Source of the DNA: Nonlabens ulvanivorans
GTDB taxonomy: Bacteria; Bacteroidota; Bacteroidia; Flavobacteriales; Flavobacteriaceae
NCBI RefSeq assembly: GCF_000732625.1
Contig: NZ_JPJI01000026.1
Coordinates: 62,001 to 126,000, forward strand
Length of the DNA: 64,000 nt
Direction: 5' to 3'
Shown here: in pieces, positions 1-64,000 of the stretch
Numbering within the stretch: position 1 is the stretch's first letter
How the letters are laid out: every line of letters begins with the position of its first letter
Notes under the pieces: model-generated
Told to the model about the DNA's origin: nothing
What the model saw: only the letters and a program-made list of their open reading frames with translations
Databases searched by the model: none
Translations under genes and position numbers: made by a program

Positions 1-29
1 CAGCCTTTTTAAATATCAATTTAGGTTAA

Positions 30-1073
30 TTAATTTTTAGAATTAATATAGTTTGCAAGAAAATCAGCATCCTTAGAAACACCACCTAATGTTGCTGATC
101 CACGTGTATACATCCATGGTAAGCCCATAAAGTACAAACCTTTAATATTGCTAATACCGCGATAATTTTTAGGATAATTATTAGCGTCTAGTTCTAATCC
201 TTCTATCCATGAAAAATTAGGTCGATAACCTGTTGCCCAAATAATATTTTTAATAGTTGAGACTTTTTTATTTTCAAAAATTATCTTTTGATCCGATGCA
301 TCTTTTGTTCTTCCTACCGGTATCACATTTTCTCTAGATAGTATTCCTTTAACGTCCGTACCAATTACTGGTTGTGTAGATGAATTAATCTTCTTTCCTA
401 TCCAGCTGTATTTATTATAATTTAAAAAACCGGTTATCGTAAACCACCACCATAAGGTTTTTCCTAAAAACTGTTGTGGTAATGACTTTACTGTAGTGTC
501 TCCAGAAAAATAAACTGTTCTCGTAGAATCTTTAGAAATTTCATTAAGAATCTGGTAGCCAGAATCTCCTCCACCTACTACTAGAGCATCACCTTCTTGT
601 AATTGAACAGCATTTTTATAGTAATTACTATGAATCTGTAATATTTCTTGAGAAGCTTTGGTATGGCAAGGTGGAGTATAAGGAATGTGAAAAGGACCTG
701 TAGCGACTATGACATTTTTAGACTCTATAAAGCCATCTTTATACTCTATTATAAAAGTCTTCTTATTCTTGCGAACAGAGGTTACTAAGGTGTTTAACTG
801 TATAGGAATATCAAACTTTTTAACATAGGATTTAAAATAGTTTGCTACTTCAAATTTAGTTGGATAATGATTCTTAGGAGCTCTAAATTTTAATCCTGGT
901 AAATGATTGTATTCTGTTGGAGTAAATAGTTTAAGAGAATCCCATCTATTTAACCAAGAAGCACCAACTTCCTTTTCACCATCAATAACGATAAACTTTT
1001 TATTTTGTTTCTGTAAGTGATAAGCCATGGACAAGCCTGCTTGTGCGCCACCAATTACTACATAATCCAACAT
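30..1073 (-). CDS. FAD-dependent monooxygenase / NAD(P)-binding oxidoreductase (CzcO-like)
   Basis: This 347-residue protein resembles single-chain flavin-containing monooxygenases, which use NADPH and O2 to oxygenate a small substrate in the cytoplasm; the substrate cannot be told from sequence. The FAD-binding Rossmann loop is a variant glycine motif (GGAQAG, residues 8-13), the NADPH-binding loop is GGGDSG at 167-172, and the family ATGYRPNF segment lies near residue 286. The length fits the shorter CzcO-like branch (about 350 aa). No membrane segment is visible. The ATG at 1073 is the only sensible start because the FAD motif begins within eight residues. A -7-like box lies about 24 bases upstream. 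The gene is transcribed alone; a 364-base gap separates it from the divergent YitT gene. Family assignment is firm, reaction specificity is open. Confidence 0.85.
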   Translation of the reverse strand: MLDYVVIGGAQAGLSMAYHLQKQNKKFIVIDGEKEVGASWLNRWDSLKLFTPTEYNHLPGLKFRAPKNHYPTKFEVANYFKSYVKKFDIPIQLNTLVTSVRKNKKTFIIEYKDGFIESKNVIVATGPFHIPYTPPCHTKASQEILQIHSNYYKNAVQLQEGDALVVGGGDSGYQILNEISKDSTRTVYFSGDTTVKSLPQQFLGKTLWWWFTITGFLNYNKYSWIGKKINSSTQPVIGTDVKGILSRENVIPVGRTKDASDQKIIFENKKVSTIKNIIWATGYRPNFSWIEGLELDANNYPKNYRGISNIKGLYFMGLPWMYTRGSATLGGVSKDADFLANYINSKN

Positions 1074-1437
1074 CTAGTTACTCTTTATAATTCGTTGCAA
1101 AAGTAAGGACTAATAAAGTGTTCTTTAGAATACAAAGTACTGAAGAAGTAAGACCATCAAACTTTTTTAATTGTCGAATTGGTCGATTCATACTGCGCAT
1201 AATCAGTAGAATGAATAAGATTATAAAAAAACACGCAACAGAACGCCTTAAGTATTTAAAAATCAATGTTTTAAACAAAAATAAATCATTGTAATATTAT
1301 AATTTAATTATTAATATAGTACTTGCCAGTAAGGTTCTTATTGATATCTTTAAAATATCTTGAACCTTTAAAAAATGAATTGATTTTGATCTTTTAAGAA
1401 TCGCTCTTTTCATTTCACATTTAATTTTCTAAGAAGA
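1074..1437. other. 364-base intergenic gap between divergent genes
   Basis: This AT-rich gap separates the minus-strand monooxygenase gene from the plus-strand YitT gene and should hold both promoters. A minus-strand -7 box lies at 1098-1105. The only open frame, about 66 codons on the minus strand just upstream of the monooxygenase, overlaps that box, has no recognisable domain, and is not called as a gene. A purine-rich AAGAAG sits directly before the YitT ATG. I see no RNA gene or repeat here. Confidence 0.6.
1098..1105 (-). promoter_or_regulatory. Putative -7 box of the FAD monooxygenase gene
   Basis: On the minus strand this reads TACTTTTG, matching the Bacteroidetes -7 consensus TAnnTTTG, 24 bases before the start codon. 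I do not see a well-spaced -33 TTG. Confidence 0.4.
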
Positions 1438-2415
1438 ATGAATCCATTTTTAGCAAACCTTATTGTTCAGTCTACAAAAAACTTTAGAGATAAAAAGAAG
1501 TACCCTAAAGGGAAACCGTCTGAATATAAACTCGCTAAAAAATATCACGATTTCATAGTCTCATTAAAGCGTAATTTTAAAAATTTCATTCTCATTATTA
1601 TTGGAATCTTTTCAGCGTCTTTTGGGTTTAAAGGTTTTTTACTTACTAATGATTTCATAGATGGCGGTGCTACCGGTATATCACTACTAGTAGCAGCGGT
1701 AACTGGTGTCCCCTTATATATCTTAATTATAGCTGTCAATTTACCTTTTGTAATTTTAGGTTATAAAATTATGGGGCAACGATTTGCCATCAAGACGGCT
1801 CTAGCGATAATGGGCCTTGCTCTTTGTGTTGCCGTTGTACCTTTTCCTAATGTTACTGATGATGACTTACTAGTGGCTATTTTTGGTGGGTTCTTTTTAG
1901 GAGCAGGTATTGGGTTATCTATCCGTGGTGGTGCTGTAATTGATGGAACAGAAATTCTGGCTATATTTTTAAGTAGAAAATTCTCTACTACCATAGGTGA
2001 CATCATTATCCTTATCAATATTATCATATTTTCCGTCGCGGCCTATTTTCTATCGATAGAAATTGCCCTGTACTCAATGATTACATACATAGCAGCTTCT
2101 AAAACATTAGACTTTGTAATAGAAGGTATTGAAGAATATATAGGTGTTACCATTATTTCTTCACAAAGCAATCGTATTAAGGAGACTCTAGTCGGTAAAT
2201 TAGGTCGTGGTGTCACGATCTATAAAGGACAAGGCGGATATGCAAAAAATGGAGTTTCAAAAGATATGGATATCATATATACTGTTATTACCCGTCTAGA
2301 ATTAAATAAACTTAACACTGAAATTGAAAAAATTGAACCCAACGCTTTTATAATTATGAACAGTATAAAAGACATTAAAGGTGGTATGATAAAGAAAAGA
2401 CCTTTGAAGGGTTAA
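1438..2415 (+). CDS. YitT family membrane protein with C-terminal DUF2179
   Basis: This 325-residue integral membrane protein belongs to the YitT (DUF161) family. A basic, soluble N-terminus of about 50 residues is followed by five or so hydrophobic segments between roughly residues 50 and 240, including the small-residue motif around FIDGGATGISLL that the family shares. The last 90 residues form a soluble DUF2179 domain (GVTIYKGQGGY near 260). The function of the family is not established; members are described as probable transporters or membrane regulators. The ATG is preceded by AAGAAGA, a plausible ribosome-binding site. The N-terminal extension before the first helix is longer than in typical Firmicutes members (about 280 aa). 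Confidence 0.85.
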   Translation: MNPFLANLIVQSTKNFRDKKKYPKGKPSEYKLAKKYHDFIVSLKRNFKNFILIIIGIFSASFGFKGFLLTNDFIDGGATGISLLVAAVTGVPLYILIIAVNLPFVILGYKIMGQRFAIKTALAIMGLALCVAVVPFPNVTDDDLLVAIFGGFFLGAGIGLSIRGGAVIDGTEILAIFLSRKFSTTIGDIIILINIIIFSVAAYFLSIEIALYSMITYIAASKTLDFVIEGIEEYIGVTIISSQSNRIKETLVGKLGRGVTIYKGQGGYAKNGVSKDMDIIYTVITRLELNKLNTEIEKIEPNAFIIMNSIKDIKGGMIKKRPLKG

Positions 2416-2602
2416 GATTTAATTATAACATATCTTACATGACATTATCAAATGTTTGTAACTTAAACAATCTGTATGATAATGGATACATATTTACATT
2501 TTGAGTTTTTATTAGGACGATATCTCAATGATTAGTAATAACTTAAGCTTTCTAACAAGTTAAGCGATTACCGCATAACAGTTCAAAATTTAAATAAGCT
2601 TT

Positions 2603-3337
2603 ATGGAAAAACATGATTTCAGCAACTTAAGTGTTGTATATGTAAACTGTACTTTAAAGAAATCTCCTCAACATAGTCATACAGACTCCTTAATTGATGT
2701 TTCTCAAGAAATAATGAGAAAGGAAAATGTAAAAGTAGAAACCATCAGGTTCATCGACCATGATGTTGCAAGTGGCGTTTATCCAGATATGACAGAACAT
2801 GGATGGGATAAGGACGAGTGGCCTTCTATATTTAAAAAAATTATAAACGCAGATATATTGATCATAGGAACACCTATATGGCTAGGAGAAAAATCATCAG
2901 AAGCTCAAAAGCTTATCGAACGATTATATGCCATGAGTGGTCAGACTAATGATAAAGGACAATATAAATTCTATGGTAAAGTAGGCGGCTGTATGGTCAC
3001 TGGTAATGAAGATGGCGTTAAACATTGTGCCATGGGAATACTCTATTCATTACAACATGTAGGTTATTCTATCCCACCACAAGCAGACTGTGGATGGATA
3101 GGTGAAGTAGGTCCTGGTCCTAGTTATGGCGATACAGAATGGCAAGGTGAAAAAATCAATCCACCAGTAGGTTTTAAAAGCGATTTTACCAATAGAAACA
3201 CCACATTTATGACCTATAACCTATTACATCTAGCCGCAATGCTTAAAGCAAATGGAGGATATCCTAGTTATGGAAATTCTAGAGCGCAGTGGGATGATGG
3301 CAAGCGATGGGAATTTGACAACCCAGAGTATAGATAG
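2603..3337 (+). CDS. Flavodoxin-fold NADPH-dependent FMN reductase family protein
   Basis: This 244-residue cytoplasmic protein has the flavodoxin-like fold of NADPH-dependent FMN reductases. The phosphate-binding loop is near residues 12-25 (CTLKKSPQHSHT), and ADILIIGTPIWLGEKSS near 87-103 is the typical strand followed by an isoalloxazine-contacting loop. The C-terminal third (YPSYGNSRAQWDDG) is an extension shared by one branch of this family. It probably reduces a flavin or quinone; the partner is unknown. A 187-base gap separates it from the YitT gene upstream, so it likely has its own promoter. Its 3' end converges on purC 46 bases away. Confidence 0.8.
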   Translation: MEKHDFSNLSVVYVNCTLKKSPQHSHTDSLIDVSQEIMRKENVKVETIRFIDHDVASGVYPDMTEHGWDKDEWPSIFKKIINADILIIGTPIWLGEKSSEAQKLIERLYAMSGQTNDKGQYKFYGKVGGCMVTGNEDGVKHCAMGILYSLQHVGYSIPPQADCGWIGEVGPGPSYGDTEWQGEKINPPVGFKSDFTNRNTTFMTYNLLHLAAMLKANGGYPSYGNSRAQWDDGKRWEFDNPEYR

Positions 3338-3383
3338 TCACAACGCACCTAGCAATAGATTCAAAGATTAATAAGGCAAATTA

Positions 3384-4349
3384 CTACAGAAAGTTTGCTT
3401 CAAACCAATCTTGAACATTTGATTCGATACGATTTTTAATATCACTGGTATCTGATTTTTCAAATTCTTTACCAGTGATTTTTTCATATAATTCGATGTA
3501 ACGATCACTTACAGATAAAATGTAATCATCATCCATTTCTGGTAATGTTTGACCTTCTAATCCTTGAAAATTGTGAGATATTAACCACTGACGCACAAAT
3601 TCTTTACTCAACTGTTTTTGAGGTTCACTCCTATCTTGACGAGCTTGGTAACCTTCTGCATAAAAATATCGAGAGGAATCTGGTGTATGGATTTCATCTA
3701 TTAAGACTATTTTGCCGTCTTTGGTTTTACCAAATTCATACTTAGTGTCTACCAGTATTAAACCTCTCTTTTTGGCGAGTTGACTACCGCGTTTAAATAA
3801 ATCACGAGTATATTTTTCTAAAATTTCATAATCATGCTCACTTACAATACCACGAGATATGATGTCTTCTCTTGATATATCTTCATCATGATCACCCATT
3901 TCTGCTTTAGTAGCAGGAGTAATAATAGGCTCTGGAAATGGATCGTTTTCCTTTAAACCATCTGGCATGGCTACTCCACAAATCATTCTACGTCCAGCTT
4001 TGTATTCTCTTGCAGCGTGGCCACTCATATAACCACGTATTACCATTTCTACTTTAAATGGCTCGCACTGGTAACCTATAGCAACATTGGGATCTGGAGT
4101 TGCAAGTAACCAGTTAGGAACAATGTCTTCAGTAGCCTGCATCATTTGTGTAGCTATCTGATTAAGAATCTGACCTTTATAAGGGATACCTCTAGGCATT
4201 ACTACGTCAAAAGCACTTAACCTATCACTAGCTACCATGATCAATAGGTCATCATTAACGCTATACACCTGGCGTACTTTACCTTTATAGACATGAGTCT
4301 GGTTAGGGAAATTAAAATCTATATCTGTAATAGTATTTGGTAAATTCAT
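3384..4349 (-). CDS. purC: Phosphoribosylaminoimidazole-succinocarboxamide synthase
   Basis: SAICAR synthase catalyses the ATP-dependent joining of CAIR and aspartate in de novo purine synthesis. The N-terminus carries the family glycine-rich ATP site ([10 protein letters not shown]), followed by [11 protein letters not shown] and, further on, the signature segment [11 protein letters not shown] with the downstream IHTPDSSRY. At about 321 residues it matches the longer form usual in Bacteroidetes. The frame can be extended ten codons upstream to 4379, but only with a TTG codon; the ATG at 4349 leaves the conserved [11 protein letters not shown] start and is preferred. The gene stands alone, with phoH upstream on the same strand and a copy of the genome palindrome between them. 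Confidence 0.95.
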
Positions 4350-4468
4350 AATGCTTGTGCTGTGAATTACAAATTTCAAATATTCTTCTTAAATTTTAGA
4401 GAAAAATAGAAGGATATTTTTAATAAGTTATTGACTAGATATGAAAAATATATAATATTGATGTTTAC

Positions 4469-4482
4469 GCTTTCGCGAAAGC
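4469..4482. repeat. Palindromic repeat copy 1 (intergenic, after phoH)
   Basis: GCTTTCGCGAAAGC, 12 bases beyond the phoH stop codon. The outer flank is only half conserved (C on the left, A on the right). Confidence 0.85.
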
Positions 4483-4494
4483 AAAAAAATACAA

Positions 4495-5448
4495 TTAATT
4501 TCTATTCTCAATATCCTTATAAGCGGCAATAACCTTTTTTACAAGTCTATGACGCACCACATCGTTGTCGTCTAGGTACATCATACCTACTCCATCAACA
4601 TCTTTAAGGATCAATAAAGCCTCCTTAAGTCCAGAAATAACACGTCGCGGTAAATCAATTTGTCCAGGATCGCCAGTAATGAAAAATTTTGCATCTTTCC
4701 CCATACGTGTTAGGAACATTTTCATCTGTGCATGTGTCGTGTTTTGAGCTTCATCAAGAATCACAAAAGCACCATCTAGCGTTCTACCTCTCATAAAAGC
4801 GAGCGGTGCAATTTGAATAATTCCTTTCTCTATATAAGTAGAAAGCTTCTCTGCTGGGATCATATCTCGCAAGGCATCATAAATAGGCTGCATGTATGGA
4901 TCTAGTTTTTCTTTAAGGTCACCTGGTAGGAAACCTAAATTCTCACCAGCTTCTACAGCCGGTCTAGTCATAATAATGCGTTTAACCTGTTTCTCTTTAA
5001 GTGCTCTTACAGCCATTGCTACACCCATGTATGTCTTACCTGTTCCAGCAGGTCCGATGGCAAAGACCATATCATTCTTCTTAGTAAGTTCTACTAGTTT
5101 GCGTTGATTAGGAGTTTTGGCCTTAATTATCTTTCCACTTACGCCATGTACTAGAGTATCACCACTACCTTTTGCGTTATCATAGTCCTCTCTACTATTG
5201 CTAGTTAGTACTCGTTCCATAATATTTTCATCCATCGTATTATACTTTCCGTAATGCTCTAGCATCATCTGAATACGTTTATCAAATTCTTGTAATTGTT
5301 CTTCATCACCAAAAACTTTCATCGTGCTGCCACGTGCGACTATTTTAAGTTTAGGAAAGTGCTTTTTTAAGAAAGCTAGATTTTTATTTCTAACCCCAAA
5401 AAACTCTCTAGGATTAGATTCTGAAAGGTCAATGATAAGTTCGTTCAA
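4495..5448 (-). CDS. PhoH family ATPase
   Basis: This 317-residue protein is a PhoH-type P-loop ATPase, a family linked to RNA metabolism and named for phosphate-starvation induction in Escherichia coli. The first 110 residues form the small KH-like N-terminal region. The Walker A motif GPAGTGKT lies at residues 132-139 and the Walker B segment FVILDEAQ at 228-235, followed by the family's ITGDPGQIDLP segment near 268. The length is normal and all ATPase residues are present. The gene is monocistronic as far as the spacing shows, with purC about 145 bases downstream. Catalytic class is firm, cellular role is not. Confidence 0.93.
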   Translation of the reverse strand: MNELIIDLSESNPREFFGVRNKNLAFLKKHFPKLKIVARGSTMKVFGDEEQLQEFDKRIQMMLEHYGKYNTMDENIMERVLTSNSREDYDNAKGSGDTLVHGVSGKIIKAKTPNQRKLVELTKKNDMVFAIGPAGTGKTYMGVAMAVRALKEKQVKRIIMTRPAVEAGENLGFLPGDLKEKLDPYMQPIYDALRDMIPAEKLSTYIEKGIIQIAPLAFMRGRTLDGAFVILDEAQNTTHAQMKMFLTRMGKDAKFFITGDPGQIDLPRRVISGLKEALLILKDVDGVGMMYLDDNDVVRHRLVKKVIAAYKDIENRN

Positions 5449-5608
5449 AAGCGTATAATTATATGAATGATTGCGTTTATTATTTTATAATTTTGCTAGA
5501 GCATGTAACACTTGCAAAACTTGTAACAATTTAAAGAATTGAATCAGGAAAATAGCAATTGTAACAAAAATTTAATCCTTATTTAATTAACAACTTTCCA
5601 GCACCTTT

Positions 5609-6439
5609 ATGCCTATAATAACATTGACCACAGATTTTGGATTAAAAGATCCCTATGTAGGCGCGGTTAAAGGAGCAATCTTTAATGAATTGCTAGATAT
5701 TAACATTGTTGATATTTCGCATCTCGTTACTCCATTTCATATTGCCGAAGCGGCATACATCATTAAAAACGCCTACTACACTTTTCCGAAAGGGACAATT
5801 CATATCATAGGTGTAGATGCAGAGCATACACCAGATAATAAGCATGTAGCAGTTTATATGGATGGTCATTACTTTGTCTGTGCAGATAACGGTATTATGT
5901 GTTTACTCACAGCAAAATTTAACGCAGATAAAATTGTTGAAATTAACATCCACGATCGTATTACTTCAAACTTTACGGTGATGGATGCTTTTGTACAAAC
6001 TGCTTGTCATATAGCTCGTGGAGGAACCTTAGAAGTAATTGGGAAACCTATTGAAAGATTAAAAAATATATCTGGCATGCAACCAGCCGTTGCTAATAAT
6101 TCTATTAATGGTCAGGTTATCTATATCGATAACTATGGTAATGCAGTAACAAATATTACCAGAGATCTGTTTAAATCCACAGGAAAGGGACGAGAGTTTA
6201 CACTTACTGCACGCAGTGAGAAACATTATAAAATCTATGACCATTATTCTGGCTTCATAGATTTTAGTAAAGAAGATTATAAACGTGATATCGATGGTAG
6301 AGCTATAGTGATTTTTAATAGTTCTGGTTATATAGAAATTGCAACTTATAAATCTAACCCGATTACCATAGGTAGTGCCAGTAGTCTCTTTGGACTTAAA
6401 GACAACACTCCTATCAACATAAAATTTAACGAGACATGA
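5609..6439 (+). CDS. S-adenosyl-L-methionine hydroxide adenosyltransferase (DUF62)
   Basis: Members of this family use water or hydroxide to split SAM into adenosine and methionine and are relatives of fluorinase. The N-terminal motif TTDFGLKDPYVG (residues 7-18) and the DNGIMCLL segment near residue 92 are the conserved SAM-site elements, and the C-terminal domain has the short beta-barrel pattern ending in SASSLFGL. The length (276 aa) is standard. Its stop codon overlaps the start of the next gene by four bases (ATGA), so it is translationally coupled to the ABM protein and through it to gldF. I cannot see why a SAM-cleaving enzyme sits in front of gliding genes; the grouping may simply reflect a conserved flavobacterial gene order. 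Confidence 0.9.
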   Translation: MPIITLTTDFGLKDPYVGAVKGAIFNELLDINIVDISHLVTPFHIAEAAYIIKNAYYTFPKGTIHIIGVDAEHTPDNKHVAVYMDGHYFVCADNGIMCLLTAKFNADKIVEINIHDRITSNFTVMDAFVQTACHIARGGTLEVIGKPIERLKNISGMQPAVANNSINGQVIYIDNYGNAVTNITRDLFKSTGKGREFTLTARSEKHYKIYDHYSGFIDFSKEDYKRDIDGRAIVIFNSSGYIEIATYKSNPITIGSASSLFGLKDNTPINIKFNET

Positions 6440-6732
6440 TAGTACGTATCGTAAGAATGCATTTTAGACCAGACGCTGTCGCTGCTTTTGAGAAATTGTT
6501 CGACACTCATAAAGAGCAAATACGCGACCAAGATGGTTGTAGTTTACTAGAACTTTATCAAGATAAAGAAGATTCATGTAGCTTTTATACCTATAGCTAT
6601 TGGGAAAATGAAGAAGCACTTAATAATTATCGACATTCTGCGTTATTCAGTGAGGTATGGCCAGCTACTAAAGCTCTTTTTGATCAAAAACCATCAGCCA
6701 ACTCTTTAAATAAGATACATAGTCTTTTATGA
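6436..6732 (+). CDS. Antibiotic biosynthesis monooxygenase (ABM) domain protein
   Basis: This 98-residue protein is a single ferredoxin-like ABM domain, similar to YgiN-type quinol monooxygenases and to small heme- or stress-related proteins. It opens with a strand (MIVRIVRMHFRP), has a central helix (VAAFEKLFDTHKEQI) and the typical YSYWENEEALNNYRHS segment near 56-71. Such proteins usually work as dimers. It overlaps the genes on both sides by four bases, so it is made together with the SAM hydrolase and GldF. Substrate unknown. Confidence 0.82.
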   Translation: MIVRIVRMHFRPDAVAAFEKLFDTHKEQIRDQDGCSLLELYQDKEDSCSFYTYSYWENEEALNNYRHSALFSEVWPATKALFDQKPSANSLNKIHSLL

Positions 6733-7454
6733 AAGCAATTTATTTAAAAGAATTAAGAAGCTATTTTTCTAGCATAACGGGTTACCTAGTTATTGCTATT
6801 TTTTTACTTGTAACCAGTCTTTTCCTTTTTGTATTTGATGGCGAGTTTAACATCCTTAATTATGGATTTGCAGACTTATCGCCTTTCTTTTTACTGATAC
6901 CATGGTTATTTATTTTTCTTATTCCAGCGGTTACTATGCGCAGTTTTACTATTGAACGCAATCTAGGAACCCTAGAAATGATTTTTACTCGACCTATATC
7001 ATTTAGAAGCATTATAGCTGGAAAATACCTCGCTGGTGTCACTCTTATCGTTATCGCCTTGCTGCCTACTTTGTTATATGTATTTACCATAGCACAGTTA
7101 GGAGAAAAGGTAAATAATCTAGATATAGGAAGTACCATCGGTAGCTATGCTGGTGTAATGCTATTAGTTTTATGTTATGTCGCAATAGGTGTATTTTGTT
7201 CTTCAATTACTTCCAATCAAATTATAGCCTTTTTGCTCTCGGCCGTTTTGTGCTTTATAATGTATTTTGGATTTGAAGGTTTCTCTACGGTTATTGAAAA
7301 TGATGGACTGGCTTTTCTAGGCTTAAAATATCATTACGAGAGTATGGCACGAGGCGTTATAGATACTAGAGATGTCATTTACTTCTTGAGCATTGCTGTA
7401 TTGTTTTTCGCTTTAAGCGAATTGAGTCTTAAAATAATCACCCAGAAGCAATAA
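6729..7454 (+). CDS. gldF: Gliding motility ABC transporter permease GldF
   Basis: GldF is the membrane subunit of the GldAFG ABC complex associated with gliding in Flavobacterium johnsoniae. The 241-residue sequence opens with MKAIYLKELRSYFSSITGYL, the ABC-2 permease N-terminus, and shows six hydrophobic segments, with the family segment TMRSFTIERNLGTLEMIFTRP at about 72-92. It begins inside the stop codon of the ABM gene and is followed after two bases by gldG. The ATPase partner gldA is not in the window, which is common because gldA often lies elsewhere. Confidence 0.93.
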   Translation: MKAIYLKELRSYFSSITGYLVIAIFLLVTSLFLFVFDGEFNILNYGFADLSPFFLLIPWLFIFLIPAVTMRSFTIERNLGTLEMIFTRPISFRSIIAGKYLAGVTLIVIALLPTLLYVFTIAQLGEKVNNLDIGSTIGSYAGVMLLVLCYVAIGVFCSSITSNQIIAFLLSAVLCFIMYFGFEGFSTVIENDGLAFLGLKYHYESMARGVIDTRDVIYFLSIAVLFFALSELSLKIITQKQ

Positions 7455-7456
7455 GA

Positions 7457-9139
7457 ATGAAAAAGATTGTTATTTCCCTTATCGTTATTGTTGCTGCGCT
7501 AGTTCTTATAAATTATGGCGCTAGTAAATGGTACGAACGTTTTGACCTAACCAAAGACCAACGTTATACACTATCACCTGTCGCAACACAACTGGCAGAA
7601 AGTGTGGAAAGCACCATGCTTATAGATGTATTTCTAGATGGTGAGCTACCACCAGAATTCCGTAAACTACAGTCAGAGACACAGCAATTACTGGAAGAGT
7701 ATGCTGCAATTAATAAGAATATAAAATTCAATTTTGTTAACCCGACAGAGGATGAAAGCACAGAAGCAGTAGAGCAAATAACGATGCGTCTAGCTCAATA
7801 TGGCATTAAACCAGCCATGGCTACAATTATGGAAGGAGGAAAAAGCACAAAAGTTGTTGTGTTTCCATGGGCTATAATGGTATATAATGGTAAAACTACT
7901 GCTGTACCTTTATTAAAAACAGTTGCTCGTGCCACGATGGAAGAACGAGTAAACTCATCTATACAACAGCTCGAATATCAGTTTGCCGATGGAATGAGTA
8001 AAGTTATTAATGAAAAATCTAAAACAATTGCCGTTTTAAGAGATAGTGGTGAGTTGAGTGATTTACAGATTAGAGACTTTATTAAAACCTTACAGCAATA
8101 TTATCGGGTTGCACCTTTTGGAATTGAATTTGTAAAGGATAATGATAGTGTGACTCCTGTAGATGTTTTAAATCAACTCAATAAATTTGATTTAATCATT
8201 GAGCCTAAACCTACCGTTGCTTTCAGTGAGACTAAGAATTACATCATCGACCAATACATCATGGATGGTGGAAAAATGTTACTAGCCGCAGATCCGATTA
8301 TATTTGAAAATGATAGCCTTGCAAATCCACAATCTATAGGTTATGGAATGCCACGAGATTTAAATCTAGACAACTTACTATTTAAATATGGGTTAAGACT
8401 CAATAACGGAATCGTAAAAGATGAACGTGCTGGCGGTCTTGCACTAGCCACTGGACAAGGTCGTAATACACAATATGAAGCCTTTGACTGGCCATACTAC
8501 CCTATTTCAAAATCTGATAGTGATAACCCTATTACTAAAAATCTAGAAGAAGTAAAATTTGAATATACCGGTACCATTGATACTCTTAAAAATAGTATCA
8601 AAAAGACAGTACTATTAAGTACATCACCTGATACTCAAATTAAAATATTACCTGCCGCTATATCTCTAGCAGAACTAGATCAACCGATAGATCCACTAGC
8701 AACCAAAGTCGGTGAAAAGCCTCTGGCCGTTCTTGCCGAAGGTAGTTTTACAAGTGCCTATAAAAATAGAGTAAAGCCTTTTGAAATGACTAATTCAATA
8801 GATGAAGGTAAAGAAAGTGCTATCGTTTTAATTGCAGATGGTGACGTTATGAAAAATCAAATCGACGGCGGAAAAGCTCAAGAGCTAGGATATGATATGC
8901 GTACAGGAGCGCTTTACGGTAATAAAGAGTTTTTAATGAATACCGTTAATTACCTATTAGACGATACCGGATTAATACAATTGCGTAGTAAGAATATAAC
9001 CGTTCCTTTTCTAAACCTCAAAAAGAGTTATGATGAGCGTACAAAATGGCAATTAATTAATGTTTTATTACCACTAATTACAGTAGCAATATTCGGTTTA
9101 GTATTTAATTATTTAAGAAGGAAAAAGTATTCTGTTTAG
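7457..9139 (+). CDS. gldG: Gliding-associated ABC transporter auxiliary protein GldG
   Basis: GldG (560 aa) is the second membrane component of the GldAFG complex. It has an N-terminal membrane anchor (residues 5-22), a large periplasmic ABC_transp_aux-type domain starting near YERFDLTKDQRYTLSP, and a C-terminal membrane helix (about 533-553) followed by a basic tail RRKKYSV. The length matches F. johnsoniae GldG. The start is fixed by the two-base gap to gldF. It presumably forms a membrane complex with GldF and an unlinked GldA. Confidence 0.93.
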   Translation: MKKIVISLIVIVAALVLINYGASKWYERFDLTKDQRYTLSPVATQLAESVESTMLIDVFLDGELPPEFRKLQSETQQLLEEYAAINKNIKFNFVNPTEDESTEAVEQITMRLAQYGIKPAMATIMEGGKSTKVVVFPWAIMVYNGKTTAVPLLKTVARATMEERVNSSIQQLEYQFADGMSKVINEKSKTIAVLRDSGELSDLQIRDFIKTLQQYYRVAPFGIEFVKDNDSVTPVDVLNQLNKFDLIIEPKPTVAFSETKNYIIDQYIMDGGKMLLAADPIIFENDSLANPQSIGYGMPRDLNLDNLLFKYGLRLNNGIVKDERAGGLALATGQGRNTQYEAFDWPYYPISKSDSDNPITKNLEEVKFEYTGTIDTLKNSIKKTVLLSTSPDTQIKILPAAISLAELDQPIDPLATKVGEKPLAVLAEGSFTSAYKNRVKPFEMTNSIDEGKESAIVLIADGDVMKNQIDGGKAQELGYDMRTGALYGNKEFLMNTVNYLLDDTGLIQLRSKNITVPFLNLKKSYDERTKWQLINVLLPLITVAIFGLVFNYLRRKKYSV

Positions 9140-9187
9140 AATCTCAACAGGTTTAAAATGAATTTTTTAATATAAAACGCTTCTTAA

Positions 9188-9787
9188 TTATTCTCCAGAT
9201 GTTTTCTTTACATATTGAGTTAACAGCACTACTTGTGTAGGACCTACACGGCCTTCAATTTGATCTGCATTATCATGTACTAAAGAGATATTGCGCACAG
9301 CAGTACCACGTTTTGCGATAAGACTTGATCCCTTTACATCAAGATCTTTAATAATCACAACACTATCACCTCTTTTCAAAATATTACCATTAACATCTCT
9401 ATGAATAATCTGTGGACCACGTTGTATTCCTTCCTCTGCCCAGTTTCTAGTATCATCCTCTAGGTACATCATATCTAGTAAATCTTGAGGCCAGCCTTCT
9501 GCCTTCAATTGATCTAACATTCTATAAACAACCACTTGTACTGCCGGTATTGTACTCCACATAGAATCATTAAGTGCTCGCCAGTGATTTACATCGATCT
9601 TACTATGATCCTCTAATTGTTCACGACAGACTTTACAAGCTAATATCGAAATATCTTTCACATTCTTAGGCGACTCAGGCACCTCATAAACAGCAAGTTC
9701 CACTTTTTGTTCTAGGGTATCTGTTGACGAGCAAAGTTCACAAGCGTTTCCAGATCGATCTTCTAATTGTTTCAGTAAGTCTGACAT
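9188..9787 (-). CDS. PhnA-like zinc-ribbon protein
   Basis: This 199-residue protein matches the PhnA / YjdM family. Despite the name, the family is not a proven phosphonate enzyme. The N-terminus carries a zinc-ribbon pattern with cysteine pairs at 16/19 and 51/54, and the C-terminal part has the family SH3-like segment (RDVNGNILKRGDSVVIIKDLD runs from about 128). A -7-like box TACCTTTG lies 20 bases upstream on the minus strand. It converges with gldG (48-base gap) and is monocistronic. Confidence 0.82.
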   Translation of the reverse strand: MSDLLKQLEDRSGNACELCSSTDTLEQKVELAVYEVPESPKNVKDISILACKVCREQLEDHSKIDVNHWRALNDSMWSTIPAVQVVVYRMLDQLKAEGWPQDLLDMMYLEDDTRNWAEEGIQRGPQIIHRDVNGNILKRGDSVVIIKDLDVKGSSLIAKRGTAVRNISLVHDNADQIEGRVGPTQVVLLTQYVKKTSGE

Positions 9788-9806
9788 GTTTATTTTTTAA
9801 GAACGG

Positions 9807-9814
9807 CAAAGGTA
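9807..9814 (-). promoter_or_regulatory. Putative -7 box of the PhnA-like gene
   Basis: TACCTTTG on the minus strand, 19 bases before the ATG. A TTG at 9840-9838 is a possible -33 element, with a slightly long 23-base spacer. Confidence 0.45.
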
Positions 9815-9865
9815 AAAAACCTAAACGCTTTAAATAACAATTTGTAAAAATCTTCTTTCATTCCA

Positions 9866-9896
9866 TTTTTGAGAAATGAGATTATGGACTATATTG
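9866..9896 (+). promoter_or_regulatory. Putative promoter of the DUF3857/transglutaminase gene
   Basis: TTTTTG at 9866-9871 followed after 18 bases by TATATTG at 9890-9896, an imperfect -33/-7 pair. The start codon lies 33 bases downstream. Confidence 0.35.
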
Positions 9897-9929
9897 TAGG
9901 CGACTTAAATAACAACTAACCGATAACAA

Positions 9930-12900
9930 ATGCAGAAAAAGAACATGACTGTGCTTAAATCCTTAATGATTGTCTTTCTATTAGGGTTTTCAATGCAATT
10001 AAGCGCTCAAAAATCAGAAAAGGTTATAAAGCTATTGCTCAACAATGAGCGAGCTGACGCCCTTAAACTAGTTGAAAAACTAGATCAAAGTAACGTAGAG
10101 AATTATTACCTAAAGCAAATAGTCCTAAAAGAAAACGGAGAGATTGCAAATGGTTATAACTACTTAGAAGGTTTGCTTAACAAAGCAGATTTTGAACCTT
10201 ATTTATTTGCCTCGTGGCATGAGACTTTTTTATTCTCAGATTACGAATCTCAAGGGTTTGCTCCTTTAGAACTAAGAAGATTACAGGAAATTAAAACTCC
10301 ACAACTGCAAAATGCTAGTCTTAGAGATGCTTATTCATATATGCAAAGCATTCATGCAGAGGTCTCAAGAGATTTTGATAAACAAAAACAACTTGTTGCT
10401 TCTATCAAGAATATAGAAAACTGGGAACTAGTAGGTCCTTTTGAAAACTTAAATGATAGTGGATTAAACATTACTTATGCACCAGAAAATGAAGCTACTG
10501 CTGCAAATGGTTTTGACACTAATGGTAATGGAATTGTGAATTGGTATGTTGCACCAGACAATCCATTGAGTCCTTATAAAGATTTTATCAATCATGACGA
10601 GTATGGAAATAAAATTAATTATGCTCAAACGTTTATTCAATCTGATAAAGAGCAAAGAGCTGTATTACAATTAGGACGTGGTGGTATTATTAAGGTTTTT
10701 CTAAATGGTGTTGAGATTCTTGAAGATAAAGAAGATGTACGTACTGAAATCGATGCTCATCAGATTGAGGTAACCTTGAATGCAGGTTCAAATAGACTTC
10801 TCATAAAATCTGCTTCTAGTGGTACTCCTTATTACATCGCAAGGTTTATGGATAATAATGGAAACCTTCTTGAATTAGGTAATGATCTTAATAATAAATC
10901 TTATAAAAAGGGAACTACAGCAAGCGTTAATGCTAAAACTTTAGAACATCCTATGGAGGCCTTTTTCAGAAATAAACTGAAAAGTAATCCTAATGACTTC
11001 TTAAGCTTTTATGGTTTATACCACAGTTTACAGCATAATGCTAGATATAAAGAAACTATTAATTTAGTAAAAGAACAATTAAAGAAAAATCCACAGAGTT
11101 CTTTATTGAATACCATGTTAATGAATGCATATACTGAAAGTGATCAAGGAGACGAGGCACTTAAAGTAATGGAAAATTTAATGAAGAATGACCCAGATTA
11201 TTATCAATCGTTAATTTTAGAATTTTCAGATACGGATAAACTGATGAATCTGGATCAACAAGAATTCAGAAAGAAAATGAGTGCTATTCAAGGTGCAACT
11301 AACCTGAATACCATTGATGAAATGTGTGATTTATTCATCGCTTTACGTAATGAAGAAGAAAAAGAAGCTGAAAAGATTCTGGACAGGCTTGTTAAAGATG
11401 AAAGAACCACGATTAAAGGCCTTGCCACTTATGCTGGTTTTTATAACTCGATTCTTAATGATGAAAAGAGATATGAACAAATCTTAACTGACGCTCACAA
11501 AAAATATCACTCTTGGTATATCATAAACAATCTTGCTGGGATTTATAGTAGAGAGAATCGTAAGCAAGAATGGGAAGATATCATGAAAACCAACCTATTG
11601 AGATATGATTTCTACAATAACTATTTACAAAGAATGGTTTATGTGTATAATGAAAATAAGAAATATGATGAGTCTTTAAAGTTGATCAATAAAGGATTGA
11701 AAAACTATCCAGATGCCTTAAGACTACGCTCATTAATGGGTGATACCTACTTAAAGTTAGAAAATAAAAAAGAAGCTATTAAGTGGTACGAAGAAAAATT
11801 AGACCGCAGTTTATCTGATTTATCCTTACGTCGCAAAGTTTATGATCTTAAAGGAATTACAGATCCTATGGAAAAGATTAAAACAAAAGATCATTACAAG
11901 TACATTGAAAAGAACCGTGATAGTGGTATGGAGAACAATTATGGTCTTAACATCATACTTGAAGAAAACAACCTGATGCTATATAGTCGTGGTGGTGTAC
12001 GTTATCACGGTACCATGATTTATGAGGTAACAACACTTAATGGAATTGAGTCTATTAAAGAATACAATCTTGGTCTAGGTGGTAATTATATGATCACAAA
12101 GTCAGAAATTGTAAAGAAAGATAAAAGCATAGAACCAGCAGAACGTAGTGGATCTAGTATGGTATTTAACAACCTAGAAATAGGCGATGTTGTTTACTTA
12201 GACTATGAAACAGAATATTACACTTACGGTAGATTCTATAAAGATTATGATAACGTGTATAATGTGAAAGGCTATCATCCTATAAAGCAGTACCACTTAA
12301 GAGTTATTACTGAAAGTGATAGACCTTTATATCACGAAGTTGTTAATGGTGAAATACCAGTTAAAAAATATAAGACTGATGGAATGCAAACTTATGAGTG
12401 GAGCGTTAAAGATGTAGCAGCTATTACTCTAGCAGAGGACTATATGAAAAACCTAGTAGACCAGACAGAGCACATCCACATCAGTACTTTAAAAGACTGG
12501 AAAGATATTTCAGAATGGTATTCAGATCTAGTACGCAGTCAGATAGAAATTGAAGATGAAGTTACAGCCGCATATAACACCATTTTCCCTAATGGACATG
12601 ATGGTAAATCAGATGACGAAAAAGCAAAAGCTATTTATGATTATATTACAGATGAATTTACATATAGTTATGTAAGCTTTAAGCAAAGTGGCTATGTACC
12701 TCAAAAACCGTCTAAAACAATCAAGTCTAAACTAGGTGATTGTAAGGACTTCTCTACTCTATTCGTAACGTTAGCATCTATGAGTGATCTAGACGCTAAC
12801 CTTGTTTTAATTCTTACTTCAGATTATGGAGAAAACGCTTTAAAATTACCATCTAGAGATTTTAACCACTGTATCGTTAAAACTAAAATTGATGGAAAAG

Positions 12901-13691
12901 AACAATTTTTAGAACTTACCGATAAGTACCTACCGTATAAATCTGTTCCTGGATCATTAAATCATGCTATTGGACTTGAAATACCATATGATAAAAATGA
13001 CAAAATGACTAATGATTTATTCATTCTTCAAGATGCTGCGACAGCACCTAGTCAATACAACACTACGGCTTATATAACCGTTAAAGAAGATGCTTTTAAA
13101 GCAAAATTAACGACTAACCTTAAAGCAAGTACTTCATCATACTTACGTAGTCTAGCAGACGAGGAAAACGAAGAGTTGAAAAAAGATAATCTAAAGTCTT
13201 TCTTAGAAAATCGCTCTACAGCAACATTTGATGTAGAAAAGATCGTTAGTGCAACATATGATCACGGATCAGATGGTATTGAAGTAGAGACAGAACTCAA
13301 TTTACTCTCTAAGCCTGGATCTATAGGACAGATGAAGACTTTCCAACTACCACTATTCTCTGTTCCATACACACAAAGTATTATTGCTGAGGATGAACGT
13401 AAACATGACATTTTATATCGTGATTATGAAGACACATCATCTTATACAGAGTCTATTACCATAGAATTAGAAGAAGGTAAAAAGTTTATTGAAGTGCCAG
13501 AGAATAAATCATTAAGCTATAAGCAACATAGCTATACGATAACTTATAAAGAACTAGCACCTAATAAAATAGAAGTGAAAATTGTTTCTAAACCTAGTTT
13601 AGAGGTAATTAAAGCTTCTGAATATGCAGACTTTAAAAACTTTGTAAAATCTGTAATTGAAACTAGAGAGCAATATCTCGCTTATAAGTAA
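9930..13691 (+). CDS. Secreted DUF3857 and transglutaminase-like protein with TPR region
   Basis: A signal peptide (hydrophobic run to about residue 26, ending QLSAQ) directs this 1253-residue protein out of the cytoplasm. Residues about 340-630 are rich in TPR-like helical pairs. A DUF3857 beta domain follows at about 680-830. A transglutaminase-like domain comes next, with a likely catalytic triad of Cys938 (GDCKDFST), His980 and an Asp near 995. The C-terminal 230 residues look like a beta-rich DUF2569-free tail. The role is unknown; such proteins are common in Bacteroidetes and may cleave or crosslink peptides at the cell surface. The gene stands alone, with a strong terminator 23 bases after the stop. 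Confidence 0.85.
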   Translation: MQKKNMTVLKSLMIVFLLGFSMQLSAQKSEKVIKLLLNNERADALKLVEKLDQSNVENYYLKQIVLKENGEIANGYNYLEGLLNKADFEPYLFASWHETFLFSDYESQGFAPLELRRLQEIKTPQLQNASLRDAYSYMQSIHAEVSRDFDKQKQLVASIKNIENWELVGPFENLNDSGLNITYAPENEATAANGFDTNGNGIVNWYVAPDNPLSPYKDFINHDEYGNKINYAQTFIQSDKEQRAVLQLGRGGIIKVFLNGVEILEDKEDVRTEIDAHQIEVTLNAGSNRLLIKSASSGTPYYIARFMDNNGNLLELGNDLNNKSYKKGTTASVNAKTLEHPMEAFFRNKLKSNPNDFLSFYGLYHSLQHNARYKETINLVKEQLKKNPQSSLLNTMLMNAYTESDQGDEALKVMENLMKNDPDYYQSLILEFSDTDKLMNLDQQEFRKKMSAIQGATNLNTIDEMCDLFIALRNEEEKEAEKILDRLVKDERTTIKGLATYAGFYNSILNDEKRYEQILTDAHKKYHSWYIINNLAGIYSRENRKQEWEDIMKTNLLRYDFYNNYLQRMVYVYNENKKYDESLKLINKGLKNYPDALRLRSLMGDTYLKLENKKEAIKWYEEKLDRSLSDLSLRRKVYDLKGITDPMEKIKTKDHYKYIEKNRDSGMENNYGLNIILEENNLMLYSRGGVRYHGTMIYEVTTLNGIESIKEYNLGLGGNYMITKSEIVKKDKSIEPAERSGSSMVFNNLEIGDVVYLDYETEYYTYGRFYKDYDNVYNVKGYHPIKQYHLRVITESDRPLYHEVVNGEIPVKKYKTDGMQTYEWSVKDVAAITLAEDYMKNLVDQTEHIHISTLKDWKDISEWYSDLVRSQIEIEDEVTAAYNTIFPNGHDGKSDDEKAKAIYDYITDEFTYSYVSFKQSGYVPQKPSKTIKSKLGDCKDFSTLFVTLASMSDLDANLVLILTSDYGENALKLPSRDFNHCIVKTKIDGKEQFLELTDKYLPYKSVPGSLNHAIGLEIPYDKNDKMTNDLFILQDAATAPSQYNTTAYITVKEDAFKAKLTTNLKASTSSYLRSLADEENEELKKDNLKSFLENRSTATFDVEKIVSATYDHGSDGIEVETELNLLSKPGSIGQMKTFQLPLFSVPYTQSIIAEDERKHDILYRDYEDTSSYTESITIELEEGKKFIEVPENKSLSYKQHSYTITYKELAPNKIEVKIVSKPSLEVIKASEYADFKNFVKSVIETREQYLAYK

Positions 13692-13714
13692 TAGTCCAAT
13701 AAATTATTAATTAC

Positions 13715-13747
13715 AAAAGAGGTTATGAATTCATAACCTCTTTTTTT
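13715..13747 (+). terminator. Rho-independent terminator built on a perfect 30-base palindrome
   Basis: Bases 13715-13744 are perfectly self-complementary around AATT and run straight into seven T residues (13741-13747). There is no unpaired loop in the palindrome itself. Confidence 0.85.
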
Positions 13748-13761
13748 ATTTTTAGAATTAC

Positions 13762-13775
13762 GCTTTCGCGAAAGC
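13762..13775. repeat. Palindromic repeat copy 2 (intergenic)
   Basis: Full 18-base form ACGCTTTCGCGAAAGCGT at 13760-13777, 15 bases after the terminator hairpin and 21 bases before the next start codon. Confidence 0.92.
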
Positions 13776-13798
13776 GTATCTTAAAAACAACCTAACCA

Positions 13799-14455
13799 AT
13801 GCAAGAAGAATACTCCATATTTAGAAGATTTCCAACTTTAGAACTAGCACTAGAAATAAAGGAATTATTAGAAAACAACGATATAGACGTCGTAATCGAT
13901 GACAATATACCACCTGTCGATGTCACATTTTCAGGCAGTACCCTACAACATAAAATAGAATTGCGTATCAATGAAGCCGATTTTGAAAAGGCTGAAGATA
14001 TTCTAGAACAACATTCAAACGCTGTGCTCGATGAAATAGATAAAGATTATTATTTATTTAGTTTCACAGATAAAGAATTATATGACGTTCTCTTAAAATC
14101 TGATGAATGGAGCAGTCTAGATTACACACTAGCTCAAAAGTTATTGAAAGAACGTGGGAAATCTATAGATAAAGAGTTACTTATTTCTTTAAAAAAACAA
14201 CGATTAGAAGAACTAGCAAAACCTGACGATAATCAACAGGCATGGATTATTGCCGGTTATATTTTTTCTATCCTAGGTGGCTTTTTAGGTCTAATCGTCG
14301 GTTATTTTTTATGGACATCAAAGAAGACTTTGCCCAATGGTCAAAAAGTTGATTCCTACTCTTTAAAAGATAAAAAACACGGTAAGAGAATCTTCTATAT
14401 AGGTGTCATTATAGCGCCCATAGTTCTTATCATGAAAATGTTGAGTTATTTCTAA
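13799..14455 (+). CDS. DUF2007-like signal-transducing-type protein with membrane segments
   Basis: The first 75 residues of this 218-residue protein resemble the DUF2007 (putative signal transducing protein) fold: an YSIFRRFPTLELALEIKELLE helix followed by a short strand-helix repeat ending ADFEKAEDILEQH. A helical middle and two membrane segments follow (about 148-172 and 198-215) with basic loops between them. The function is unknown. The gene follows a terminator and a palindrome copy, so it is a separate transcription unit; the next gene starts about 100 bases later. Confidence 0.65.
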   Translation: MQEEYSIFRRFPTLELALEIKELLENNDIDVVIDDNIPPVDVTFSGSTLQHKIELRINEADFEKAEDILEQHSNAVLDEIDKDYYLFSFTDKELYDVLLKSDEWSSLDYTLAQKLLKERGKSIDKELLISLKKQRLEELAKPDDNQQAWIIAGYIFSILGGFLGLIVGYFLWTSKKTLPNGQKVDSYSLKDKKHGKRIFYIGVIIAPIVLIMKMLSYF

Positions 14456-14553
14456 ATCACTTTTAAGGAAAGTTTAAAACTTTTCAATAATTCGAGACGT
14501 AAGTTGCTACCACCTTTTACAACTACTTTTTTGTAATTATTCAATGTGATCAA

Positions 14554-15345
14554 ATGAACTATATACAACATATCGAAAACGAAATTTCTGAGTTGAGAAA
14601 TCAACTGCAACAACATCAACTCTATAACCATCTGTCTGATATGAATGATGTTAGAGCTTTTATGGAGAATCACGTATTTGCTGTTTGGGATTTTATGTCA
14701 TTATTGAAATCATTACAGGTTCAACTTACCAATGTTTCTACGCCTTGGACACCTGCTCACAACCCTACTCTAGCACGATTTATTAATGAGATAGTACATG
14801 GTGAAGAAAGTGATATTAATGAGCTAGGTGAGGCTAAAAGTCATTTTGAGATGTATCTAGATGCAATGAAACAGGTTGGTGCAGATACTACCGCGATTAA
14901 AGAGTTTATAGATTCTATTCAATCTGGTACATCTATAGAATCATCCTTAAAAATGGCTCAAATCGATGATAAAGTATTTGAATTTGTAAAATTTACATTT
15001 GACATTATTAACACTGGTAAAGTGCACTTAATTGCATCTGCTTTCACTTTTGGAAGAGAAGATGTTATACCTGATATGTTTATTGAAATCCTTAAAAGTG
15101 CCGATGCAAATAATAATAAATTTAATAAACTACGCTATTACCTAGAAAGACATATCGAATTAGATGGTGATGAACATGGCCCTTTATCATTATTAATGAT
15201 AAAGGAATTATGCGGTATAGATAAGTCTAAATGGGAAGAAACCTTAACTGTGGCAAAACTCGCATTAGAAAAAAGAATACTGTTATGGGATGCGATTAAC
15301 GATCAGATAAAACTAAATAAAACACAAGTAGCATTTAGTCACTAA
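14554..15345 (+). CDS. DUF3050 domain protein (heme-oxygenase-like fold expected)
   Basis: This 263-residue protein matches the DUF3050 family across its length, with the conserved segment [14 protein letters not shown] near 43-56 and [18 protein letters not shown] near 70-87. The all-helical pattern and spaced His/Glu residues suggest a heme-oxygenase-like or diiron-type fold, but this is inference. No signal peptide. Its stop codon interlocks with that of the convergent thioredoxin-fold gene (shared bases CTAA). Confidence 0.82.
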
Positions 15346-16694
15346 AAGCTTTTTCCTAGTTCAGATCGCCATCTTAAAATAATGGGACGACTTTGAAAAG
15401 GATTTAGTTTTTTTAAGTTAGCATTTACATTAAAATCTATAATATTACCGCTTTCATCTATCTTTATAACGGTAGGCACATAACCTATACTTAGATTTTC
15501 TAAAATATTTCTAGCTTCTCTGGGACTGGTGCTTAAATGAGATCCTGCAATTTGAGAATTTAAAAAAACATCCTTAAAAACTGCCTTAACTCTATCAGTC
15601 CCTAGACCGATAGTAATAAAACGGGCATCTTCATCTCGATGTTGTAAATAAAATTGATTCCACTTTAGGAAGTTGTTATCAATATACTCATCTTCTGGCG
15701 CATATATTAGTATATAAGCTGGCTTACCTTTAGCCTTCTCTAGCTCAATGGGTTTATCATAAAAATCAGTCGTTTCAGGAAAAGGAAAGGGATCTCCCAG
15801 CGTTAACCTATTTCTTTTATTATAGATATCTTTTACAGATTGGTAATGATAAGGTGAATTAGAAAACCTGTTAATTAACCGCATGTAATTCTCGCTAAGA
15901 GAATTTCTTTTATAAATCTGATCAGCCCAAATAGGTATTAAACTAAATTTAAGAATCCGTGAATCAATATCTTTTACTGCATCTTTCATACTATCATAAT
16001 CCTGCAGCGAATTAATTTTTAGATAATGGTAAGCCAGGCTTAATTTTAAATAATCTCTATAATTAAAATGATCTTCTTGATTGTCATAATCCATTTCAGG
16101 AAAATCAGATATGTCTAGTGATGTAAAATCTAAGTCTTCATTACGTAGTACATCATGAAAAACGTGGTGGTAATTGATATAATACTTCCAGTATTTCTTT
16201 TCATCCTTTATAAAAGAATCTGTAAGCCCTAAGGATCCAGCTATGGATAGCATACTGTCCTTCTTCTCTTCTAATAACAACTTTGCCTGTACTCTATCTG
16301 ACTTTTGAAAAGAAACATCTGTTTCTAGTTCTTGTAATAATCGAACTCTATCTAAAATATAATTGTTTTTAATAGCTCCTACCTCACCAGCATAATAGAA
16401 ACTATACTCATCAAAATCCTGACCTAATACAATGGTAAAAGTATCTTCCTCTTCTATATGTAACTGGACTTTATGATTCAGCCAGTTTAAATATTGAAAA
16501 CCTTCATAGGGTAAATAGCCATTTTCCATAGCTTCTAGAGAGGTACCATAATCTAATCCTGGTTGCCCTACCCAGACAAATTCGTTAACAGTAAGTGTAT
16601 CTGTATACTCAAAGGTTAAGTTTACAGGAACTTTCTTTTGAGATTGAGCTATTAAAAAGCAAAAACATGTAAAAAGCAGTATGAGATATCTCAT
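15342..16694 (-). CDS. Secreted thioredoxin-fold (TlpA-like) protein without active-site cysteines
   Basis: A signal peptide (residues 1-18, ending IAQSQ) precedes this 450-residue protein. The N-terminal 100 residues are beta-rich and resemble the DUF4369-like lead domain of Bacteroidetes TlpA proteins, the middle is helical, and the last 120 residues have a thioredoxin-like pattern ([16 protein letters not shown], then [15 protein letters not shown]). Where a CxxC should stand the sequence reads APEDE, so it cannot be a disulfide oxidoreductase. Its ATG shares one base with the stop codon of the QEGLA/DUF1704 gene (TAATG), so it is the fourth member of that operon. Likely periplasmic or surface-attached; function unknown. 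Confidence 0.7.
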
Positions 16695-17875
16695 TATTTA
16701 AGATTTTTTAAAATAAAATCAATGGTTGGATCAATGACAGGCTCTAATTGCAGGGATAGGGATTTATATTTTGATGGTATGGCTAGTCCTTGATTCAACA
16801 ACTCATTAACTACTGGAGCATACTCTAGTGAGCATTTTCCCATCATCAAATGATCTAGTGAGTTTCCACCTTTGTACAGATCATATATTTTTTTAAGACC
16901 CGATAAGTATAAGGCATCTTTAGTAAAACCACCACCACGATGCACGCGTAAGGTGATATTAAAAGCTTTTTCTTTATGTAACTTATATTGATTATGTATA
17001 AGATCAAAGGTATCTGCAAAAGAGTAACCTTTGGTAAGAGAATCTACCGCAATCACTCGATATGCTAGTTCATGTAATCGAGTCATAGTGAGATTACCAC
17101 TTAAATATTCTGACATGACCGCAAGCCCTTCTTGAGTTTCTACATTATTAGGAAAACCGTTACTAAACACTTTCAGCGGTTGTTCCAGTGCATTAAATGT
17201 TGTGACAAGGTGTACTCCTATTTCATGATGACCTAATAATTCAAGATCGTGATGCGAAAATTTTTGATTTTTCTTGAGATATAAGCTTTGCTCGTTGTTA
17301 GAAACCATAGCAGCAGCGCTCATCGCTGTACTAGTTTTTATGGAAAAATCAAATCCGTATTGGTCTCTGAAGTTTTTAAAATATTCAATCGCATCCTCAG
17401 TAGATAACGTTTTTTCAAATAAAGCCTTTTCAGAAACAGGCACCTGATGATGCAAGATAAACTTTGCATTATCTACCATCTTTTCTGTAGGCGTTCCAAA
17501 GAATCTTAGACTATTAAAATAAAATTTGTTTCCTGGCTCTTTAATCGTCTCAATACACTGTACAAGACCACTATATGTGTATATAATATCTTTATACAAA
17601 CTTTGAATTTGATTATTTTCAATACGTTCTAATCGTTGAGAGAAGAATAGTCTATGAAGTTTATAAGGTTTAAATTTTACCTTGCGATACTTAAAATCAG
17701 GTTGGTAATTGAATTTTTCTTTAAAGAAGTTCTTACGCTCTTGAGCGATATTTAAAGGATTAATATAGGCCAGCAGCTCTATATTACGTACTAATCTATG
17801 AACGTTAGCATCTATATCATAGATGGCAGCTTGATTAAGCTTTTCTTCTTTAAACGATACGTTCATGTCTTTCAT
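16694..17875 (-). CDS. QEGLA-motif (DUF1704) zincin-like metallopeptidase family protein
   Basis: The family is named in annotation as flavohemoglobin expression-modulating QEGLA motif protein and is related to the MATCAP-type tyrosine carboxypeptidases of eukaryotes. The zinc-binding HEIGVH lies at 217-222 and the name motif QEGLAV at 248-253, whose glutamate is a likely third ligand. The C-terminal helical region (RVHRGGGFTKDALYLSGL) is also conserved. There is no signal peptide, so it acts in the cytoplasm. The gene overlaps the upstream amidohydrolase gene by 26 bases; a second ATG three codons in (17866) is possible. Context suggests it trims or matures the product of the adjacent ATP-grasp ligase; this is inference. 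Confidence 0.9.
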   Translation of the reverse strand: MKDMNVSFKEEKLNQAAIYDIDANVHRLVRNIELLAYINPLNIAQERKNFFKEKFNYQPDFKYRKVKFKPYKLHRLFFSQRLERIENNQIQSLYKDIIYTYSGLVQCIETIKEPGNKFYFNSLRFFGTPTEKMVDNAKFILHHQVPVSEKALFEKTLSTEDAIEYFKNFRDQYGFDFSIKTSTAMSAAAMVSNNEQSLYLKKNQKFSHHDLELLGHHEIGVHLVTTFNALEQPLKVFSNGFPNNVETQEGLAVMSEYLSGNLTMTRLHELAYRVIAVDSLTKGYSFADTFDLIHNQYKLHKEKAFNITLRVHRGGGFTKDALYLSGLKKIYDLYKGGNSLDHLMMGKCSLEYAPVVNELLNQGLAIPSKYKSLSLQLEPVIDPTIDFILKNLK

Positions 17876-18686
17876 AAAATCTATGCGCGTGCGCTTGTAT
17901 ATAGTATTTAAATTGATCTTTTACTGCGTGGACCACATCGGGATATATCACACCTGTTTCTTCATCACAATATACTTTAGCAATTTCAGTAGCTAGAACC
18001 AGTGTATTCAATGAGTTAGACGTAACGTATTTTAAAAAATATCCATTTCCTTGAAAAACATCATTGATACCACAACTAACCTCTTGCTCAATGGGTAATT
18101 CTATTTTATCTAATATATCCTTCCATTGCTGTATGTCATGCACAAACCGGTCCTGATCTATATTTTTAGTTCCTAAGTTGAACACAGGTACCTTACGATC
18201 CCATCTTTTCCAGTTATAGGAGTGTACGTCATAAAAAACGGTAGACCCAAACATTTCTTCTAGTTTTACTATCAAAGACAGTACCACTCTATAAAAATTA
18301 TTATGTCTTAATATAGCTTGATCTTTCTGCTTTCGCGAAAGCGGTTTTCTCCATAACTCTTTGCCCCAAGCACTGTCATAAACAGCCTCTAACGGGTCTC
18401 TATTTAAGTCATATTCAAATCTAGAATCGTGAGCTATGAGCGTAATGGGCAACCCAGAAATCATGTCACCAGTACAAGGATCTTCTTCATACCAGCGGTC
18501 GTATTCTGTATGCAAACAATCCTTCCATAGTTCTTTTTTAAAGTGATGTCCATCATGCACTGCAGCGCAAACGAAAGGCACATACTTATCTATTTTGATA
18601 GAAAAAGAATAATCACTAGCAACAGCATGAAATCGTTCTTCGCGCTCGATTTTCATGAGCATTTCAGTGATACTTAATTTAAGCAT
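17850..18686 (-). CDS. N-formylglutamate amidohydrolase-like enzyme
   Basis: This 278-residue protein matches the N-formylglutamate amidohydrolase fold, a zinc hydrolase related to carboxypeptidases. The metal and substrate motifs are HDGHH at 44-48, DLNR at 93-96 and YDVHSYN at 152-158. Histidine-degradation genes are absent nearby, so a role in histidine breakdown is unlikely; the tight overlap with an ATP-grasp ligase (8 bases) and a DUF1704 peptidase (26 bases) points to hydrolysis of an amide or N-blocked amino-acid product in that pathway. The genome palindrome is embedded at codons encoding LSRK (116-119). The start is set by the overlap with the ligase stop; ATGs at codons 9 and 11 are alternatives. 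Confidence 0.85.
   Translation of the reverse strand: MLKLSITEMLMKIEREERFHAVASDYSFSIKIDKYVPFVCAAVHDGHHFKKELWKDCLHTEYDRWYEEDPCTGDMISGLPITLIAHDSRFEYDLNRDPLEAVYDSAWGKELWRKPLSRKQKDQAILRHNNFYRVVLSLIVKLEEMFGSTVFYDVHSYNWKRWDRKVPVFNLGTKNIDQDRFVHDIQQWKDILDKIELPIEQEVSCGINDVFQGNGYFLKYVTSNSLNTLVLATEIAKVYCDEETGVIYPDVVHAVKDQFKYYIQAHAHRFYERHERIV
18329..18342. repeat. Palindromic repeat copy 3 (inside the amidohydrolase gene)
   Basis: GCTTTCGCGAAAGC, read in the coding strand as LSRK within PLSRKQK. Confidence 0.9.
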
Positions 18687-19710
18687 TGCGTATAGAGCTT
18701 TTTAATTTATCTCTTCTCTCTGAAGCCAGTATTTTTTCTCCGACTACTTCTTCAAAAAAGTCTACAACTTTACATTGAAGTTTTACTTTAGAAACTTTAT
18801 TAATATAGGTAATACCACCTGGTGACATTACATTTACCTCTACTAACATACCGTTAATAACATCTATACCAACAAAATAAAGTCCATCCTTTATAAGTTT
18901 AGGACCTATTTTATTACATAGATTCTTTTCTGCTTTAGTTAATTGATGTCGTTGAAAAGTACCACCAGCGCTAATGTTTGAGCGATGATCTTCGTCTCCA
19001 GGCACACGCTTAACAGCTCCTATAGGCTTACCATTAAGTAATAAAATACGTGTATCTCCTTGATCTGCTCCTTCTATATAATCTTGAAGAATGACATAAT
19101 TAGTGCTGCCATCTTTATTATCTATATAAAAATCTAGCAAAGAGTTCACATTATGCATTGCATTTTTCTCAATCATAATAACGCCACTACCACCGAAACC
19201 ATTTAGTGGTTTCATAATCATACGTTCTTTAGGATTGTCTTTTATAACACTTTTTAGGTACTCTTTGTTTTTTGAAACATGTGTTGCTGGAATAATCTCA
19301 TTATTAGGATCTTCAAAGCAAGCAGTATATAATTTGTTATTTGCTTCTCGTAGTCCTTCTATATCGTTAACAATAAACACATCATCCTTAACAGAGTCTA
19401 AAAAGTTTAAGGCTATCGGATCTAACGGTGGATTTGCTCTCATCATTATAATATCAAAGCCTGCGAGAGGTAACATTTTTTCTTTAAGCTCTACTTGCTT
19501 ATAAAAAGACTTAAATTGTGCAGGCACCTTATCCATCTTCTTAATAACACTAGAAAAAGCATATGCAATACTGTCTCTAATGGTAAGATTAGCAGGTGTG
19601 GCAACGGCTACTTTATGGCCACGCTTTACACATTCATGAATTATCGCTAGTGTAGAATCGTGTTCTGGTTGTATCTCGTCCCACGGATACATAATGAAAC
19701 AAATATTCAT
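18679..19710 (-). CDS. GshB-like ATP-grasp ligase
   Basis: This 343-residue protein has the glutathione-synthetase arrangement: an N-terminal substrate domain opening MNICFIMYPWDEI, the ATP-grasp glycine loop GFGGSG at 171-176, the GDTRILLLNGKPI segment at 218-230, then GIDVINGMLVEVNVMSPGG at about 281-299 with the Mg-binding Asp/Glu/Asn residues. It should form an amide bond using ATP. No gshA-type gamma-glutamylcysteine ligase is nearby, so glutathione is not a safe product call. It is the first gene of a four-gene operon with an amidohydrolase, a DUF1704 zincin and a secreted thioredoxin-fold protein. Enzyme class is firm, substrate unknown. Confidence 0.88.
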   Translation of the reverse strand: MNICFIMYPWDEIQPEHDSTLAIIHECVKRGHKVAVATPANLTIRDSIAYAFSSVIKKMDKVPAQFKSFYKQVELKEKMLPLAGFDIIMMRANPPLDPIALNFLDSVKDDVFIVNDIEGLREANNKLYTACFEDPNNEIIPATHVSKNKEYLKSVIKDNPKERMIMKPLNGFGGSGVIMIEKNAMHNVNSLLDFYIDNKDGSTNYVILQDYIEGADQGDTRILLLNGKPIGAVKRVPGDEDHRSNISAGGTFQRHQLTKAEKNLCNKIGPKLIKDGLYFVGIDVINGMLVEVNVMSPGGITYINKVSKVKLQCKVVDFFEEVVGEKILASERRDKLKSSIRNA

Positions 19711-19829
19711 GTTTTGATTTTTAGTTGGTAGTGTTTAAAACTAAGAAGAAAATCTGATAGTAACCAGAGTAGTAATAGAATAATAAGGCTTTTTTAACAG
19801 CAGTATCTAAGCTTAAAAAAACCTAGAGC

Positions 19830-20708
19830 TTAATTACCGGTAACGATGATATTGTCAACATAGAAAAATTCATCTCCAGACCAGTTTTGAAACCTTACCC
19901 TGATGACTAGAGTAGATCCACTTAAACCTGTTAGGGTTACGGTATCATCTGGGAAGAAAGGTGCACTTCCTGCTCCACCACTAACATAATAAGGTATTAA
20001 GGTATGGTGTGTTGTACCATTACCATTAAAATCGGTAATGGTTACAAATGCGCCGCCATCGATGGAATATGATACATCTATATAATCGTTAACCGTATTA
20101 GTATCATCAGTGCTATGTAAAGATGGATTATATTCTAACTCACCTGTTCCACTTAAATCAATGCTAAACGATATATTAGAGTAACCACTAATGTTAATGG
20201 ATTGAGTATCTAGTTCAATAGGTCCATTAGTATCGTTAATTTCCAATACACCTGATTGTGTCTCTACATAATCTGACGATGCTAGTGAGCCGTATATATC
20301 ATTTAAAGTCCATTTAGAAACTGACGCAGGATAATCACCTGAATCTCCAGAACCATTGATTCCAGTACCAGAAGAATAACTTTCAAAATCCTCTGAGTAT
20401 AATATAATAGGATCTAAATTAAGACAGTTTATTTTTTGCCAGACGTCTTGTAAACCATCATAAACCTCAAGACATCTAACGCCACTGGTATAAGACACAA
20501 AAACTATGGTTCCTTCAGATTGAAGTGTAGTTGTAATTAGACCTCTCTGAGATTCTGTCACAAGAGGTATCGACAGTCCACCATATCCTACGGTATTTTG
20601 ACCATAAATATCTAGAGCAGATGCTGCATTAGGTAAATCAGTATTAATACCAACTTGTGCATTGATTGTCAAACTTAATAACAATAAAAAAGTGACTGTT
20701 ATCTTCAT
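19830..20708 (-). CDS. Secreted surface protein with flavobacterial VGINT-type N-terminal domain
   Basis: A signal peptide ends at TINAQ (about residue 17), followed by QVGINTDLPNAASALDIYG, the start of a small domain also found in the next gene upstream on this strand and in the 952-residue protein at 56.6-59.4 kb. That domain ends near VRCLEVYDGLQDVWQKINC (about 78-96). The remaining 190 residues form a beta-rich, Asp/Gly/Ser-rich domain (SEDFESYSSGTG onwards) like the jelly-roll domains of secreted Bacteroidetes proteins. There is no T9SS sorting domain. It begins one base before the stop of the neighbouring gene, so the two are made together. Confidence 0.65.
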   Translation of the reverse strand: MKITVTFLLLLSLTINAQVGINTDLPNAASALDIYGQNTVGYGGLSIPLVTESQRGLITTTLQSEGTIVFVSYTSGVRCLEVYDGLQDVWQKINCLNLDPIILYSEDFESYSSGTGINGSGDSGDYPASVSKWTLNDIYGSLASSDYVETQSGVLEINDTNGPIELDTQSINISGYSNISFSIDLSGTGELEYNPSLHSTDDTNTVNDYIDVSYSIDGGAFVTITDFNGNGTTHHTLIPYYVSGGAGSAPFFPDDTVTLTGLSGSTLVIRVRFQNWSGDEFFYVDNIIVTGN

Positions 20709-20709
20709 T

Positions 20710-22638
20710 TTATTGAATTATAAAGTTGTCTACAGCTATATCTTCATCACCAGAATTAAGATCAAACTCAAATCGAAATTCAATTGTAGCGTGAGCTGCT
20801 GTTGTAAAAGTTCCAGTATAAGTGGTAAAAGAACTCGTTAATGCTGGCTCTGGAGAAACGCCTTGACCATTTAGGTTTTGATCAACTCTCGGGACATTAT
20901 TAGATCCATTTAAAGATTCCACAGCAAATACAACATTTGATGTCCAAGGCCCAGAACCATCTAAACGATATTGTATTTGAAAAAAATCAACTCCATCCCA
21001 ACCATTACCAGCAGTCTTAGCAACATCTATCGAATATGAGAGTGAGGTCTGACTACTTGTAATACTGGTAAAGGTTAATTGTTGATTTGAATTTGCTCCT
21101 TCACTATCAATATCTTGTGCAGCAAAGTATGAACCTGAAACATTTGTAAACGATTGATCAATATTACTTCCGTTTGTTCTAATAAAATAGTCATCGTTAC
21201 TATCTGTATACTCTGTTGTAGAAGTAGTATATCTGGTTCCGGCACCTTCAGTTTCAAAATCTTCGTTAATCAAAAAGACAGGCACCTCATCATCTACTAT
21301 AGTAAATGTAGTAGATGCATTGGTACCTATAATGGCACTTACTCCACCAGAAATATTTTGTAAATCAAGTACGATTGTTTCGTTACCTTCAGAAATGAGA
21401 TCATTTGTAATGAAGAAATCTATTTGTTGTGAAGCACTCGTATTAGCAGGAAATGTTATTGTGATAGGAAAAGCTAGTGCTGTTCCTATAGTACCCGTGT
21501 CATAATCAACTCCATTAGTTGCTGTAGATGATGCATTAAGAGCTACCTCAACTGTGGTAGCTGTTATAGCTGAAGGATTAATGATATTAATATCTATAGA
21601 ACCTACTAATCCGTTTTCCACTTCTGAATAGGTGATAGAATCAAAAGCAACTTCAGTCGCACTGTCATCATCGATAAAAGTTACTGAGTGCGAATTTACC
21701 GTACCTATAATCGGATTTATACCACCACTAGGGTTTTGTAAATCTAATTGCAACATTTCATCTACAGCGTTATTATCATCTGCATAAGCGTATACATCAA
21801 AACTAGCAGTTGTTGTTCCTGCAGGAATGGTTATGGTGAAAGGAAAAGCAGTGACCGCTACACTGTTATTATCGATATCATAATCTGTACCTAAACCACC
21901 GACAGTACTTGCAGCATTTAAATTGACCTCAACAGTTGTTGCAACTGTCGGACTAGGATTGAGAACATTTATATTGATTGTCCTCACATCATCTTCTGGA
22001 ATAGTACTAGAAGCTATAGCAAACTCTATTTCTGTCTGTTTGAATTCTATTTCTCTATAAGGACTTAAAGCTTCAATACCTGGACTAGCTCCACTACTTG
22101 CTCGAGGAGTTACTCCTACTGCAACATAAAAATTACCATCTGCGGTAGTGGTCAAATAAGTAGCTGCGGTTGCTCCTGGAATAGCCATAACATTAGTTCC
22201 AGTTGCATCGTCTGCACGATACCATTGATAAGAAGTTCCAGATTCTGTATCATTCTCACCATCGGTGTATGTATAGCTACTCGTTAATGTTTCATCTACT
22301 TCTAATGTACCTGTAAAATCTACAAGTGATGCCTCTGGCAATTCATTCATGCAATACCAATCCATCCATTGACTACGTGTGCCATCATAAACCTGCAAAC
22401 AACGATTGTTCCCATCGCTCAGGTAAATCATTAAACCATCTGGTATTGGTGCTGTTATAGTTGCTCTTTGTGCGAGAGTAAGCGTCGGTAATTTTAATCC
22501 ACCATAAACTCCTGGGCTGATTTCAGAACGTACATCTAATATTGCTGCAGGATCAGGTGTTTCCGTACCTATACCTACCTGCGAATAGCTGTAATTAAAT
22601 GCAAATAAGCACAATAGGAATATACGTAAAACTTTCAT
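20710..22638 (-). CDS. Secreted Calx-beta repeat surface protein
   Basis: This 642-residue exported protein has a signal peptide (to about residue 20), the QVGIGTETPDPAAILDV start domain (about 20-95, ending LQVYDGTRSQWMDWYC), an Ig-like stretch (105-195), two Calx-beta-like domains (about 205-325 and 328-450, each ending with the LDLQN-ISGG pattern and a DDD or DDE step), and a C-terminal jelly-roll-like domain opening FLINEDFETEGAGTRY. Calx-beta domains bind calcium in other proteins. It is probably cell-surface or adhesive. It lacks a T9SS signal and lies one base upstream of its smaller relative. Confidence 0.75.
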   Translation of the reverse strand: MKVLRIFLLCLFAFNYSYSQVGIGTETPDPAAILDVRSEISPGVYGGLKLPTLTLAQRATITAPIPDGLMIYLSDGNNRCLQVYDGTRSQWMDWYCMNELPEASLVDFTGTLEVDETLTSSYTYTDGENDTESGTSYQWYRADDATGTNVMAIPGATAATYLTTTADGNFYVAVGVTPRASSGASPGIEALSPYREIEFKQTEIEFAIASSTIPEDDVRTININVLNPSPTVATTVEVNLNAASTVGGLGTDYDIDNNSVAVTAFPFTITIPAGTTTASFDVYAYADDNNAVDEMLQLDLQNPSGGINPIIGTVNSHSVTFIDDDSATEVAFDSITYSEVENGLVGSIDINIINPSAITATTVEVALNASSTATNGVDYDTGTIGTALAFPITITFPANTSASQQIDFFITNDLISEGNETIVLDLQNISGGVSAIIGTNASTTFTIVDDEVPVFLINEDFETEGAGTRYTTSTTEYTDSNDDYFIRTNGSNIDQSFTNVSGSYFAAQDIDSEGANSNQQLTFTSITSSQTSLSYSIDVAKTAGNGWDGVDFFQIQYRLDGSGPWTSNVVFAVESLNGSNNVPRVDQNLNGQGVSPEPALTSSFTTYTGTFTTAAHATIEFRFEFDLNSGDEDIAVDNFIIQ

Positions 22639-22741
22639 AGATAGGTGCTTTAGTGTTTTAAAAGTACCTATTTAGTTTTACTTCATTGTTATTTTGGCTT
22701 TAACAAATCGGTGAAATACCTAAATTTTTATTAACATAACG

Positions 22742-24070
22742 TTAAGAAGTTACATCGTCTAGGTTATCATCCCAATTCTCTACATGTGGTTTACCGAATT
22801 TCCCAAGAGATTTTGCAACAATAGAGGCTACTGTCGCATCTCCAGTCACATTAACTGTAGTTCGCAACATATCTAAAGGTCTATCTACCGCAAAAATTAA
22901 TGCAAGAGCTACTGGTAATAATTCACTAGGAAAATCAATAGACTCCAGTACAATTACAAGCATCACCATTCCTGCACCAGGAACTGCTGCACTACCTATT
23001 GAAGCTAATAACGCTGTTAAAATAATAGTCAATTGAGCACTGAAGCTTAAATCTATATCTAAAGCCTGACAAACGAAAACAGCTGCTACAGCTTGATATA
23101 AACTGGTACCATCCATGTTGATAGTAGCACCAACTGGTAAAACAAAACTGGATACTTCTTTCTCTACACCCATATGTTCTTCTACACGCTCCATGGTAAC
23201 TGGTAACGTTGCAGCACTAGAACTAGTTGAAAAAGCTAGTAATTGAGCTGGAGCAATTTTTTGTAGAAACCAAAAAGGTGATTTTTTTACATATAGAGCA
23301 AATATCAAACAGTAAATTACAATCATAATAAGCAACCCAGCTACTACAGTAAGTGCATAAAATAAAAGTGCTAGCAATACCTCTGGATCATCTGCACTAA
23401 CAACTACATTTGCTAGTAATGCAAATACTGCAAATGGAGCAAAAAGCATGATCAAATCAACCATTTTTAAGACAACATCATTTAAACTATCAAAGAAGTT
23501 TTTTAGAGGCTCTGCCTTCTTCTCTCCTATTAACAGCATTGATATCCCTAAGAATATCGCAAAGAAAATAACTTGCAGCATTAAACTATTATTAGACATT
23601 GCTGCGACTGCATTACTAGGCACCATATCTACTAGCGCTTGTAAAGGACCAGAGTCTTTAGTCTGAGCAGCAGTTGCTAGTTTACCTGCTATATTAGAAT
23701 TACCTTCATAGGTAGAGCTTAGTTTTGTAATGGTTTCTTTAGAGATACCATCACCAGGTGCAAATAGATTGACTAATCCTAGACCTACTGAAATTGCGAT
23801 AACAGTTGTACATATATATATTACTATCGTGCGCAATCCCATATTACGGAATTTTGCAATGTCTTTTAAATCGGAGATTCCTTTGATTAAGGAAGCTAGA
23901 ATTAACGGTACCGCAATAAGTTTCAATAAATTAACAAATATGGTCCCAAACGGATTGATCCAGTCACCTACAAATTCTTTTCCCCAATCTACTTGAGTCA
24001 TAATTAGACCAAAAACGATTCCGAGAACCATTCCTATTAAGATTTGCCAGTGTAGTGCTAGTTTCTTCAT
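22742..24070 (-). CDS. Dicarboxylate/amino acid:cation symporter (DAACS family)
   Basis: This 442-residue inner-membrane transporter belongs to the sodium/proton-coupled DAACS family (GltP, DctA relatives), which imports glutamate, aspartate or C4-dicarboxylates. It has eight hydrophobic segments plus the two re-entrant loops; the serine-rich loop AFSTSSSAATLP is near 285-296 and the NMDGTSLYQ motif near 316-324. The C-terminal segment with DRPLDMLRTTVNVTGDAT holds the substrate-binding Asp, Arg, Thr and Asn residues. The length is standard. Substrate within the family cannot be fixed. It ends up 100 bases upstream of the surface gene pair and follows aroC on the same strand. Confidence 0.92.
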   Translation of the reverse strand: MKKLALHWQILIGMVLGIVFGLIMTQVDWGKEFVGDWINPFGTIFVNLLKLIAVPLILASLIKGISDLKDIAKFRNMGLRTIVIYICTTVIAISVGLGLVNLFAPGDGISKETITKLSSTYEGNSNIAGKLATAAQTKDSGPLQALVDMVPSNAVAAMSNNSLMLQVIFFAIFLGISMLLIGEKKAEPLKNFFDSLNDVVLKMVDLIMLFAPFAVFALLANVVVSADDPEVLLALLFYALTVVAGLLIMIVIYCLIFALYVKKSPFWFLQKIAPAQLLAFSTSSSAATLPVTMERVEEHMGVEKEVSSFVLPVGATINMDGTSLYQAVAAVFVCQALDIDLSFSAQLTIILTALLASIGSAAVPGAGMVMLVIVLESIDFPSELLPVALALIFAVDRPLDMLRTTVNVTGDATVASIVAKSLGKFGKPHVENWDDNLDDVTS

Positions 24071-24102
24071 GTATTCTTTTAATTCTGTTCGAATATAATA
24101 TT

Positions 24103-25167
24103 TTATAATCTTGTAGTTCTTGCTCTTATAAAATGATCTGCCATAACCAGTGCGGCCATCGCTTCAACGATAGGTACAGCTCGTGGCACCACACAAGGAT
24201 CGTGTCTACCTTTACCTTGCATCATCACTTTTTCACCAGCACTATTAATTGTTTCTTGATTTTGAATTAAAGTGGCTACTGGTTTAAAGGCAACTCTAAA
24301 ATAGATATCCATACCATTAGAAATACCACCTTGAATTCCACCACTTAAATTAGTTTGAGTCGTACCATCTTCATTATATAAATCATTATGATCACTTCCT
24401 TTCATTTTAGCGCCACAAAATCCACTTCCATATTCAAATCCTTTCACGGCATTGATGGATAACATTGCTTTGGCAAGATCTGCATGGAGTTTATCAAACA
24501 CAGGTTCTCCTAGACCACTTGGCACGTTTTGAATCACACAAGTAATTGTTCCACCTATAGTATCTCCTGCCTTTCTTACTTGCATTATTTTTTCTTCAAA
24601 CGCTTTCGCGAAAGCGGAATCAGGACATCTCACTGCATTATTTTCAATCTCATTAAAATCAAGGTCTTGGTATGGTTTATCAATAAATAAATCACCAACA
24701 CTACTGGTAAAAGCATTAATTTTAAAGGAGCTCAATAGTTGTTTTGCAATGGCACCAGCCACTACTCTACTTGCCGTTTCTCGAGCACTACTGCGTCCAC
24801 CACCACGATAATCGCGCACACCGTATTTATCATCATACACTTTATCTGCATGACTAGGTCTATACGTATCCTTAATATGTGAGTAATCTTTAGATTTTTG
24901 ATTCTCATTGACTATTTGAAAACCTATAGGTGTACCGGTGGTTACACCTTCAAAGATACCAGACATAAACTGTACGGTATCAGATTCTTTGCGCTGAGTT
25001 ACGATTTTGCTTTGACCTGGTTTACGTCTATCCAGATCTCGTTGAATAGCTTCCATATCTAGTGTTAAACCAGCTGGACAGCCGTCTATAATTCCTCCTA
25101 TTGCGATACCGTGTGACTCACCATAAGTAGTAAGTTTAAATAAAGTACCAAATGTATTTCCTGCCAT
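24103..25167 (-). CDS. aroC: Chorismate synthase
   Basis: Chorismate synthase converts EPSP to chorismate, the last step of the shikimate pathway, using reduced FMN. Visible signatures are TYGESHG near the N-terminus, [20 protein letters not shown] near 121-140, and [20 protein letters not shown] near the C-terminus. The length (354 aa) is standard. The palindromic repeat is embedded in frame as AFAKA within [10 protein letters not shown], a region that is variable in the family. The -7-like box begins only six bases upstream of the ATG, so the transcript could be nearly leaderless. The other shikimate genes are not nearby. Confidence 0.96.
24602..24615. repeat. Palindromic repeat copy 4 (inside aroC)
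   Basis: GCTTTCGCGAAAGC; extended match at 24600-24616. It encodes AFAKA in the chorismate synthase frame. Confidence 0.92.
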
Positions 25168-25172
25168 ATGCG

Positions 25173-25180
25173 CAAATATA
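25173..25180 (-). promoter_or_regulatory. Putative -7 box of aroC
   Basis: TATATTTG on the minus strand, five bases before the ATG. If used, the aroC mRNA would start at or very near its initiation codon. Confidence 0.4.
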
Positions 25181-25194
25181 GTCAGACATATTCA

Positions 25195-25202
25195 TAACTT
25201 TG
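25195..25202 (+). promoter_or_regulatory. Putative -7 box of the TonB-C-like lipoprotein gene
   Basis: TAACTTTG matches TAnnTTTG, 16 bases before the ATG at 25219. It lies back to back with the aroC box on the other strand. Confidence 0.45.
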
Positions 25203-25218
25203 AGTTCAAATTCATACA

Positions 25219-25998
25219 ATGAAAAAAACGATACTGCTAACCGCTCTAATTATATTATCAATCGCTTGTGGCTCTCAAAAATCTGGAATGAGTCAAAACG
25301 GTAAGAATTCAGAAAAATCTGACGATCAAGAATATCGTGATCGATTTCAAAATGCCAAAGAATTAATAGGAAGAGAAAAGTACTCTAGCGCTATCCTAAA
25401 CATTGACCATATGACGGCATTACAACTCAATAATGGTGACTATACTCCACAGCGTTACAAAGCAATGATATTGCAAGTAACTGGTGAAAAAGAAGAAGCA
25501 AACATCATTTATCAAAATATTATCAATGCTACTGATGCTAGTGCTAGTGAAAAGAATAAAGCGCGACAATTAATGTTAATTAATAATGAGAAGAAAGCAC
25601 CGTTACTAAACGAAATAAATCGGCTAAAAGACTCTACTGAATTTAAAAATGCAATTAAGGTAATTGAAGTTCCTCCTATGTTTCCTGGTTGCGAAACTTT
25701 ACCACAAGAAACATGGAACAAATGTATGTCTCGCGGTGTTGCAAAACATATCGTACGTACTATAGATGTGGATATTGCCCAAGTGACTTCTAATACTGGA
25801 TTTATAAGATCATATGTTAATTATGAAATTGACACTACTGGACATATTAGTAAGATTAGGGCTACTGGTAAAAATAAGTTTTTAAATCTAGAAGCTCATC
25901 GAGTTATGGCGCAGTTACCACAGGTAACACCTGGATACACAAATGGAGAAAAAACTGTTGTATCTTATACTATTCCTATACGATTTACTGTTGATTAA
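25219..25998 (+). CDS. Lipoprotein with C-terminal TonB-C-like domain
   Basis: The 259-residue protein begins with a lipoprotein signal (LSIACGS, Cys near 17). A helical middle (about 45-140) resembles a TPR pair. The last 110 residues (PPMFPGCETLPQETW, ending TVVSYTIPIRFTVD) match the TonB C-terminal-like domain found in many flavobacterial proteins. Genuine TonB proteins are anchored by an N-terminal membrane helix and pass energy to outer-membrane receptors; this one is lipid-anchored instead, so it is unlikely to be a working energy transducer. A shorter relative with the same PGC motif lies 118 bases downstream. Confidence 0.75.
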   Translation: MKKTILLTALIILSIACGSQKSGMSQNGKNSEKSDDQEYRDRFQNAKELIGREKYSSAILNIDHMTALQLNNGDYTPQRYKAMILQVTGEKEEANIIYQNIINATDASASEKNKARQLMLINNEKKAPLLNEINRLKDSTEFKNAIKVIEVPPMFPGCETLPQETWNKCMSRGVAKHIVRTIDVDIAQVTSNTGFIRSYVNYEIDTTGHISKIRATGKNKFLNLEAHRVMAQLPQVTPGYTNGEKTVVSYTIPIRFTVD

Positions 25999-26091
25999 TA
26001 AAAAAATTAGTTTTTCAACGATTAATTAAGCCTGTTCGTCTTAATCATAATTGCTTAAAGTTGAATCTCTAGTAAAGCCTTCAAAAAATGA

Positions 26092-26099
26092 TATCTTTA
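26092..26099 (+). promoter_or_regulatory. Possible -7 box
   Basis: TATCTTTA, one mismatch to TAnnTTTG, 17 bases before the ATG at 26117. No good -33 element is visible. Confidence 0.3.
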
Positions 26100-26116
26100 T
26101 CCCATAAATAAATAAC

Positions 26117-26575
26117 ATGAAAAAAATAATATTCTTTATAGCTGTATTCTCAAGTATTACTCTTACAGCTCAAGTCCAAGAGGCTAAAGATGTATCGTAT
26201 GCAGTAATTGAAAAAGCACCTACTTATCCTGGTTGCAATAATGGTGACAAAGAATGTTTCCAGGCTAAATTACAAGAAGCAATTACTAAGAACTTTAATA
26301 GTAAAATTACTTCTAGTTTATTGAGTAAACAACAAGTTGTTGTTCAATTTACTATTACTACAGATGGTGATTTTACAGATGTAAAAGTTAAAGCTCTTAA
26401 TGATGATATTAAAGAAGAAGTTGTAAGGATTTTTTCTTTATTACCTAAAGTGACTCCAGGAACTATGAAAGGTGAATCTAAGGCAGTTACATATACATTA
26501 CCTCTTATCGTAGAGCCTGCAAAAAAGAAGATATCTAATACTCTTATAGCTCCTTCTCAACCACAAAATAATTAA
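26117..26575 (+). CDS. Small secreted TonB-C-like protein
   Basis: This 152-residue protein has a signal peptide (to about residue 18, SITLTAQ) and is otherwise a single TonB-C-like domain: APTYPGCNNGDKECFQ near 35-50, the strand QQVVVQFTITTDGDF near 73-87, and the final KAVTYTLPLIV strand. It shares the PxxPGC start and the VTPG-x-x-x-GE ending with the upstream lipoprotein, so the two are related copies. It has no membrane anchor. Four bases separate it from the following lipoprotein gene, so these are probably co-transcribed. Confidence 0.72.
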   Translation: MKKIIFFIAVFSSITLTAQVQEAKDVSYAVIEKAPTYPGCNNGDKECFQAKLQEAITKNFNSKITSSLLSKQQVVVQFTITTDGDFTDVKVKALNDDIKEEVVRIFSLLPKVTPGTMKGESKAVTYTLPLIVEPAKKKISNTLIAPSQPQNN

Positions 26576-26578
26576 AAA

Positions 26579-27364
26579 ATGTTCAAGAAGATTGCTTTGA
26601 TTTGTATTGCTAGTGTTGCCGTCATTTCCTGTACAGAAAGTGATGATACTGGACGCAGCAATGATAACTTTAGTTATCTACCACTAGCAACCAATAATAC
26701 ATGGACTTATGATGTTGCTACTGGAACTGATAGTTCTAGTGATGAACTGACGGTAAGTTCTGTTTCAGGTTCAAATTATACACTAACTGCAAATCCTGCA
26801 GTTCCTGCTGGATTAATGACTGGTGTACTTTCAAGTGGTGAATTAACTGCTGTAAATGGGCAATTAATCGGTAACGGAACTATCGGTTTTGATTTTCAAG
26901 GTGTTGGTGATTTCTCTATTGATATCGTAGATGGTATATTATATGATCAAAACGCTAATAATAATGAAGAGCTTTACACAACTTCTGGTACGTTTACAGA
27001 AACGGTAGATGGGTATGATTTAGATATTAATTATGAAGTTTCTACAGTTCAACTAGCAGATCAATCTAGTATTGCAGTTCCTGCAGGAACATTTACAGAT
27101 TTACTACATTCACAACTTATTATTAATGTAAACATCACTACTGATATTGCTATAGGTCCTATTTCACAGACGATTACTTTATTAGCCGCTCAAGATGTCA
27201 TGGTCGTAGATAATTACTGGGCACAAGATATAGGACTAGTAAAGTCTGATAATCAATTAGACTATATGCTTGAGGATTTTTCTTCATTAGGTGTTAATCT
27301 ACCTGTACCACAAAGTGCAAGTGTTTTAACCACTCAAGACTTAACAATTTATACAGTTAACTAA
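26579..27364 (+). CDS. Lipoprotein of unknown function
   Basis: The 261-residue sequence starts with a lipoprotein signal peptide (AVISCTES, Cys near 19) followed by an acidic linker and a beta-rich domain with the YLPLATNNTWTYDV opening typical of Bacteroidetes surface lipoproteins. No enzyme motif is visible. It starts four bases after the TonB-C-like gene and ends before a strong hairpin terminator. Confidence 0.65.
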   Translation: MFKKIALICIASVAVISCTESDDTGRSNDNFSYLPLATNNTWTYDVATGTDSSSDELTVSSVSGSNYTLTANPAVPAGLMTGVLSSGELTAVNGQLIGNGTIGFDFQGVGDFSIDIVDGILYDQNANNNEELYTTSGTFTETVDGYDLDINYEVSTVQLADQSSIAVPAGTFTDLLHSQLIINVNITTDIAIGPISQTITLLAAQDVMVVDNYWAQDIGLVKSDNQLDYMLEDFSSLGVNLPVPQSASVLTTQDLTIYTVN

Positions 27365-27385
27365 GTTCAACTTATTATCATATAT

Positions 27386-27420
27386 AAAAGTCCTTTTCAA
27401 AAATGAAAAGGACTTTTTTT
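27386..27420 (+). terminator. Rho-independent terminator
   Basis: A 13-base stem (AAAAGTCCTTTTC and its complement) with a five-base loop, followed by seven T residues, 21 bases after the lipoprotein stop codon. It may also act for the convergent gene. Confidence 0.88.
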
Positions 27421-27441
27421 ATGCTTTAACAATAGTCTTTA

Positions 27442-28146
27442 TTATACAAGTTTGTACTCTGGATAAGTTTCTTCTAAGTACTGCTCTGCCTTTTTAGGAA
27501 TTTCAAATTGTATGATATAGCAAGTCATGAGCAATAAAACAAAAACAAAACTGAAGACCGCAATAAATACAGGACTATTTTCTACAAAATCGACACCACT
27601 TAAGTTCAAAATATTGATTCCTTGTATAGGAACAAAAAACAACCACAATCCACTACCATACTGACGTATAATCTCTTCAAACATCCATTTCTTTTCACCA
27701 CTATTCTTTTTGGCCTTATTTATTTTAATATGAATTATGGCATCTACAACATAAGCTATCAAGGATAATGCAAGTAGAATTGTTAATACAGATCTGTCCA
27801 CAATAGCCAGTTCTATAAGGTAGTATAACCCTACGGTCAAACTTATAAGTAGAATGATTTTGGGCAACTTAAAATACTCCTTTAAATGTTTCCAAATCAA
27901 CTTAGAATATTTTTTGGATAGCACTTTTTGTCGTTCTTCGACGACTTCCATAAACCCGAACACACCAAATTTCTTAAACTCTATTTGCAGCGCATCTTCA
28001 AAGGATAAATGAGGTTTTAATTCCCATTGGTCTTCGATTGCATTTGCAAGATGATCCACAAGCTCTGTTTGTAAATCATAATACTCAACATAGTGCTTTC
28101 TAGTAAAAGCATATAAATCTTCTATTTGAGAGTCGTTTAATTTCAT
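27442..28146 (-). CDS. Membrane protein partner of the PadR regulator
   Basis: This 234-residue protein begins with a soluble helical domain (about 1-85) containing YDLQTELVDHLANAIED, a pattern seen in membrane proteins encoded next to PadR-type regulators, and continues with five hydrophobic segments between about 95 and 220. Its start overlaps the PadR stop codon by four bases, so the two are made together. PadR-linked membrane proteins of this kind are often stress or envelope proteins; no direct function can be read from the sequence. Confidence 0.65.
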   Translation of the reverse strand: MKLNDSQIEDLYAFTRKHYVEYYDLQTELVDHLANAIEDQWELKPHLSFEDALQIEFKKFGVFGFMEVVEERQKVLSKKYSKLIWKHLKEYFKLPKIILLISLTVGLYYLIELAIVDRSVLTILLALSLIAYVVDAIIHIKINKAKKNSGEKKWMFEEIIRQYGSGLWLFFVPIQGINILNLSGVDFVENSPVFIAVFSFVFVLLLMTCYIIQFEIPKKAEQYLEETYPEYKLV

Positions 28147-28481
28147 TCAAAACTTAGTTTAGGATTAATAATACGTTGCATGTTTGCTAGAAACTCATCT
28201 AGTTCTGCAAGCCTGTTAACGGTCTCTTCTTTTCCTGCTGGTGTGATATCATAATACTTGCGTACTCGATTATCTACTTTCTTTGCAGTAACGGTAAGAT
28301 ATCCTGCCGCTTCCATTTTATGTAATGATGGATACAGCGCTCCTTCTTTAATTTCTAAATCACCTTGCGTTAATTCTTTAACTCGTTGAGTGATTTCATA
28401 ACCGTACATTTCTCCATTTTCCTCGAGTAACTTGAGAATTATGGTGGTGAGACTTCCTCGATACAATTGTGATGTAGACAT
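28143..28481 (-). CDS. PadR family transcriptional regulator
   Basis: This is a winged-helix repressor of the PadR type (112 residues from the chosen start). The segment SQLYRGSLTTIILKLLEENGEMYGYEITQRV is the conserved DNA-binding helix pair, and LEIKEGALYPSLHKME the recognition helix and wing. The frame runs nine codons further upstream, but that extension crosses the -7 box and a perfect inverted repeat, so the ATG at 28481 is preferred. The dyad 10 bases before the start is a likely operator for autoregulation. It is followed directly by its membrane partner gene. Confidence 0.92.
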   Translation of the reverse strand: MSTSQLYRGSLTTIILKLLEENGEMYGYEITQRVKELTQGDLEIKEGALYPSLHKMEAAGYLTVTAKKVDNRVRKYYDITPAGKEETVNRLAELDEFLANMQRIINPKLSFE

Positions 28482-28490
28482 ACCTAAAGT

Positions 28491-28512
28491 TCTTATGTAA
28501 ATATACATAAGA
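28491..28512. promoter_or_regulatory. Putative PadR operator (perfect inverted repeat)
   Basis: Arms TCTTATGTA and TACATAAGA are perfect complements around a four-base AATA spacer. ATGT and ACAT half sites are the core of operators bound by characterised PadR proteins. The repeat covers the -7 box of the PadR promoter. Confidence 0.65.
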
Positions 28513-28528
28513 TTCTTAAGTAAACAAA
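28498..28528 (-). promoter_or_regulatory. Putative promoter of the padR operon
   Basis: On the minus strand TTTG (28528-28525) is followed after 19 bases by TATATTTA (28505-28498), close to the Bacteroidetes -33/-7 pattern with ideal spacing. Confidence 0.55.
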
Positions 28529-28545
28529 TAAATCTGTGATTTTAC

Positions 28546-28559
28546 GCTTCCGCGAAAGC
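28546..28559. repeat. Palindromic repeat copy 5 (intergenic, variant)
   Basis: GCTTCCGCGAAAGC, one base off the palindrome; ACGCTTCCGCGAAAGCGT over 28544-28561. It lies 12 bases after the mtaB stop codon. Confidence 0.88.
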
Positions 28560-28571
28560 GTCATAAAGATT

Positions 28572-29891
28572 CTAAACGATTCTCACCAGTCCATCTTCAT
28601 CAATAACATCTAGCGTTACTGTTTGAAGTTCATTCACTAATTCTGGGTTCCAGTAAGTTTTTACCTTTACATAGTTTTCTGTAAACCCTTGAATAAATCC
28701 TTCTTTATTCTCTGCTTCCCAAAGAACCGTTTTAGTCTTACCTAACTGGCTTTCATAAAACGCACGACGTTTCTTTACAGATAGTCCACGCAACATCTTT
28801 GAACGCTTTGCACGTACTTTTTTAGGCACAACACCTTCCATAGTAGCAGCTTCAGTGTTATCACGCTCAGAATAAGTAAAGACGTGTAAATAAGAAATAT
28901 TCAAATTACTTAAGAAGTTATAGGTATCTAGAAAATGGTCGTCAGTCTCGCCAGGGAAACCTACAATTACGTCCACACCTATACAGCAATCTGGCATGAC
29001 TTCTTTAATTTTAGTAACTCGATCTACATAAAGTTCGCGATTATAACGACGTTTCATCTTACCCAACAACTCGTTATTACCAGCTTGAAGCGGTATGTGA
29101 AAGTGTGGTACAAAAGCATTTGCTCCAGACACAAATTCTATGGTTTCGTTCTTTAAAAGATTAGGTTCTATTGAAGAAATACGCAATCGCTCGATTCCGT
29201 TGACTGTGTCAAGTGCGTGAACCAGATCTAGAAAAGTGTGCTCATGTCTTTTATTCCCAAACTCGCCTTTACCATAATCTCCTATGTTCACTCCGGTAAG
29301 CACGATCTCTTTAATACCTTGCTCAGATATTAACCGAGCATTTTCCATCACGTTTTCTAGTGTATCACTTCTTGATATACCACGAGCTAATGGAATAGTA
29401 CAATAAGTACATTTATAATCACAACCATCTTGTACTTTTAGAAAAGCACGAGTACGATCGCCTATAGAATAAGACCCTACATAAAAGTCTGCCTCATCAA
29501 TCTCACAAGAATGAACCTGAGTAGGCTCTTCTTTACTGAGCTGATTAAGGTAATCTGTAATTTTAAATTTTTCTGTAGCTCCTAGAACGAGATCTACACC
29601 ATCTACAGCTGCTAATTCTTCTGGCTTTAACTGTGCATAGCAACCTACAGCAATAGTAAAAGCATCTTCATTAACTTGTTGTGCTTTCTTAACGATAGAT
29701 TTAAAACGCTTATCTGCATTTTCTGTAACACTACAGGTATTGATTACATAAATATCTGCACGTTTTTCAAAATCAACGCGCTCAAATCCTTCTTGCTCAA
29801 AACTACGAGCAATAGTACTGGTTTCACTAAAGTTGAGTTTACAACCTAGCGTATAAAAAGCAACAGATTTTGTAGCGATTTCTGTAGACAT
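28572..29891 (-). CDS. mtaB: tRNA t6A37 methylthiotransferase MtaB
   Basis: MtaB is a radical-SAM enzyme that adds a methylthio group to t6A at tRNA position 37. The N-terminal cluster-binding domain has the TLGCKLN segment and CSVTENADKR, and the radical-SAM cysteines are in QDGCDYKCTYCTIP near 158-171. A TRAM domain closes the protein (about 375-437). Length about 439 residues is standard for the family. The frame extends eight codons upstream to 29915, but the ATG at 29891 leaves the usual short N-terminus and sits 21 bases after a TATCTTTG box. It is monocistronic. Confidence 0.93.
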   Translation of the reverse strand: MSTEIATKSVAFYTLGCKLNFSETSTIARSFEQEGFERVDFEKRADIYVINTCSVTENADKRFKSIVKKAQQVNEDAFTIAVGCYAQLKPEELAAVDGVDLVLGATEKFKITDYLNQLSKEEPTQVHSCEIDEADFYVGSYSIGDRTRAFLKVQDGCDYKCTYCTIPLARGISRSDTLENVMENARLISEQGIKEIVLTGVNIGDYGKGEFGNKRHEHTFLDLVHALDTVNGIERLRISSIEPNLLKNETIEFVSGANAFVPHFHIPLQAGNNELLGKMKRRYNRELYVDRVTKIKEVMPDCCIGVDVIVGFPGETDDHFLDTYNFLSNLNISYLHVFTYSERDNTEAATMEGVVPKKVRAKRSKMLRGLSVKKRRAFYESQLGKTKTVLWEAENKEGFIQGFTENYVKVKTYWNPELVNELQTVTLDVIDEDGLVRIV

Positions 29892-29912
29892 AGAGGTAAT
29901 TAAATAGGCCGG

Positions 29913-29920
29913 CAAAGATA
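29913..29920 (-). promoter_or_regulatory. Putative -7 box of mtaB
   Basis: TATCTTTG on the minus strand, an exact TAnnTTTG match, 21 bases before the ATG. Confidence 0.5.
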
Positions 29921-30064
29921 AGAAGTATTCGTTAGGTATCTGTTAATACTCTTAGCCTTATTGAGTTGTTGCGATAAATTATTCTTTAAATGCTAACTAT
30001 CATTTAATCTTAGGTTAATACAGAATCGTTAAGGAAATAATTTCTTTGAACAAACAGAGTAGCC

Positions 30065-30886
30065 TTGAAAAAAAGACCCGTTAAAATAGTTGTCATATCA
30101 GATGTCCATCTAGGCACCTATGGTTGTCATGCAAGAGAGCTTAACGCTTACTTAAAATCCATTAAACCAGAGCAATTAATCCTAAATGGTGATATCATTG
30201 ACATCTGGCAGTTTAGAAAAAGATATTTCCCGCAGTCGCATTTAAAGGTTTTAAAAACCATTATAAACATGGCCAGTAAAGGAACTGTAGTCACTTATAT
30301 CACTGGTAATCATGACGAGATGTTACGCAAATTCTCGCCTACCATTTTAGGGAATATTACCTTAGTGGATAAACTAGTACTAGAATTGAATCAGCAAAAA
30401 ATATGGATATTTCATGGCGATGTTTTTGACGCATCCATTCAACACAGTAAGTGGCTTGCAAAATTGGGTGGTTGGGGCTATGACCTACTGATTTTAATCA
30501 ATCAAATAATCAATTGGTTTTTACTTAAAATGGGCAAAGACAGATATTCACTTTCTCAAAAGATTAAAAAATCAGTAAAAGGAGCTGTTAAATTCATCAC
30601 TGATTTTGAAGAAACAGCTACAGATTTAGCCATCGAAAACGGTTACGACGCTGTTATTTGTGGTCACATACATCAACCTCAAAAAAGGGTCATCACTAAT
30701 GCCAAAGGAAGCACCTTATACCTCAACAGTGGCGATTGGGTAGAAAATTTAACCGCATTAGAATATCACAATCAACAATGGGATATTATCACTTGCCAGC
30801 CAGAAGAACATTCCAAAAATTCTGAAGAAGAAAGTCTACATATCCCAGACGCCGCATCGCTCATTCATTTAGTAACTCAAAATTGA
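30065..30886 (+). CDS. LpxH-like metallophosphoesterase (TTG start)
   Basis: This 273-residue calcineurin-type phosphoesterase has the full metal-binding set: SDVHLG (12-17), NGDIID (46-51), GNHDEM (84-89), HGDVFD near 117 and GHIHQP near 198-205. It is most like UDP-2,3-diacylglucosamine diphosphatases of the lipid A pathway, though other substrates are possible. The only start codon before the SDVHLG motif is TTG at 30065; an in-frame stop lies 18 bases upstream and there is no ATG. The gene lies alone between mtaB (divergent) and the binding-protein gene 32 bases downstream. Confidence 0.82.
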   Translation: MKKRPVKIVVISDVHLGTYGCHARELNAYLKSIKPEQLILNGDIIDIWQFRKRYFPQSHLKVLKTIINMASKGTVVTYITGNHDEMLRKFSPTILGNITLVDKLVLELNQQKIWIFHGDVFDASIQHSKWLAKLGGWGYDLLILINQIINWFLLKMGKDRYSLSQKIKKSVKGAVKFITDFEETATDLAIENGYDAVICGHIHQPQKRVITNAKGSTLYLNSGDWVENLTALEYHNQQWDIITCQPEEHSKNSEEESLHIPDAASLIHLVTQN

Positions 30887-30918
30887 TTAAAAAATAAGAG
30901 TTAAAGTATATTTACAGC

Positions 30919-32511
30919 ATGATTAAAAATTGCTGTTTTCTATTACTGTCGCTCCTATTCATCAATTGTGGTGATACTAGTATTACTATTGATGAAACAA
31001 CAGTTTTTAGATATAATGAACATGCAAACATCACTACACTAGATCCTGCATTTGCAAAAGATCAGCGCAATATATGGGCTTGCAATTTAATTTATAATGG
31101 TTTAGTAAAACTGGATAAAAACCTCGAGGTAGTTCCCGACCTTGCTAGTGAATGGTACATTAGTGAAGATGGACTGGTGTATACTTTTCAACTTAGAGAG
31201 GATATTTATTTTCAAGACTTTGACGCTTTCGCGAAAGCGAGACAAGTAACCGTACAGGATTTTAAATATTCCCTAGAACGATTAACAGATCCAGCGGTAG
31301 CATCTCCTGGTGCTTGGGTTATGTCTAATGTTTCTGCAATAAATACGATTGATGAGCATCAATTAAGAATTACTTTAAAAAAGCCATTCCCAGCCTTTTT
31401 AGGATTACTAACCATGAAGTTTTGCAGCGTGGTACTACCAGAAGCTGTAGAAAAATACGGTAATGAATACCGTTCAAATCCTGTGGGAACTGGACCTTTC
31501 TATTTAAAACGATGGGAAGAAAACGTAAAAATGGTACTGCGCAAGAATAACAACTATCACGAAAAAGACAGCACTGGCAAAGCATTACCTTACCTAGAAG
31601 CGGTCGCCATCACTTTTAAAAGCGATAAACAAAGTGAATTCCTAGAATATGCTCAAGGGAATCTGGATTTTATAAACGCTATAGATCCTAGTTATAAAGA
31701 TGAATTGCTGACCACAACTGGAGACTTAAAAGCTAAATACGTTTCCACAACAAATTTGGTAAAAGCTCCATTTCTAAACACAGAATATCTAGGCTTATAC
31801 CTAGACAGCAGCACACCAGAACTGCAAAGCAAACTACTTAGACAGGCGATTAATAAAGGATTTGACAGAGAGAAGATGATCAAGTACTTGCGCAACAATA
31901 TAGGTATTCCTGCAACCAGCGGACTCATTCCTGCCGGATTACCAGCTGGTGGCGTGGTAAAAGGATATGAATATGATATCCATAAAGCACAACGATTAGT
32001 ACAACAATACATTACGGAAACTGGTGACACTAATCCCGAAATTACGATTACCACTGGTGCTAATTATCTAGATCTTTGTGAATTCATTCAGAAAGAACTT
32101 GAAAAAATAGGTGTGAAAACGATTGTAGAAGTCATGCCACCATCTACATTACGTCAAGCCCGTAGCGCTGGAAACCTAGATATCTTCCGCTCGAGCTGGA
32201 TTGCCGATTATCCCGATGCCGAGAATTATTTATCGCTAGGATATTCTAAAAACTTTTCTCCTAACGGACCTAACTATACGCACTTTAAAAACGATACCTA
32301 CGACCAGCTCTACGAGCAAGCACTCACCTTACCTAACGCTGCCGACCGTAAGGAACTCTATATAAAAATGGATTCTATCATCATTAATGAAGCGCCTATC
32401 GTTCCTCTTTATTATGATGAAAGTGTACGTTTTATCAGCAAGAAAGTCAGTGGTTTAGAAACTAACGCCGTGAATATGTTGAATTTGACGAGAGTTAACA
32501 AAACAAATTAA
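30919..32511 (+). CDS. Peptide/oligopeptide ABC transporter substrate-binding lipoprotein
   Basis: This 530-residue protein matches the SBP_bac_5 family (DppA, OppA). It starts with a lipoprotein signal (LLFINCGDT, Cys at about 17). The family segments LDPAFAKDQRNIWACNLIYNGLV (after 35), DGLVYTFQLREDIYF and NPVGTGPFYLKRW are present. The palindromic repeat is embedded in frame as AFAKA within DFDAFAKARQ. No permease or ATPase genes are adjacent, so it either pairs with an unlinked transporter or serves another role. A TATATTTA box just before the ATG suggests a very short leader. Confidence 0.88.
   Translation: MIKNCCFLLLSLLFINCGDTSITIDETTVFRYNEHANITTLDPAFAKDQRNIWACNLIYNGLVKLDKNLEVVPDLASEWYISEDGLVYTFQLREDIYFQDFDAFAKARQVTVQDFKYSLERLTDPAVASPGAWVMSNVSAINTIDEHQLRITLKKPFPAFLGLLTMKFCSVVLPEAVEKYGNEYRSNPVGTGPFYLKRWEENVKMVLRKNNNYHEKDSTGKALPYLEAVAITFKSDKQSEFLEYAQGNLDFINAIDPSYKDELLTTTGDLKAKYVSTTNLVKAPFLNTEYLGLYLDSSTPELQSKLLRQAINKGFDREKMIKYLRNNIGIPATSGLIPAGLPAGGVVKGYEYDIHKAQRLVQQYITETGDTNPEITITTGANYLDLCEFIQKELEKIGVKTIVEVMPPSTLRQARSAGNLDIFRSSWIADYPDAENYLSLGYSKNFSPNGPNYTHFKNDTYDQLYEQALTLPNAADRKELYIKMDSIIINEAPIVPLYYDESVRFISKKVSGLETNAVNMLNLTRVNKTN
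31225..31238. repeat. Palindromic repeat copy 6 (inside the binding-protein gene)
   Basis: GCTTTCGCGAAAGC; extended match at 31223-31239. It encodes AFAKA. Confidence 0.92.
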
Positions 32512-32513
32512 AC

Positions 32514-34895
32514 CTACTCACCACAACCTATCGGACTACCATCCGGTAAACTAGGTAAATTCACCACTTTAAACTTAGTTGGATCTTTAAAATACTGCTC
32601 GATTTGAGAACGTAATTCTAGAGCCGTGGCATTTTTAAGTCTTTTAAGTTTCTTGTCGATGGTTAACAATTGATTTCTGATTAAACCTTTAGCCGCTACA
32701 TTTGTTCGTGAGTTAGCATGAGCGTTTATTAATTGCATGACCAGTCGTTCTTGAACACGCTGCTGAATGGTTTTTTGATAATTTGAATCAGTTTTACTTT
32801 CAAAAACTACTTCGGTTATGTTTTGTAATAACTCTTCTAGTCCTAGATTATCTTGCTCTATAGCTTTAATTTGAACCACTCGATTCACACGCTGTGGATG
32901 TAGTAAGAAACTCAAAGTCATATCGGCACTACTCGCTGCAGCATGCAATGGGTCAAATGCCACGCCTACTTCACTTTTAAAACTTTCTCTACCACGGTAG
33001 TAACCATAAGCACGAGGCGGAAATAATTCTAGTAAATCAGTCGGTATCATTAATTGTTCTACCTCAAGAGTTTTTAAAAGAGCTTTTAAAGCACTCATTT
33101 GTTCTTGTTTTGAAAGATATCTCATTTCTACAGTATCACCTTTTGTAGCATAGTTGTATTCCATTCCACCTATCCATTTTGTAGTAGCTTCTACTTGATA
33201 ACGATGGCCATAATAAACGGGCACAAAAACATCTTCCAGAACACTTAACGGCTCATCTGTTCTGATGTTATCAATACTAAATTGATTCATCGCTACTTGA
33301 CGTATTTCTAGCATACGTTCTAGTTCTGCTCCAGGTTGACTTCCATTATCCCATAGATGTGCCTGAGCATGTGCGCCACCAGCAGCTCTAGAATCGCTGT
33401 CTGAGATAAATCTTAAATTTTGAGCAGTAGCGTTATCAATAACACCTTTTAAATATTGCTCTTCAGATTGAGTCTTATCTGGGTTTCCATAAGAATATTG
33501 AACCGTTAAATCATCCCAAGCGCCCATTCCTGAATCATAAGCATCATCAAGACTTATTTCTCCATCAACTAATTCTAATCTAGGATGTGGATAATCCATC
33601 ACACTAGCTCTATCACTAGTACTAGCTGCAAAATTATGGGCAAATCCTAGTGTGTGACCTACCTCATGAGCTCCTAATTGCCTGATACGTGCTAGTGCTA
33701 GTTCCATCATCTTATCGTGGTTCTCATCATTTTCTTTAAAAGGTTCTTTAAGTAAACCTTGAGCGATCATAAAATCTTGTCTTATTCGCAAACTTCCTAG
33801 ACTTACATGGCCTTTGATAATTTCGCCAGTTCGTGGATCTGTGATACTCGCTCCATAACTCCATCCACGTGTGCTGCGGTGTACCCATTGAATGACATTA
33901 TATCTCAAATCCATAGGATCTGCGCCATCGGGTAACATTTTTACTTGGAATGCATTTTTATATCCTGCACTTTCAAAAGCGGTATTCCACCAGCCAGCTC
34001 CATCTAATAAGGCACTACGCACTGGTTCTGGTGTACCAGGATCTAGATAATAAATAATAGGCTCTACCACTTCACTAATAGCCGCATCAGGATTTTTCTT
34101 CTCTAATCGATGTCTGGTTATAAAACGCTTTTGAATAGGTTCATAAACCGGTGAGCTATAATCCATATAACTCACATAAAAAGATCCACTACGCGGATGA
34201 AAAACTCGAGGCTCATACCCAGCATCTGGTAATTTTACAAAACTGTGATGTTGTATAACCGTAATGGCTTTGGCATCTGGTGCGACGCTTCTTAGGTTGC
34301 GACCAGTCGGTGTTCCTGTAAAAGTGAGCATAGCTTCAAACTCACTATTTTCAGGGAAAGATTTTGTGTTTTCCATCCACAAAGCGCTGCGAGATTTATC
34401 TACTTTATAAGAACCTTCTTTGTTTCGTTTAAGTGTTGCGGCTACACCAAAAGTATCCTGCATTAAAAACGACGTTATATCAATCGTGTAAACACCATCT
34501 TTCTGTGATTTTATTTCAAAACCGTATAAAACCGACTGTGCAAATGCTTGATTGATAGAAGCACGCTCATTATCATTATCACTACTCGCTCTGTATTTAA
34601 GGTTGGGCTGCATGAGTAGTAATTTATGACCACTTTTCACCCATTTTACGACAACGCCATCACCCAACTTACCTCTATCGAGACCTATGTCATTAGATCC
34701 TAGACCAGTACTTAGTGAATAAACATATAGAAATTCCTTATCTAAATCCTTGACTTCTAGAAGTATGTTACCTTTATCTTCTGAGTAAGTAAAGTTATAG
34801 TAGCCTTTAAATTCTTGTTTGGATGATTGTGATTGCGCTTTCGCGAAAGCGGAATAAAACAAAACTAAAGTACTTATAAATAGAATTCTTTTCAT
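32514..34895 (-). CDS. Secreted zinc metalloprotease (DUF5117/DUF4953 type)
   Basis: This 793-residue exported protein has a signal peptide (1-20) and matches the large Bacteroidetes zinc-dependent metalloproteases. A DUF5117-like beta domain comes first, followed by the catalytic DUF4953 region with the extended zinc site HEVGHTLGFAHN near 408-419 and a Met-turn-like VMDYPHPR about 20 residues later. The signal-peptidase motif AKA is encoded by the palindromic repeat. The role is protein or peptide breakdown outside the cytoplasm; no T9SS domain is present. It converges with the binding-protein gene with a two-base gap. Confidence 0.87.
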   Translation of the reverse strand: MKRILFISTLVLFYSAFAKAQSQSSKQEFKGYYNFTYSEDKGNILLEVKDLDKEFLYVYSLSTGLGSNDIGLDRGKLGDGVVVKWVKSGHKLLLMQPNLKYRASSDNDNERASINQAFAQSVLYGFEIKSQKDGVYTIDITSFLMQDTFGVAATLKRNKEGSYKVDKSRSALWMENTKSFPENSEFEAMLTFTGTPTGRNLRSVAPDAKAITVIQHHSFVKLPDAGYEPRVFHPRSGSFYVSYMDYSSPVYEPIQKRFITRHRLEKKNPDAAISEVVEPIIYYLDPGTPEPVRSALLDGAGWWNTAFESAGYKNAFQVKMLPDGADPMDLRYNVIQWVHRSTRGWSYGASITDPRTGEIIKGHVSLGSLRIRQDFMIAQGLLKEPFKENDENHDKMMELALARIRQLGAHEVGHTLGFAHNFAASTSDRASVMDYPHPRLELVDGEISLDDAYDSGMGAWDDLTVQYSYGNPDKTQSEEQYLKGVIDNATAQNLRFISDSDSRAAGGAHAQAHLWDNGSQPGAELERMLEIRQVAMNQFSIDNIRTDEPLSVLEDVFVPVYYGHRYQVEATTKWIGGMEYNYATKGDTVEMRYLSKQEQMSALKALLKTLEVEQLMIPTDLLELFPPRAYGYYRGRESFKSEVGVAFDPLHAAASSADMTLSFLLHPQRVNRVVQIKAIEQDNLGLEELLQNITEVVFESKTDSNYQKTIQQRVQERLVMQLINAHANSRTNVAAKGLIRNQLLTIDKKLKRLKNATALELRSQIEQYFKDPTKFKVVNLPSLPDGSPIGCGE
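34837..34850. repeat. Palindromic repeat copy 7 (in the metalloprotease signal peptide)
   Basis: GCTTTCGCGAAAGC; extended match at 34835-34851. It encodes AFAKA, which forms the signal-peptidase I Ala-x-Ala site. Confidence 0.92.
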
Positions 34896-34993
34896 GTTCT
34901 TGAATTAAAGCCGTAAGTTAAGAAAAGAGATTTGAGTATTTTGCTAGTTAAAAGCAACTATTTTTGAATAGTAGCATCTTAATAAAAAAGACC

Positions 34994-35398
34994 ATGAAAC
35001 AAATACTATTCACCCTAATAGGAATAATACTCTTGATCAGTTGCGACTCTAGCGACGATCCTGGAAATGTTTTAACGAGTGACATCGTGGGAACCTGGCA
35101 ACTGGTGGCAAACCTAGCTGATCCTGGTGATGGTAGTGGAACTTTTCAATCGGTTAGTAGTAATAAAACCATTACATTTAATTCAGACGGTACTTTTACA
35201 TCAAATGGAAATGTGTGCGATATATCCATAACCACTAGTGCTGCTACTAATGGAACTTATAACACCATGGACAGCACCATCAACGCAAATTGTGGCACCT
35301 TAAACTTACCCATCTCATACAGTATAGATAATCTTACAATGGATATAAGCTATATATGTATTGAGGCGTGTGAGTCTAGATATAGAAAAATTAACTAG
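34994..35398 (+). CDS. Lipocalin-like lipoprotein
   Basis: This small lipoprotein (134 residues) has the signal LLISCDSS (Cys near 16) and a compact domain with DIVGTWQLVA near 32-41, the GxW motif that opens lipocalin-like beta barrels. Lines of Ser/Thr-rich strands follow (SNKTITFNSDGTFTSNG). The frame continues ten codons upstream to a TTG, but the ATG at 34994 starts the signal peptide correctly. Function unknown. It interlocks with the convergent GlmU-like gene through a shared CTAG. Confidence 0.72.
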   Translation: MKQILFTLIGIILLISCDSSDDPGNVLTSDIVGTWQLVANLADPGDGSGTFQSVSSNKTITFNSDGTFTSNGNVCDISITTSAATNGTYNTMDSTINANCGTLNLPISYSIDNLTMDISYICIEACESRYRKIN

Positions 35399-36564
35399 TC
35401 TTTTCTATAAGCGGCAGTTTTTTCAAATACTGCATCCAAAATATCAATATCTACCTGTTCTAGAGTAAGACCACGACGTTTCATCACCACGTCTGCGACT
35501 TCATAAGCCTTATTAGTCTTGTAAGTCATATTACCTTGAGGTCCACCCCAATTGAAAGACGGGATAAAATTGCGAGGATATCCTGCACCATAGATGTTAG
35601 CGCTCACGCCTACTACAGTACCTGTATTGAACATGGTATTGATTCCACATTTTGAATGATCACCTAACATAAGACCACAAAACTGCAAACCAGTTTTTGC
35701 AAAACGACCGGTTTCATAATCCCATAGTTTTACCTCAGCATAGTTGTTTTTAAGATTACTCGTGTTAGAGTCTGCACCTATATTGCACCACTCGCCTAAT
35801 ACACTGTTTCCTAAGAATCCTTCGTGACCTTTATTACTATAGCCAAAGATGACTGAATTATTTAACTCGCCGCCAACTTTAGAATGAGGTCCAACGGTCG
35901 TAGGTCCATATATCTTTGTTCCCAGTTTAGTGGCACTGTGCTCTAATAATGCAAATCCACCACGTATAATACTACCTTCCATCACCTCAGCATTTTTACC
36001 AATATAGATAGAACCACTACTTGCATTAAGAAATGTAAAATTTAATACGGCGCCTTCTTCTATAAATACACGCTCTGGATGAATGACTTGTACATTATCT
36101 GGTATAGGCTGGCTTGTTCTTCCTTTTGTAATCAGCTCAAAATCTGCTTCTAATGCTTTTCCATTTTTTGAGAAAATATCCCAGGTATGATCAATCCCAT
36201 CACAATCACCTTCAAAAAGTACTTGCGTTAACTCGATAGTTGGTGTATGTACCGCTGCAGCACGATAAGCTACAATGGTATCGTTATACATTAGTTTTTG
36301 TCCTAATTTCAGTGCGTTTATTGCTTCACATAATTCATCTGTCGCAAAGATATTTCCCGCAATAACGACGTTATCATTAGTATCAGTCAGTGGATATTTA
36401 GTCTGTAGATAATCTTCTGTCAGATGACTAACGTTAGCATTTAGCCTTTGCTCCCATTTCTCTTTTAAAGTTAAAATTCCGCAACGTATGGCGCTGGTCG
36501 GTCTTGTATATGTAAAAGGTAAAAGAGCTTTATGTTTATTAAAGTCGGCTAGAATGTAGTTCAT
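35395..36564 (-). CDS. GlmU-like nucleotidyltransferase/left-handed beta-helix protein
   Basis: The 389-residue protein has an N-terminal half resembling a sugar nucleotidyltransferase and a C-terminal left-handed beta helix (hexapeptide repeats such as IYIGKNAEVMEGSII and FGYSNKGHEGFLGNSV). Flavobacteria widely carry this form and annotate it as a GlmU family or putative sugar nucleotidyl transferase. The usual GxGTRM nucleotide motif is not visible at the N-terminus (it starts MNYILADFNKHKALLPFTY), so activity is uncertain. A minus-strand TACCTTTG box lies 22 bases upstream. It overlaps the lipocalin gene end by four bases. Confidence 0.82.
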   Translation of the reverse strand: MNYILADFNKHKALLPFTYTRPTSAIRCGILTLKEKWEQRLNANVSHLTEDYLQTKYPLTDTNDNVVIAGNIFATDELCEAINALKLGQKLMYNDTIVAYRAAAVHTPTIELTQVLFEGDCDGIDHTWDIFSKNGKALEADFELITKGRTSQPIPDNVQVIHPERVFIEEGAVLNFTFLNASSGSIYIGKNAEVMEGSIIRGGFALLEHSATKLGTKIYGPTTVGPHSKVGGELNNSVIFGYSNKGHEGFLGNSVLGEWCNIGADSNTSNLKNNYAEVKLWDYETGRFAKTGLQFCGLMLGDHSKCGINTMFNTGTVVGVSANIYGAGYPRNFIPSFNWGGPQGNMTYKTNKAYEVADVVMKRRGLTLEQVDIDILDAVFEKTAAYRKD

Positions 36565-36586
36565 GGGACGAAAAGTTTTGCGAGTG

Positions 36587-36594
36587 CAAAGGTA
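36587..36594 (-). promoter_or_regulatory. Putative -7 box of the GlmU-like gene
   Basis: TACCTTTG on the minus strand, 22 bases before the ATG. Confidence 0.45.
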
Positions 36595-36699
36595 GAGATT
36601 TTGGTTTGTTTAGTTACTGGGTTTTTAGGTTGTAGGGTTACTAAGTATTTTAAGTTTTGATTTAAATTTAGTTTTAAGTTTAAAAAGTATCTTAGCACC

Positions 36700-37761
36700 A
36701 TGCTCGGAACTAGAAAACGTCATGTAGTAATAGCGATAGGCCTTCTGGCTCTACAAATACTGACGTATTATAATCTTAGAAATTTCCCATCATTTATCGA
36801 AAAATATTACAGTAATGGGATATATCCATATATCTCTAAAGCCATGCGCATCGGATTAGGTTGGATTCCAATATCCTTTGGTGACCTGATGTACATCGCA
36901 GGAATTGTAATGATATTAAGATGGTTATGGATATCAAAGAAGGATTTAATTACGCTTTCGCGGAAGCGTTATACGCAACTCCTATTTTCATTAAACATCA
37001 TCTTATTCACTTTTCAAGTTTTATGGGGATTTAATTATTATCGACAACCGCTGAATGTGACGCTAAATATTGAACGAGAATATACCGTTGATCAACTTAA
37101 GAAGACAGTTGCCACGTATGCTGACTTTTCTAACGAGTTACATGAATCCTTACAACCTGTCGATAGTTTGCCGGTAGTTTTTAATCGAACACAAAAAGAA
37201 CTATTCAAAATCGCACCCAGCGGATTTGAAAAGTTACCACAACCGCAATTGAAACAAAAATTAAAACCAAATAGCATTAAAAAATCATTACTCACCATGC
37301 CGTTAACCCATATGGGATATAGCGGATACCTGAATCCTATTACGGGAGAAGCTCAAACTAATGCATGGATCAATTGTTACAAAACACCTGTCTTGATTTT
37401 GCATGAGATGTCTCATCAATTGGGATTTGCAAAAGAAAATGAGGCTAACTATGTAGCCATTCAAGCTGGTCTGAATCACGAAGATTTACATTTCCAGTAT
37501 AGCGCAAGCATTTTTGGGTTGAAGTATTTATTGAACGATCTATACACTAAAGATCCTGAAGCTTTTGAAGAAATAAAAGATCACCTAAGGCCAGGTATTT
37601 TAAAAAACTATCAAGAACTGAGAGACTTCTGGGCGCCATATGATGATAATGTTATTGAGCAAGTATCACAAGCTACTTACAACCAGTATTTAAAAGCTAA
37701 CAATCAACCCGATGGGATGAAAACCTATAGCTATGTCGTATCGTTGCTCGTGAATGGATAA
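36700..37761 (+). CDS. DUF3810 family membrane-anchored zinc protein
   Basis: This 353-residue protein matches DUF3810. It has three hydrophobic segments in the first 115 residues and a soluble C-terminal part with an HExxH zinc motif (HEMSHQLGFAKENEANY, His235, Glu236, His239, with a likely third ligand Glu eight to eleven residues on). This suggests a membrane-bound metallopeptidase, but the family has no known substrate. The palindromic repeat (variant form) encodes LSRKR near residue 86, just after a membrane segment. A TATCTTAG box ends five bases before the ATG, so the mRNA may be nearly leaderless. Confidence 0.87.
   Translation: MLGTRKRHVVIAIGLLALQILTYYNLRNFPSFIEKYYSNGIYPYISKAMRIGLGWIPISFGDLMYIAGIVMILRWLWISKKDLITLSRKRYTQLLFSLNIILFTFQVLWGFNYYRQPLNVTLNIEREYTVDQLKKTVATYADFSNELHESLQPVDSLPVVFNRTQKELFKIAPSGFEKLPQPQLKQKLKPNSIKKSLLTMPLTHMGYSGYLNPITGEAQTNAWINCYKTPVLILHEMSHQLGFAKENEANYVAIQAGLNHEDLHFQYSASIFGLKYLLNDLYTKDPEAFEEIKDHLRPGILKNYQELRDFWAPYDDNVIEQVSQATYNQYLKANNQPDGMKTYSYVVSLLVNG
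36954..36967. repeat. Palindromic repeat copy 8 (inside the DUF3810 gene, variant)
   Basis: GCTTTCGCGGAAGC, the exact reverse complement of the variant in copies 5 and 10. It encodes LSRK. Confidence 0.88.
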
Positions 37762-37803
37762 AGTATACTGCTCAAATAAATAGTAAAGTTCAAGCAGTAT
37801 ACT
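37762..37803. terminator. Possible bidirectional hairpin between convergent genes
   Basis: An 11-base perfect inverted repeat (AGTATACTGCT and complement) with a 20-base loop and no T run. It sits directly after the DUF3810 stop codon and before the end of the convergent T9SS gene. Confidence 0.4.
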
Positions 37804-37818
37804 AAGAATTAAAGATGG

Positions 37819-38997
37819 CTAGTTCTTTATAATTTTAAAATCACTTTTTAATCCATTAATATCTTCGATCATTAAATTATATAAACCACTAGGTAAATGA
37901 TGAATCGATATTCTTTCATTTGTAGATTCCATAACTTTTCTTCCCATCATGTCATATAATTCAACCGTATGTATTAATTCTGGTCCTTCAATAAACACGA
38001 ACTCACTAGTTGGATTGGGATAAACTTTAAATGGTAGAGTTTCTAATGCTATATCACTGTTTGATAAAGTGCTATTATAATTAAAGGTAGTACGATAATT
38101 AGGTGAAAAGATCATAGCTGCAGAGTCATATTGAGACTCTGTTGAAGTTAATACTTTACTGACAAAAGGACTTTCATCATATATAAAATCGATACCCGTT
38201 TTATCTTTAAAAGGATGGTCTAATGTGCTAAGCTGTATACTAATATCAAAGTTCAAATCAATCTTATAATCCTGAGATGGGTTACCTATAACAGATGAAA
38301 GTGTAGAGATTCTATTTCCAAAGGTGTCTGAGGTATAGGTTTCTCTATCTGTTTCATTCCAAGTAGTACCATCCCATTCCTCATAAATTCTATTAGTGCG
38401 TTGATTGCTTCCGTTATAATTTATCAAATCGCGTTCACTTAATACCCATTGAGAACCTACCCAATCTTCTATTAGAAATTGTGTGATATTAGAACCATTA
38501 TAAGACAAAGTAAATCGCTCTTCAAGATCGTACTGTGAACCGTTCCAAATCTCTATAATAGCAGTAGTTAAAACGCCATTAGTATAAGTTACAGTAAATC
38601 GATCACGAGATACCCAGGCAGATCCTACATATTCTTCAAACACCTGACTAATCAACTGATTTGATGAATTATAAGAATACGTAATCCTATAGCTATCTTC
38701 ATACTGACTGGTTGTACTATTGTAGTTCTGATCTAGAACCACGGTAGCTAGACCGTTAGCATTATAAGAATAAATAGTCTGGTAGCCTTGTTGCCATAAA
38801 GATGTAGATGTGTCCCAAAACAAAAATTCTTCAGAGGTTAAATTACCATTGCTGTCGTAGACATAATTATTTCCAGAGCTATTTATCCACTGGCTGGTCG
38901 CTGTATCATAATACTCATCTATAGATGAAAGTAATTGGTTTTGAGCAACAAGTAAGGTGCTGAACAAAAACATAATAATTAAAGTAAAGTTTTTCAT
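37819..38997 (-). CDS. T9SS-exported repeat protein
   Basis: The chosen start gives a 392-residue protein with a signal peptide (MKNFTLIIMFLFSTLLVAQ). Residues about 20-260 are repeats of roughly 30-40 residues, each containing YN-type turns and a W-hydrophobic strand (for example EEYVGSAWVSRDRF and EDWVGSQWVLSERD), similar in style to YD/RHS repeats. The final 75 residues are a type A T9SS sorting domain: VYPNPTSEFVFI, a central YDMMGRKVM and the terminal SDFKIIKN. It is therefore secreted and probably attached to the surface. The frame extends 21 codons upstream without a signal-peptide start, so that extension is rejected. Confidence 0.85.
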   Translation of the reverse strand: MKNFTLIIMFLFSTLLVAQNQLLSSIDEYYDTATSQWINSSGNNYVYDSNGNLTSEEFLFWDTSTSLWQQGYQTIYSYNANGLATVVLDQNYNSTTSQYEDSYRITYSYNSSNQLISQVFEEYVGSAWVSRDRFTVTYTNGVLTTAIIEIWNGSQYDLEERFTLSYNGSNITQFLIEDWVGSQWVLSERDLINYNGSNQRTNRIYEEWDGTTWNETDRETYTSDTFGNRISTLSSVIGNPSQDYKIDLNFDISIQLSTLDHPFKDKTGIDFIYDESPFVSKVLTSTESQYDSAAMIFSPNYRTTFNYNSTLSNSDIALETLPFKVYPNPTSEFVFIEGPELIHTVELYDMMGRKVMESTNERISIHHLPSGLYNLMIEDINGLKSDFKIIKN

Positions 38998-39134
38998 AAT
39001 GAACTGATTTAAAGTGTCTTTCAAAACTACATGGAATTGATTATGCAGGTAATACCCCATATAGGGTATTTTTTATCCTCGTATTTACCAAAAGTGGATG
39101 TGAATTTTCTGTAGTTCTTAACACTTTTTAAGAA

Positions 39135-39162
39135 TTGTAGATTAATGGAATACCTATCTTTA
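39135..39162 (+). promoter_or_regulatory. Putative promoter of the amidohydrolase operon
   Basis: TTG (39135-39137 region) followed after about 17-18 bases by TATCTTTA (39155-39162), one mismatch to the -7 consensus. The ATG lies 25 bases further. Confidence 0.4.
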
Positions 39163-39187
39163 AAAGCTAATTTCAAAAACTTTATTA

Positions 39188-42136
39188 ATGAAACGAGTTC
39201 TACTACTCTTATTCCTTGTACATGGTATGGCCAGTGCACAGGAATACTTCCCTAATAATGACGACATTTCTGCACGTGGTGAGGTGGTAGTTGCAATTAC
39301 AAATGCAACTATAGTGACACAACCAGGTACCGTTATTAATAATGGAACTATCATCCTTAAGGATGGTAAAATATCGAATATAGGAAGCGGTATAACCGTT
39401 CCTACAGGAGCAGTTATTCAGGATGCAAATGGAAGTTACATCTACCCATCTTTTATCGAGCCTTATGCAGATTTTGGAATGGAAAAAGCAAAACGTGCTT
39501 CAGGTAGCGGTCAGCAATATGATGAGAGTCGTCAAGGTTACTACTGGAATGACCACATCCGTGCAGAGCAAGATGCCCTAGACTTCTATAAATATGACGA
39601 GAAAGAAGCTGAAAAAATGATCGATGCTGGTTATGGTGCAGTGCAAACACATATGAATGACGGTATTGCTCGCGGTTCTGGTATGCTAGTAGCTCTTAAT
39701 AATAACGGTGATGACGGAATGAGAATTCTTAAAGAAGAAAGTGGAAGCTTTTTCTCATTAAAACGTAGTGTTCAAACTAGACAATCTTATCCTACTTCAT
39801 TAATGGGTACACTGGCATTATTGCGTCAGACTCATTTTGATGCAGACTGGTACTCAAAAGGAAATAGTGCTACACGCGATCTATCTCTTGAAGCTCTAGT
39901 CGCTAATAAAAACTTAGTTCAAATTATTGAAGCTGGTGATAAGAAGAATGTATTGAGAGTAGATAAAATGGGTGATCGTGTCGGCAAACAATTTGTGATT
40001 GTAGGTGGTGAAGATGCTTATGAAATGATTGATGATATTAAAGCAACCAATGCGTCATTAATTTTACCTATCAACTTTCCAGATGCATATGATGTGACTA
40101 ACCCGTATCAAGAGTGGTATGTAAATTTAGCAGATATGCGTGAATGGAAACAAGCACCAGCAAATCCATTTTTACTTTCTAAAGCTGGAATCAATTATGC
40201 CATCACTAGTCAAGGATTAAAAACTCCAGATAAATTGATGGAGAAATTAAAGATGGCAATGGAATACGGACTTACTGCAGACCAAGCTCTTGCAGCATTG
40301 ACGACAAAACCTGCACAGATTTTGGGCGTAAGCGATATGGTGGGAACTCTTCAAAAAGGAAAAGTCGCTAACTTCATTATGACTTCTGGGCCATTATTTG
40401 AGAAGGATACTAAAATTTATGAAAATTGGGTTCAAGGCTCTAAGCATGTCATTAAAGATCGTCACCTTAAGGATATTGACGGATCTTACACGGCTCTTAT
40501 CGCAGGAGACACTTATAAAATGGATATCTCTGGAGATGCTAAAAAAGTAAGTATCAAAATAGACAGTACTAAATTAGGTGGGAAAATCGCTTATGATGGT
40601 AACTGGATTACTATTACAGCTTCTCAAAAAAATGCAGATGACAAGACCTTCACTAGAATGATCAGTAAAGTATCTAAAGAAGATCGTTTGACAGGTACTG
40701 CATACCTAGCAAATGGTAATGAAGTTTCTTTTACCGCAACTAAGGATGTTGAGAAAGAAAAGGATGAAAAAGAAAAGGATGAAAAGAAAAAGGAAACTAA
40801 AACTTTAGGTCCACTCACCTTTCCAAATGTAAGCTATGGAAGCGCTACAAAACCTCAAGAAGAGACTATACTGTATCGCAACGCTACTGTATGGACTAAT
40901 GAGAAAGATGGAATTTTAGAAAACACAGATGTTCTGGTTAAAAATGGAAAAATATCTAAGATAGGTAAAAACCTTAGTGCTAGTAACGCTAGAGTAATCG
41001 ATGCTACAGGAAAACACTTAACTAGCGGTATTATAGATGAACATAGTCATATCGCTATAGATAATGGTGTCAATGAAGCAGGACACAATTCTACTGCCGA
41101 GGTTACTATTGAAGACGTAGTAGATCACGAAGATGTAAATATTTACAGAGATCTTGCTGGTGGAGTAACTACTTCACAACTTTTACATGGTTCTGCAAAT
41201 CCTATAGGTGGACGTAGTGCGATTATTAAATTGAAATGGGGCTATTCTCCAGAAGAAATGATTTATTCTGACAGTCCTAAGTTTATCAAATTTGCATTAG
41301 GAGAAAACGTAAAACAATCGCGTTACCAGAATGGTGTGCGTTTCCCACAGACTCGTATGGGTGTAGAACAAGTATTTGAAGACTACTTTACTCGTGCAAG
41401 AGAATATGCAGATTCTAAAGGAAAAAAGAACTTCCGCTATGATGAAGAAATGGAAGTTATTCTAGAAATTCTTGAAAGTGAGCGATTCGTTTCTTGTCAC
41501 TCTTATGTGCAGACAGAAATCAACATGTTAATGAAAGTGGCTGAAAAGCACGGTTTCCGTATCAATACATTTACACATATTCTAGAAGGTTATAAAATGG
41601 CCGATAAGATGAAAGAACATGGTGTAGGTGGATCTACATTCTCTGATTGGTGGGCTTATAAATATGAAGTCAACGACGCTATACCTTATAACGCAGCCAT
41701 CATGCATTCTCAAGGTGTGGTCACAGCAATCAATTCAGATGATGCTGAGATGTCTAGACGTTTAAATCAAGAAGCGGCAAAAGCAGTAAAATATGGAAAC
41801 GTCAGTGAAGAAGATGCTTGGAAATTTGTAACCTTAAACCCTGCAAAACTTTTACATATCGATGATCGTACAGGAAGTATTAAAACAGGAAAAGATGCAG
41901 ATCTGGTTCTTTGGTCAGATAATCCTTTATCTGTTGCGGCAACCGCAGAGGTTACTATGATTGATGGGATTGTGTTTTTTGATAAGGAACGTGATCTACG
42001 CTTTCGCGAAAGCATAAAAGAAGAACGCCAGCAGCTTATCAATGAAATGATCGCTGCAAAGAATAAAGGACTCAAAACACAAGAGCCAAAACAATCTACT
42101 AAAACTCTTTATGAGTGTAACACGCTAGAATGGTAA
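39188..42136 (+). CDS. Two-domain exported amidohydrolase
   Basis: This 982-residue protein has a signal peptide (1-17) and two amidohydrolase-superfamily barrels joined by a highly charged Lys/Glu/Asp linker near 515-540. In the second barrel the metal ligands look complete: DEHSHIAID near 618-626 (HxH), HSYVQTE near 775, HILEGYKMADK near 797, and NSDDAEMSRR near 844 for the catalytic Asp. In the first barrel the HxH position is replaced (FIEPYADFG near 84), so that half is probably inactive. A member of the imidazolonepropionase-type exported enzymes, perhaps a periplasmic dipeptidase-like hydrolase. Two bases separate it from the next amidohydrolase gene. The palindromic repeat encodes RFRES near the C-terminus. 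Confidence 0.85.
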   Translation: MKRVLLLLFLVHGMASAQEYFPNNDDISARGEVVVAITNATIVTQPGTVINNGTIILKDGKISNIGSGITVPTGAVIQDANGSYIYPSFIEPYADFGMEKAKRASGSGQQYDESRQGYYWNDHIRAEQDALDFYKYDEKEAEKMIDAGYGAVQTHMNDGIARGSGMLVALNNNGDDGMRILKEESGSFFSLKRSVQTRQSYPTSLMGTLALLRQTHFDADWYSKGNSATRDLSLEALVANKNLVQIIEAGDKKNVLRVDKMGDRVGKQFVIVGGEDAYEMIDDIKATNASLILPINFPDAYDVTNPYQEWYVNLADMREWKQAPANPFLLSKAGINYAITSQGLKTPDKLMEKLKMAMEYGLTADQALAALTTKPAQILGVSDMVGTLQKGKVANFIMTSGPLFEKDTKIYENWVQGSKHVIKDRHLKDIDGSYTALIAGDTYKMDISGDAKKVSIKIDSTKLGGKIAYDGNWITITASQKNADDKTFTRMISKVSKEDRLTGTAYLANGNEVSFTATKDVEKEKDEKEKDEKKKETKTLGPLTFPNVSYGSATKPQEETILYRNATVWTNEKDGILENTDVLVKNGKISKIGKNLSASNARVIDATGKHLTSGIIDEHSHIAIDNGVNEAGHNSTAEVTIEDVVDHEDVNIYRDLAGGVTTSQLLHGSANPIGGRSAIIKLKWGYSPEEMIYSDSPKFIKFALGENVKQSRYQNGVRFPQTRMGVEQVFEDYFTRAREYADSKGKKNFRYDEEMEVILEILESERFVSCHSYVQTEINMLMKVAEKHGFRINTFTHILEGYKMADKMKEHGVGGSTFSDWWAYKYEVNDAIPYNAAIMHSQGVVTAINSDDAEMSRRLNQEAAKAVKYGNVSEEDAWKFVTLNPAKLLHIDDRTGSIKTGKDADLVLWSDNPLSVAATAEVTMIDGIVFFDKERDLRFRESIKEERQQLINEMIAAKNKGLKTQEPKQSTKTLYECNTLEW
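42000..42013. repeat. Palindromic repeat copy 9 (inside the amidohydrolase gene)
   Basis: GCTTTCGCGAAAGC; extended left flank AC. It is read in the third frame as RFRES. Confidence 0.9.
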
Positions 42137-42138
42137 TC

Positions 42139-43425
42139 ATGAAAAGAATCATATATATATTATGCGCTGTAGTAGGATTTACCGCAGCAGCACAACAAAC
42201 TCCAGCACCTGCAGCAAACAAGTCATATACCATTATGAATGCTACAGCACACATAGGTAATGGAGAGCTTATAGAAAATAGTGTCATCGTTATAGAAAAC
42301 GGTAAAATTACCACAGTTGCAGATGCTACAACTGTAAAAATGCAACCAAAAGGAGAAGTCATTAACGCCAGCGGATTGCATGTTTATCCAGGTATTATAG
42401 CTTGTAATACAACGCTAGGTCTAGTAGAAATAGATGCGGTAAAAGCGAGTGATGATGATAGAGAAATAGGAACTTATAATCCGCATATACGTAGTTTAAT
42501 TGCTTATAATGCAGAGAGTCGTGTGGTTGAAACCATGAGACCTAATGGTGTTCTTATTGCGCAAGTAGTACCACGTGGTGGTCGTATTTCTGGTCAGAGT
42601 AGTGTGATGCAAATGGATGCATGGAACTGGGAAGATGCCGCAGTACGAGTGGATGATGGTGTACATATCAACTGGCCTAGAACTTTTAGAAGATCTGGTA
42701 GCTGGTATGAGCCAGGACCTACTATCCCTAGTAAAAACTATGATAAAGAAGTAGATGAATTGACTCAATTCTTAGCTGCAGCGCGTGCTTATACAGGAAG
42801 TGGAAAGAAAGATTTAAAGTATGCATCTTTAAAACCAGTGCTTGCAGGAAATGCAACGGCTTATATACATGTGAATGGAGAAAAAGCGATACGCGACGTT
42901 TTAGGATTTGTAAAAGAACAAGGTTTAAAAAAAGTCGTTCTAGTTGGTGCTCAAGGTGCTCAAAACGTGACTAAAGAATTGGTAGCGATGAACATTCCAG
43001 TTCTTGCAGGTAGAGTTCACGATTTACCAGCCAGAGATGATGCCGACTATGACATGCCTTACAAGTTTCCAAAATTGTTAAGTGATGCTGGTGTGTTAGT
43101 CGCATTAGAGAATTCAGGAGATATGGAACGTCACCAAGCTCGTAATTTCCCATTCTATGCTGGACATACGGTAGGTTTTGGAATGGATCCAGAAAAAGCA
43201 TTACAATTAGTGACTTTAAATGCTGCAACTGTTTTAGGGATTGAGAAAGATTATGGATCTCTAGAACAAGGTAAAAGCGCTACCCTATTCATCTCAAAAG
43301 GAGATGCCTTAGATATGCGAGGAAATCAATTGACTCGTGCTTTTATTGATGGACGTGATATTTCTTTGAACACTAGACAGAAGGATTTGAATGATCGTTA
43401 TATGGAGAAGTATAGTAAGCAGTAG
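42139..43425 (+). CDS. Exported amidohydrolase-like protein, probably inactive
   Basis: The chosen start (MKRIIYILCAVVGFTAAAQ) gives a 428-residue exported protein of the amidohydrolase superfamily, two bases after the stop of the larger partner; an ATG three codons earlier would overlap that stop. Its sequence aligns with the first barrel of the upstream protein, with the common GVLIAQVVPRGGRISGQSS core and the C-terminal GFGMDPEKALQLVTLNAATVLG. The HxH metal motif is absent here too (IYPGIIACNTTLGLVEID where the catalytic sequence would stand is replaced in this copy by VYPGIIACNTTL). It may be a structural or regulatory subunit of a hetero-oligomer with its neighbour. Confidence 0.8.
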   Translation: MKRIIYILCAVVGFTAAAQQTPAPAANKSYTIMNATAHIGNGELIENSVIVIENGKITTVADATTVKMQPKGEVINASGLHVYPGIIACNTTLGLVEIDAVKASDDDREIGTYNPHIRSLIAYNAESRVVETMRPNGVLIAQVVPRGGRISGQSSVMQMDAWNWEDAAVRVDDGVHINWPRTFRRSGSWYEPGPTIPSKNYDKEVDELTQFLAAARAYTGSGKKDLKYASLKPVLAGNATAYIHVNGEKAIRDVLGFVKEQGLKKVVLVGAQGAQNVTKELVAMNIPVLAGRVHDLPARDDADYDMPYKFPKLLSDAGVLVALENSGDMERHQARNFPFYAGHTVGFGMDPEKALQLVTLNAATVLGIEKDYGSLEQGKSATLFISKGDALDMRGNQLTRAFIDGRDISLNTRQKDLNDRYMEKYSKQ

Positions 43426-43443
43426 AGTTATTTTTTAATTTTT

Positions 43444-43471
43444 AAAGCCAGTCCTTTGTGACTGGCTTTTT
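43444..43471 (+). terminator. Rho-independent terminator
   Basis: Ten-base stem AAAGCCAGTC with a six-base loop and its complement, followed by five T residues, 18 bases after the amidohydrolase stop codon. Confidence 0.85.
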
Positions 43472-43482
43472 AATATCCAACC

Positions 43483-44058
43483 ATGAAACACTCCATCAAC
43501 AACGAAAAAACAGTCTACAACGGCTTTTTCAAAGTCCTAGAAGCTCAAGTGACTCACGATAAATTGAATGAAAGTGGATCTATAGAAGCTACACGTATTT
43601 GTTTAGAACGAGGAGATAGCGTAGCGGTGCTTATTTATGAAACGGATACCGATAGCTTTCTATTTACCAAACAATTCAGATATCCTAGTGCCAGACGTAA
43701 TCATCCGTGGATGTTAGAACTTGTAGCTGGATCTGTAGAAGACGGAGAAAACCCTATGGATTGTGCCCAACGAGAAATTGAAGAAGAAATAGGCTATGAA
43801 ACTAAAGAACTGGAATTGATAACCACTTACTTCCCATCACCTGGTGGCTGCTCAGAACAAATCTATTTGTATTATACTGAGGTCAACAGCTCTCAAAAGA
43901 CTTTAAAAGGTGGCGGAGCAGTCTCTGAAAAAGAAGATATTGAGTTGATTAAAATAAAACGATCTGATCTTAAAATACACCTTGATGAAGGTGCTTTTAA
44001 TAATTCCATTTCATTGATAGGAATTCAGTGGTATTTATTAAATAAAAGATTAGCCTAG
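43483..44058 (+). CDS. Nudix hydrolase (ADP-ribose/NDP-sugar pyrophosphatase type)
   Basis: The 191-residue protein has a complete Nudix box (GSVEDGE followed by REIEEEIGYE, about residues 87-110) and the upstream YPSARRNHPWMLELVAGS segment of the ADP-ribose/GDP-mannose pyrophosphatase branch (NudF, NudK). It hydrolyses a nucleoside diphosphate linked to another group; the exact substrate is not settled by sequence. It follows a terminator and interlocks with the convergent small membrane protein through a shared CTAG. Confidence 0.88.
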   Translation: MKHSINNEKTVYNGFFKVLEAQVTHDKLNESGSIEATRICLERGDSVAVLIYETDTDSFLFTKQFRYPSARRNHPWMLELVAGSVEDGENPMDCAQREIEEEIGYETKELELITTYFPSPGGCSEQIYLYYTEVNSSQKTLKGGGAVSEKEDIELIKIKRSDLKIHLDEGAFNNSISLIGIQWYLLNKRLA

Positions 44059-44420
44059 GGCAACTTTTGAGCGATGTAAAAAATTACAGCTCCGGCTACA
44101 TAGCAACCTATATCCCAAACGTCTCTAGTATATCCTTCTGAGTTTAAGGGAAGATAGTATTCAAAATAATAAGAGTATAAAACCACTAAACTTATAAGGC
44201 TTAAAACACCTATTCGTAATTGATAATTCTTTTTTACCATCCATAGTACATGAAGACATATAGTAGCGATGATAGGGATGACCAATATATCATTGAGATA
44301 ACTAAAAATGAATGGATAAGATTCATACTGTACTAACTTCATGAATTGAACAGCAGCATACATCAACATGCATATTAATGCTACAATATGCAATGTTACT
44401 AAGGGTACCTTTTTTATCAT
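44055..44420 (-). CDS. Small four-helix membrane protein
   Basis: About 121 residues with four hydrophobic segments and no soluble domain. The frame begins at the ATG at 44420, which overlaps the TGA of the upstream 79-residue gene (ATGA), so the pair is translationally coupled; a longer frame starting eight codons earlier is less likely. No family recognised. Confidence 0.6.
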   Translation of the reverse strand: MIKKVPLVTLHIVALICMLMYAAVQFMKLVQYESYPFIFSYLNDILVIPIIATICLHVLWMVKKNYQLRIGVLSLISLVVLYSYYFEYYLPLNSEGYTRDVWDIGCYVAGAVIFYIAQKLP

Positions 44421-44656
44421 GTAGCTAGCAACGCTATTAACCACGCCAGAAACATTCCAACAGCCATAACTACCATCCAGATAGAATGAAGTACTTTATA
44501 AGATCCACTAACGAACCAGTAAGGACTTTGCTCCCATTTTTCAATAAAAGACTTTTTATTTAGTACCTTCTTAGGGTCTATATCATCAGGTTTGCCTGTA
44601 TTGGGATTTTCTTTTGAATTGCTGGAATCATTATGAAGTAACTGTTTATCTCTCAT
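44417..44656 (-). CDS. Small membrane protein of unknown function
   Basis: A 79-residue protein with an acidic, Asn-rich soluble N-terminus (about 1-45) and one to two hydrophobic segments at the C-terminus (SIWMVVMAVGMFLAWLIALLA). Coupled to the small four-helix protein by a four-base overlap. It follows the succinate-semialdehyde dehydrogenase gene on the same strand by 25 bases and may be part of its transcript. Confidence 0.55.
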   Translation of the reverse strand: MRDKQLLHNDSSNSKENPNTGKPDDIDPKKVLNKKSFIEKWEQSPYWFVSGSYKVLHSIWMVVMAVGMFLAWLIALLAT

Positions 44657-44681
44657 TGTAGTCTACACTATGATCATAAAT

Positions 44682-46037
44682 TTATTTATCAATCACTACA
44701 GTTTTAATGTTACAAAACTCTCTGATACCAAAATGTGATAATTCCCTACCATAACCTGAAATTCCAGTTCCACCAAATGGTAATGCAGGATGACTAGCAA
44801 CCTTAGCATTTACAAATACGGCACCATCATCAAACCTAGAGACGAGTTTTTCCACTTTTTCTACATCTTGTGTAAATAGAGATACTCCTAGACCAAATTC
44901 TGAATCATTTACTAATTCAACAGCTTCATCCTCATTTTTAAAAGTTGTTACAGCCATTAAAGGACCAAATGTTTCTTCCTTGAATACAGGCATATCTTTA
45001 GTAACACCTGTTAAAATAGTAGGTTCAAAAAACGCTTTATCTCGCTTTCCTCCTAGTTCAAGGGTTGCGCCCATTTCTATAGACTTATTCATAAGATCTT
45101 CTAACTCCTCTGCAAGATCTTCTCTAGACATTACTCCTATGTAGGTTTCATCATTTTCAGGATCTCCTACTTTTAAATCTTTTACAGCAGTTTTGAATCT
45201 TTCCATGAACACATCTGCAATATCTTCATGCAATAAGAGTCTCTTACCTGCTATACAGCTTTGTCCCGTATTTTGATAGCGTGCAGCCACACAGGTCTCG
45301 ACAGATTGTTCGATATCTGCATCTTTAAATACCACTAATGCATTATTCCCACCTAATTCCAAAACCGTTTTTTTAATCTCACTTCCCGCAGTTCCGGCAA
45401 CAGCACTACCTGCTGGCTTTGATCCTGTTAAGGTTACTGCTTTAACTATAGGGTTTTTGATTATATTTTCTACCGCTTTACTACCTATTACTAGGTTTGT
45501 AAAACAACCTTTCGGAAATCCAGCATCAATAAAAATATCTTCCATCAATACAGCACTACCCATTACACTACTCGCATGTTTCAACACACCTACATTACCA
45601 GCCATTAACGCGGGAACTATAAAACGCATCACTTGCCAGAATGGGTAATTCCATGGCATCACTGCTAGTACGACTCCTAAAGGCTCATAGGAGACATAAG
45701 ATTTAAAATGATCTGTATCTACATATTCATTTTTAAGATGACTCTCCGCATTAGCGGCATAATACTCACACAACCAAGCGCATTTTTCAAGTTCACTTCG
45801 AGATTGGGCGATGGGTTTCCCCATTTCTCGAGTCATTTTAATAGCATAATCATCCGTATTCTGGCGCAATAAATCTGCAACCTTTAATATAAGTTGAGAT
45901 CGGTGTTCATAGCTTGTTAATCGCCATTGTTCAAATTGATCTTGTGCGTTGTTTAGTTTTTCCTCTATTGCTTTTGAATTATCTTCTTGATATTTTTTGA
46001 GCTCTTGACCGTTATATGGATTGATTGTCTGTATCAC
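44682..46037 (-). CDS. NAD(P)-dependent succinate-semialdehyde dehydrogenase-type aldehyde dehydrogenase
   Basis: This 451-residue enzyme is an aldehyde dehydrogenase with Cys261 (GQSCIAGKR) and Glu227 (LELGGNNA) as catalytic residues and the cofactor segment MPWNYPFWQ near 127-135. The length and the GQSC context fit the succinate-semialdehyde dehydrogenase branch (GabD, Sad), which oxidises succinate semialdehyde to succinate, although related aldehydes are possible. It is not next to a GABA transaminase. A TATCTTTA box lies 10 bases before the ATG. The two small membrane genes follow it. Confidence 0.87.
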   Translation of the reverse strand: MIQTINPYNGQELKKYQEDNSKAIEEKLNNAQDQFEQWRLTSYEHRSQLILKVADLLRQNTDDYAIKMTREMGKPIAQSRSELEKCAWLCEYYAANAESHLKNEYVDTDHFKSYVSYEPLGVVLAVMPWNYPFWQVMRFIVPALMAGNVGVLKHASSVMGSAVLMEDIFIDAGFPKGCFTNLVIGSKAVENIIKNPIVKAVTLTGSKPAGSAVAGTAGSEIKKTVLELGGNNALVVFKDADIEQSVETCVAARYQNTGQSCIAGKRLLLHEDIADVFMERFKTAVKDLKVGDPENDETYIGVMSREDLAEELEDLMNKSIEMGATLELGGKRDKAFFEPTILTGVTKDMPVFKEETFGPLMAVTTFKNEDEAVELVNDSEFGLGVSLFTQDVEKVEKLVSRFDDGAVFVNAKVASHPALPFGGTGISGYGRELSHFGIREFCNIKTVVIDK

Positions 46038-46047
46038 TTTTTTATTT

Positions 46048-46055
46048 TAAAGATA
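46048..46055 (-). promoter_or_regulatory. Possible -7 box of the aldehyde dehydrogenase gene
   Basis: TATCTTTA on the minus strand, 10 bases before the ATG; one mismatch to the consensus. Confidence 0.3.
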
Positions 46056-46139
46056 CTGATTATTGAATCTAAAGAAGGCAAGATTTACACGAGTTTAACG
46101 ACTATAAAATTAGTGTTGATAAGGTTGTTGAGAAACTAC

Positions 46140-46153
46140 GCTTCCGCGAAAGC
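46140..46153. repeat. Palindromic repeat copy 10 (intergenic, variant)
   Basis: GCTTCCGCGAAAGC, same substitution as copy 5, over 46138-46155. It lies 40 bases before the next plus-strand start. Confidence 0.88.
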
Positions 46154-46195
46154 GTAATAAACACAAGCCTTAGTAACTTTAAAAAACCTTCTATC

Positions 46196-46606
46196 ATGAA
46201 TAATCGAGACGAATATCTAGTAGCACTAAGACCTGAGATTCCTAATGCACGAGTAAGTGATGACATGTCTATTGAAGAACAATTTCAAAATAGAACACTA
46301 AGACCCATTGCAAAATTACAGCACGATTTATTAATAGCCGTTTTTCATAATTATATTAAGAAACATAAGAATGTGTTTTTTGGGCTGACCTCTAATAAGC
46401 GTATAGATTATATCGAGAATGCTGTAAATCGAGATCAGAAATTCCGTAACTCTCTTAAAGGTATCATTATAGGTCAATTCACTGTAAATGAATATCTTGC
46501 ATACATTAAGAACTCTAGTGCTCTTAACAAGCGTATGATGAATTTAGTACGTGAAAGATTGATAAATAGTATTCAACTTTTTGAACGTCCACCAGTAGAA
46601 TTATAA
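46196..46606 (+). CDS. Conserved flavobacterial protein of unknown function
   Basis: A 136-residue soluble, helical protein found across Flavobacteriia; database copies are sometimes labelled glyoxalase, but no glyoxalase metal motif is visible here. Conserved stretches are RPIAKLQHDLLIAVFHNYIKKHK and FRNSLKGIIIGQFT. Its acidic and basic residues alternate in helices, as in small regulatory or nucleic-acid-binding proteins. The gene starts 40 bases after a palindrome copy and has the GreA-like gene downstream on the same strand. Confidence 0.65.
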   Translation: MNNRDEYLVALRPEIPNARVSDDMSIEEQFQNRTLRPIAKLQHDLLIAVFHNYIKKHKNVFFGLTSNKRIDYIENAVNRDQKFRNSLKGIIIGQFTVNEYLAYIKNSSALNKRMMNLVRERLINSIQLFERPPVEL

Positions 46607-46671
46607 AAGTTTAAGTATACATTTACATAGGATAGCATAATGATTATCCAGTACTTAAAACTTTATATATC

Positions 46672-47118
46672 ATGCTTAAAATCAATGCGGTAAATAAGTG
46701 TAAAGAGGTTATACAAAATAGTATAGACCGCTATAAAGTGCGTGTTCAGGAATTAGGCGATTCTCTAGCAGACAACGATGCCAGTAATGATGCCGAAGAT
46801 GATGATGGCTCTGGTGAATTAATGGCCGATTTTGAGCGATACAACAATCTTAAAGATGAACACGAGAAGTTAAAGAGAGCTTTTGAAAATATCTCTTACG
46901 GTAGTGGTAAAACGGTCGTGACGGAAGGTGCTCTAGTCACTACTGACTCAAATATGTTTTTAATAAGTGTCTCCTTAGGTGAACTGATAACTGATGAAGG
47001 AGATAAATTCTATGCTATATCTTCTAATGCGCCTATCTATGAGGCTATGAAGAATTTAACGGCTGGTGATTCTTTTACTTTCAACGGTATGACTCGTAAG
47101 ATTTTTAAAATCAATTAA
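46672..47118 (+). CDS. GreA/GreB-like transcription elongation factor
   Basis: The 148-residue protein resembles a Gre factor with an N-terminal coiled coil (about residues 5-70) whose tip carries acidic residues (NDAEDDDGSGEL near 37-48) and a C-terminal FKBP-like domain (VTEGALVTTDSNMFLISVSLGE onwards). The usual Gre factors rescue stalled RNA polymerase with the acidic tip placed in the secondary channel; here the tip sequence is unusually acidic and the family is divergent, so a direct cleavage role is inferred only. It interlocks with the convergent DUF2461 gene through a shared TTAA. Confidence 0.72.
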   Translation: MLKINAVNKCKEVIQNSIDRYKVRVQELGDSLADNDASNDAEDDDGSGELMADFERYNNLKDEHEKLKRAFENISYGSGKTVVTEGALVTTDSNMFLISVSLGELITDEGDKFYAISSNAPIYEAMKNLTAGDSFTFNGMTRKIFKIN

Positions 47119-47780
47119 ATTAAAGATTCACCATTTAAATCTGTCGTTAAAACATCTGTCATATAATCTAAGAATGGTCTAGCTGTTTCAAATGACTTAT
47201 TGATATTGTCAAAGAACTCTGGACTCTGAATTTCTTGATCTGTGAAGCTTTTCAAAAAGTGATAGCTTTTAAATCTTATCAAATCAATATCTGGATGTGT
47301 CTTATCAAAATTTCTCGGAGCCGTCTTTAACTGTTCTCCTTGAAAGGTTCCCCATGTTTTCAAAAATTGAGGCTCCTCGATAATATCTCTTAATTCTTGT
47401 GCGTCTACCTCTAACTCCTTACGTACTCTTAAAAGATCATCTTTCTCTGGACCAAAAAAACCTACTCCTATCAAATGATTACCTGGCTTTATACGCATAT
47501 AATAACTGCCACGGCGCTCTACACCAGCACGCATCCAGTTAGCGCTTCTATGTACTTTAAAAGGCGTTTTATCTTTTGAAAATCGAATATCTCGATAAAT
47601 TCTATATGTTTTAGACTTTTCAATTACATCATGCTGATTTAGCAAGTCGGTAATTTCATTAATACTGTTTTTAAAAGCACTATCTAGTTCCAGGAATTGA
47701 GGTTTGTGATTCTCAAACCATGGTCTGTTATTATTCTTTTCTAGTGAAGTAAGAAAGGTAAGAAGTTCTTTATGTATCAT
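47115..47780 (-). CDS. DUF2461 family protein
   Basis: This 221-residue protein matches DUF2461, recognised by the opening FLTSLEKNNNRPWFENHKP and the central RIYRDIRFSKDKTPFKVH motif. The family is widespread in Bacteroidetes and Actinobacteria and has no established function. It is soluble and complete. Overlaps the GreA-like gene end by four bases. Confidence 0.88.
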   Translation of the reverse strand: MIHKELLTFLTSLEKNNNRPWFENHKPQFLELDSAFKNSINEITDLLNQHDVIEKSKTYRIYRDIRFSKDKTPFKVHRSANWMRAGVERRGSYYMRIKPGNHLIGVGFFGPEKDDLLRVRKELEVDAQELRDIIEEPQFLKTWGTFQGEQLKTAPRNFDKTHPDIDLIRFKSYHFLKSFTDQEIQSPEFFDNINKSFETARPFLDYMTDVLTTDLNGESLI

Positions 47781-47794
47781 AAATTAAAGATGTA

Positions 47795-47829
47795 AAAAAA
47801 CCGCTTCATTTAACTTGAAGCGGTTTTTA
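47795..47829 (-). terminator. Rho-independent terminator of the subtilisin gene
   Basis: A stem around CCGCTTCA and its complement with an eight-base loop; read on the minus strand it ends in about seven T residues, 20 bases after the protease stop codon. Confidence 0.85.
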
Positions 47830-47849
47830 ATAAAAGTAAGAATATATTG

Positions 47850-49772
47850 TTATCTAACTATTAACTTTCTTGTACTTGCCGTTATACCATTTCCAACTCT
47901 TACAAGATAGATACCAGAATTTAAGTCGGCCGTAGAAATACGTTGCTCAAATAAACCATTGTTGTCAAATGATCTAGACATTACTTCTTGTCCTAAAACA
48001 TCATAAACATTGACATTAATTTTATCACCAGATAACTGATTATTAAATGCTACGGTAAAGTGATCTGTTGCTGGATTAGGATAAATACTAAAACTGTCTA
48101 ATTGATCTTCTTTGTTAGAGAATGTTGCTGGATCTGCACCTGTGATAATCAGAGAAAAAGCTTGTGGAGCAAAAAACAAATTTCCTTTGTGTGTTACAGT
48201 GACTGTGTATGTTCCAGAAGCATTATCAATTTCAATTTTTTCATAATTATCAACGTTATTAGGAGCAATATTAGTAGCAGCTGCAGCTGGTGATGCAGGA
48301 TCTAAACTCCATGGATAATATGTATTACCTGATGCATCAGTTACCACTAAATCTAAGTCATTTGTAATCGCAGGGCGTGTTGGGTCCTCAGTAGTTATAT
48401 CAGAATTTGGGAAAGGTTGCAACGACCTAAAGTCAGTCCAAGAAATTGATATTACTAAATCATTTCCACCTGATACTGAAAAAGTAGACTTTGTATACGT
48501 GGCTGCATTTGCCAATGATAATTCTTCGATTGAAGAACTGTTACCATCATTCTGAATTGCTAACGCTGCCGCCTCTGTATCTAGAAGTCCCCATCCAAAT
48601 TGATAATCAGGACCATCAAAAGTACCTGCTTCTTTCACCGTGTGAAGGGCTAAACCTTTAACAGTAGCAGACTTCATGTATTGAGAGTTTAAAGAGTTAT
48701 AATATTGTTGCAATAAAATTAATCCACCAGATACTGCTGGAGCTGACATACTTGTACCGCTTATAGTGGCATATCCAGAATTCCCTTGATTATAATATGA
48801 CGAATACATGTTAACACCTTTAGTAGTGATGTCTGGCTTCACACGACCATCATCAGCAGGACCCCAAGAACTAAATGAAGACATAGGAACTGATGCAGGA
48901 CTCGCATAATTAGGATTTCCCACCGCTGCACCAACTATCATAGCGTTTTTTGAAAGTTTATCACCTGTTAAAAGGTCATAACCATTGTCCATTGTGTTAA
49001 CTCCTGTATTTCGAGAGTTACCAGCAGACATAACCGGTAAATAATAAGGTGCGTTGAAAGTGATGTTATCGACTGCTGCTGCTTCAGTTCCATAACGACC
49101 TAAAAAGACACGATTAACATTACCTGAAGGTATACCGTAACTATGGTTAGAAATTAACATACCATTACTGGCTTCAGTCGTCATTTCTGAATTGTCATTA
49201 GTAAAATTATAAAACTTTGCAGTTGCCTGCGGAGCAATACCTATGGCATTATTATCAGGACCATTTGCTACAATAGTTCCAGTTACGTGAGTTGCATGGT
49301 CATCATCGTCAGGATCTCCTGAGGAAACAGGAGCTTCTCCTGCAACCACTCGCCCTATTAAAGCTTCATGAGTTTGTAGTACTCTAGCTCCATCCCAAAC
49401 GCCAACTTCCATGTTTTGACCTTCTATATTAATTCCCAAAGATCCACCATTCCACAATTCATTTGCACCTTGCATTAATCCAGCAATACGATTATCTGTG
49501 GACATATAAATAGGTTCATTGTCAATAACATCATATAATGCACCTGAAGAACCATCTTCGAACGATTTACGTAGAGGCCATCCATTCTCTTTTGCAAGAC
49601 GTGTGGCACGTTCCATTCTTATTTCATATTCCTGTTGGAATTCTAGTCTTAGCTCTTCTAATTTTACTTGATCATAATCTTTTGTAATTTGTGCACGCTC
49701 TTCAGCGGTTTGCCCAAAAGAAAGACCTGAACTAAGCAAAGCTAATCCAAGGATAAGTGTAGTCTTTTTCAT
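47850..49772 (-). CDS. T9SS-exported subtilisin-like serine protease (S8)
   Basis: The 640-residue protein has a signal peptide (1-20), a short pro-region, and a subtilisin fold with Asp127 (VGVWDGARV), His162 (HATHVTG) and Ser341 (SGTSMSAP) as the likely triad, the order and spacing expected of S8 peptidases. A beta domain follows (about 430-550), then a type A T9SS sorting domain (IYPNPATDHFTVAF, YDVLGQEVM, and the STRKLIVR end). It is therefore a secreted, possibly surface-held protease. It is monocistronic with a strong terminator downstream. Confidence 0.93.
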   Translation of the reverse strand: MKKTTLILGLALLSSGLSFGQTAEERAQITKDYDQVKLEELRLEFQQEYEIRMERATRLAKENGWPLRKSFEDGSSGALYDVIDNEPIYMSTDNRIAGLMQGANELWNGGSLGINIEGQNMEVGVWDGARVLQTHEALIGRVVAGEAPVSSGDPDDDDHATHVTGTIVANGPDNNAIGIAPQATAKFYNFTNDNSEMTTEASNGMLISNHSYGIPSGNVNRVFLGRYGTEAAAVDNITFNAPYYLPVMSAGNSRNTGVNTMDNGYDLLTGDKLSKNAMIVGAAVGNPNYASPASVPMSSFSSWGPADDGRVKPDITTKGVNMYSSYYNQGNSGYATISGTSMSAPAVSGGLILLQQYYNSLNSQYMKSATVKGLALHTVKEAGTFDGPDYQFGWGLLDTEAAALAIQNDGNSSSIEELSLANAATYTKSTFSVSGGNDLVISISWTDFRSLQPFPNSDITTEDPTRPAITNDLDLVVTDASGNTYYPWSLDPASPAAAATNIAPNNVDNYEKIEIDNASGTYTVTVTHKGNLFFAPQAFSLIITGADPATFSNKEDQLDSFSIYPNPATDHFTVAFNNQLSGDKINVNVYDVLGQEVMSRSFDNNGLFEQRISTADLNSGIYLVRVGNGITASTRKLIVR

Positions 49773-49835
49773 GTTTTTATTTATAAGTAGGGTTCTTTTG
49801 TTAATAAGTATCTTTCAGCTTTATCGATATTAAAA

Positions 49836-49843
49836 TATCTTTG
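49836..49843 (+). promoter_or_regulatory. Putative -7 box upstream of dnaN
   Basis: TATCTTTG, an exact consensus match, 115 bases before the dnaN ATG. It would give a leader of roughly 100 bases. Confidence 0.35.
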
Positions 49844-49958
49844 CAGAAATTACTGTATTAGAGTCGAAAAATACGTAAAAAAATTACAATTGGTTTGTAT
49901 TTAACTAATTCTAATGACACAAATAAGCTATAATAGTATCACAAAAGCATAACACAAT

Positions 49959-51074
49959 ATGAAATTTATTGTCTCAAGTTCTTATTTACAGAAACACCTT
50001 CAAATGTTGGGTGGCGTTATTAACAGTAACAACACCTTACCTATATTAGATAACTTTTTATTGGAGTTAAATGGTAAAGAGCTTAAAGTATCTGCATCAG
50101 ACATGGAAACAACCATGCTTACCGCCCTAGAAGTTGAAAGTGAAGATGACGGCAGCATTGCTATACCTGCAAAGCTATTACTTGATACTTTAAAAACTTT
50201 CCCTGAACAACCGCTTACTTTCAGTGCAGATAATGGTATCATGACAGTAAGCCATGATAAAGGTAGTTCTGAAATAGCCTGTGCAAATGGTGAGGAATTC
50301 CCTAAAGCGGTAAGTTTAACAGATCCGAGTAGTACTTCTATACTAGGTGATACTCTAGCAACTGCAATAAATAAAACCATTTTTGCTGCTGGAAATGACG
50401 ACCTTAGACCAGTAATGTCTGGTGTATTCTTTCAATTCTCAACAGACTCATTAACCTTTGTAGCGACAGATGCTCACAAATTAGTAAGATACCGTAGAGA
50501 AGATTTATCTGCTAGTGAAACAGCAGAATTTATTATGCCTAAAAAGCCCTTGAATCTTTTAAAATCAATGTTACAAGGTAGTGAGACAGAGGTTTTAATA
50601 GAATATAATGAAAGTAATGCTCAATTTACGTTTGACTCAACGAGTATAATTTGTCGTCTAATAGACGGTAAGTATCCTAACTATGAAGCCGTTATTCCAA
50701 AGGAAAACCCTAATAAATTAGTGATTACCCGTAATCAATTTTTAAACTCTGTGAGACGTGTAAGTATCTTTTCTAATAAGACAACTCACCAAATCAGACT
50801 TAAAATGGCTGGTGCAGAGTTAAACATATCTGCAGAAGATCTAGATTACAGCAACAAGGCAGATGAAAGACTTACTTGTGATTATCAAGGAGATGATATG
50901 CAAATAGGTTTTAATAGTCGTTTCCTAATTGAAATGTTGAACAATTTAAACTGTGAAGATGTCTCTCTTGAAATGTCTATGCCTAATAGAGCTGGAATCT
51001 TAACACCAGTAGATGGTCTAGATGAAGGTGAACATGTAACTATGCTTGTGATGCCAGTAATGCTTAATCAATAA
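49959..51074 (+). CDS. dnaN: DNA polymerase III beta subunit (sliding clamp)
   Basis: The 371-residue beta clamp has the three-domain topology and standard length. The N-terminus MKFIVSSSYLQKHLQ, the central SGVFFQF near 152 and the C-terminal VTMLVMPVMLNQ match the family; the C-terminal MPVML strand lines the pocket that binds clamp-binding peptides. The clamp tethers polymerases and repair proteins to DNA as a dimer ring. It is not next to dnaA, which is usual in Flavobacteria. A bidirectional terminator follows. The parC C-terminus in this window carries a possible clamp-binding motif. Confidence 0.96.
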   Translation: MKFIVSSSYLQKHLQMLGGVINSNNTLPILDNFLLELNGKELKVSASDMETTMLTALEVESEDDGSIAIPAKLLLDTLKTFPEQPLTFSADNGIMTVSHDKGSSEIACANGEEFPKAVSLTDPSSTSILGDTLATAINKTIFAAGNDDLRPVMSGVFFQFSTDSLTFVATDAHKLVRYRREDLSASETAEFIMPKKPLNLLKSMLQGSETEVLIEYNESNAQFTFDSTSIICRLIDGKYPNYEAVIPKENPNKLVITRNQFLNSVRRVSIFSNKTTHQIRLKMAGAELNISAEDLDYSNKADERLTCDYQGDDMQIGFNSRFLIEMLNNLNCEDVSLEMSMPNRAGILTPVDGLDEGEHVTMLVMPVMLNQ

Positions 51075-51091
51075 AAGCACTTACTTTATAT

Positions 51092-51130
51092 AAATAAAAA
51101 AGGCTCGCAAAATGCGAGCCTTTTTTATTT
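51092..51130. terminator. Bidirectional Rho-independent terminator
   Basis: An 18-base stem with core GGCTCGCA, three-base loop and complement, with A and T runs on both sides, 18 bases after dnaN and 16 bases from the convergent gene end. Confidence 0.9.
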
Positions 51131-51145
51131 ATATCCAACATAACA

Positions 51146-51694
51146 TTACGCATGTTGTTCTTCATGTTTACCTTCTTTTACTTCTTCTACAAGCTTTGCA
51201 TTGAATGCATCTAAATCATCAGGTGTTCTACTCGTTGTAAAGCCTTCATCAACGACGACTTCTTCATCCACCCAATTTCCTCCTGCGTTTTCAATGTCCT
51301 TCTGCAACGATGGGTAAGATGTTAACTTACGTCCATTTAATACGCCAGCATCTATCAAGGGTTGAATACCGTGGCAAATTGCACTTACTGGCTTATGTTG
51401 TTTAAAGAAGTCTTTGATAAATCTTATGGATGCATCATCTTGTCTTAATTGATCTGGATTCAATACGCCGCCAGGCAACATCAAAGAGTTATAGTCGCTT
51501 GCGGACACATCTGACACTGCATGATCTACCTTATACGTTTCTGACCAATTTCCGTCATTCCACGCCTTTATAGACTCTCCTGAAGGGCTTATAATATGTA
51601 CAGTCGCACCTGCATCTTCTAATGCTTTTTTAGGACTGGTTAATTCTATTTCTTCAAATCCGTTTGTGGCTAATATGGCTACTTTCTTTTTCAT
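51146..51694 (-). CDS. DJ-1/PfpI family protein
   Basis: About 182 residues from the chosen start MKKKVAILATNGFEEIEL. The nucleophile elbow AICHGIQPL near 102-110 and the early Glu (FEEIEL) are the conserved family features. Members include glyoxalase III-type deglycase activity and intracellular protease-like proteins; the exact role is not given by sequence. The frame continues 12 codons upstream without a good start. Confidence 0.87.
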   Translation of the reverse strand: MKKKVAILATNGFEEIELTSPKKALEDAGATVHIISPSGESIKAWNDGNWSETYKVDHAVSDVSASDYNSLMLPGGVLNPDQLRQDDASIRFIKDFFKQHKPVSAICHGIQPLIDAGVLNGRKLTSYPSLQKDIENAGGNWVDEEVVVDEGFTTSRTPDDLDAFNAKLVEEVKEGKHEEQHA

Positions 51695-51752
51695 GGTATA
51701 TATTATTTTTAAATTCTCTACAAAAGTCACATACTGCCATGTGTTTATATAA

Positions 51753-51787
51753 TAAGAGCCTGCTAAGATTTACTTAGCAGGCTCTTA
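51753..51787 (-). terminator. Hairpin terminator of the DinB gene
   Basis: A perfect 15-base stem (TAAGAGCCTGCTAAG and complement) with a five-base loop, 23 bases after the DinB stop codon. The T run on the minus strand is short. Confidence 0.7.
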
Positions 51788-51809
51788 AATTTTACCGATT
51801 TAGCAAAAA

Positions 51810-52328
51810 TTAACTTAAATACCGCTCCATTATCACGTTTTCGTGATGCTTATTGTGACCAGCAATTAAAAAAGGAATCACACGTACACTCATAGCGCTA
51901 TCGCTTGCAATACCTTTAATCATAAGTTGATCTACCGTAATAGACTTAAATAAATCAATAGTAGCGTTTCTAGTAGCTTGAAAAGAATTTAATAGATCCG
52001 CTTTCGCGAAAGCGTAATTTTTATAATCTCTAGCAAATACATCTTGATCAAATCCTGGTAAAGGTGTTACATCACCTCTCATAAATCTAAGGGCTCGATA
52101 AGCAAACACACGTTCTGTATCGATATTATGCATCAACACCTCACCTATCGACCACTTTCCTTCTCCATATGTAGTGTCTAGAGGCTTGTCTATCGCTTTT
52201 ATAAAATGTAAGGTATCCTCTAAACTAGTTTCAAGAATCGTATCAATGGTTGCTGCCTCTGGTACTAAATTTAAATAATGATCGTAGTAGCTATTGTACT
52301 CTTCTGATTGAATTTCTTTACGAGTCAT
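51810..52328 (-). CDS. DinB family metalloprotein
   Basis: The 172-residue protein matches the DinB/YfiT four-helix family of metal-binding proteins, with likely ligands in MHNIDTERVFAYRA near 68-81 and AGHNKHHENV near 155-164. Related proteins are thiol transferases or damage-induced proteins, but most remain uncharacterised. The palindromic repeat is embedded as AFAKA (YAFAKAD near 105). It lies four bases downstream of the Lrp-type regulator gene on the same strand and is probably co-transcribed. Confidence 0.82.
   Translation of the reverse strand: MTRKEIQSEEYNSYYDHYLNLVPEAATIDTILETSLEDTLHFIKAIDKPLDTTYGEGKWSIGEVLMHNIDTERVFAYRALRFMRGDVTPLPGFDQDVFARDYKNYAFAKADLLNSFQATRNATIDLFKSITVDQLMIKGIASDSAMSVRVIPFLIAGHNKHHENVIMERYLS
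52000..52013. repeat. Palindromic repeat copy 11 (inside the DinB gene)
   Basis: GCTTTCGCGAAAGC with CGT on the right; encodes AFAKA. Confidence 0.92.
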
Positions 52329-52331
52329 TAT

Positions 52332-52805
52332 TTAAAGGTCTTGAAAAACTTTATGAAGTAATCTTTTCTTATCGTTAATGCTTTCTTCTAACGATATCAT
52401 GGTTTCTGTACGACTAACTCCTTCAATATCATCAAGCAAGAAAATAATTTTTTTTGCATGAGTGGTGTCCTGAGCTCTAATTTTACAAAAGATATTAAAC
52501 TTACCTGTCGTAATATGCGCTACAGTAACAAAAGGAATCTCTTTAATACGACTGATTACAAATTGAGTCTGTGACGTTTTTTCTAAAAAGACACCTATAT
52601 ATGCGATAAATGTATATCCCAATTGCTCATAGTCCACAGTTAGAGAAGATCCTTTTATTATTCCACTTTCTTCCATCTTTTTAACTCGTACATGAACTGT
52701 TCCTGCCGATATATTTAATCGCTTTGCGATGTCTGTAAAAGGTGTTCTCGTGTTTTCAATTAACACATCAAGTATTTGCTTATCTATGTCGTCAATCCTT
52801 GCCAT
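52332..52805 (-). CDS. Lrp/AsnC family transcriptional regulator
   Basis: The 157-residue protein has the AsnC helix-turn-helix (residues about 5-50, IDKQILDVLIENTRTPFTDIAKRL followed by SAGTVHVRVKKME) and the C-terminal RAM ligand-binding domain (IAYIGVFLEK onwards). Lrp proteins respond to amino acids and often act as octamers. It heads the minus-strand run that contains the DinB gene; the target genes cannot be read from here. Confidence 0.93.
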   Translation of the reverse strand: MARIDDIDKQILDVLIENTRTPFTDIAKRLNISAGTVHVRVKKMEESGIIKGSSLTVDYEQLGYTFIAYIGVFLEKTSQTQFVISRIKEIPFVTVAHITTGKFNIFCKIRAQDTTHAKKIIFLLDDIEGVSRTETMISLEESINDKKRLLHKVFQDL

Positions 52806-52885
52806 TTCTTTATTTTATCAATTATTTACAAAAAAACACAAAAAACTAAGATAAACCCGAACAAAAAGTCAGTTTTATCATATAA

Positions 52886-54010
52886 TTAATAGAAAATCTG
52901 AATATCTAAACTATTACTAATAATCTTTTGCCCTGTAGATATCTCAAAGTCAACAACGGCATCAATTAAACTCATATCTATAATGCGATGCGCATTTTTT
53001 ACTGTAGCATCATTAACACCAGTAAGAAACGGAACAAAGTAAAGAATATCATCGCTCAAAACCTCTCGATACATTATAGATAAATCGACTGTACTTTTAC
53101 CTGATGGGACATTTTTTATGAGAATATCACAAAAGTTAGTTTCTATTGGAGTAATCGAATGATACTCACTAAGCACTTTTTGAGAATCTACATCATCACT
53201 TGACGCAATAACCTCAATAGCACGTTGTAATGACTTAAATATGGAATGAACAGTTTCGGTACGATAATAATCATCATCTGCCTGTCCTGCCTCAAATAGT
53301 ATTGTAGGAACACCTAGAGATTGGAACGTATCTCCAACACAATTTGCATTAAAACCATCTCCATATCTACCTATGATGTGATTTGAATCATGGCTAATAC
53401 AATCAATTAATTGATTGATAACATTCATTGCTTTTAAACGTGCAGGTGTCACCTCTCTAGATTCATCGGCTGCAGGAGATAAGAAAGAACAGTGAATTCC
53501 TTTACTTCCATCTGGTGTTCCATAGATCGTTCTTTGATCATGAAGGTTGAAACAATAGTCAGGTTGAAAAACCTCAAATGCAGTTTTTAAAAGAACACTT
53601 TCTGGCTGAGAAAGATTCTGAGCATCTCGATTTAAATCTACAGAATTTGCGTTTTCCCTGGTCCATCTCTTTAATCCGTCTGGGTTTAAGACAGGAATTA
53701 TGTATAATGAATATTTTTTAAAATTATCTGACTTTACAAACCAATCCATAAAAGGAATCAACGCTCTAGTAGTGGTAGATTCATTTCCATGCATTTGTGA
53801 CCACATCAATATTTTAATTGAACCAGATCCTAATTGCACATTATAAATAGAATTACCTAAAACAGATTTCCCTAGTTCACTTTTAATAGAGTGATACCCC
53901 TTAAAACTACCTATAAGAGTATCTAAGGAACTAATAAAATCTTCATATATAAAGTAACGCTTATCGAGAACAGGTGCCATGACGTTAGTATTAAAGCAGG
54001 TTGTATTCAT
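52886..54010 (-). CDS. M14 family zinc carboxypeptidase
   Basis: From the ATG at 54010 this 374-residue protein matches M14 carboxypeptidases. Using that start, the zinc ligands are His74 and Glu77 (QMHGNEST) and His157 (NLHDQRT), and the likely catalytic Glu is 240 (TILFEAGQ). A NPDGLKRWTRENANSVDLNRD stretch carries the substrate-binding Arg region. There is no clear signal peptide. The frame continues 55 codons upstream, but that extension runs through the operator cluster and is rejected; the ATG at 53980 is a second choice. Divergent HTH regulator gene 340 bases away probably controls it. Confidence 0.87.
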   Translation of the reverse strand: MNTTCFNTNVMAPVLDKRYFIYEDFISSLDTLIGSFKGYHSIKSELGKSVLGNSIYNVQLGSGSIKILMWSQMHGNESTTTRALIPFMDWFVKSDNFKKYSLYIIPVLNPDGLKRWTRENANSVDLNRDAQNLSQPESVLLKTAFEVFQPDYCFNLHDQRTIYGTPDGSKGIHCSFLSPAADESREVTPARLKAMNVINQLIDCISHDSNHIIGRYGDGFNANCVGDTFQSLGVPTILFEAGQADDDYYRTETVHSIFKSLQRAIEVIASSDDVDSQKVLSEYHSITPIETNFCDILIKNVPSGKSTVDLSIMYREVLSDDILYFVPFLTGVNDATVKNAHRIIDMSLIDAVVDFEISTGQKIISNSLDIQIFY

Positions 54011-54027
54011 TGTGACAAAATAAATGA

Positions 54028-54122
54028 TACAAATGTAACTCATCCGCAGTTTACACATGTAAACACCTTTTAATTTACAATTGTAAACAAAACGATGCAT
54101 TGAATTGTTTACAACTGTAATC
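54028..54122. promoter_or_regulatory. Operator cluster before the M14 gene (four GTTTACA-N2-TGTAAAC-type sites)
   Basis: Site A 54028-54037 (TACAAATGTA, inner part only), site B 54049-54064 (GTTTACACATGTAAAC), site C 54073-54088 with a perfect core TTTACAATTGTAAA, site D 54107-54122 (GTTTACAACTGTAATC). Site A contains the minus-strand box TACATTTG (54037-54030), the likely -7 element of the M14 gene, and site B falls on its -33 region. Confidence 0.65.
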
Positions 54123-54276
54123 AATATCAATTGTTGAACTGTAGACCTTACCACTGGAACATTACCACATACCATTATAACTACACTTTGATATAGTAAA
54201 AATCTTTAATTCAGTAGATTAATTATACCCAAGTATACTAAAGATTCAACTATAAACCTACAATCATAAGGACGTA

Positions 54277-54307
54277 TTGCGTATGACGCACATATTGTTT
54301 AGTTTTG
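54277..54307 (+). promoter_or_regulatory. Putative promoter of the HTH regulator gene
   Basis: TTG at 54277-54279 and TAGTTTTG at 54300-54307 with a 20-base spacer, a full Bacteroidetes -33/-7 match. The expected start of transcription is near 54312, about 38 bases before the ATG. Confidence 0.6.
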
Positions 54308-54348
54308 TAAACAATAAAACAACACTGTTTTTGTTTACAAATGTAACA
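54297..54348. promoter_or_regulatory. Operator sites at the HTH regulator promoter
   Basis: Site F 54297-54312 (GTTTAGTTTTGTAAAC, two changes in the left arm) overlaps the -7 box; site E 54333-54348 (GTTTACAAATGTAACA) ends one base before the ATG at 54350. They share the palindrome of the group before the M14 gene. Confidence 0.6.
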
Positions 54349-54349
54349 C

Positions 54350-54808
54350 ATGGTCAATTCAGCTGATTTTACAAAGAGAATCCATAAAATCATGGAAAAA
54401 AATGATTTGAACGCATCATCATTTGCAGAAGCTATACACGTAGGTCGCAGTTCAATCTCACATATTTTATCTGGACGTAACAAACCTAGTCTAGATCTAG
54501 TCATGAATATTGTAGATCAATTTCCAGAGGTAGATCTATATTGGTTACTAAACGGTAAAGGTTCTTACCCTAAAAAGGAAATGATTGAGACTCCTGCTGC
54601 TCAACCAGTAGCTCCTACCGTTAAAAAAGAAGATAAAATTGAAACAACCGCTGCTGTAAATCCACCAGTCACTCCATCACCAGATTTATTTTCCACTCCA
54701 AAACCCGAGATCACCAAAGAAACGGAAACATTAATTAAAGGGAAAAATATATCAAAAATAATCGTCTTGTATAGTGACGGAAGTTTTAAAGATTACTTCC
54801 CAGAATAG
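54350..54808 (+). CDS. XRE-type helix-turn-helix regulator
   Basis: The 152-residue protein has an N-terminal XRE-type DNA-binding domain (about 8-65; SSFAEAIHVGRSSISHILSGRNKPSLDLV is the recognition region), followed by PEVDLYWLLNGKGSYP, a low-complexity Pro/Thr/Lys linker (about 78-128) and a short C-terminal strand (KIIVLYSDGSFKDYFP). This form is common in Flavobacteriia and its target is usually unknown. Six palindromes around its own promoter and that of the divergent M14 carboxypeptidase suggest autoregulation and control of that gene. Confidence 0.88.
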   Translation: MVNSADFTKRIHKIMEKNDLNASSFAEAIHVGRSSISHILSGRNKPSLDLVMNIVDQFPEVDLYWLLNGKGSYPKKEMIETPAAQPVAPTVKKEDKIETTAAVNPPVTPSPDLFSTPKPEITKETETLIKGKNISKIIVLYSDGSFKDYFPE

Positions 54809-54843
54809 ATGAGCTATTGCTTAAATTTGTTTAAAAATAAGAG

Positions 54844-55212
54844 ATGCGTATTTTAGGAATTCTTATGTTAGTTTTGATGACTAGTTCATGTTATCAAGTT
54901 GAAAGAGATTGTTCAAATTTCAGAACAGGTACCTTTATATGGGAACAAGAAAGTGGTGGTAAATTATTGAAAACAACTTTTACAAGAACAGAAGAATTCC
55001 AAATTGAAACCTATGAAGGTGTTATTGACAGTTCTCGAGTAGAGTGGATAAATGATTGTGAGTGGAGAATTATTCCTATCAATCCAAAAACAAATGCAGA
55101 TAGTAGAGCTTATCTTTTTAGAATATTAAACACGACTGAAGATTCTTATACATTTGAATTTAAACAATCTGGTCGTGAACAAACGTATCAAGGTACTGCC
55201 GTAAAAAAATAA
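54844..55212 (+). CDS. Small lipoprotein of unknown function
   Basis: The 122-residue protein has a lipoprotein signal (MTSSCYQVERDC, Cys near 16) and a compact beta-rich domain (TGTFIWEQESGGKL, then RVEWINDCEWRI and SYTFEFKQSG). Similar flavobacterial proteins are sometimes mislabelled DNA topoisomerase IV in databases; nothing here supports that. It lies between the HTH gene (35 bases) and TerC (10 bases). Confidence 0.68.
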   Translation: MRILGILMLVLMTSSCYQVERDCSNFRTGTFIWEQESGGKLLKTTFTRTEEFQIETYEGVIDSSRVEWINDCEWRIIPINPKTNADSRAYLFRILNTTEDSYTFEFKQSGREQTYQGTAVKK

Positions 55213-55222
55213 ATCACATATT

Positions 55223-56059
55223 ATGTTTGAAATTTTCTCAAGTGCAAACGCGTGGATCGCTTTAGTAACATTGATATTTTTAGAAATTGTACTAGGTATA
55301 GATAATATCATATTTATTTCCCTAGCGGCAGACAAGTTACCAGCAGATCAAAGAAAGAAAGCTACTAACATAGGTTTAGCGCTTGCGATGATTTTACGTA
55401 TCGCACTACTCTTTGGGATTAGCGTTTTGATATCTCTACAGGCTCCATGGTTTATATTTGATTGGGGCTGGGCTCACGGATCCATATCTGGGCAGTCTTT
55501 AATTCTTATCGCTGGTGGTATATTCTTATTATATAAATCTACTCAAGAGATTTATGAAAAAGTTGAAGACATAGGACATGATCAAAGAGAGGTCAAACGC
55601 AAGAGAACATCTGCACTATCAAAAGTTATCATGGAAATCACTATGATTAATATTGTCTTTTCTTTTGATAGTATTCTGACAGCTATAGGAATGACAAATG
55701 GTTTGAGTGATGATCCAGATGGAGCTTTACTATTAATGATCATAGCAATCGTAATATCTGTTATCATTATGCTGGTATTTGCTCATCCTGTTGGAAAGTT
55801 TGTAAATAAGCATCCATCGGTACAGGTTCTAGGACTTGCCTTTTTATTATTGATTGGGTTTATGCTTATTGCTGAAGGTGCTCATATGGCCGATCTAGTT
55901 ATCTTTAATCAAAGTACCGGTACAATTCCTAAAGGTTACCTATACTTTGCTATTTTCTTCTCAATGTTCATTGAATTCTTGAACTTTAAATTGCGAAGTA
56001 AAAAAATCAAGACTAAGAAGACAACAGATCTTTTAGAAGAGGATGAAAAAATAAATTAG
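55223..56059 (+). CDS. TerC family membrane protein
   Basis: The 278-residue protein has seven or more hydrophobic segments and the family segments ALVTLIFLEIVLGIDNIIF near 13-31 and VFSFDSILTAIGMT near 143-156, with the buried acidic residues (E and D) expected of TerC. TerC proteins are linked to tellurite resistance and, in other bacteria, to manganese export. It starts ten bases after the small lipoprotein gene, so it may share that transcript. A bidirectional terminator follows. Confidence 0.92.
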   Translation: MFEIFSSANAWIALVTLIFLEIVLGIDNIIFISLAADKLPADQRKKATNIGLALAMILRIALLFGISVLISLQAPWFIFDWGWAHGSISGQSLILIAGGIFLLYKSTQEIYEKVEDIGHDQREVKRKRTSALSKVIMEITMINIVFSFDSILTAIGMTNGLSDDPDGALLLMIIAIVISVIIMLVFAHPVGKFVNKHPSVQVLGLAFLLLIGFMLIAEGAHMADLVIFNQSTGTIPKGYLYFAIFFSMFIEFLNFKLRSKKIKTKKTTDLLEEDEKIN

Positions 56060-56081
56060 ACCATTCACTTATACTCATAAA

Positions 56082-56122
56082 TTAAATAGCGCCGTAAATA
56101 ATTAATTTACGGCGCTATTTAA
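56082..56122. terminator. Bidirectional terminator
   Basis: A perfect 18-base stem (TTAAATAGCGCCGTAAAT and complement) with a five-base loop between convergent genes. The A/T-rich ends allow function on both strands. Confidence 0.8.
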
Positions 56123-56136
56123 TGAAGTAATCATAT

Positions 56137-56457
56137 TTATCGACCACCGTTAGGCCTACCACCTTGACCAGGTCCACCAGAACGTCTCTCTGGTACTGGA
56201 GCGTTTTTAAGCTCTTCTAGTGATAGAAAACCATCATCATCTGTATCTATCTTATCAAAATCATTTTTGAGCGGTCCTTGCACCTCTTCTATAGATAATT
56301 TTCCGTCTTTATTTGTATCCATTTGCTGTATAAGAGTTGCCGCATCAGGCTTTTCTCCATTTTTAGAAGTTGCTGCTTCTTCAGTTGTATTTGTTGAACC
56401 ACAACTCGTTAATACTACAACTCCTACTGCTATTGCTACTGATTTAAGTGCTTTCAT
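56137..56457 (-). CDS. EF-hand lipoprotein
   Basis: A 106-residue lipoprotein (VVVLTSCGS, Cys19) with two EF-hand loops at 47-58 (DTNKDGKLSIEE) and 71-82 (DTDDDGFLSLEE), both with the usual Asp/Asn and Glu coordination pattern. The tail is Gly/Pro/Arg rich (RRSGGPGQGGRPNGGR). It probably binds calcium on the outer or inner leaflet of an envelope membrane. Monocistronic by position. Confidence 0.88.
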   Translation of the reverse strand: MKALKSVAIAVGVVVLTSCGSTNTTEEAATSKNGEKPDAATLIQQMDTNKDGKLSIEEVQGPLKNDFDKIDTDDDGFLSLEELKNAPVPERRSGGPGQGGRPNGGR

Positions 56458-56512
56458 ATAAATTGGTTTTCTTATTTGACTTAATCTATGTACAATAGTT
56501 TAGTGGTGACAT

Positions 56513-56545
56513 AAAAAAAGCCCATCGTTAGAGATGGGCTTTTTA
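56513..56545 (-). terminator. Rho-independent terminator of the 952-residue surface gene
   Basis: A stem GCCCATC/GATGGGC with a six-base loop; the minus strand continues in about seven T residues. A palindrome copy lies between it and the gene end. Confidence 0.82.
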
Positions 56546-56551
56546 AATTAC

Positions 56552-56565
56552 GCTTTCGCGAAAGC
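56552..56565. repeat. Palindromic repeat copy 12 (intergenic)
   Basis: GCTTTCGCGAAAGC with ACGC on the left and GCGA on the right, five bases from a terminator hairpin and 12 from a gene end. Confidence 0.92.
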
Positions 56566-56578
56566 GATATAAATACTT

Positions 56579-59437
56579 CTAATCGTTACTTAAGGCATCC
56601 AATCTTTTTTCTAATGCATCAATACGCTCCAGTGATTGTTCTAATTTTTGAATTCTTAATTCTTGAGTTTTTAATTTAGAATGCAGTTCTGTTATATAAA
56701 GAAATTGTTCTTCTAATTTTTCTAAGTTTTTCAGTGCTGTCTCTGTAACATTTACTGTCATTCCTTGAGCTTCAATATCCTCAATAGACTTCACTCCTAT
56801 TAAATGTCCATTAGCCTTAACGAAAGCTTCTGCCTCATCAATAGTAGGAAATGTATAAGTTTTACTTAATTCTGATTTGCCTTCATAGTAGATATCAAAT
56901 ACATAATCTGCATAACCAGCAACACCTGTTGAAGACACAAAATTATTTGCTGTAATGGTTCCCGTAGTTTTAATATTTGCTGATACAGCTTCTAGTTCAG
57001 AAATGTTACCTAATATCAGTTGATTATCTTTTGTGGTGGTAGCACCATCGCCTAATGCAATAGATCTATTGTGCTTAACCACGGCACCAGTACCTATTGC
57101 AACTGAGTTAGAAGCAGCACTATTGCTAGCTCTAGATTGAGAACCTATTGCAATATTGCGAGTTCCTACCGCAGTGGCAGTGTTACCTATCGTGATAGCA
57201 TCTACACCACTAGATGTTGATTTCTTACCTATAGCTATTGCGGTGTCTTGTGATGCTTTGGCTTCAAAACCTAGTGCTAATGATTCTGTACCAGAGGCAT
57301 TTGCTTTATTTCCTAAACTAGATGAATTGTTTGCACTTGCTTTTGCTTCGGCTCCTATTGCGGTGCTTAAAGCTCCACTTGCACCAGAATTGAATCCTAA
57401 TGATGTTGCACTATCTGAAGAACTTAAAGCGTCTTGGCCAATTGCTAGAGATCGAGCACCATTAGAATTAGCATCTGTTCCTATAGCAAGTGCATTTTCT
57501 CCTAAAGCATCTGTATCTTCTCCTATCGCTATAGAATTTTGTTTTGAAGCACGTGCCATATTTCCTATAGCCACCGCAGAAATACTTTCTCCAGAAGAAG
57601 AATTCCCTATAGCTATACTATTAGTAGCAGTAGTACTAGATCTGTGACCCAGAGATATAGATTGATTACCGTTTGCATCAGATTCGTTTCCTATAGAAAC
57701 TGCATTAAGATTATTAGATTTTGCGTCATCTCCAATTACTGTAGAACTTTCTCCTAGCGCTTGTGCATCGCTACCTATAGCGATTGCTGTAAGTGTCGCA
57801 TCAGTATTTGCTCCTACGGCAATGGCATTAGATCCAGATGTATCTGCATTTCTACCGACATTTACAGAGTTTTGTCCTGTCGCATTTGTATTTGAACCTA
57901 TAACAACAGAGTTTGCGGCTGTGTTGATGGCGGTATCACCTATGGTTACACTATTACCACCTGTATTATTAACGCTACTACCGATGGCTACAGAGTTGCT
58001 TGAAGTATTGGTAGCGCTATTACCTATTGCTATGACATCAGAACCGGTTGCTTTAGAAGTTGTACCTAATGCTAAAGCGTTAGTTCCTGTGGAAATCGCT
58101 AGATAACCAAAAGATGCTGCATTATCACCTGTAGCCTCAGAGTTGAATCCGACCGCAATAGCACGAGTAGATGCTGTAGAAGCATTTGCTCCTATAGATA
58201 TAGCATATTGCTGTGGTGCTGCTGTTGATGATCCTATAGCAATTGAACTAGAGTTTGCGGCACTAGCGTTATGACCTATAGCTATTGTATTCACACCATT
58301 AACAATAGCATCACTTCCCATCGCAATGGCGTCATTATTACTAGCACTAGCGGACTCTCCTATAGCGATAGAGTTAGAACCATTTGAAGTACTCAAGCTA
58401 CCTATAACTATAGCATTTTGAGCAGTTACAGAACTAGACTGTCCTAATGCAATAGAGTTTTGACCAGCCGCAGTTGATCGGTATCCTATAGCTGTAGCTG
58501 TATTATTACCTATTTGAGATTGATTACCTACTGCAACAGAATTTGACAAATTCCCAGCAGTCACATCTGCATTAGCACCTATAATCGTATTACCTGCACC
58601 GTTACTTACAGAATTACCTGCTTGATATCCAACGGCTACATGATTTGAACTGCGTGCATTTGCAAGAGATCCAACTCCTATTGCGGTATTATCAGCACTA
58701 CTAGTTGCATAACGCATGGCATCATTACCTATAGCTGTATTATTTGAAGACGATACCGAATTCTCCAAAGCTTCATCACCTATCGCTGTATTAAAATTAC
58801 CGTCTACATTTTTAGATAGACTTAAAGTACCTACCGCCATATTATCACGCCCAATCGTATTAAGAGTACCAGATTGATAACCTATAAATACATTCTGTTC
58901 TCCTTTTCTACCACTCGCATCTGTAGGCACAAAACTATTACCGGCGTCTTCACCTATAAATATAGACTTTGCTTCTGCAAATACTTCTAATTGACCAGAT
59001 TCAGTCATTCTAAATCTTTGAATATCATTAACTTTAAATACTACATCTTGTGCTGTGGTGGTTCCCATAAAATGCTGGGTATCGTCAATGTTATCATTAC
59101 CTTCTATATTCCAACCTGATCCACCTGCTGTAAAAGATATCCAATTTGTAGAGGCATTATCCCAGTAATAAAAACCAGGTTCATAATTTTCTAATCCTGT
59201 ACCAGTAATGTTACGACTAACTGCCGTAGTAAGATATACAAGTAAAGATTGCTGGTTGATGTCTGGATTAGTAGTTGCAAAATCATCTACTCGTGGAATA
59301 AGTATTCCTGTACTAGGTAATGCTGGAGTATCTGTATTTATATCTAATGTTGCAAATGGATTATCAGTATTAATTCCGACTTGAGCAAAAAGAACGGTAG
59401 AAAGACTAAAAAAAAGTAGGGTAATAAAAATTCTCAT
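56579..59437 (-). CDS. Large secreted YadA-head-like repeat protein
   Basis: The 952-residue protein has a signal peptide (ending VLFAQ), the flavobacterial VGINTDNPFATLDIN start domain (to about 130), then about 40 repeats of roughly 14 residues (about 180-800) of the YadA trimeric-adhesin head type, with AIG-x-SxA and similar steps. The last 120 residues form a long coiled coil (LEKLEEQFLYITELHSKLKTQ and on). It has no membrane-anchoring beta barrel and no T9SS domain, so attachment is unclear; it may be a trimeric fibre held by another protein or by the surface layer. A TAAATTTG box lies 20 bases upstream. Confidence 0.8.
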   Translation of the reverse strand: MRIFITLLFFSLSTVLFAQVGINTDNPFATLDINTDTPALPSTGILIPRVDDFATTNPDINQQSLLVYLTTAVSRNITGTGLENYEPGFYYWDNASTNWISFTAGGSGWNIEGNDNIDDTQHFMGTTTAQDVVFKVNDIQRFRMTESGQLEVFAEAKSIFIGEDAGNSFVPTDASGRKGEQNVFIGYQSGTLNTIGRDNMAVGTLSLSKNVDGNFNTAIGDEALENSVSSSNNTAIGNDAMRYATSSADNTAIGVGSLANARSSNHVAVGYQAGNSVSNGAGNTIIGANADVTAGNLSNSVAVGNQSQIGNNTATAIGYRSTAAGQNSIALGQSSSVTAQNAIVIGSLSTSNGSNSIAIGESASASNNDAIAMGSDAIVNGVNTIAIGHNASAANSSSIAIGSSTAAPQQYAISIGANASTASTRAIAVGFNSEATGDNAASFGYLAISTGTNALALGTTSKATGSDVIAIGNSATNTSSNSVAIGSSVNNTGGNSVTIGDTAINTAANSVVIGSNTNATGQNSVNVGRNADTSGSNAIAVGANTDATLTAIAIGSDAQALGESSTVIGDDAKSNNLNAVSIGNESDANGNQSISLGHRSSTTATNSIAIGNSSSGESISAVAIGNMARASKQNSIAIGEDTDALGENALAIGTDANSNGARSLAIGQDALSSSDSATSLGFNSGASGALSTAIGAEAKASANNSSSLGNKANASGTESLALGFEAKASQDTAIAIGKKSTSSGVDAITIGNTATAVGTRNIAIGSQSRASNSAASNSVAIGTGAVVKHNRSIALGDGATTTKDNQLILGNISELEAVSANIKTTGTITANNFVSSTGVAGYADYVFDIYYEGKSELSKTYTFPTIDEAEAFVKANGHLIGVKSIEDIEAQGMTVNVTETALKNLEKLEEQFLYITELHSKLKTQELRIQKLEQSLERIDALEKRLDALSND

Positions 59438-59457
59438 AACGCTATTAATAGGGAATG

Positions 59458-59465
59458 CAAATTTA
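59458..59465 (-). promoter_or_regulatory. Putative -7 box of the YadA-like gene
   Basis: TAAATTTG on the minus strand, 20 bases before the ATG. Confidence 0.4.
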
Positions 59466-59582
59466 TTATCTACTTATCCCTTTATGAGTAACGCCAAATT
59501 AAAAATGTAACAAAAAGACAAAAGGCTAAAATAAAAGACAAAATACACGTTTTCAGTCGGTTCAATATGCTTTTAACCGATG

Positions 59583-60023
59583 TTAAGACTTTTTAGATAG
59601 CAATTCATTTTGCTCTTTCATCAATTCTTTAAGGTCTGAAAGTAATTCAATATCCTTAGGTGTAACGACTGTTTTATCTTTAGAGTCATGTGACTTATTA
59701 CGTAATTTGTTCATTCCTTTGACTACTAGAAATACGGTAAAACCGATTACAAGAAAGTCTAGACTTACTTGAAAAAACTCTCCATACCCTATTTCGATTG
59801 CCTTAGCCGCATCACCCGTTAGATCTGGATTTGCTTCTCTCAAAACCCATTTTTTGTCTTCATAATTGATACCGTCAGTAAGATATGACAGTGGTGGCAG
59901 TAATACTTTTTTCACTAAGGTCTGCACTACATTATTGAAAGCTGTTCCTATGATGATACCTATCGCCATATCAATCATATTACCTTTTACGGCAAATTCC
60001 TTAAATTCAGTTAGTATTCCCAT
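59583..60023 (-). CDS. mscL: Large-conductance mechanosensitive channel MscL
   Basis: MscL opens under membrane tension to release solutes during osmotic shock. The 146-residue protein has the family N-terminus EFKEFAVKGNMIDMAIGIIIGTAFNNVV, two membrane helices (about 15-42 and 85-106), and a C-terminal cytoplasmic helix. It probably forms the usual pentamer. It lies in the same direction as parC, upstream of which sits a palindrome copy in the intervening gap. Confidence 0.95.
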   Translation of the reverse strand: MGILTEFKEFAVKGNMIDMAIGIIIGTAFNNVVQTLVKKVLLPPLSYLTDGINYEDKKWVLREANPDLTGDAAKAIEIGYGEFFQVSLDFLVIGFTVFLVVKGMNKLRNKSHDSKDKTVVTPKDIELLSDLKELMKEQNELLSKKS

Positions 60024-60051
60024 CGTTTATAAATTGTGGTATAAAAATAAA

Positions 60052-60077
60052 AATCCTGCTTTCGCGAAAGCAGGATT
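60052..60077. repeat. Palindromic repeat copy 13 in extended form (mscL-parC gap)
   Basis: The core GCTTTCGCGAAAGC at 60058-60071 is extended by matching six-base arms (AATCCT and AGGATT), giving a 26-base perfect palindrome, 17 bases before the parC stop codon side and 28 bases from the mscL start. Confidence 0.9.
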
Positions 60078-60094
60078 AGATAAATAATTAACTT

Positions 60095-62776
60095 TTAAAA
60101 AAGACTCGCTTGTCCACTATCATCGATATCTGGATCTGGCGCATTATCATCTTTAACTTCTTTATTAGGTTTTGCTGCTGCATTAGCATTTGAAGGTTCA
60201 GTAGTAGACACTACCGTTTCGTCATTAACTTCGACCTCAACCGCTGGAGTGGTTTCTGGCTCTTCAAACGGTAATGGATCTAACCAGTTAATTTGTTTCA
60301 CTTTACTTTTAGTAAGCTGGTTCCCTTGTGCACCTATTCCTTTAACCGCTATAAACTCATCTATATCAACAGGTTCATTAGGTGGTTGTTCTTTACCTCT
60401 GGGTTTGTTAAACACTAGCTCAGCAACAGGCTTATAGTCTGTAGAAATAACTTCAAGATAAGAACCTTCAACATCTGGCAGGAATGTTTCTTCTCTTTCC
60501 TCATTTTCAACTAAGAATCTCTTAACGTAAAATAATTCTTTTTCCCCATGAAAATATATAGCACTTATCGGTTTTTTAGGAGACCACTTCTCTAAAGCTA
60601 TCATATCGTCATCAAAACGAGCTGTTACCTCAGGAATTATAGTTTTAACTAATCCTTTTTGATTGATAATTAACAATCGATCTTCTCCTCTGAATTCACC
60701 TAAAAGCTCACCTCTTCCATCAACATTTAAACGTTGTACCGTATCATCAAACCAAATTTTACGTGGTTTCAAGGTACTTACACCTTCTTCTTTAAGTTCT
60801 ACTTTCTTAATGTTATACTTAGTCACTTGATTACCTCTGGATGCTCTACCTTTAATTAGAATCTCAGAGAAATCTAAATCCCATTTTACTTTCTTAATAC
60901 TTCCTTGCTGGCGCAGATTTATACTTACAACCTCAGCCTCTCCATTAGGATTTGCACTAAAATAATGTACCTGAGATCCTTTATCTGCTTTACCCATAGG
61001 ATATGCCTTATCTCTGGTCATACTCGTTACGGCAAACCTCTTTACATAACTAGGTCCTGTTTTACCATCTCGATAAATCACATTATATATGGTACGCTTA
61101 TCTTTTTTCTTAAAGACAGCAACATGAATAATGTCTTTACCAATAAAGGTTTTAGCATCTACTTTAGTCACCATCATCGTTCCATCTTTAGTAAATACTA
61201 TGATATCATCTATGTCTGCACAATCGGTAACATACTCGTCTCTTTTTAATGAAGTACCTATAAAGCCTTCGGCTCTATTTACGTAGAGCTTAGTGTTTCT
61301 CATCACTACCTTTGTAGCTACGATATCGTCAAAGGTCTTGATCTCTGTTTTACGCTCTCTTCCTTCTCCATAATTCTTTTTGAGAGATTTAAAGTAATCA
61401 ATCGCATATTCAATAAGATGCTCTAGGTGATGCTTCAACTGTGCAATACGTTCTTCAAGAGCATCTATTTTTTGCTGTGCTTTATCAATATCAAATTTTG
61501 AAATACGTTTAATACGAATCTCTGTTAATCTCGTGATATCATCTACAGTAATAGCTCTTTTTAAATGACCTATGTGCGGTTTTAATCCTTTATCAATCGC
61601 AGTGATAACTCCATCCCATGTTTCCTCTTCCTCAATATCGCGATAAATTCTATTCTCAATAAAAATGCGCTCTAATGATGCAAAGTGCCACTGCTCTTCT
61701 ACTTCATCAAGTTGTATTTCTAACTCTTGTTTTAATAAATCAACAGTATGATCTGCACTGCGACGCAACATCTCTGTAACACCTACAAATAATGGTTTAT
61801 TATCTTCTATCACACAACCTAGTGGAGAGATACTGGACTCACAATTTGTAAAAGCAAATAAGGCGTCCATCGTTTTATCTGGAGAAATTCCAGCATGAAG
61901 ATGAATCATGATCTCCACATCGGCAGCGGTGTTGTCTTCTATCTTTTTGATTTTAATCTTGCCTTTATCATTGGCTTTTAAAATCGAGTCGATTAAAGAG
62001 CTTGTATTTGTTGAATACGGTATTTCAGTGATGATTATCGTATTCTTATCTGGTGCGTGCATTTTTGCGCGCACACGCACTTTACCACCACGCAAACCGT
62101 CATTATAATTAGAAATATCGATTTCTCCACCAGTCGGAAAATCCGGATATATAGTAAATCTTTTACCTTGTAAATGCTTTATAGAAGCATCTATTAACTC
62201 AATAAAATTGTGTGGTAACACTTTAGTACTTAGTCCTACTGCGATTCCTTCAGCACCTTGTGCGAGTAGTAACGGGAATTTTACCGGTAGGTTAACAGGT
62301 TCTTTACGACGGCCATCATAACTGGATTGCCATTCTGTAATTTTAGGATTAAAAAGAATTTCTAGCGCAAACTTTGACAATCTTGCTTCTATATAACGAG
62401 AAGCCGCTGCAGGATCGCCTGTAAAGATATTTCCCCAGTTTCCTTGCATGTCTATGAGCATGTCTTTTTGCCCTATTTGTACCATGGCGTCACTGATACT
62501 AGCATCTCCATGTGGATGATACTGCATGGCATGACCTACAATGTTTGCTACCTTATTATAACGTCCATCATCTAGATCTTTCATAGACTGCATAATACGT
62601 CTTTGAACAGGTTTAAAACCATCTTCAATCGCTGGTACCGCACGTTCCAATATTACATAACTCGCATAATCTAAGAACCATTCCTTGTACATTCCCGTAA
62701 TACGAGTAATGCTCTCCGTAGGTTCTATGATCTCGCCTTCATGGATTGGCTCTAATTCTTCGTTTTCTTCACTCAT
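60095..62776 (-). CDS. parC: DNA topoisomerase IV subunit A
   Basis: Subunit A of type IIA topoisomerase IV cuts and rejoins DNA to unlink daughter chromosomes. The 893-residue sequence has the breakage-reunion domain with Tyr128 (AASRYIEARLS) as the catalytic residue, the GDPAAASRY region, and a C-terminal beta-pinwheel without a GyrA box, which supports ParC rather than GyrA. The resistance-determining region reads HPHGDASISD, with Ala92 at the position of the common quinolone-contact serine. The protein ends with an acidic tail and the pentapeptide QASLF. It follows parE by 61 bases, as is usual in Flavobacteria. Confidence 0.94.
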   Translation of the reverse strand: MSEENEELEPIHEGEIIEPTESITRITGMYKEWFLDYASYVILERAVPAIEDGFKPVQRRIMQSMKDLDDGRYNKVANIVGHAMQYHPHGDASISDAMVQIGQKDMLIDMQGNWGNIFTGDPAAASRYIEARLSKFALEILFNPKITEWQSSYDGRRKEPVNLPVKFPLLLAQGAEGIAVGLSTKVLPHNFIELIDASIKHLQGKRFTIYPDFPTGGEIDISNYNDGLRGGKVRVRAKMHAPDKNTIIITEIPYSTNTSSLIDSILKANDKGKIKIKKIEDNTAADVEIMIHLHAGISPDKTMDALFAFTNCESSISPLGCVIEDNKPLFVGVTEMLRRSADHTVDLLKQELEIQLDEVEEQWHFASLERIFIENRIYRDIEEEETWDGVITAIDKGLKPHIGHLKRAITVDDITRLTEIRIKRISKFDIDKAQQKIDALEERIAQLKHHLEHLIEYAIDYFKSLKKNYGEGRERKTEIKTFDDIVATKVVMRNTKLYVNRAEGFIGTSLKRDEYVTDCADIDDIIVFTKDGTMMVTKVDAKTFIGKDIIHVAVFKKKDKRTIYNVIYRDGKTGPSYVKRFAVTSMTRDKAYPMGKADKGSQVHYFSANPNGEAEVVSINLRQQGSIKKVKWDLDFSEILIKGRASRGNQVTKYNIKKVELKEEGVSTLKPRKIWFDDTVQRLNVDGRGELLGEFRGEDRLLIINQKGLVKTIIPEVTARFDDDMIALEKWSPKKPISAIYFHGEKELFYVKRFLVENEEREETFLPDVEGSYLEVISTDYKPVAELVFNKPRGKEQPPNEPVDIDEFIAVKGIGAQGNQLTKSKVKQINWLDPLPFEEPETTPAVEVEVNDETVVSTTEPSNANAAAKPNKEVKDDNAPDPDIDDSGQASLF

Positions 62777-62820
62777 TTGTTAGTTAACGGTTATCGGTTA
62801 ACAGTTGTTAGATTAATCAC

Positions 62821-62834
62821 GCTTTCGCGAAAGC
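62821..62834. repeat. Palindromic repeat copy 14 (parC-parE gap)
   Basis: Full 18-base form ACGCTTTCGCGAAAGCGT at 62819-62836, directly after the parE stop codon. The remaining gap holds a degenerate AGTTAACGG / GGTTAACAG dyad. Confidence 0.92.
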
Positions 62835-62837
62835 GTA

Positions 62838-64000
62838 CTACACAGTATCTTCTTCAATTATATCAAGTTCTACCTTCAAATTATCGATGATAAACTCTTG
62901 ACGATCCGGTGTGTTTTTACCCATATAAAAACGTAGTAAATCTTCAATACTCATATTATCATCTAGCATTAAAGGATCCAGACGCATGTCCTCACCTATA
63001 AAGTGCTTAAACTCATCAGGACTGATCTCACCTAGTCCTTTAAATCGGGTGATTTCTGGATTTTTTCCTAAGTCTGCTAGAGCAGCTGCACGTTCTTCTG
63101 GTGTGTAACAATATCTAGTTTCTTTCTTATTACGTACTCTAAAAAGAGGCGTTTGTAAAATATAAATATGTCCTTTCTTTATCAATTCTGGAAAGAATTG
63201 TAAAAAGAATGTGATAAGTAGTAATCTAATGTGCATTCCATCAACATCTGCATCAGTGGCGATTACGATTTTATTATATCGCAAATCTTCCATACTGTCT
63301 TCAATATTGAGAGCCGCCTGTAACAAGTTAAATTCTTCGTTCTCATAAACAATCTTTTTAGACATGTTATAAGAATTAAGTGGTTTACCACGCAAGGAAA
63401 AAACGGCTTGTGTATTAACGTTACGAGATTTTGTAATAGATCCACTAGCCGAATCACCTTCGGTAATAAATAAGGTACTATCTAGATTATTTTCTTTCTT
63501 ACTGTCCGTTAAATGAACACGACAATCTCGTAACTTTTTATTGTGTAGACTTGCTTTTTTAGCACGATCTTTTGCTAGTTTTCTTATTCCAGAGAGCTCT
63601 TTACGTTCACGTTCCGCTTGAACTATTTTGCGTTGTAAAGCCTCTGCAACATCGCTATGTTTATGAAGGTAATTATCTAGTTTAGTTTTTAAAAAATCAT
63701 TTATAAATGTGCGTACGGTAGGTAAATCACCACCCATATCTGTAGATCCTAGCTTAGTCTTAGTCTGTGATTCAAAGACAGGCTCCATAACTTTTATCGC
63801 AATAGCGCTGACTATAGATTTACGTATATCGCTGGCCTCATAGTTCTTACCATAAAACTCTCTTACCGTTTTCACAAGAGCTTCTCTAAAAGCGGCTAGA
63901 TGCGTTCCTCCTTGTGTTGTATTTTGACCATTTACAAAAGAGTGATATTCTTCACTATACTGCGTTCTACTATGAGTAATTGCTACTTCAATATCTTCAC
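62838..64000 (-). CDS. parE: DNA topoisomerase IV subunit B, 3' part (cut by the window edge)
   Basis: The frame is open from the stop codon to the end of the window, so this is the C-terminal 387 or so residues of ParE; the N-terminal GHKL ATPase lies beyond. The TOPRIM domain is seen as TEGDSASGS and the metal site DADVDGMHI. The C-terminal [13 protein letters not shown] and [18 protein letters not shown] segments are standard. A GTG inside the frame is not the real start. It lies upstream of parC and forms the topoisomerase IV heterotetramer with it. Confidence 0.94.

Follow-up and report, generated by a model that had tools for sequence, protein, structure and literature searches.

Two proteobacterial families are known to use DNA uptake sequences, termed DUS and USS. 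The USS core comprises 9 bp, is non-palindromic and is read by the type IV pilus machinery. To our knowledge, none of the known DUS or USS cores is palindromic, and we know of no earlier palindromic DNA uptake sequence in Bacteroidota. Chi motifs, as far as they are known, are short and lack palindromic symmetry, and the ParB and Noc sites are palindromes of 14–16 bp with TTTC...GAAA arms, which are present in far fewer copies than the site described here. According to the available text of the respective sources, the DUS of Neisseria show 97% identity versus about 85% around them and have 0.25–0.43 one-off copies per DUS copy (PMC2397512), USS carry AT-rich segments beside the core (PMC7811141) and accumulate in temperate Pasteurellaceae phages (PMC6776037), and the density of DUS and USS is one per 400–1100 bp (PMC7371117), which is higher than that of the palindrome reported here.

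The window analysed in this study, a stretch of 64,000 nucleotides from Nonlabens ulvanivorans, contains 11 copies of the 14-mer palindrome GCTTTCGCGAAAGC between positions 4469 and 62834, and none was found in 100 dinucleotide-preserving shuffles. The 16-mer CGCTTTCGCGAAAGCG is present in seven of the 11 copies and the full 18-mer form in two. The copies and the associated hairpin are as follows:

4469..4482, copy 1: gap, 12 bp beyond the stop of a minus-strand PhoH-like gene
13762..13775, copy 2: gap flanked by two plus-strand genes; full 18-mer
18329..18342, copy 3: inside a gene encoding an N-formylglutamate amidohydrolase domain; translated LSRK
24602..24615, copy 4: inside aroC (chorismate synthase), codons 185–189; translated AFAKA
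31225..31238, copy 5: inside a solute-binding-protein gene; translated AFAKA
34837..34850, copy 6: met-zincin-like gene, close to the start (codon 16); translated AFAKA
42000..42013, copy 7: amidohydrolase-like gene, close to the end; translated RFRES
52000..52013, copy 8: inside a DinB-like gene; translated AFAKA
56552..56565, copy 9: gap, 13 bp beyond the stop of a minus-strand YadA-head-repeat gene
60058..60071, copy 10: gap, 23 bp beyond the stop of minus-strand parC
60052..60077, minus strand: terminator-like hairpin around copy 10, with a T-rich tail behind it (consensus scan)
62821..62834, copy 11: parE–parC gap, 3 bp beyond the stop of minus-strand parE; full 18-mer

The first-pass annotation had counted at least 14 copies in the window, one every 4.6 kb, with seven of them in gaps. 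These figures were too high for the copies and too low for their distance: the mean distance between neighbours is 5.8 kb, five of the 11 copies lie in gaps and six within gene-like open frames. The strong over-representation that it had noticed was nevertheless real, as the whole genome of 3.2 Mb holds 566 copies (one per 5.7 kb) and none of the reversed control sequence. The genome-wide count is far above expectation, which is about zero; in a 464-kb sample of the same genome, 80 copies were found versus 0.0004 predicted from base composition.

All 23 Nonlabens genomes searched contain 288–857 copies each. Outside this genus, comparable counts were found among 397 genomes of the family only in G250 (857) and G234 (408), and 74 other genomes have 1–19 copies. 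The palindrome is genome-wide in Nonlabens and two other genera, at one copy per 4–6 kb in the genomes that bear it, and its spelling is almost always identical, which agrees with its earlier description as a flavobacterial iterated palindrome. A scan of limited sensitivity, which flagged four of six Nonlabens loci, flagged no similar iterated palindrome in other genera at the 67 of 74 non-Nonlabens loci that were at least 12 kb long. The one clear orthologue sampled for ancestral sites common to G250 or G234 and Nonlabens (73% identity) had no motif there. The 14-mer was not found as a string in the searched literature, its 11-mer substrings appeared there only in an unrelated context, and the papers pairing Nonlabens with palindromes included none on this motif, as judged by title.

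Judging from the sequence, the likeliest explanation of the palindrome is a DNA uptake sequence that Nonlabens shares with at least two further genera of flavobacteria; we give this reading somewhat better than even chances. Among the roles offered by the first-pass annotation, the uptake signal fits best. The features of uptake sequences found here are over-representation, relatively even spacing, a core conserved beyond its surroundings, accumulation in phages and the presence of ComEC and DprA. The scarcity of one-off copies, the AT-rich and C-poor flanks, the birth of copies by substitution in aroC, the enrichment in gaps and the lack of copies in one defence island also speak for uptake. 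The ATPase of a type IV pilus machinery was above the cut-off in only three of 26 genomes; such machinery characterises the systems described so far and does not define the sequence itself.

The core of the palindrome diverges between species by 0.65% (4 of 616 sites), versus approximately 12% in the surroundings. All 15 copies that could be aligned between the genome of N. ulvanivorans and G003 were kept, so that the retention at the same loci in close relatives, proposed as a check on the motif, was indeed observed. One-off copies are scarce (15 per 80 copies in the own genome and 8 per 103 in G019). No divergence shift was seen past the footprint, and hence there was no sign of extra recombination around the sites. 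The origin of copies was studied in depth at one locus, aroC, where the alignment was free of gaps in 30 of 30 genomes, showing that the copies there were born by substitution and not by insertion. The site of copy 4 is occupied in 15 of 22 Nonlabens, and the loss of the copy was accompanied by another copy nearby.

Of the 80 copies in the 464-kb sample, 41 fall outside long open frames, where 13.2 would be expected, and 39 fall in genes; this split rests on rough gene calls, and another calling gave 36 copies in genes and 44 in gaps. In G019, 65 of 103 copies are in genes. The preference for gaps noted in the first-pass annotation is real. The terminator-like hairpin at 60052–60077 is copy 10 itself, although the consensus scan of the region, with four matches versus 3.8 in shuffles, was not significant as a scan. 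Some gap copies may serve as terminators too.

The flanks of the palindrome are symmetric, AT-rich and C-poor to about 18–26 bp, in genes and gaps alike, with footprint-like conserved positions at 1, 9–11, 16–17 and 23–24; the bias is weaker in G234 (seven copies). As the symmetry extends about 18–26 bp past the core, a putative receptor would probably act as a homodimer. Covariation was absent past position 2 in the flanks of copies in genes and was limited to positions 2 and 4 in gaps. A hairpin or RNA role for every copy was ruled out by the lack of covariation past position 2 in genes. The gap enrichment and the copy within a hairpin could also be expected if transposition had spread a family of terminators or of repetitive extragenic palindromes, but the aroC site without insertion or deletion, the location of about half of the copies in genes and the flanks without covariation make this explanation extremely improbable. 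For copies in genes, transposition is already contradicted, and the claim of the first-pass annotation that the palindrome is not a transposon stands.

The spacing, described earlier as irregular, proved to be more even than random placement in both genomes analysed. In G019, the coefficient of variation (CV) of the gaps between copies was 0.53 versus 0.90 ± 0.07 under random placement. In the own genome, the smallest gap was 1384 bp, while 16.0 of the 74 gaps were expected to fall below this value, and the largest minimum gap among 5000 random placements was 653; with all gaps included, the CV there was 0.75 versus 0.94 ± 0.10, which is not extreme. This evenness bears on the possibility that the palindrome, like HIP1, is a methyltransferase target made and kept by methylation-dependent repair bias. 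Such a bias would act on phages too, and HIP1 is likewise an iterated palindrome found in genes and gaps (PMC4390886, available text). Repair bias predicts neither even spacing nor long symmetric flanks, however, and the strict core has 14 bp versus the 8 bp of HIP1, so we consider an origin of this kind very unlikely.

Several copies of the palindrome are present in tailed-phage contigs, two of which have temperate markers, and these copies are deeply conserved. It should be noted that the phages are metagenome contigs whose host was inferred from the motif, which makes the phage evidence partly circular. A 32-mer search, insensitive to the short core, hit 2 records among named phages and 15 among named plasmids, with matches at the level of chance. 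The palindrome is absent from one 32.5-kb defence island. This island is one of the two gaps longer than 15 kb in the own genome; the other, of 20 kb, is ordinary judging by two proteins. In the eight low-count (1–19) genomes examined, the copies lie in shared islands and are often mismatched, and the two annotated copy-bearing islands have heavy-metal genes. The first-pass annotation had overlooked these copies in phages and metal islands, as well as the even spacing, the long symmetric flanks and the distribution across the genus.

Phage copies and their deep conservation would also fit a Chi-like site, which halts or redirects the exonuclease processing DNA ends, is needed every few kilobases and is carried by phages for protection. 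The density in the own genome is similar to that of E. coli Chi, the even spacing fits, as does the pairing of the lost aroC copy with another nearby, and some E. coli phages match the host Chi density of 0.2 per kb (PMC3784561, available text). Meanwhile, the 14-bp strict core with symmetric flanks to about 26 bp suggests reading of the duplex by a dimer and not of one strand, and the palindrome, having no strand, differs from a non-palindromic, strand-biased motif. We regard a Chi-like role as unlikely.

ComEC and DprA were each found in 26 of 26 genomes, including the motif-poor G188, and a type IV pilus-type ATPase (PF00437) was above the cut-off in three of the 26. The DUF5689 protein, which is needed for Riemerella transformation, is present in all 28 genomes searched, motif-free ones included. 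Since these three proteins occur without the genome-wide motif, they do not explain its distribution. DUF5689, the one candidate receptor considered, was not supported, because no alignment column is exclusive to the motif-bearing lineages. In the available text of the sources, Riemerella transformation uses a gene set different from the type IV pilus machinery (PMC8459023), and Riemerella columbina, of the same family, favours its own DNA (PMC7965970).

The arms of the palindrome resemble those of parS and Noc sites, and its even spacing, very strong conservation and footprint-like flank positions would suit a binding site for a dimeric protein of the nucleoid or of chromosome segregation that organises the chromosome through hundreds of sites with a Noc-like logic. 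A Noc or ParB paralogue as the binding protein was not supported, as no additional ParB_N match follows the distribution of the motif: nine of 11 Nonlabens, G234 and G250 have a single match, and the second match of the other two Nonlabens is also found in genomes without the genome-wide motif. The ParB recognition helix of G234 and G250 resembles that of motif-free genera. No parS-like site with at most three mismatches was found in 30 parB loci of about 3.3 kb each, motif-free genera included, and this result has little weight. No trend along the chromosome was seen by eye in 20 samples of G019, and there is no obvious reason why an organising site should have copies in phages and transferred islands. 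Such a role is rather improbable in our judgement.

For the DNA uptake sequence, we infer uptake as the function, upkeep by molecular drive or by selection via uptake, natural competence of Nonlabens and a receptor. Such a receptor, probably a homodimer belonging to the uptake machinery, would favour DNA fragments bearing the palindrome, and as these fragments recombine into the chromosome, copies would be spread and repaired. Long-resident DNA, prophages among it, would then have nearly invariant copies at even intervals of about 4–6 kb, and newly arrived islands would hold few copies. More tentatively, this could be a new self-DNA recognition system in Bacteroidota, in which a putative dimer reads a symmetric site of up to approximately 60 bp and type IV pili play no part. 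It would exist in at least two lineages of flavobacteria, would be kept on the chromosome at one site every few kilobases and would have been acquired by phages at near host density.

If the palindrome is an uptake sequence, a palindromic example in Bacteroidota would mean an independent origin, it would open to testing how the competence machinery of flavobacteria, which is poorly known, selects DNA, and it would provide a simple marker for assigning uncultured phages to hosts of the Nonlabens type. If it serves another purpose, it is a new site that is maintained very strongly throughout the chromosome.

When compared with known systems, the palindrome shares its similar length and its TTTC...GAAA arms with ParB and Noc sites, which have far fewer copies; here, no paralogue tracks the motif. 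Chi is short and non-palindromic, whereas the Nonlabens site is palindromic with symmetric flanks. Both are genome-wide at a similar density and carried by phages, some of which bear Chi at host density (PMC3784561). The cyanobacterial HIP1 is likewise a palindrome repeated many times within genes and between them, but it has 8 bp and is linked to methyltransferases (PMC4390886), in contrast to the 14 bp, even spacing and long flanks found here. With the USS of Haemophilus and other Pasteurellaceae, the palindrome shares a core with AT-rich flanks, relatively even spacing and accumulation in temperate phages (PMC7811141, PMC6776037). USS occur about once per kb (PMC7811141) versus once per 4–6 kb for the palindrome, which is 14 bp long, has flanks on both sides and is accompanied by a pilus-type ATPase in three of 26 genomes. 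The DUS of Neisseria have a similarly high conservation and similarly few one-off copies; they are scarce in genes acquired recently, and some of them form part of terminators (PMC2397512). The DUS is a 10-mer that makes terminators from inverted pairs, whereas the Nonlabens palindrome alone can form a hairpin.

The exact 14-mer palindrome GCTTTCGCGAAAGC was found 11 times in the window, and not 14 times as counted in the first-pass annotation. Seven of these copies extend to the 16-mer CGCTTTCGCGAAAGCG and two to the full 18-mer. Six copies lie in genes, four of them encoding AFAKA, and five in gaps, four of them 3–23 bp past a stop codon; the copy at 18329, which a rough gene caller had placed in a gap, is inside an amidohydrolase gene. 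The whole genome holds 566 copies and none of the reversed control, and a 464-kb sample of it (the window plus 400 kb) contains 80 copies versus 0.0004 predicted from base composition. Another sequence, CCTATAGCTA, occurs six times in the window on the plus strand only (6590, 37724, 38686, 57228, 57606, and 58275), three times inside a YadA-head-repeat gene.

All 23 Nonlabens genomes searched, this one included, carry 288–857 copies each, the lowest count coming from an incomplete genome; the genus was assigned through the ParC loci, including those of strain BBFL7, N. dokdonensis, N. xiamenensis, and N. antarcticus. The motif was absent from the 74 non-Nonlabens loci of the ParC set (1.50 Mb). 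A family-level scan of 397 genomes gave 80 with a match, namely four Nonlabens, the non-Nonlabens genomes G250 (857 copies) and G234 (408 copies), and 74 with 1–19 copies, while the maximum outside the family in a phylum sample of 395 genomes was one. In the ParC tree, G250 and G234 form a clade with the motif-poor G188 (support 99), separate from Nonlabens on a poorly supported backbone; this tree is compatible with shared ancestry followed by losses. The Nonlabens ParB proteins (L383–L386, L388, L390–L395) have GERRCRAS and KSRSAI, versus GERRF/YRAS and K(K/N)RST(I/V) in other aligned genera, and judging from these residues their parS specificity may be shifted.

Between Nonlabens species, the copies are almost invariant. 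Compared with G003, 15 of 15 aligned copies of the present genome are identical (15 of 16 when starting from G003); the comparison with G016 gave 14 of 15 in each direction, and that of G003 with G016 gave 13/14 and 13/13. Pooled over the three species pairs, the cores differ at 4 of 616 sites versus ~12% in the surroundings. In aroC, whose alignment has no gaps in any of 30 genomes (22 Nonlabens and 8 others), the exact core occupies the same codons in 15 of the 22 Nonlabens loci, and two of the other seven are one synonymous base off. A second copy within the ~4-kb aroC locus is present in 3 of the 15 loci with the aroC copy versus 7 of the 7 without it (Fisher 0.0007, which is no clean probability as the species are related). 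One-mismatch copies number 15 per 80 exact ones in the present genome, 8 per 103 in the Nonlabens genome G019, 3 per 18 in G250 and G234 pooled, and 11 per 37 in the islands described below. The T-to-C variant GCTTCCGCGAAAGC makes up 13 of the 23 Nonlabens one-mismatch copies (7/15 and 6/8, respectively) and may be a working variant. In the alignments with G003 or G016, positions 29000–43000 and 73000–77000 (numbering continued into the locus L152) show 0.93–0.99 identity per kb amid 0.8–0.9; these tracts perhaps reflect between-species recombination, or merely conserved genes. The DUF5689 protein (L413, L414, L417) is ~99% identical among three Nonlabens species, and the DNA of its locus ~95%, versus 85–88% in the aligned window region.

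Regions with the motif were analysed from 8 of the 74 low-count genomes. Homologous segments are common to 15 of 16 stretches, L349 being the exception. Ten proteins from two of these genomes were tested; one is a helix-turn-helix protein, and most are products of heavy-metal export or copper genes (RND efflux, CusB-like, outer-membrane efflux, multicopper oxidase, P-type ATPases, cation efflux). L336–L348, L350, L351, and L356 are related islands in eight flavobacterial genomes, with ~70–97% DNA identity and copper/heavy-metal genes where annotated. Of the homologous site pairs in islands, 114/210 are identical, 63 differ at 1–3 columns, and 33 at more, whereas 258/294 Nonlabens pairs are identical, 15 are one base off, 16 have gaps, and five are more divergent (812 further comparisons were unalignable); pairs in both sets are non-independent, and in gaps the motif itself may serve as the anchor of an alignment. 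Because island pairs are less often identical than Nonlabens pairs, the contrast suggests that copies would decay where the host gives no upkeep. We infer that the islands formerly resided in Nonlabens-type hosts.

The flank preference is alike on both sides of the core, with C at −1 (84–95%) and T/A-rich sequence beyond. C, rather than G, is scarce 5′ of the core out to about −18 and weakly again near −24. Between species, divergence is lowest at flank positions 1, 9–11, 16–17, and 23–24. The flank preference agrees between genes (127 copies) and gaps (103 copies). G250, the islands, and the multi-copy viral contigs share it, and G234 shows it more weakly. Left and right flanks covary in genes up to position 2 only and in gaps at positions 2 and 4 only, where hairpin stems may be relevant. 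Since the flanks are symmetric, alike in genes and gaps, and covary little, the sequences point to a symmetric protein that would recognise the palindrome as duplex DNA. A nucleoid-protein site is one chief alternative to DNA uptake. No palindrome-binding protein was found, so the function is one that we infer: the properties of the palindrome match those of DNA uptake sequences.

The copies are spaced more evenly than random placement gives. Twenty samples of the closed genome G019, one of them partly masked, contain 103 copies; the coefficient of variation (CV) of the gaps is 0.53 versus 0.90 ± 0.07 under random placement, copies per 20 kb have a mean of 5.2 and a variance of 2.8, and six gaps are below 1 kb versus 21 expected. 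Among 74 gaps of the present genome the minimum is 1384 bp, with 16.0 shorter ones expected and a largest minimum of 653 in 5000 random placements; the CV is 0.75 versus 0.94 ± 0.10, or 0.47 without two gaps above 15 kb. One of these is a 32.5-kb motif-free island (L154 1519 to L155 14075) with a type I restriction-modification system, SIR2-STAND and PRTase-CE proteins, and a serine recombinase. Of the two proteins checked in the second gap (20 kb), one is a prolyl oligopeptidase and the other is UvrA-like.

An IMG/VR scan for the 16-mer gave 41 stretches in 30 contigs. Two or more 16-mers are present in 11 of them, at one per 6.0–14.2 kb, compared with 7 across the 64 kb of the window. C-poor flanks were seen in nine of the 11, the exceptions being 38701_3075 and 40769_41. 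High-GC single-match contigs lack them, save two with mild bias, and the other viral loci examined, with 69 copies, have no such flanks when taken as a group. Several contigs bear tailed-phage genes (terminase, portal, head, sheath, tape-measure) and two bear temperate marks (integrase, Mu-like transposase). Aligned pairs of viral pieces that share less than 75% identity have the same core in 36 of 57 cases and a core one base off in 15 of 57, although the pairs are redundant, the contigs were chosen for the motif, and gaps near the core indicate that some alignments lean on it. Because of the phage copies, the other chief alternative, a Chi-like site, was favoured at first; Chi is found in some E. 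coli phages at host density (PMC3784561). Uptake took the lead again because Pasteurellaceae temperate phages accumulate uptake sequences (PMC6776037), as the palindrome likewise occurs in phage contigs, two with temperate markers.

In Riemerella, of the same family, transformation involves ComEC, DprA, ComF, and RecA together with functionally uncharacterised proteins (PMC8459023). ComEC and DprA are present in 26 of 26 genomes, and a pilus-type ATPase above the cut-off in three of 26. R. columbina prefers its own DNA, and the signal search reported there was limited to k-mers up to 10 (PMC7965970). Like the uptake sequences of Neisseria, the palindrome is strongly conserved and has few one-off copies (PMC2397512), and like those of Haemophilus, it has AT-rich flanks and relatively even spacing (PMC7811141).
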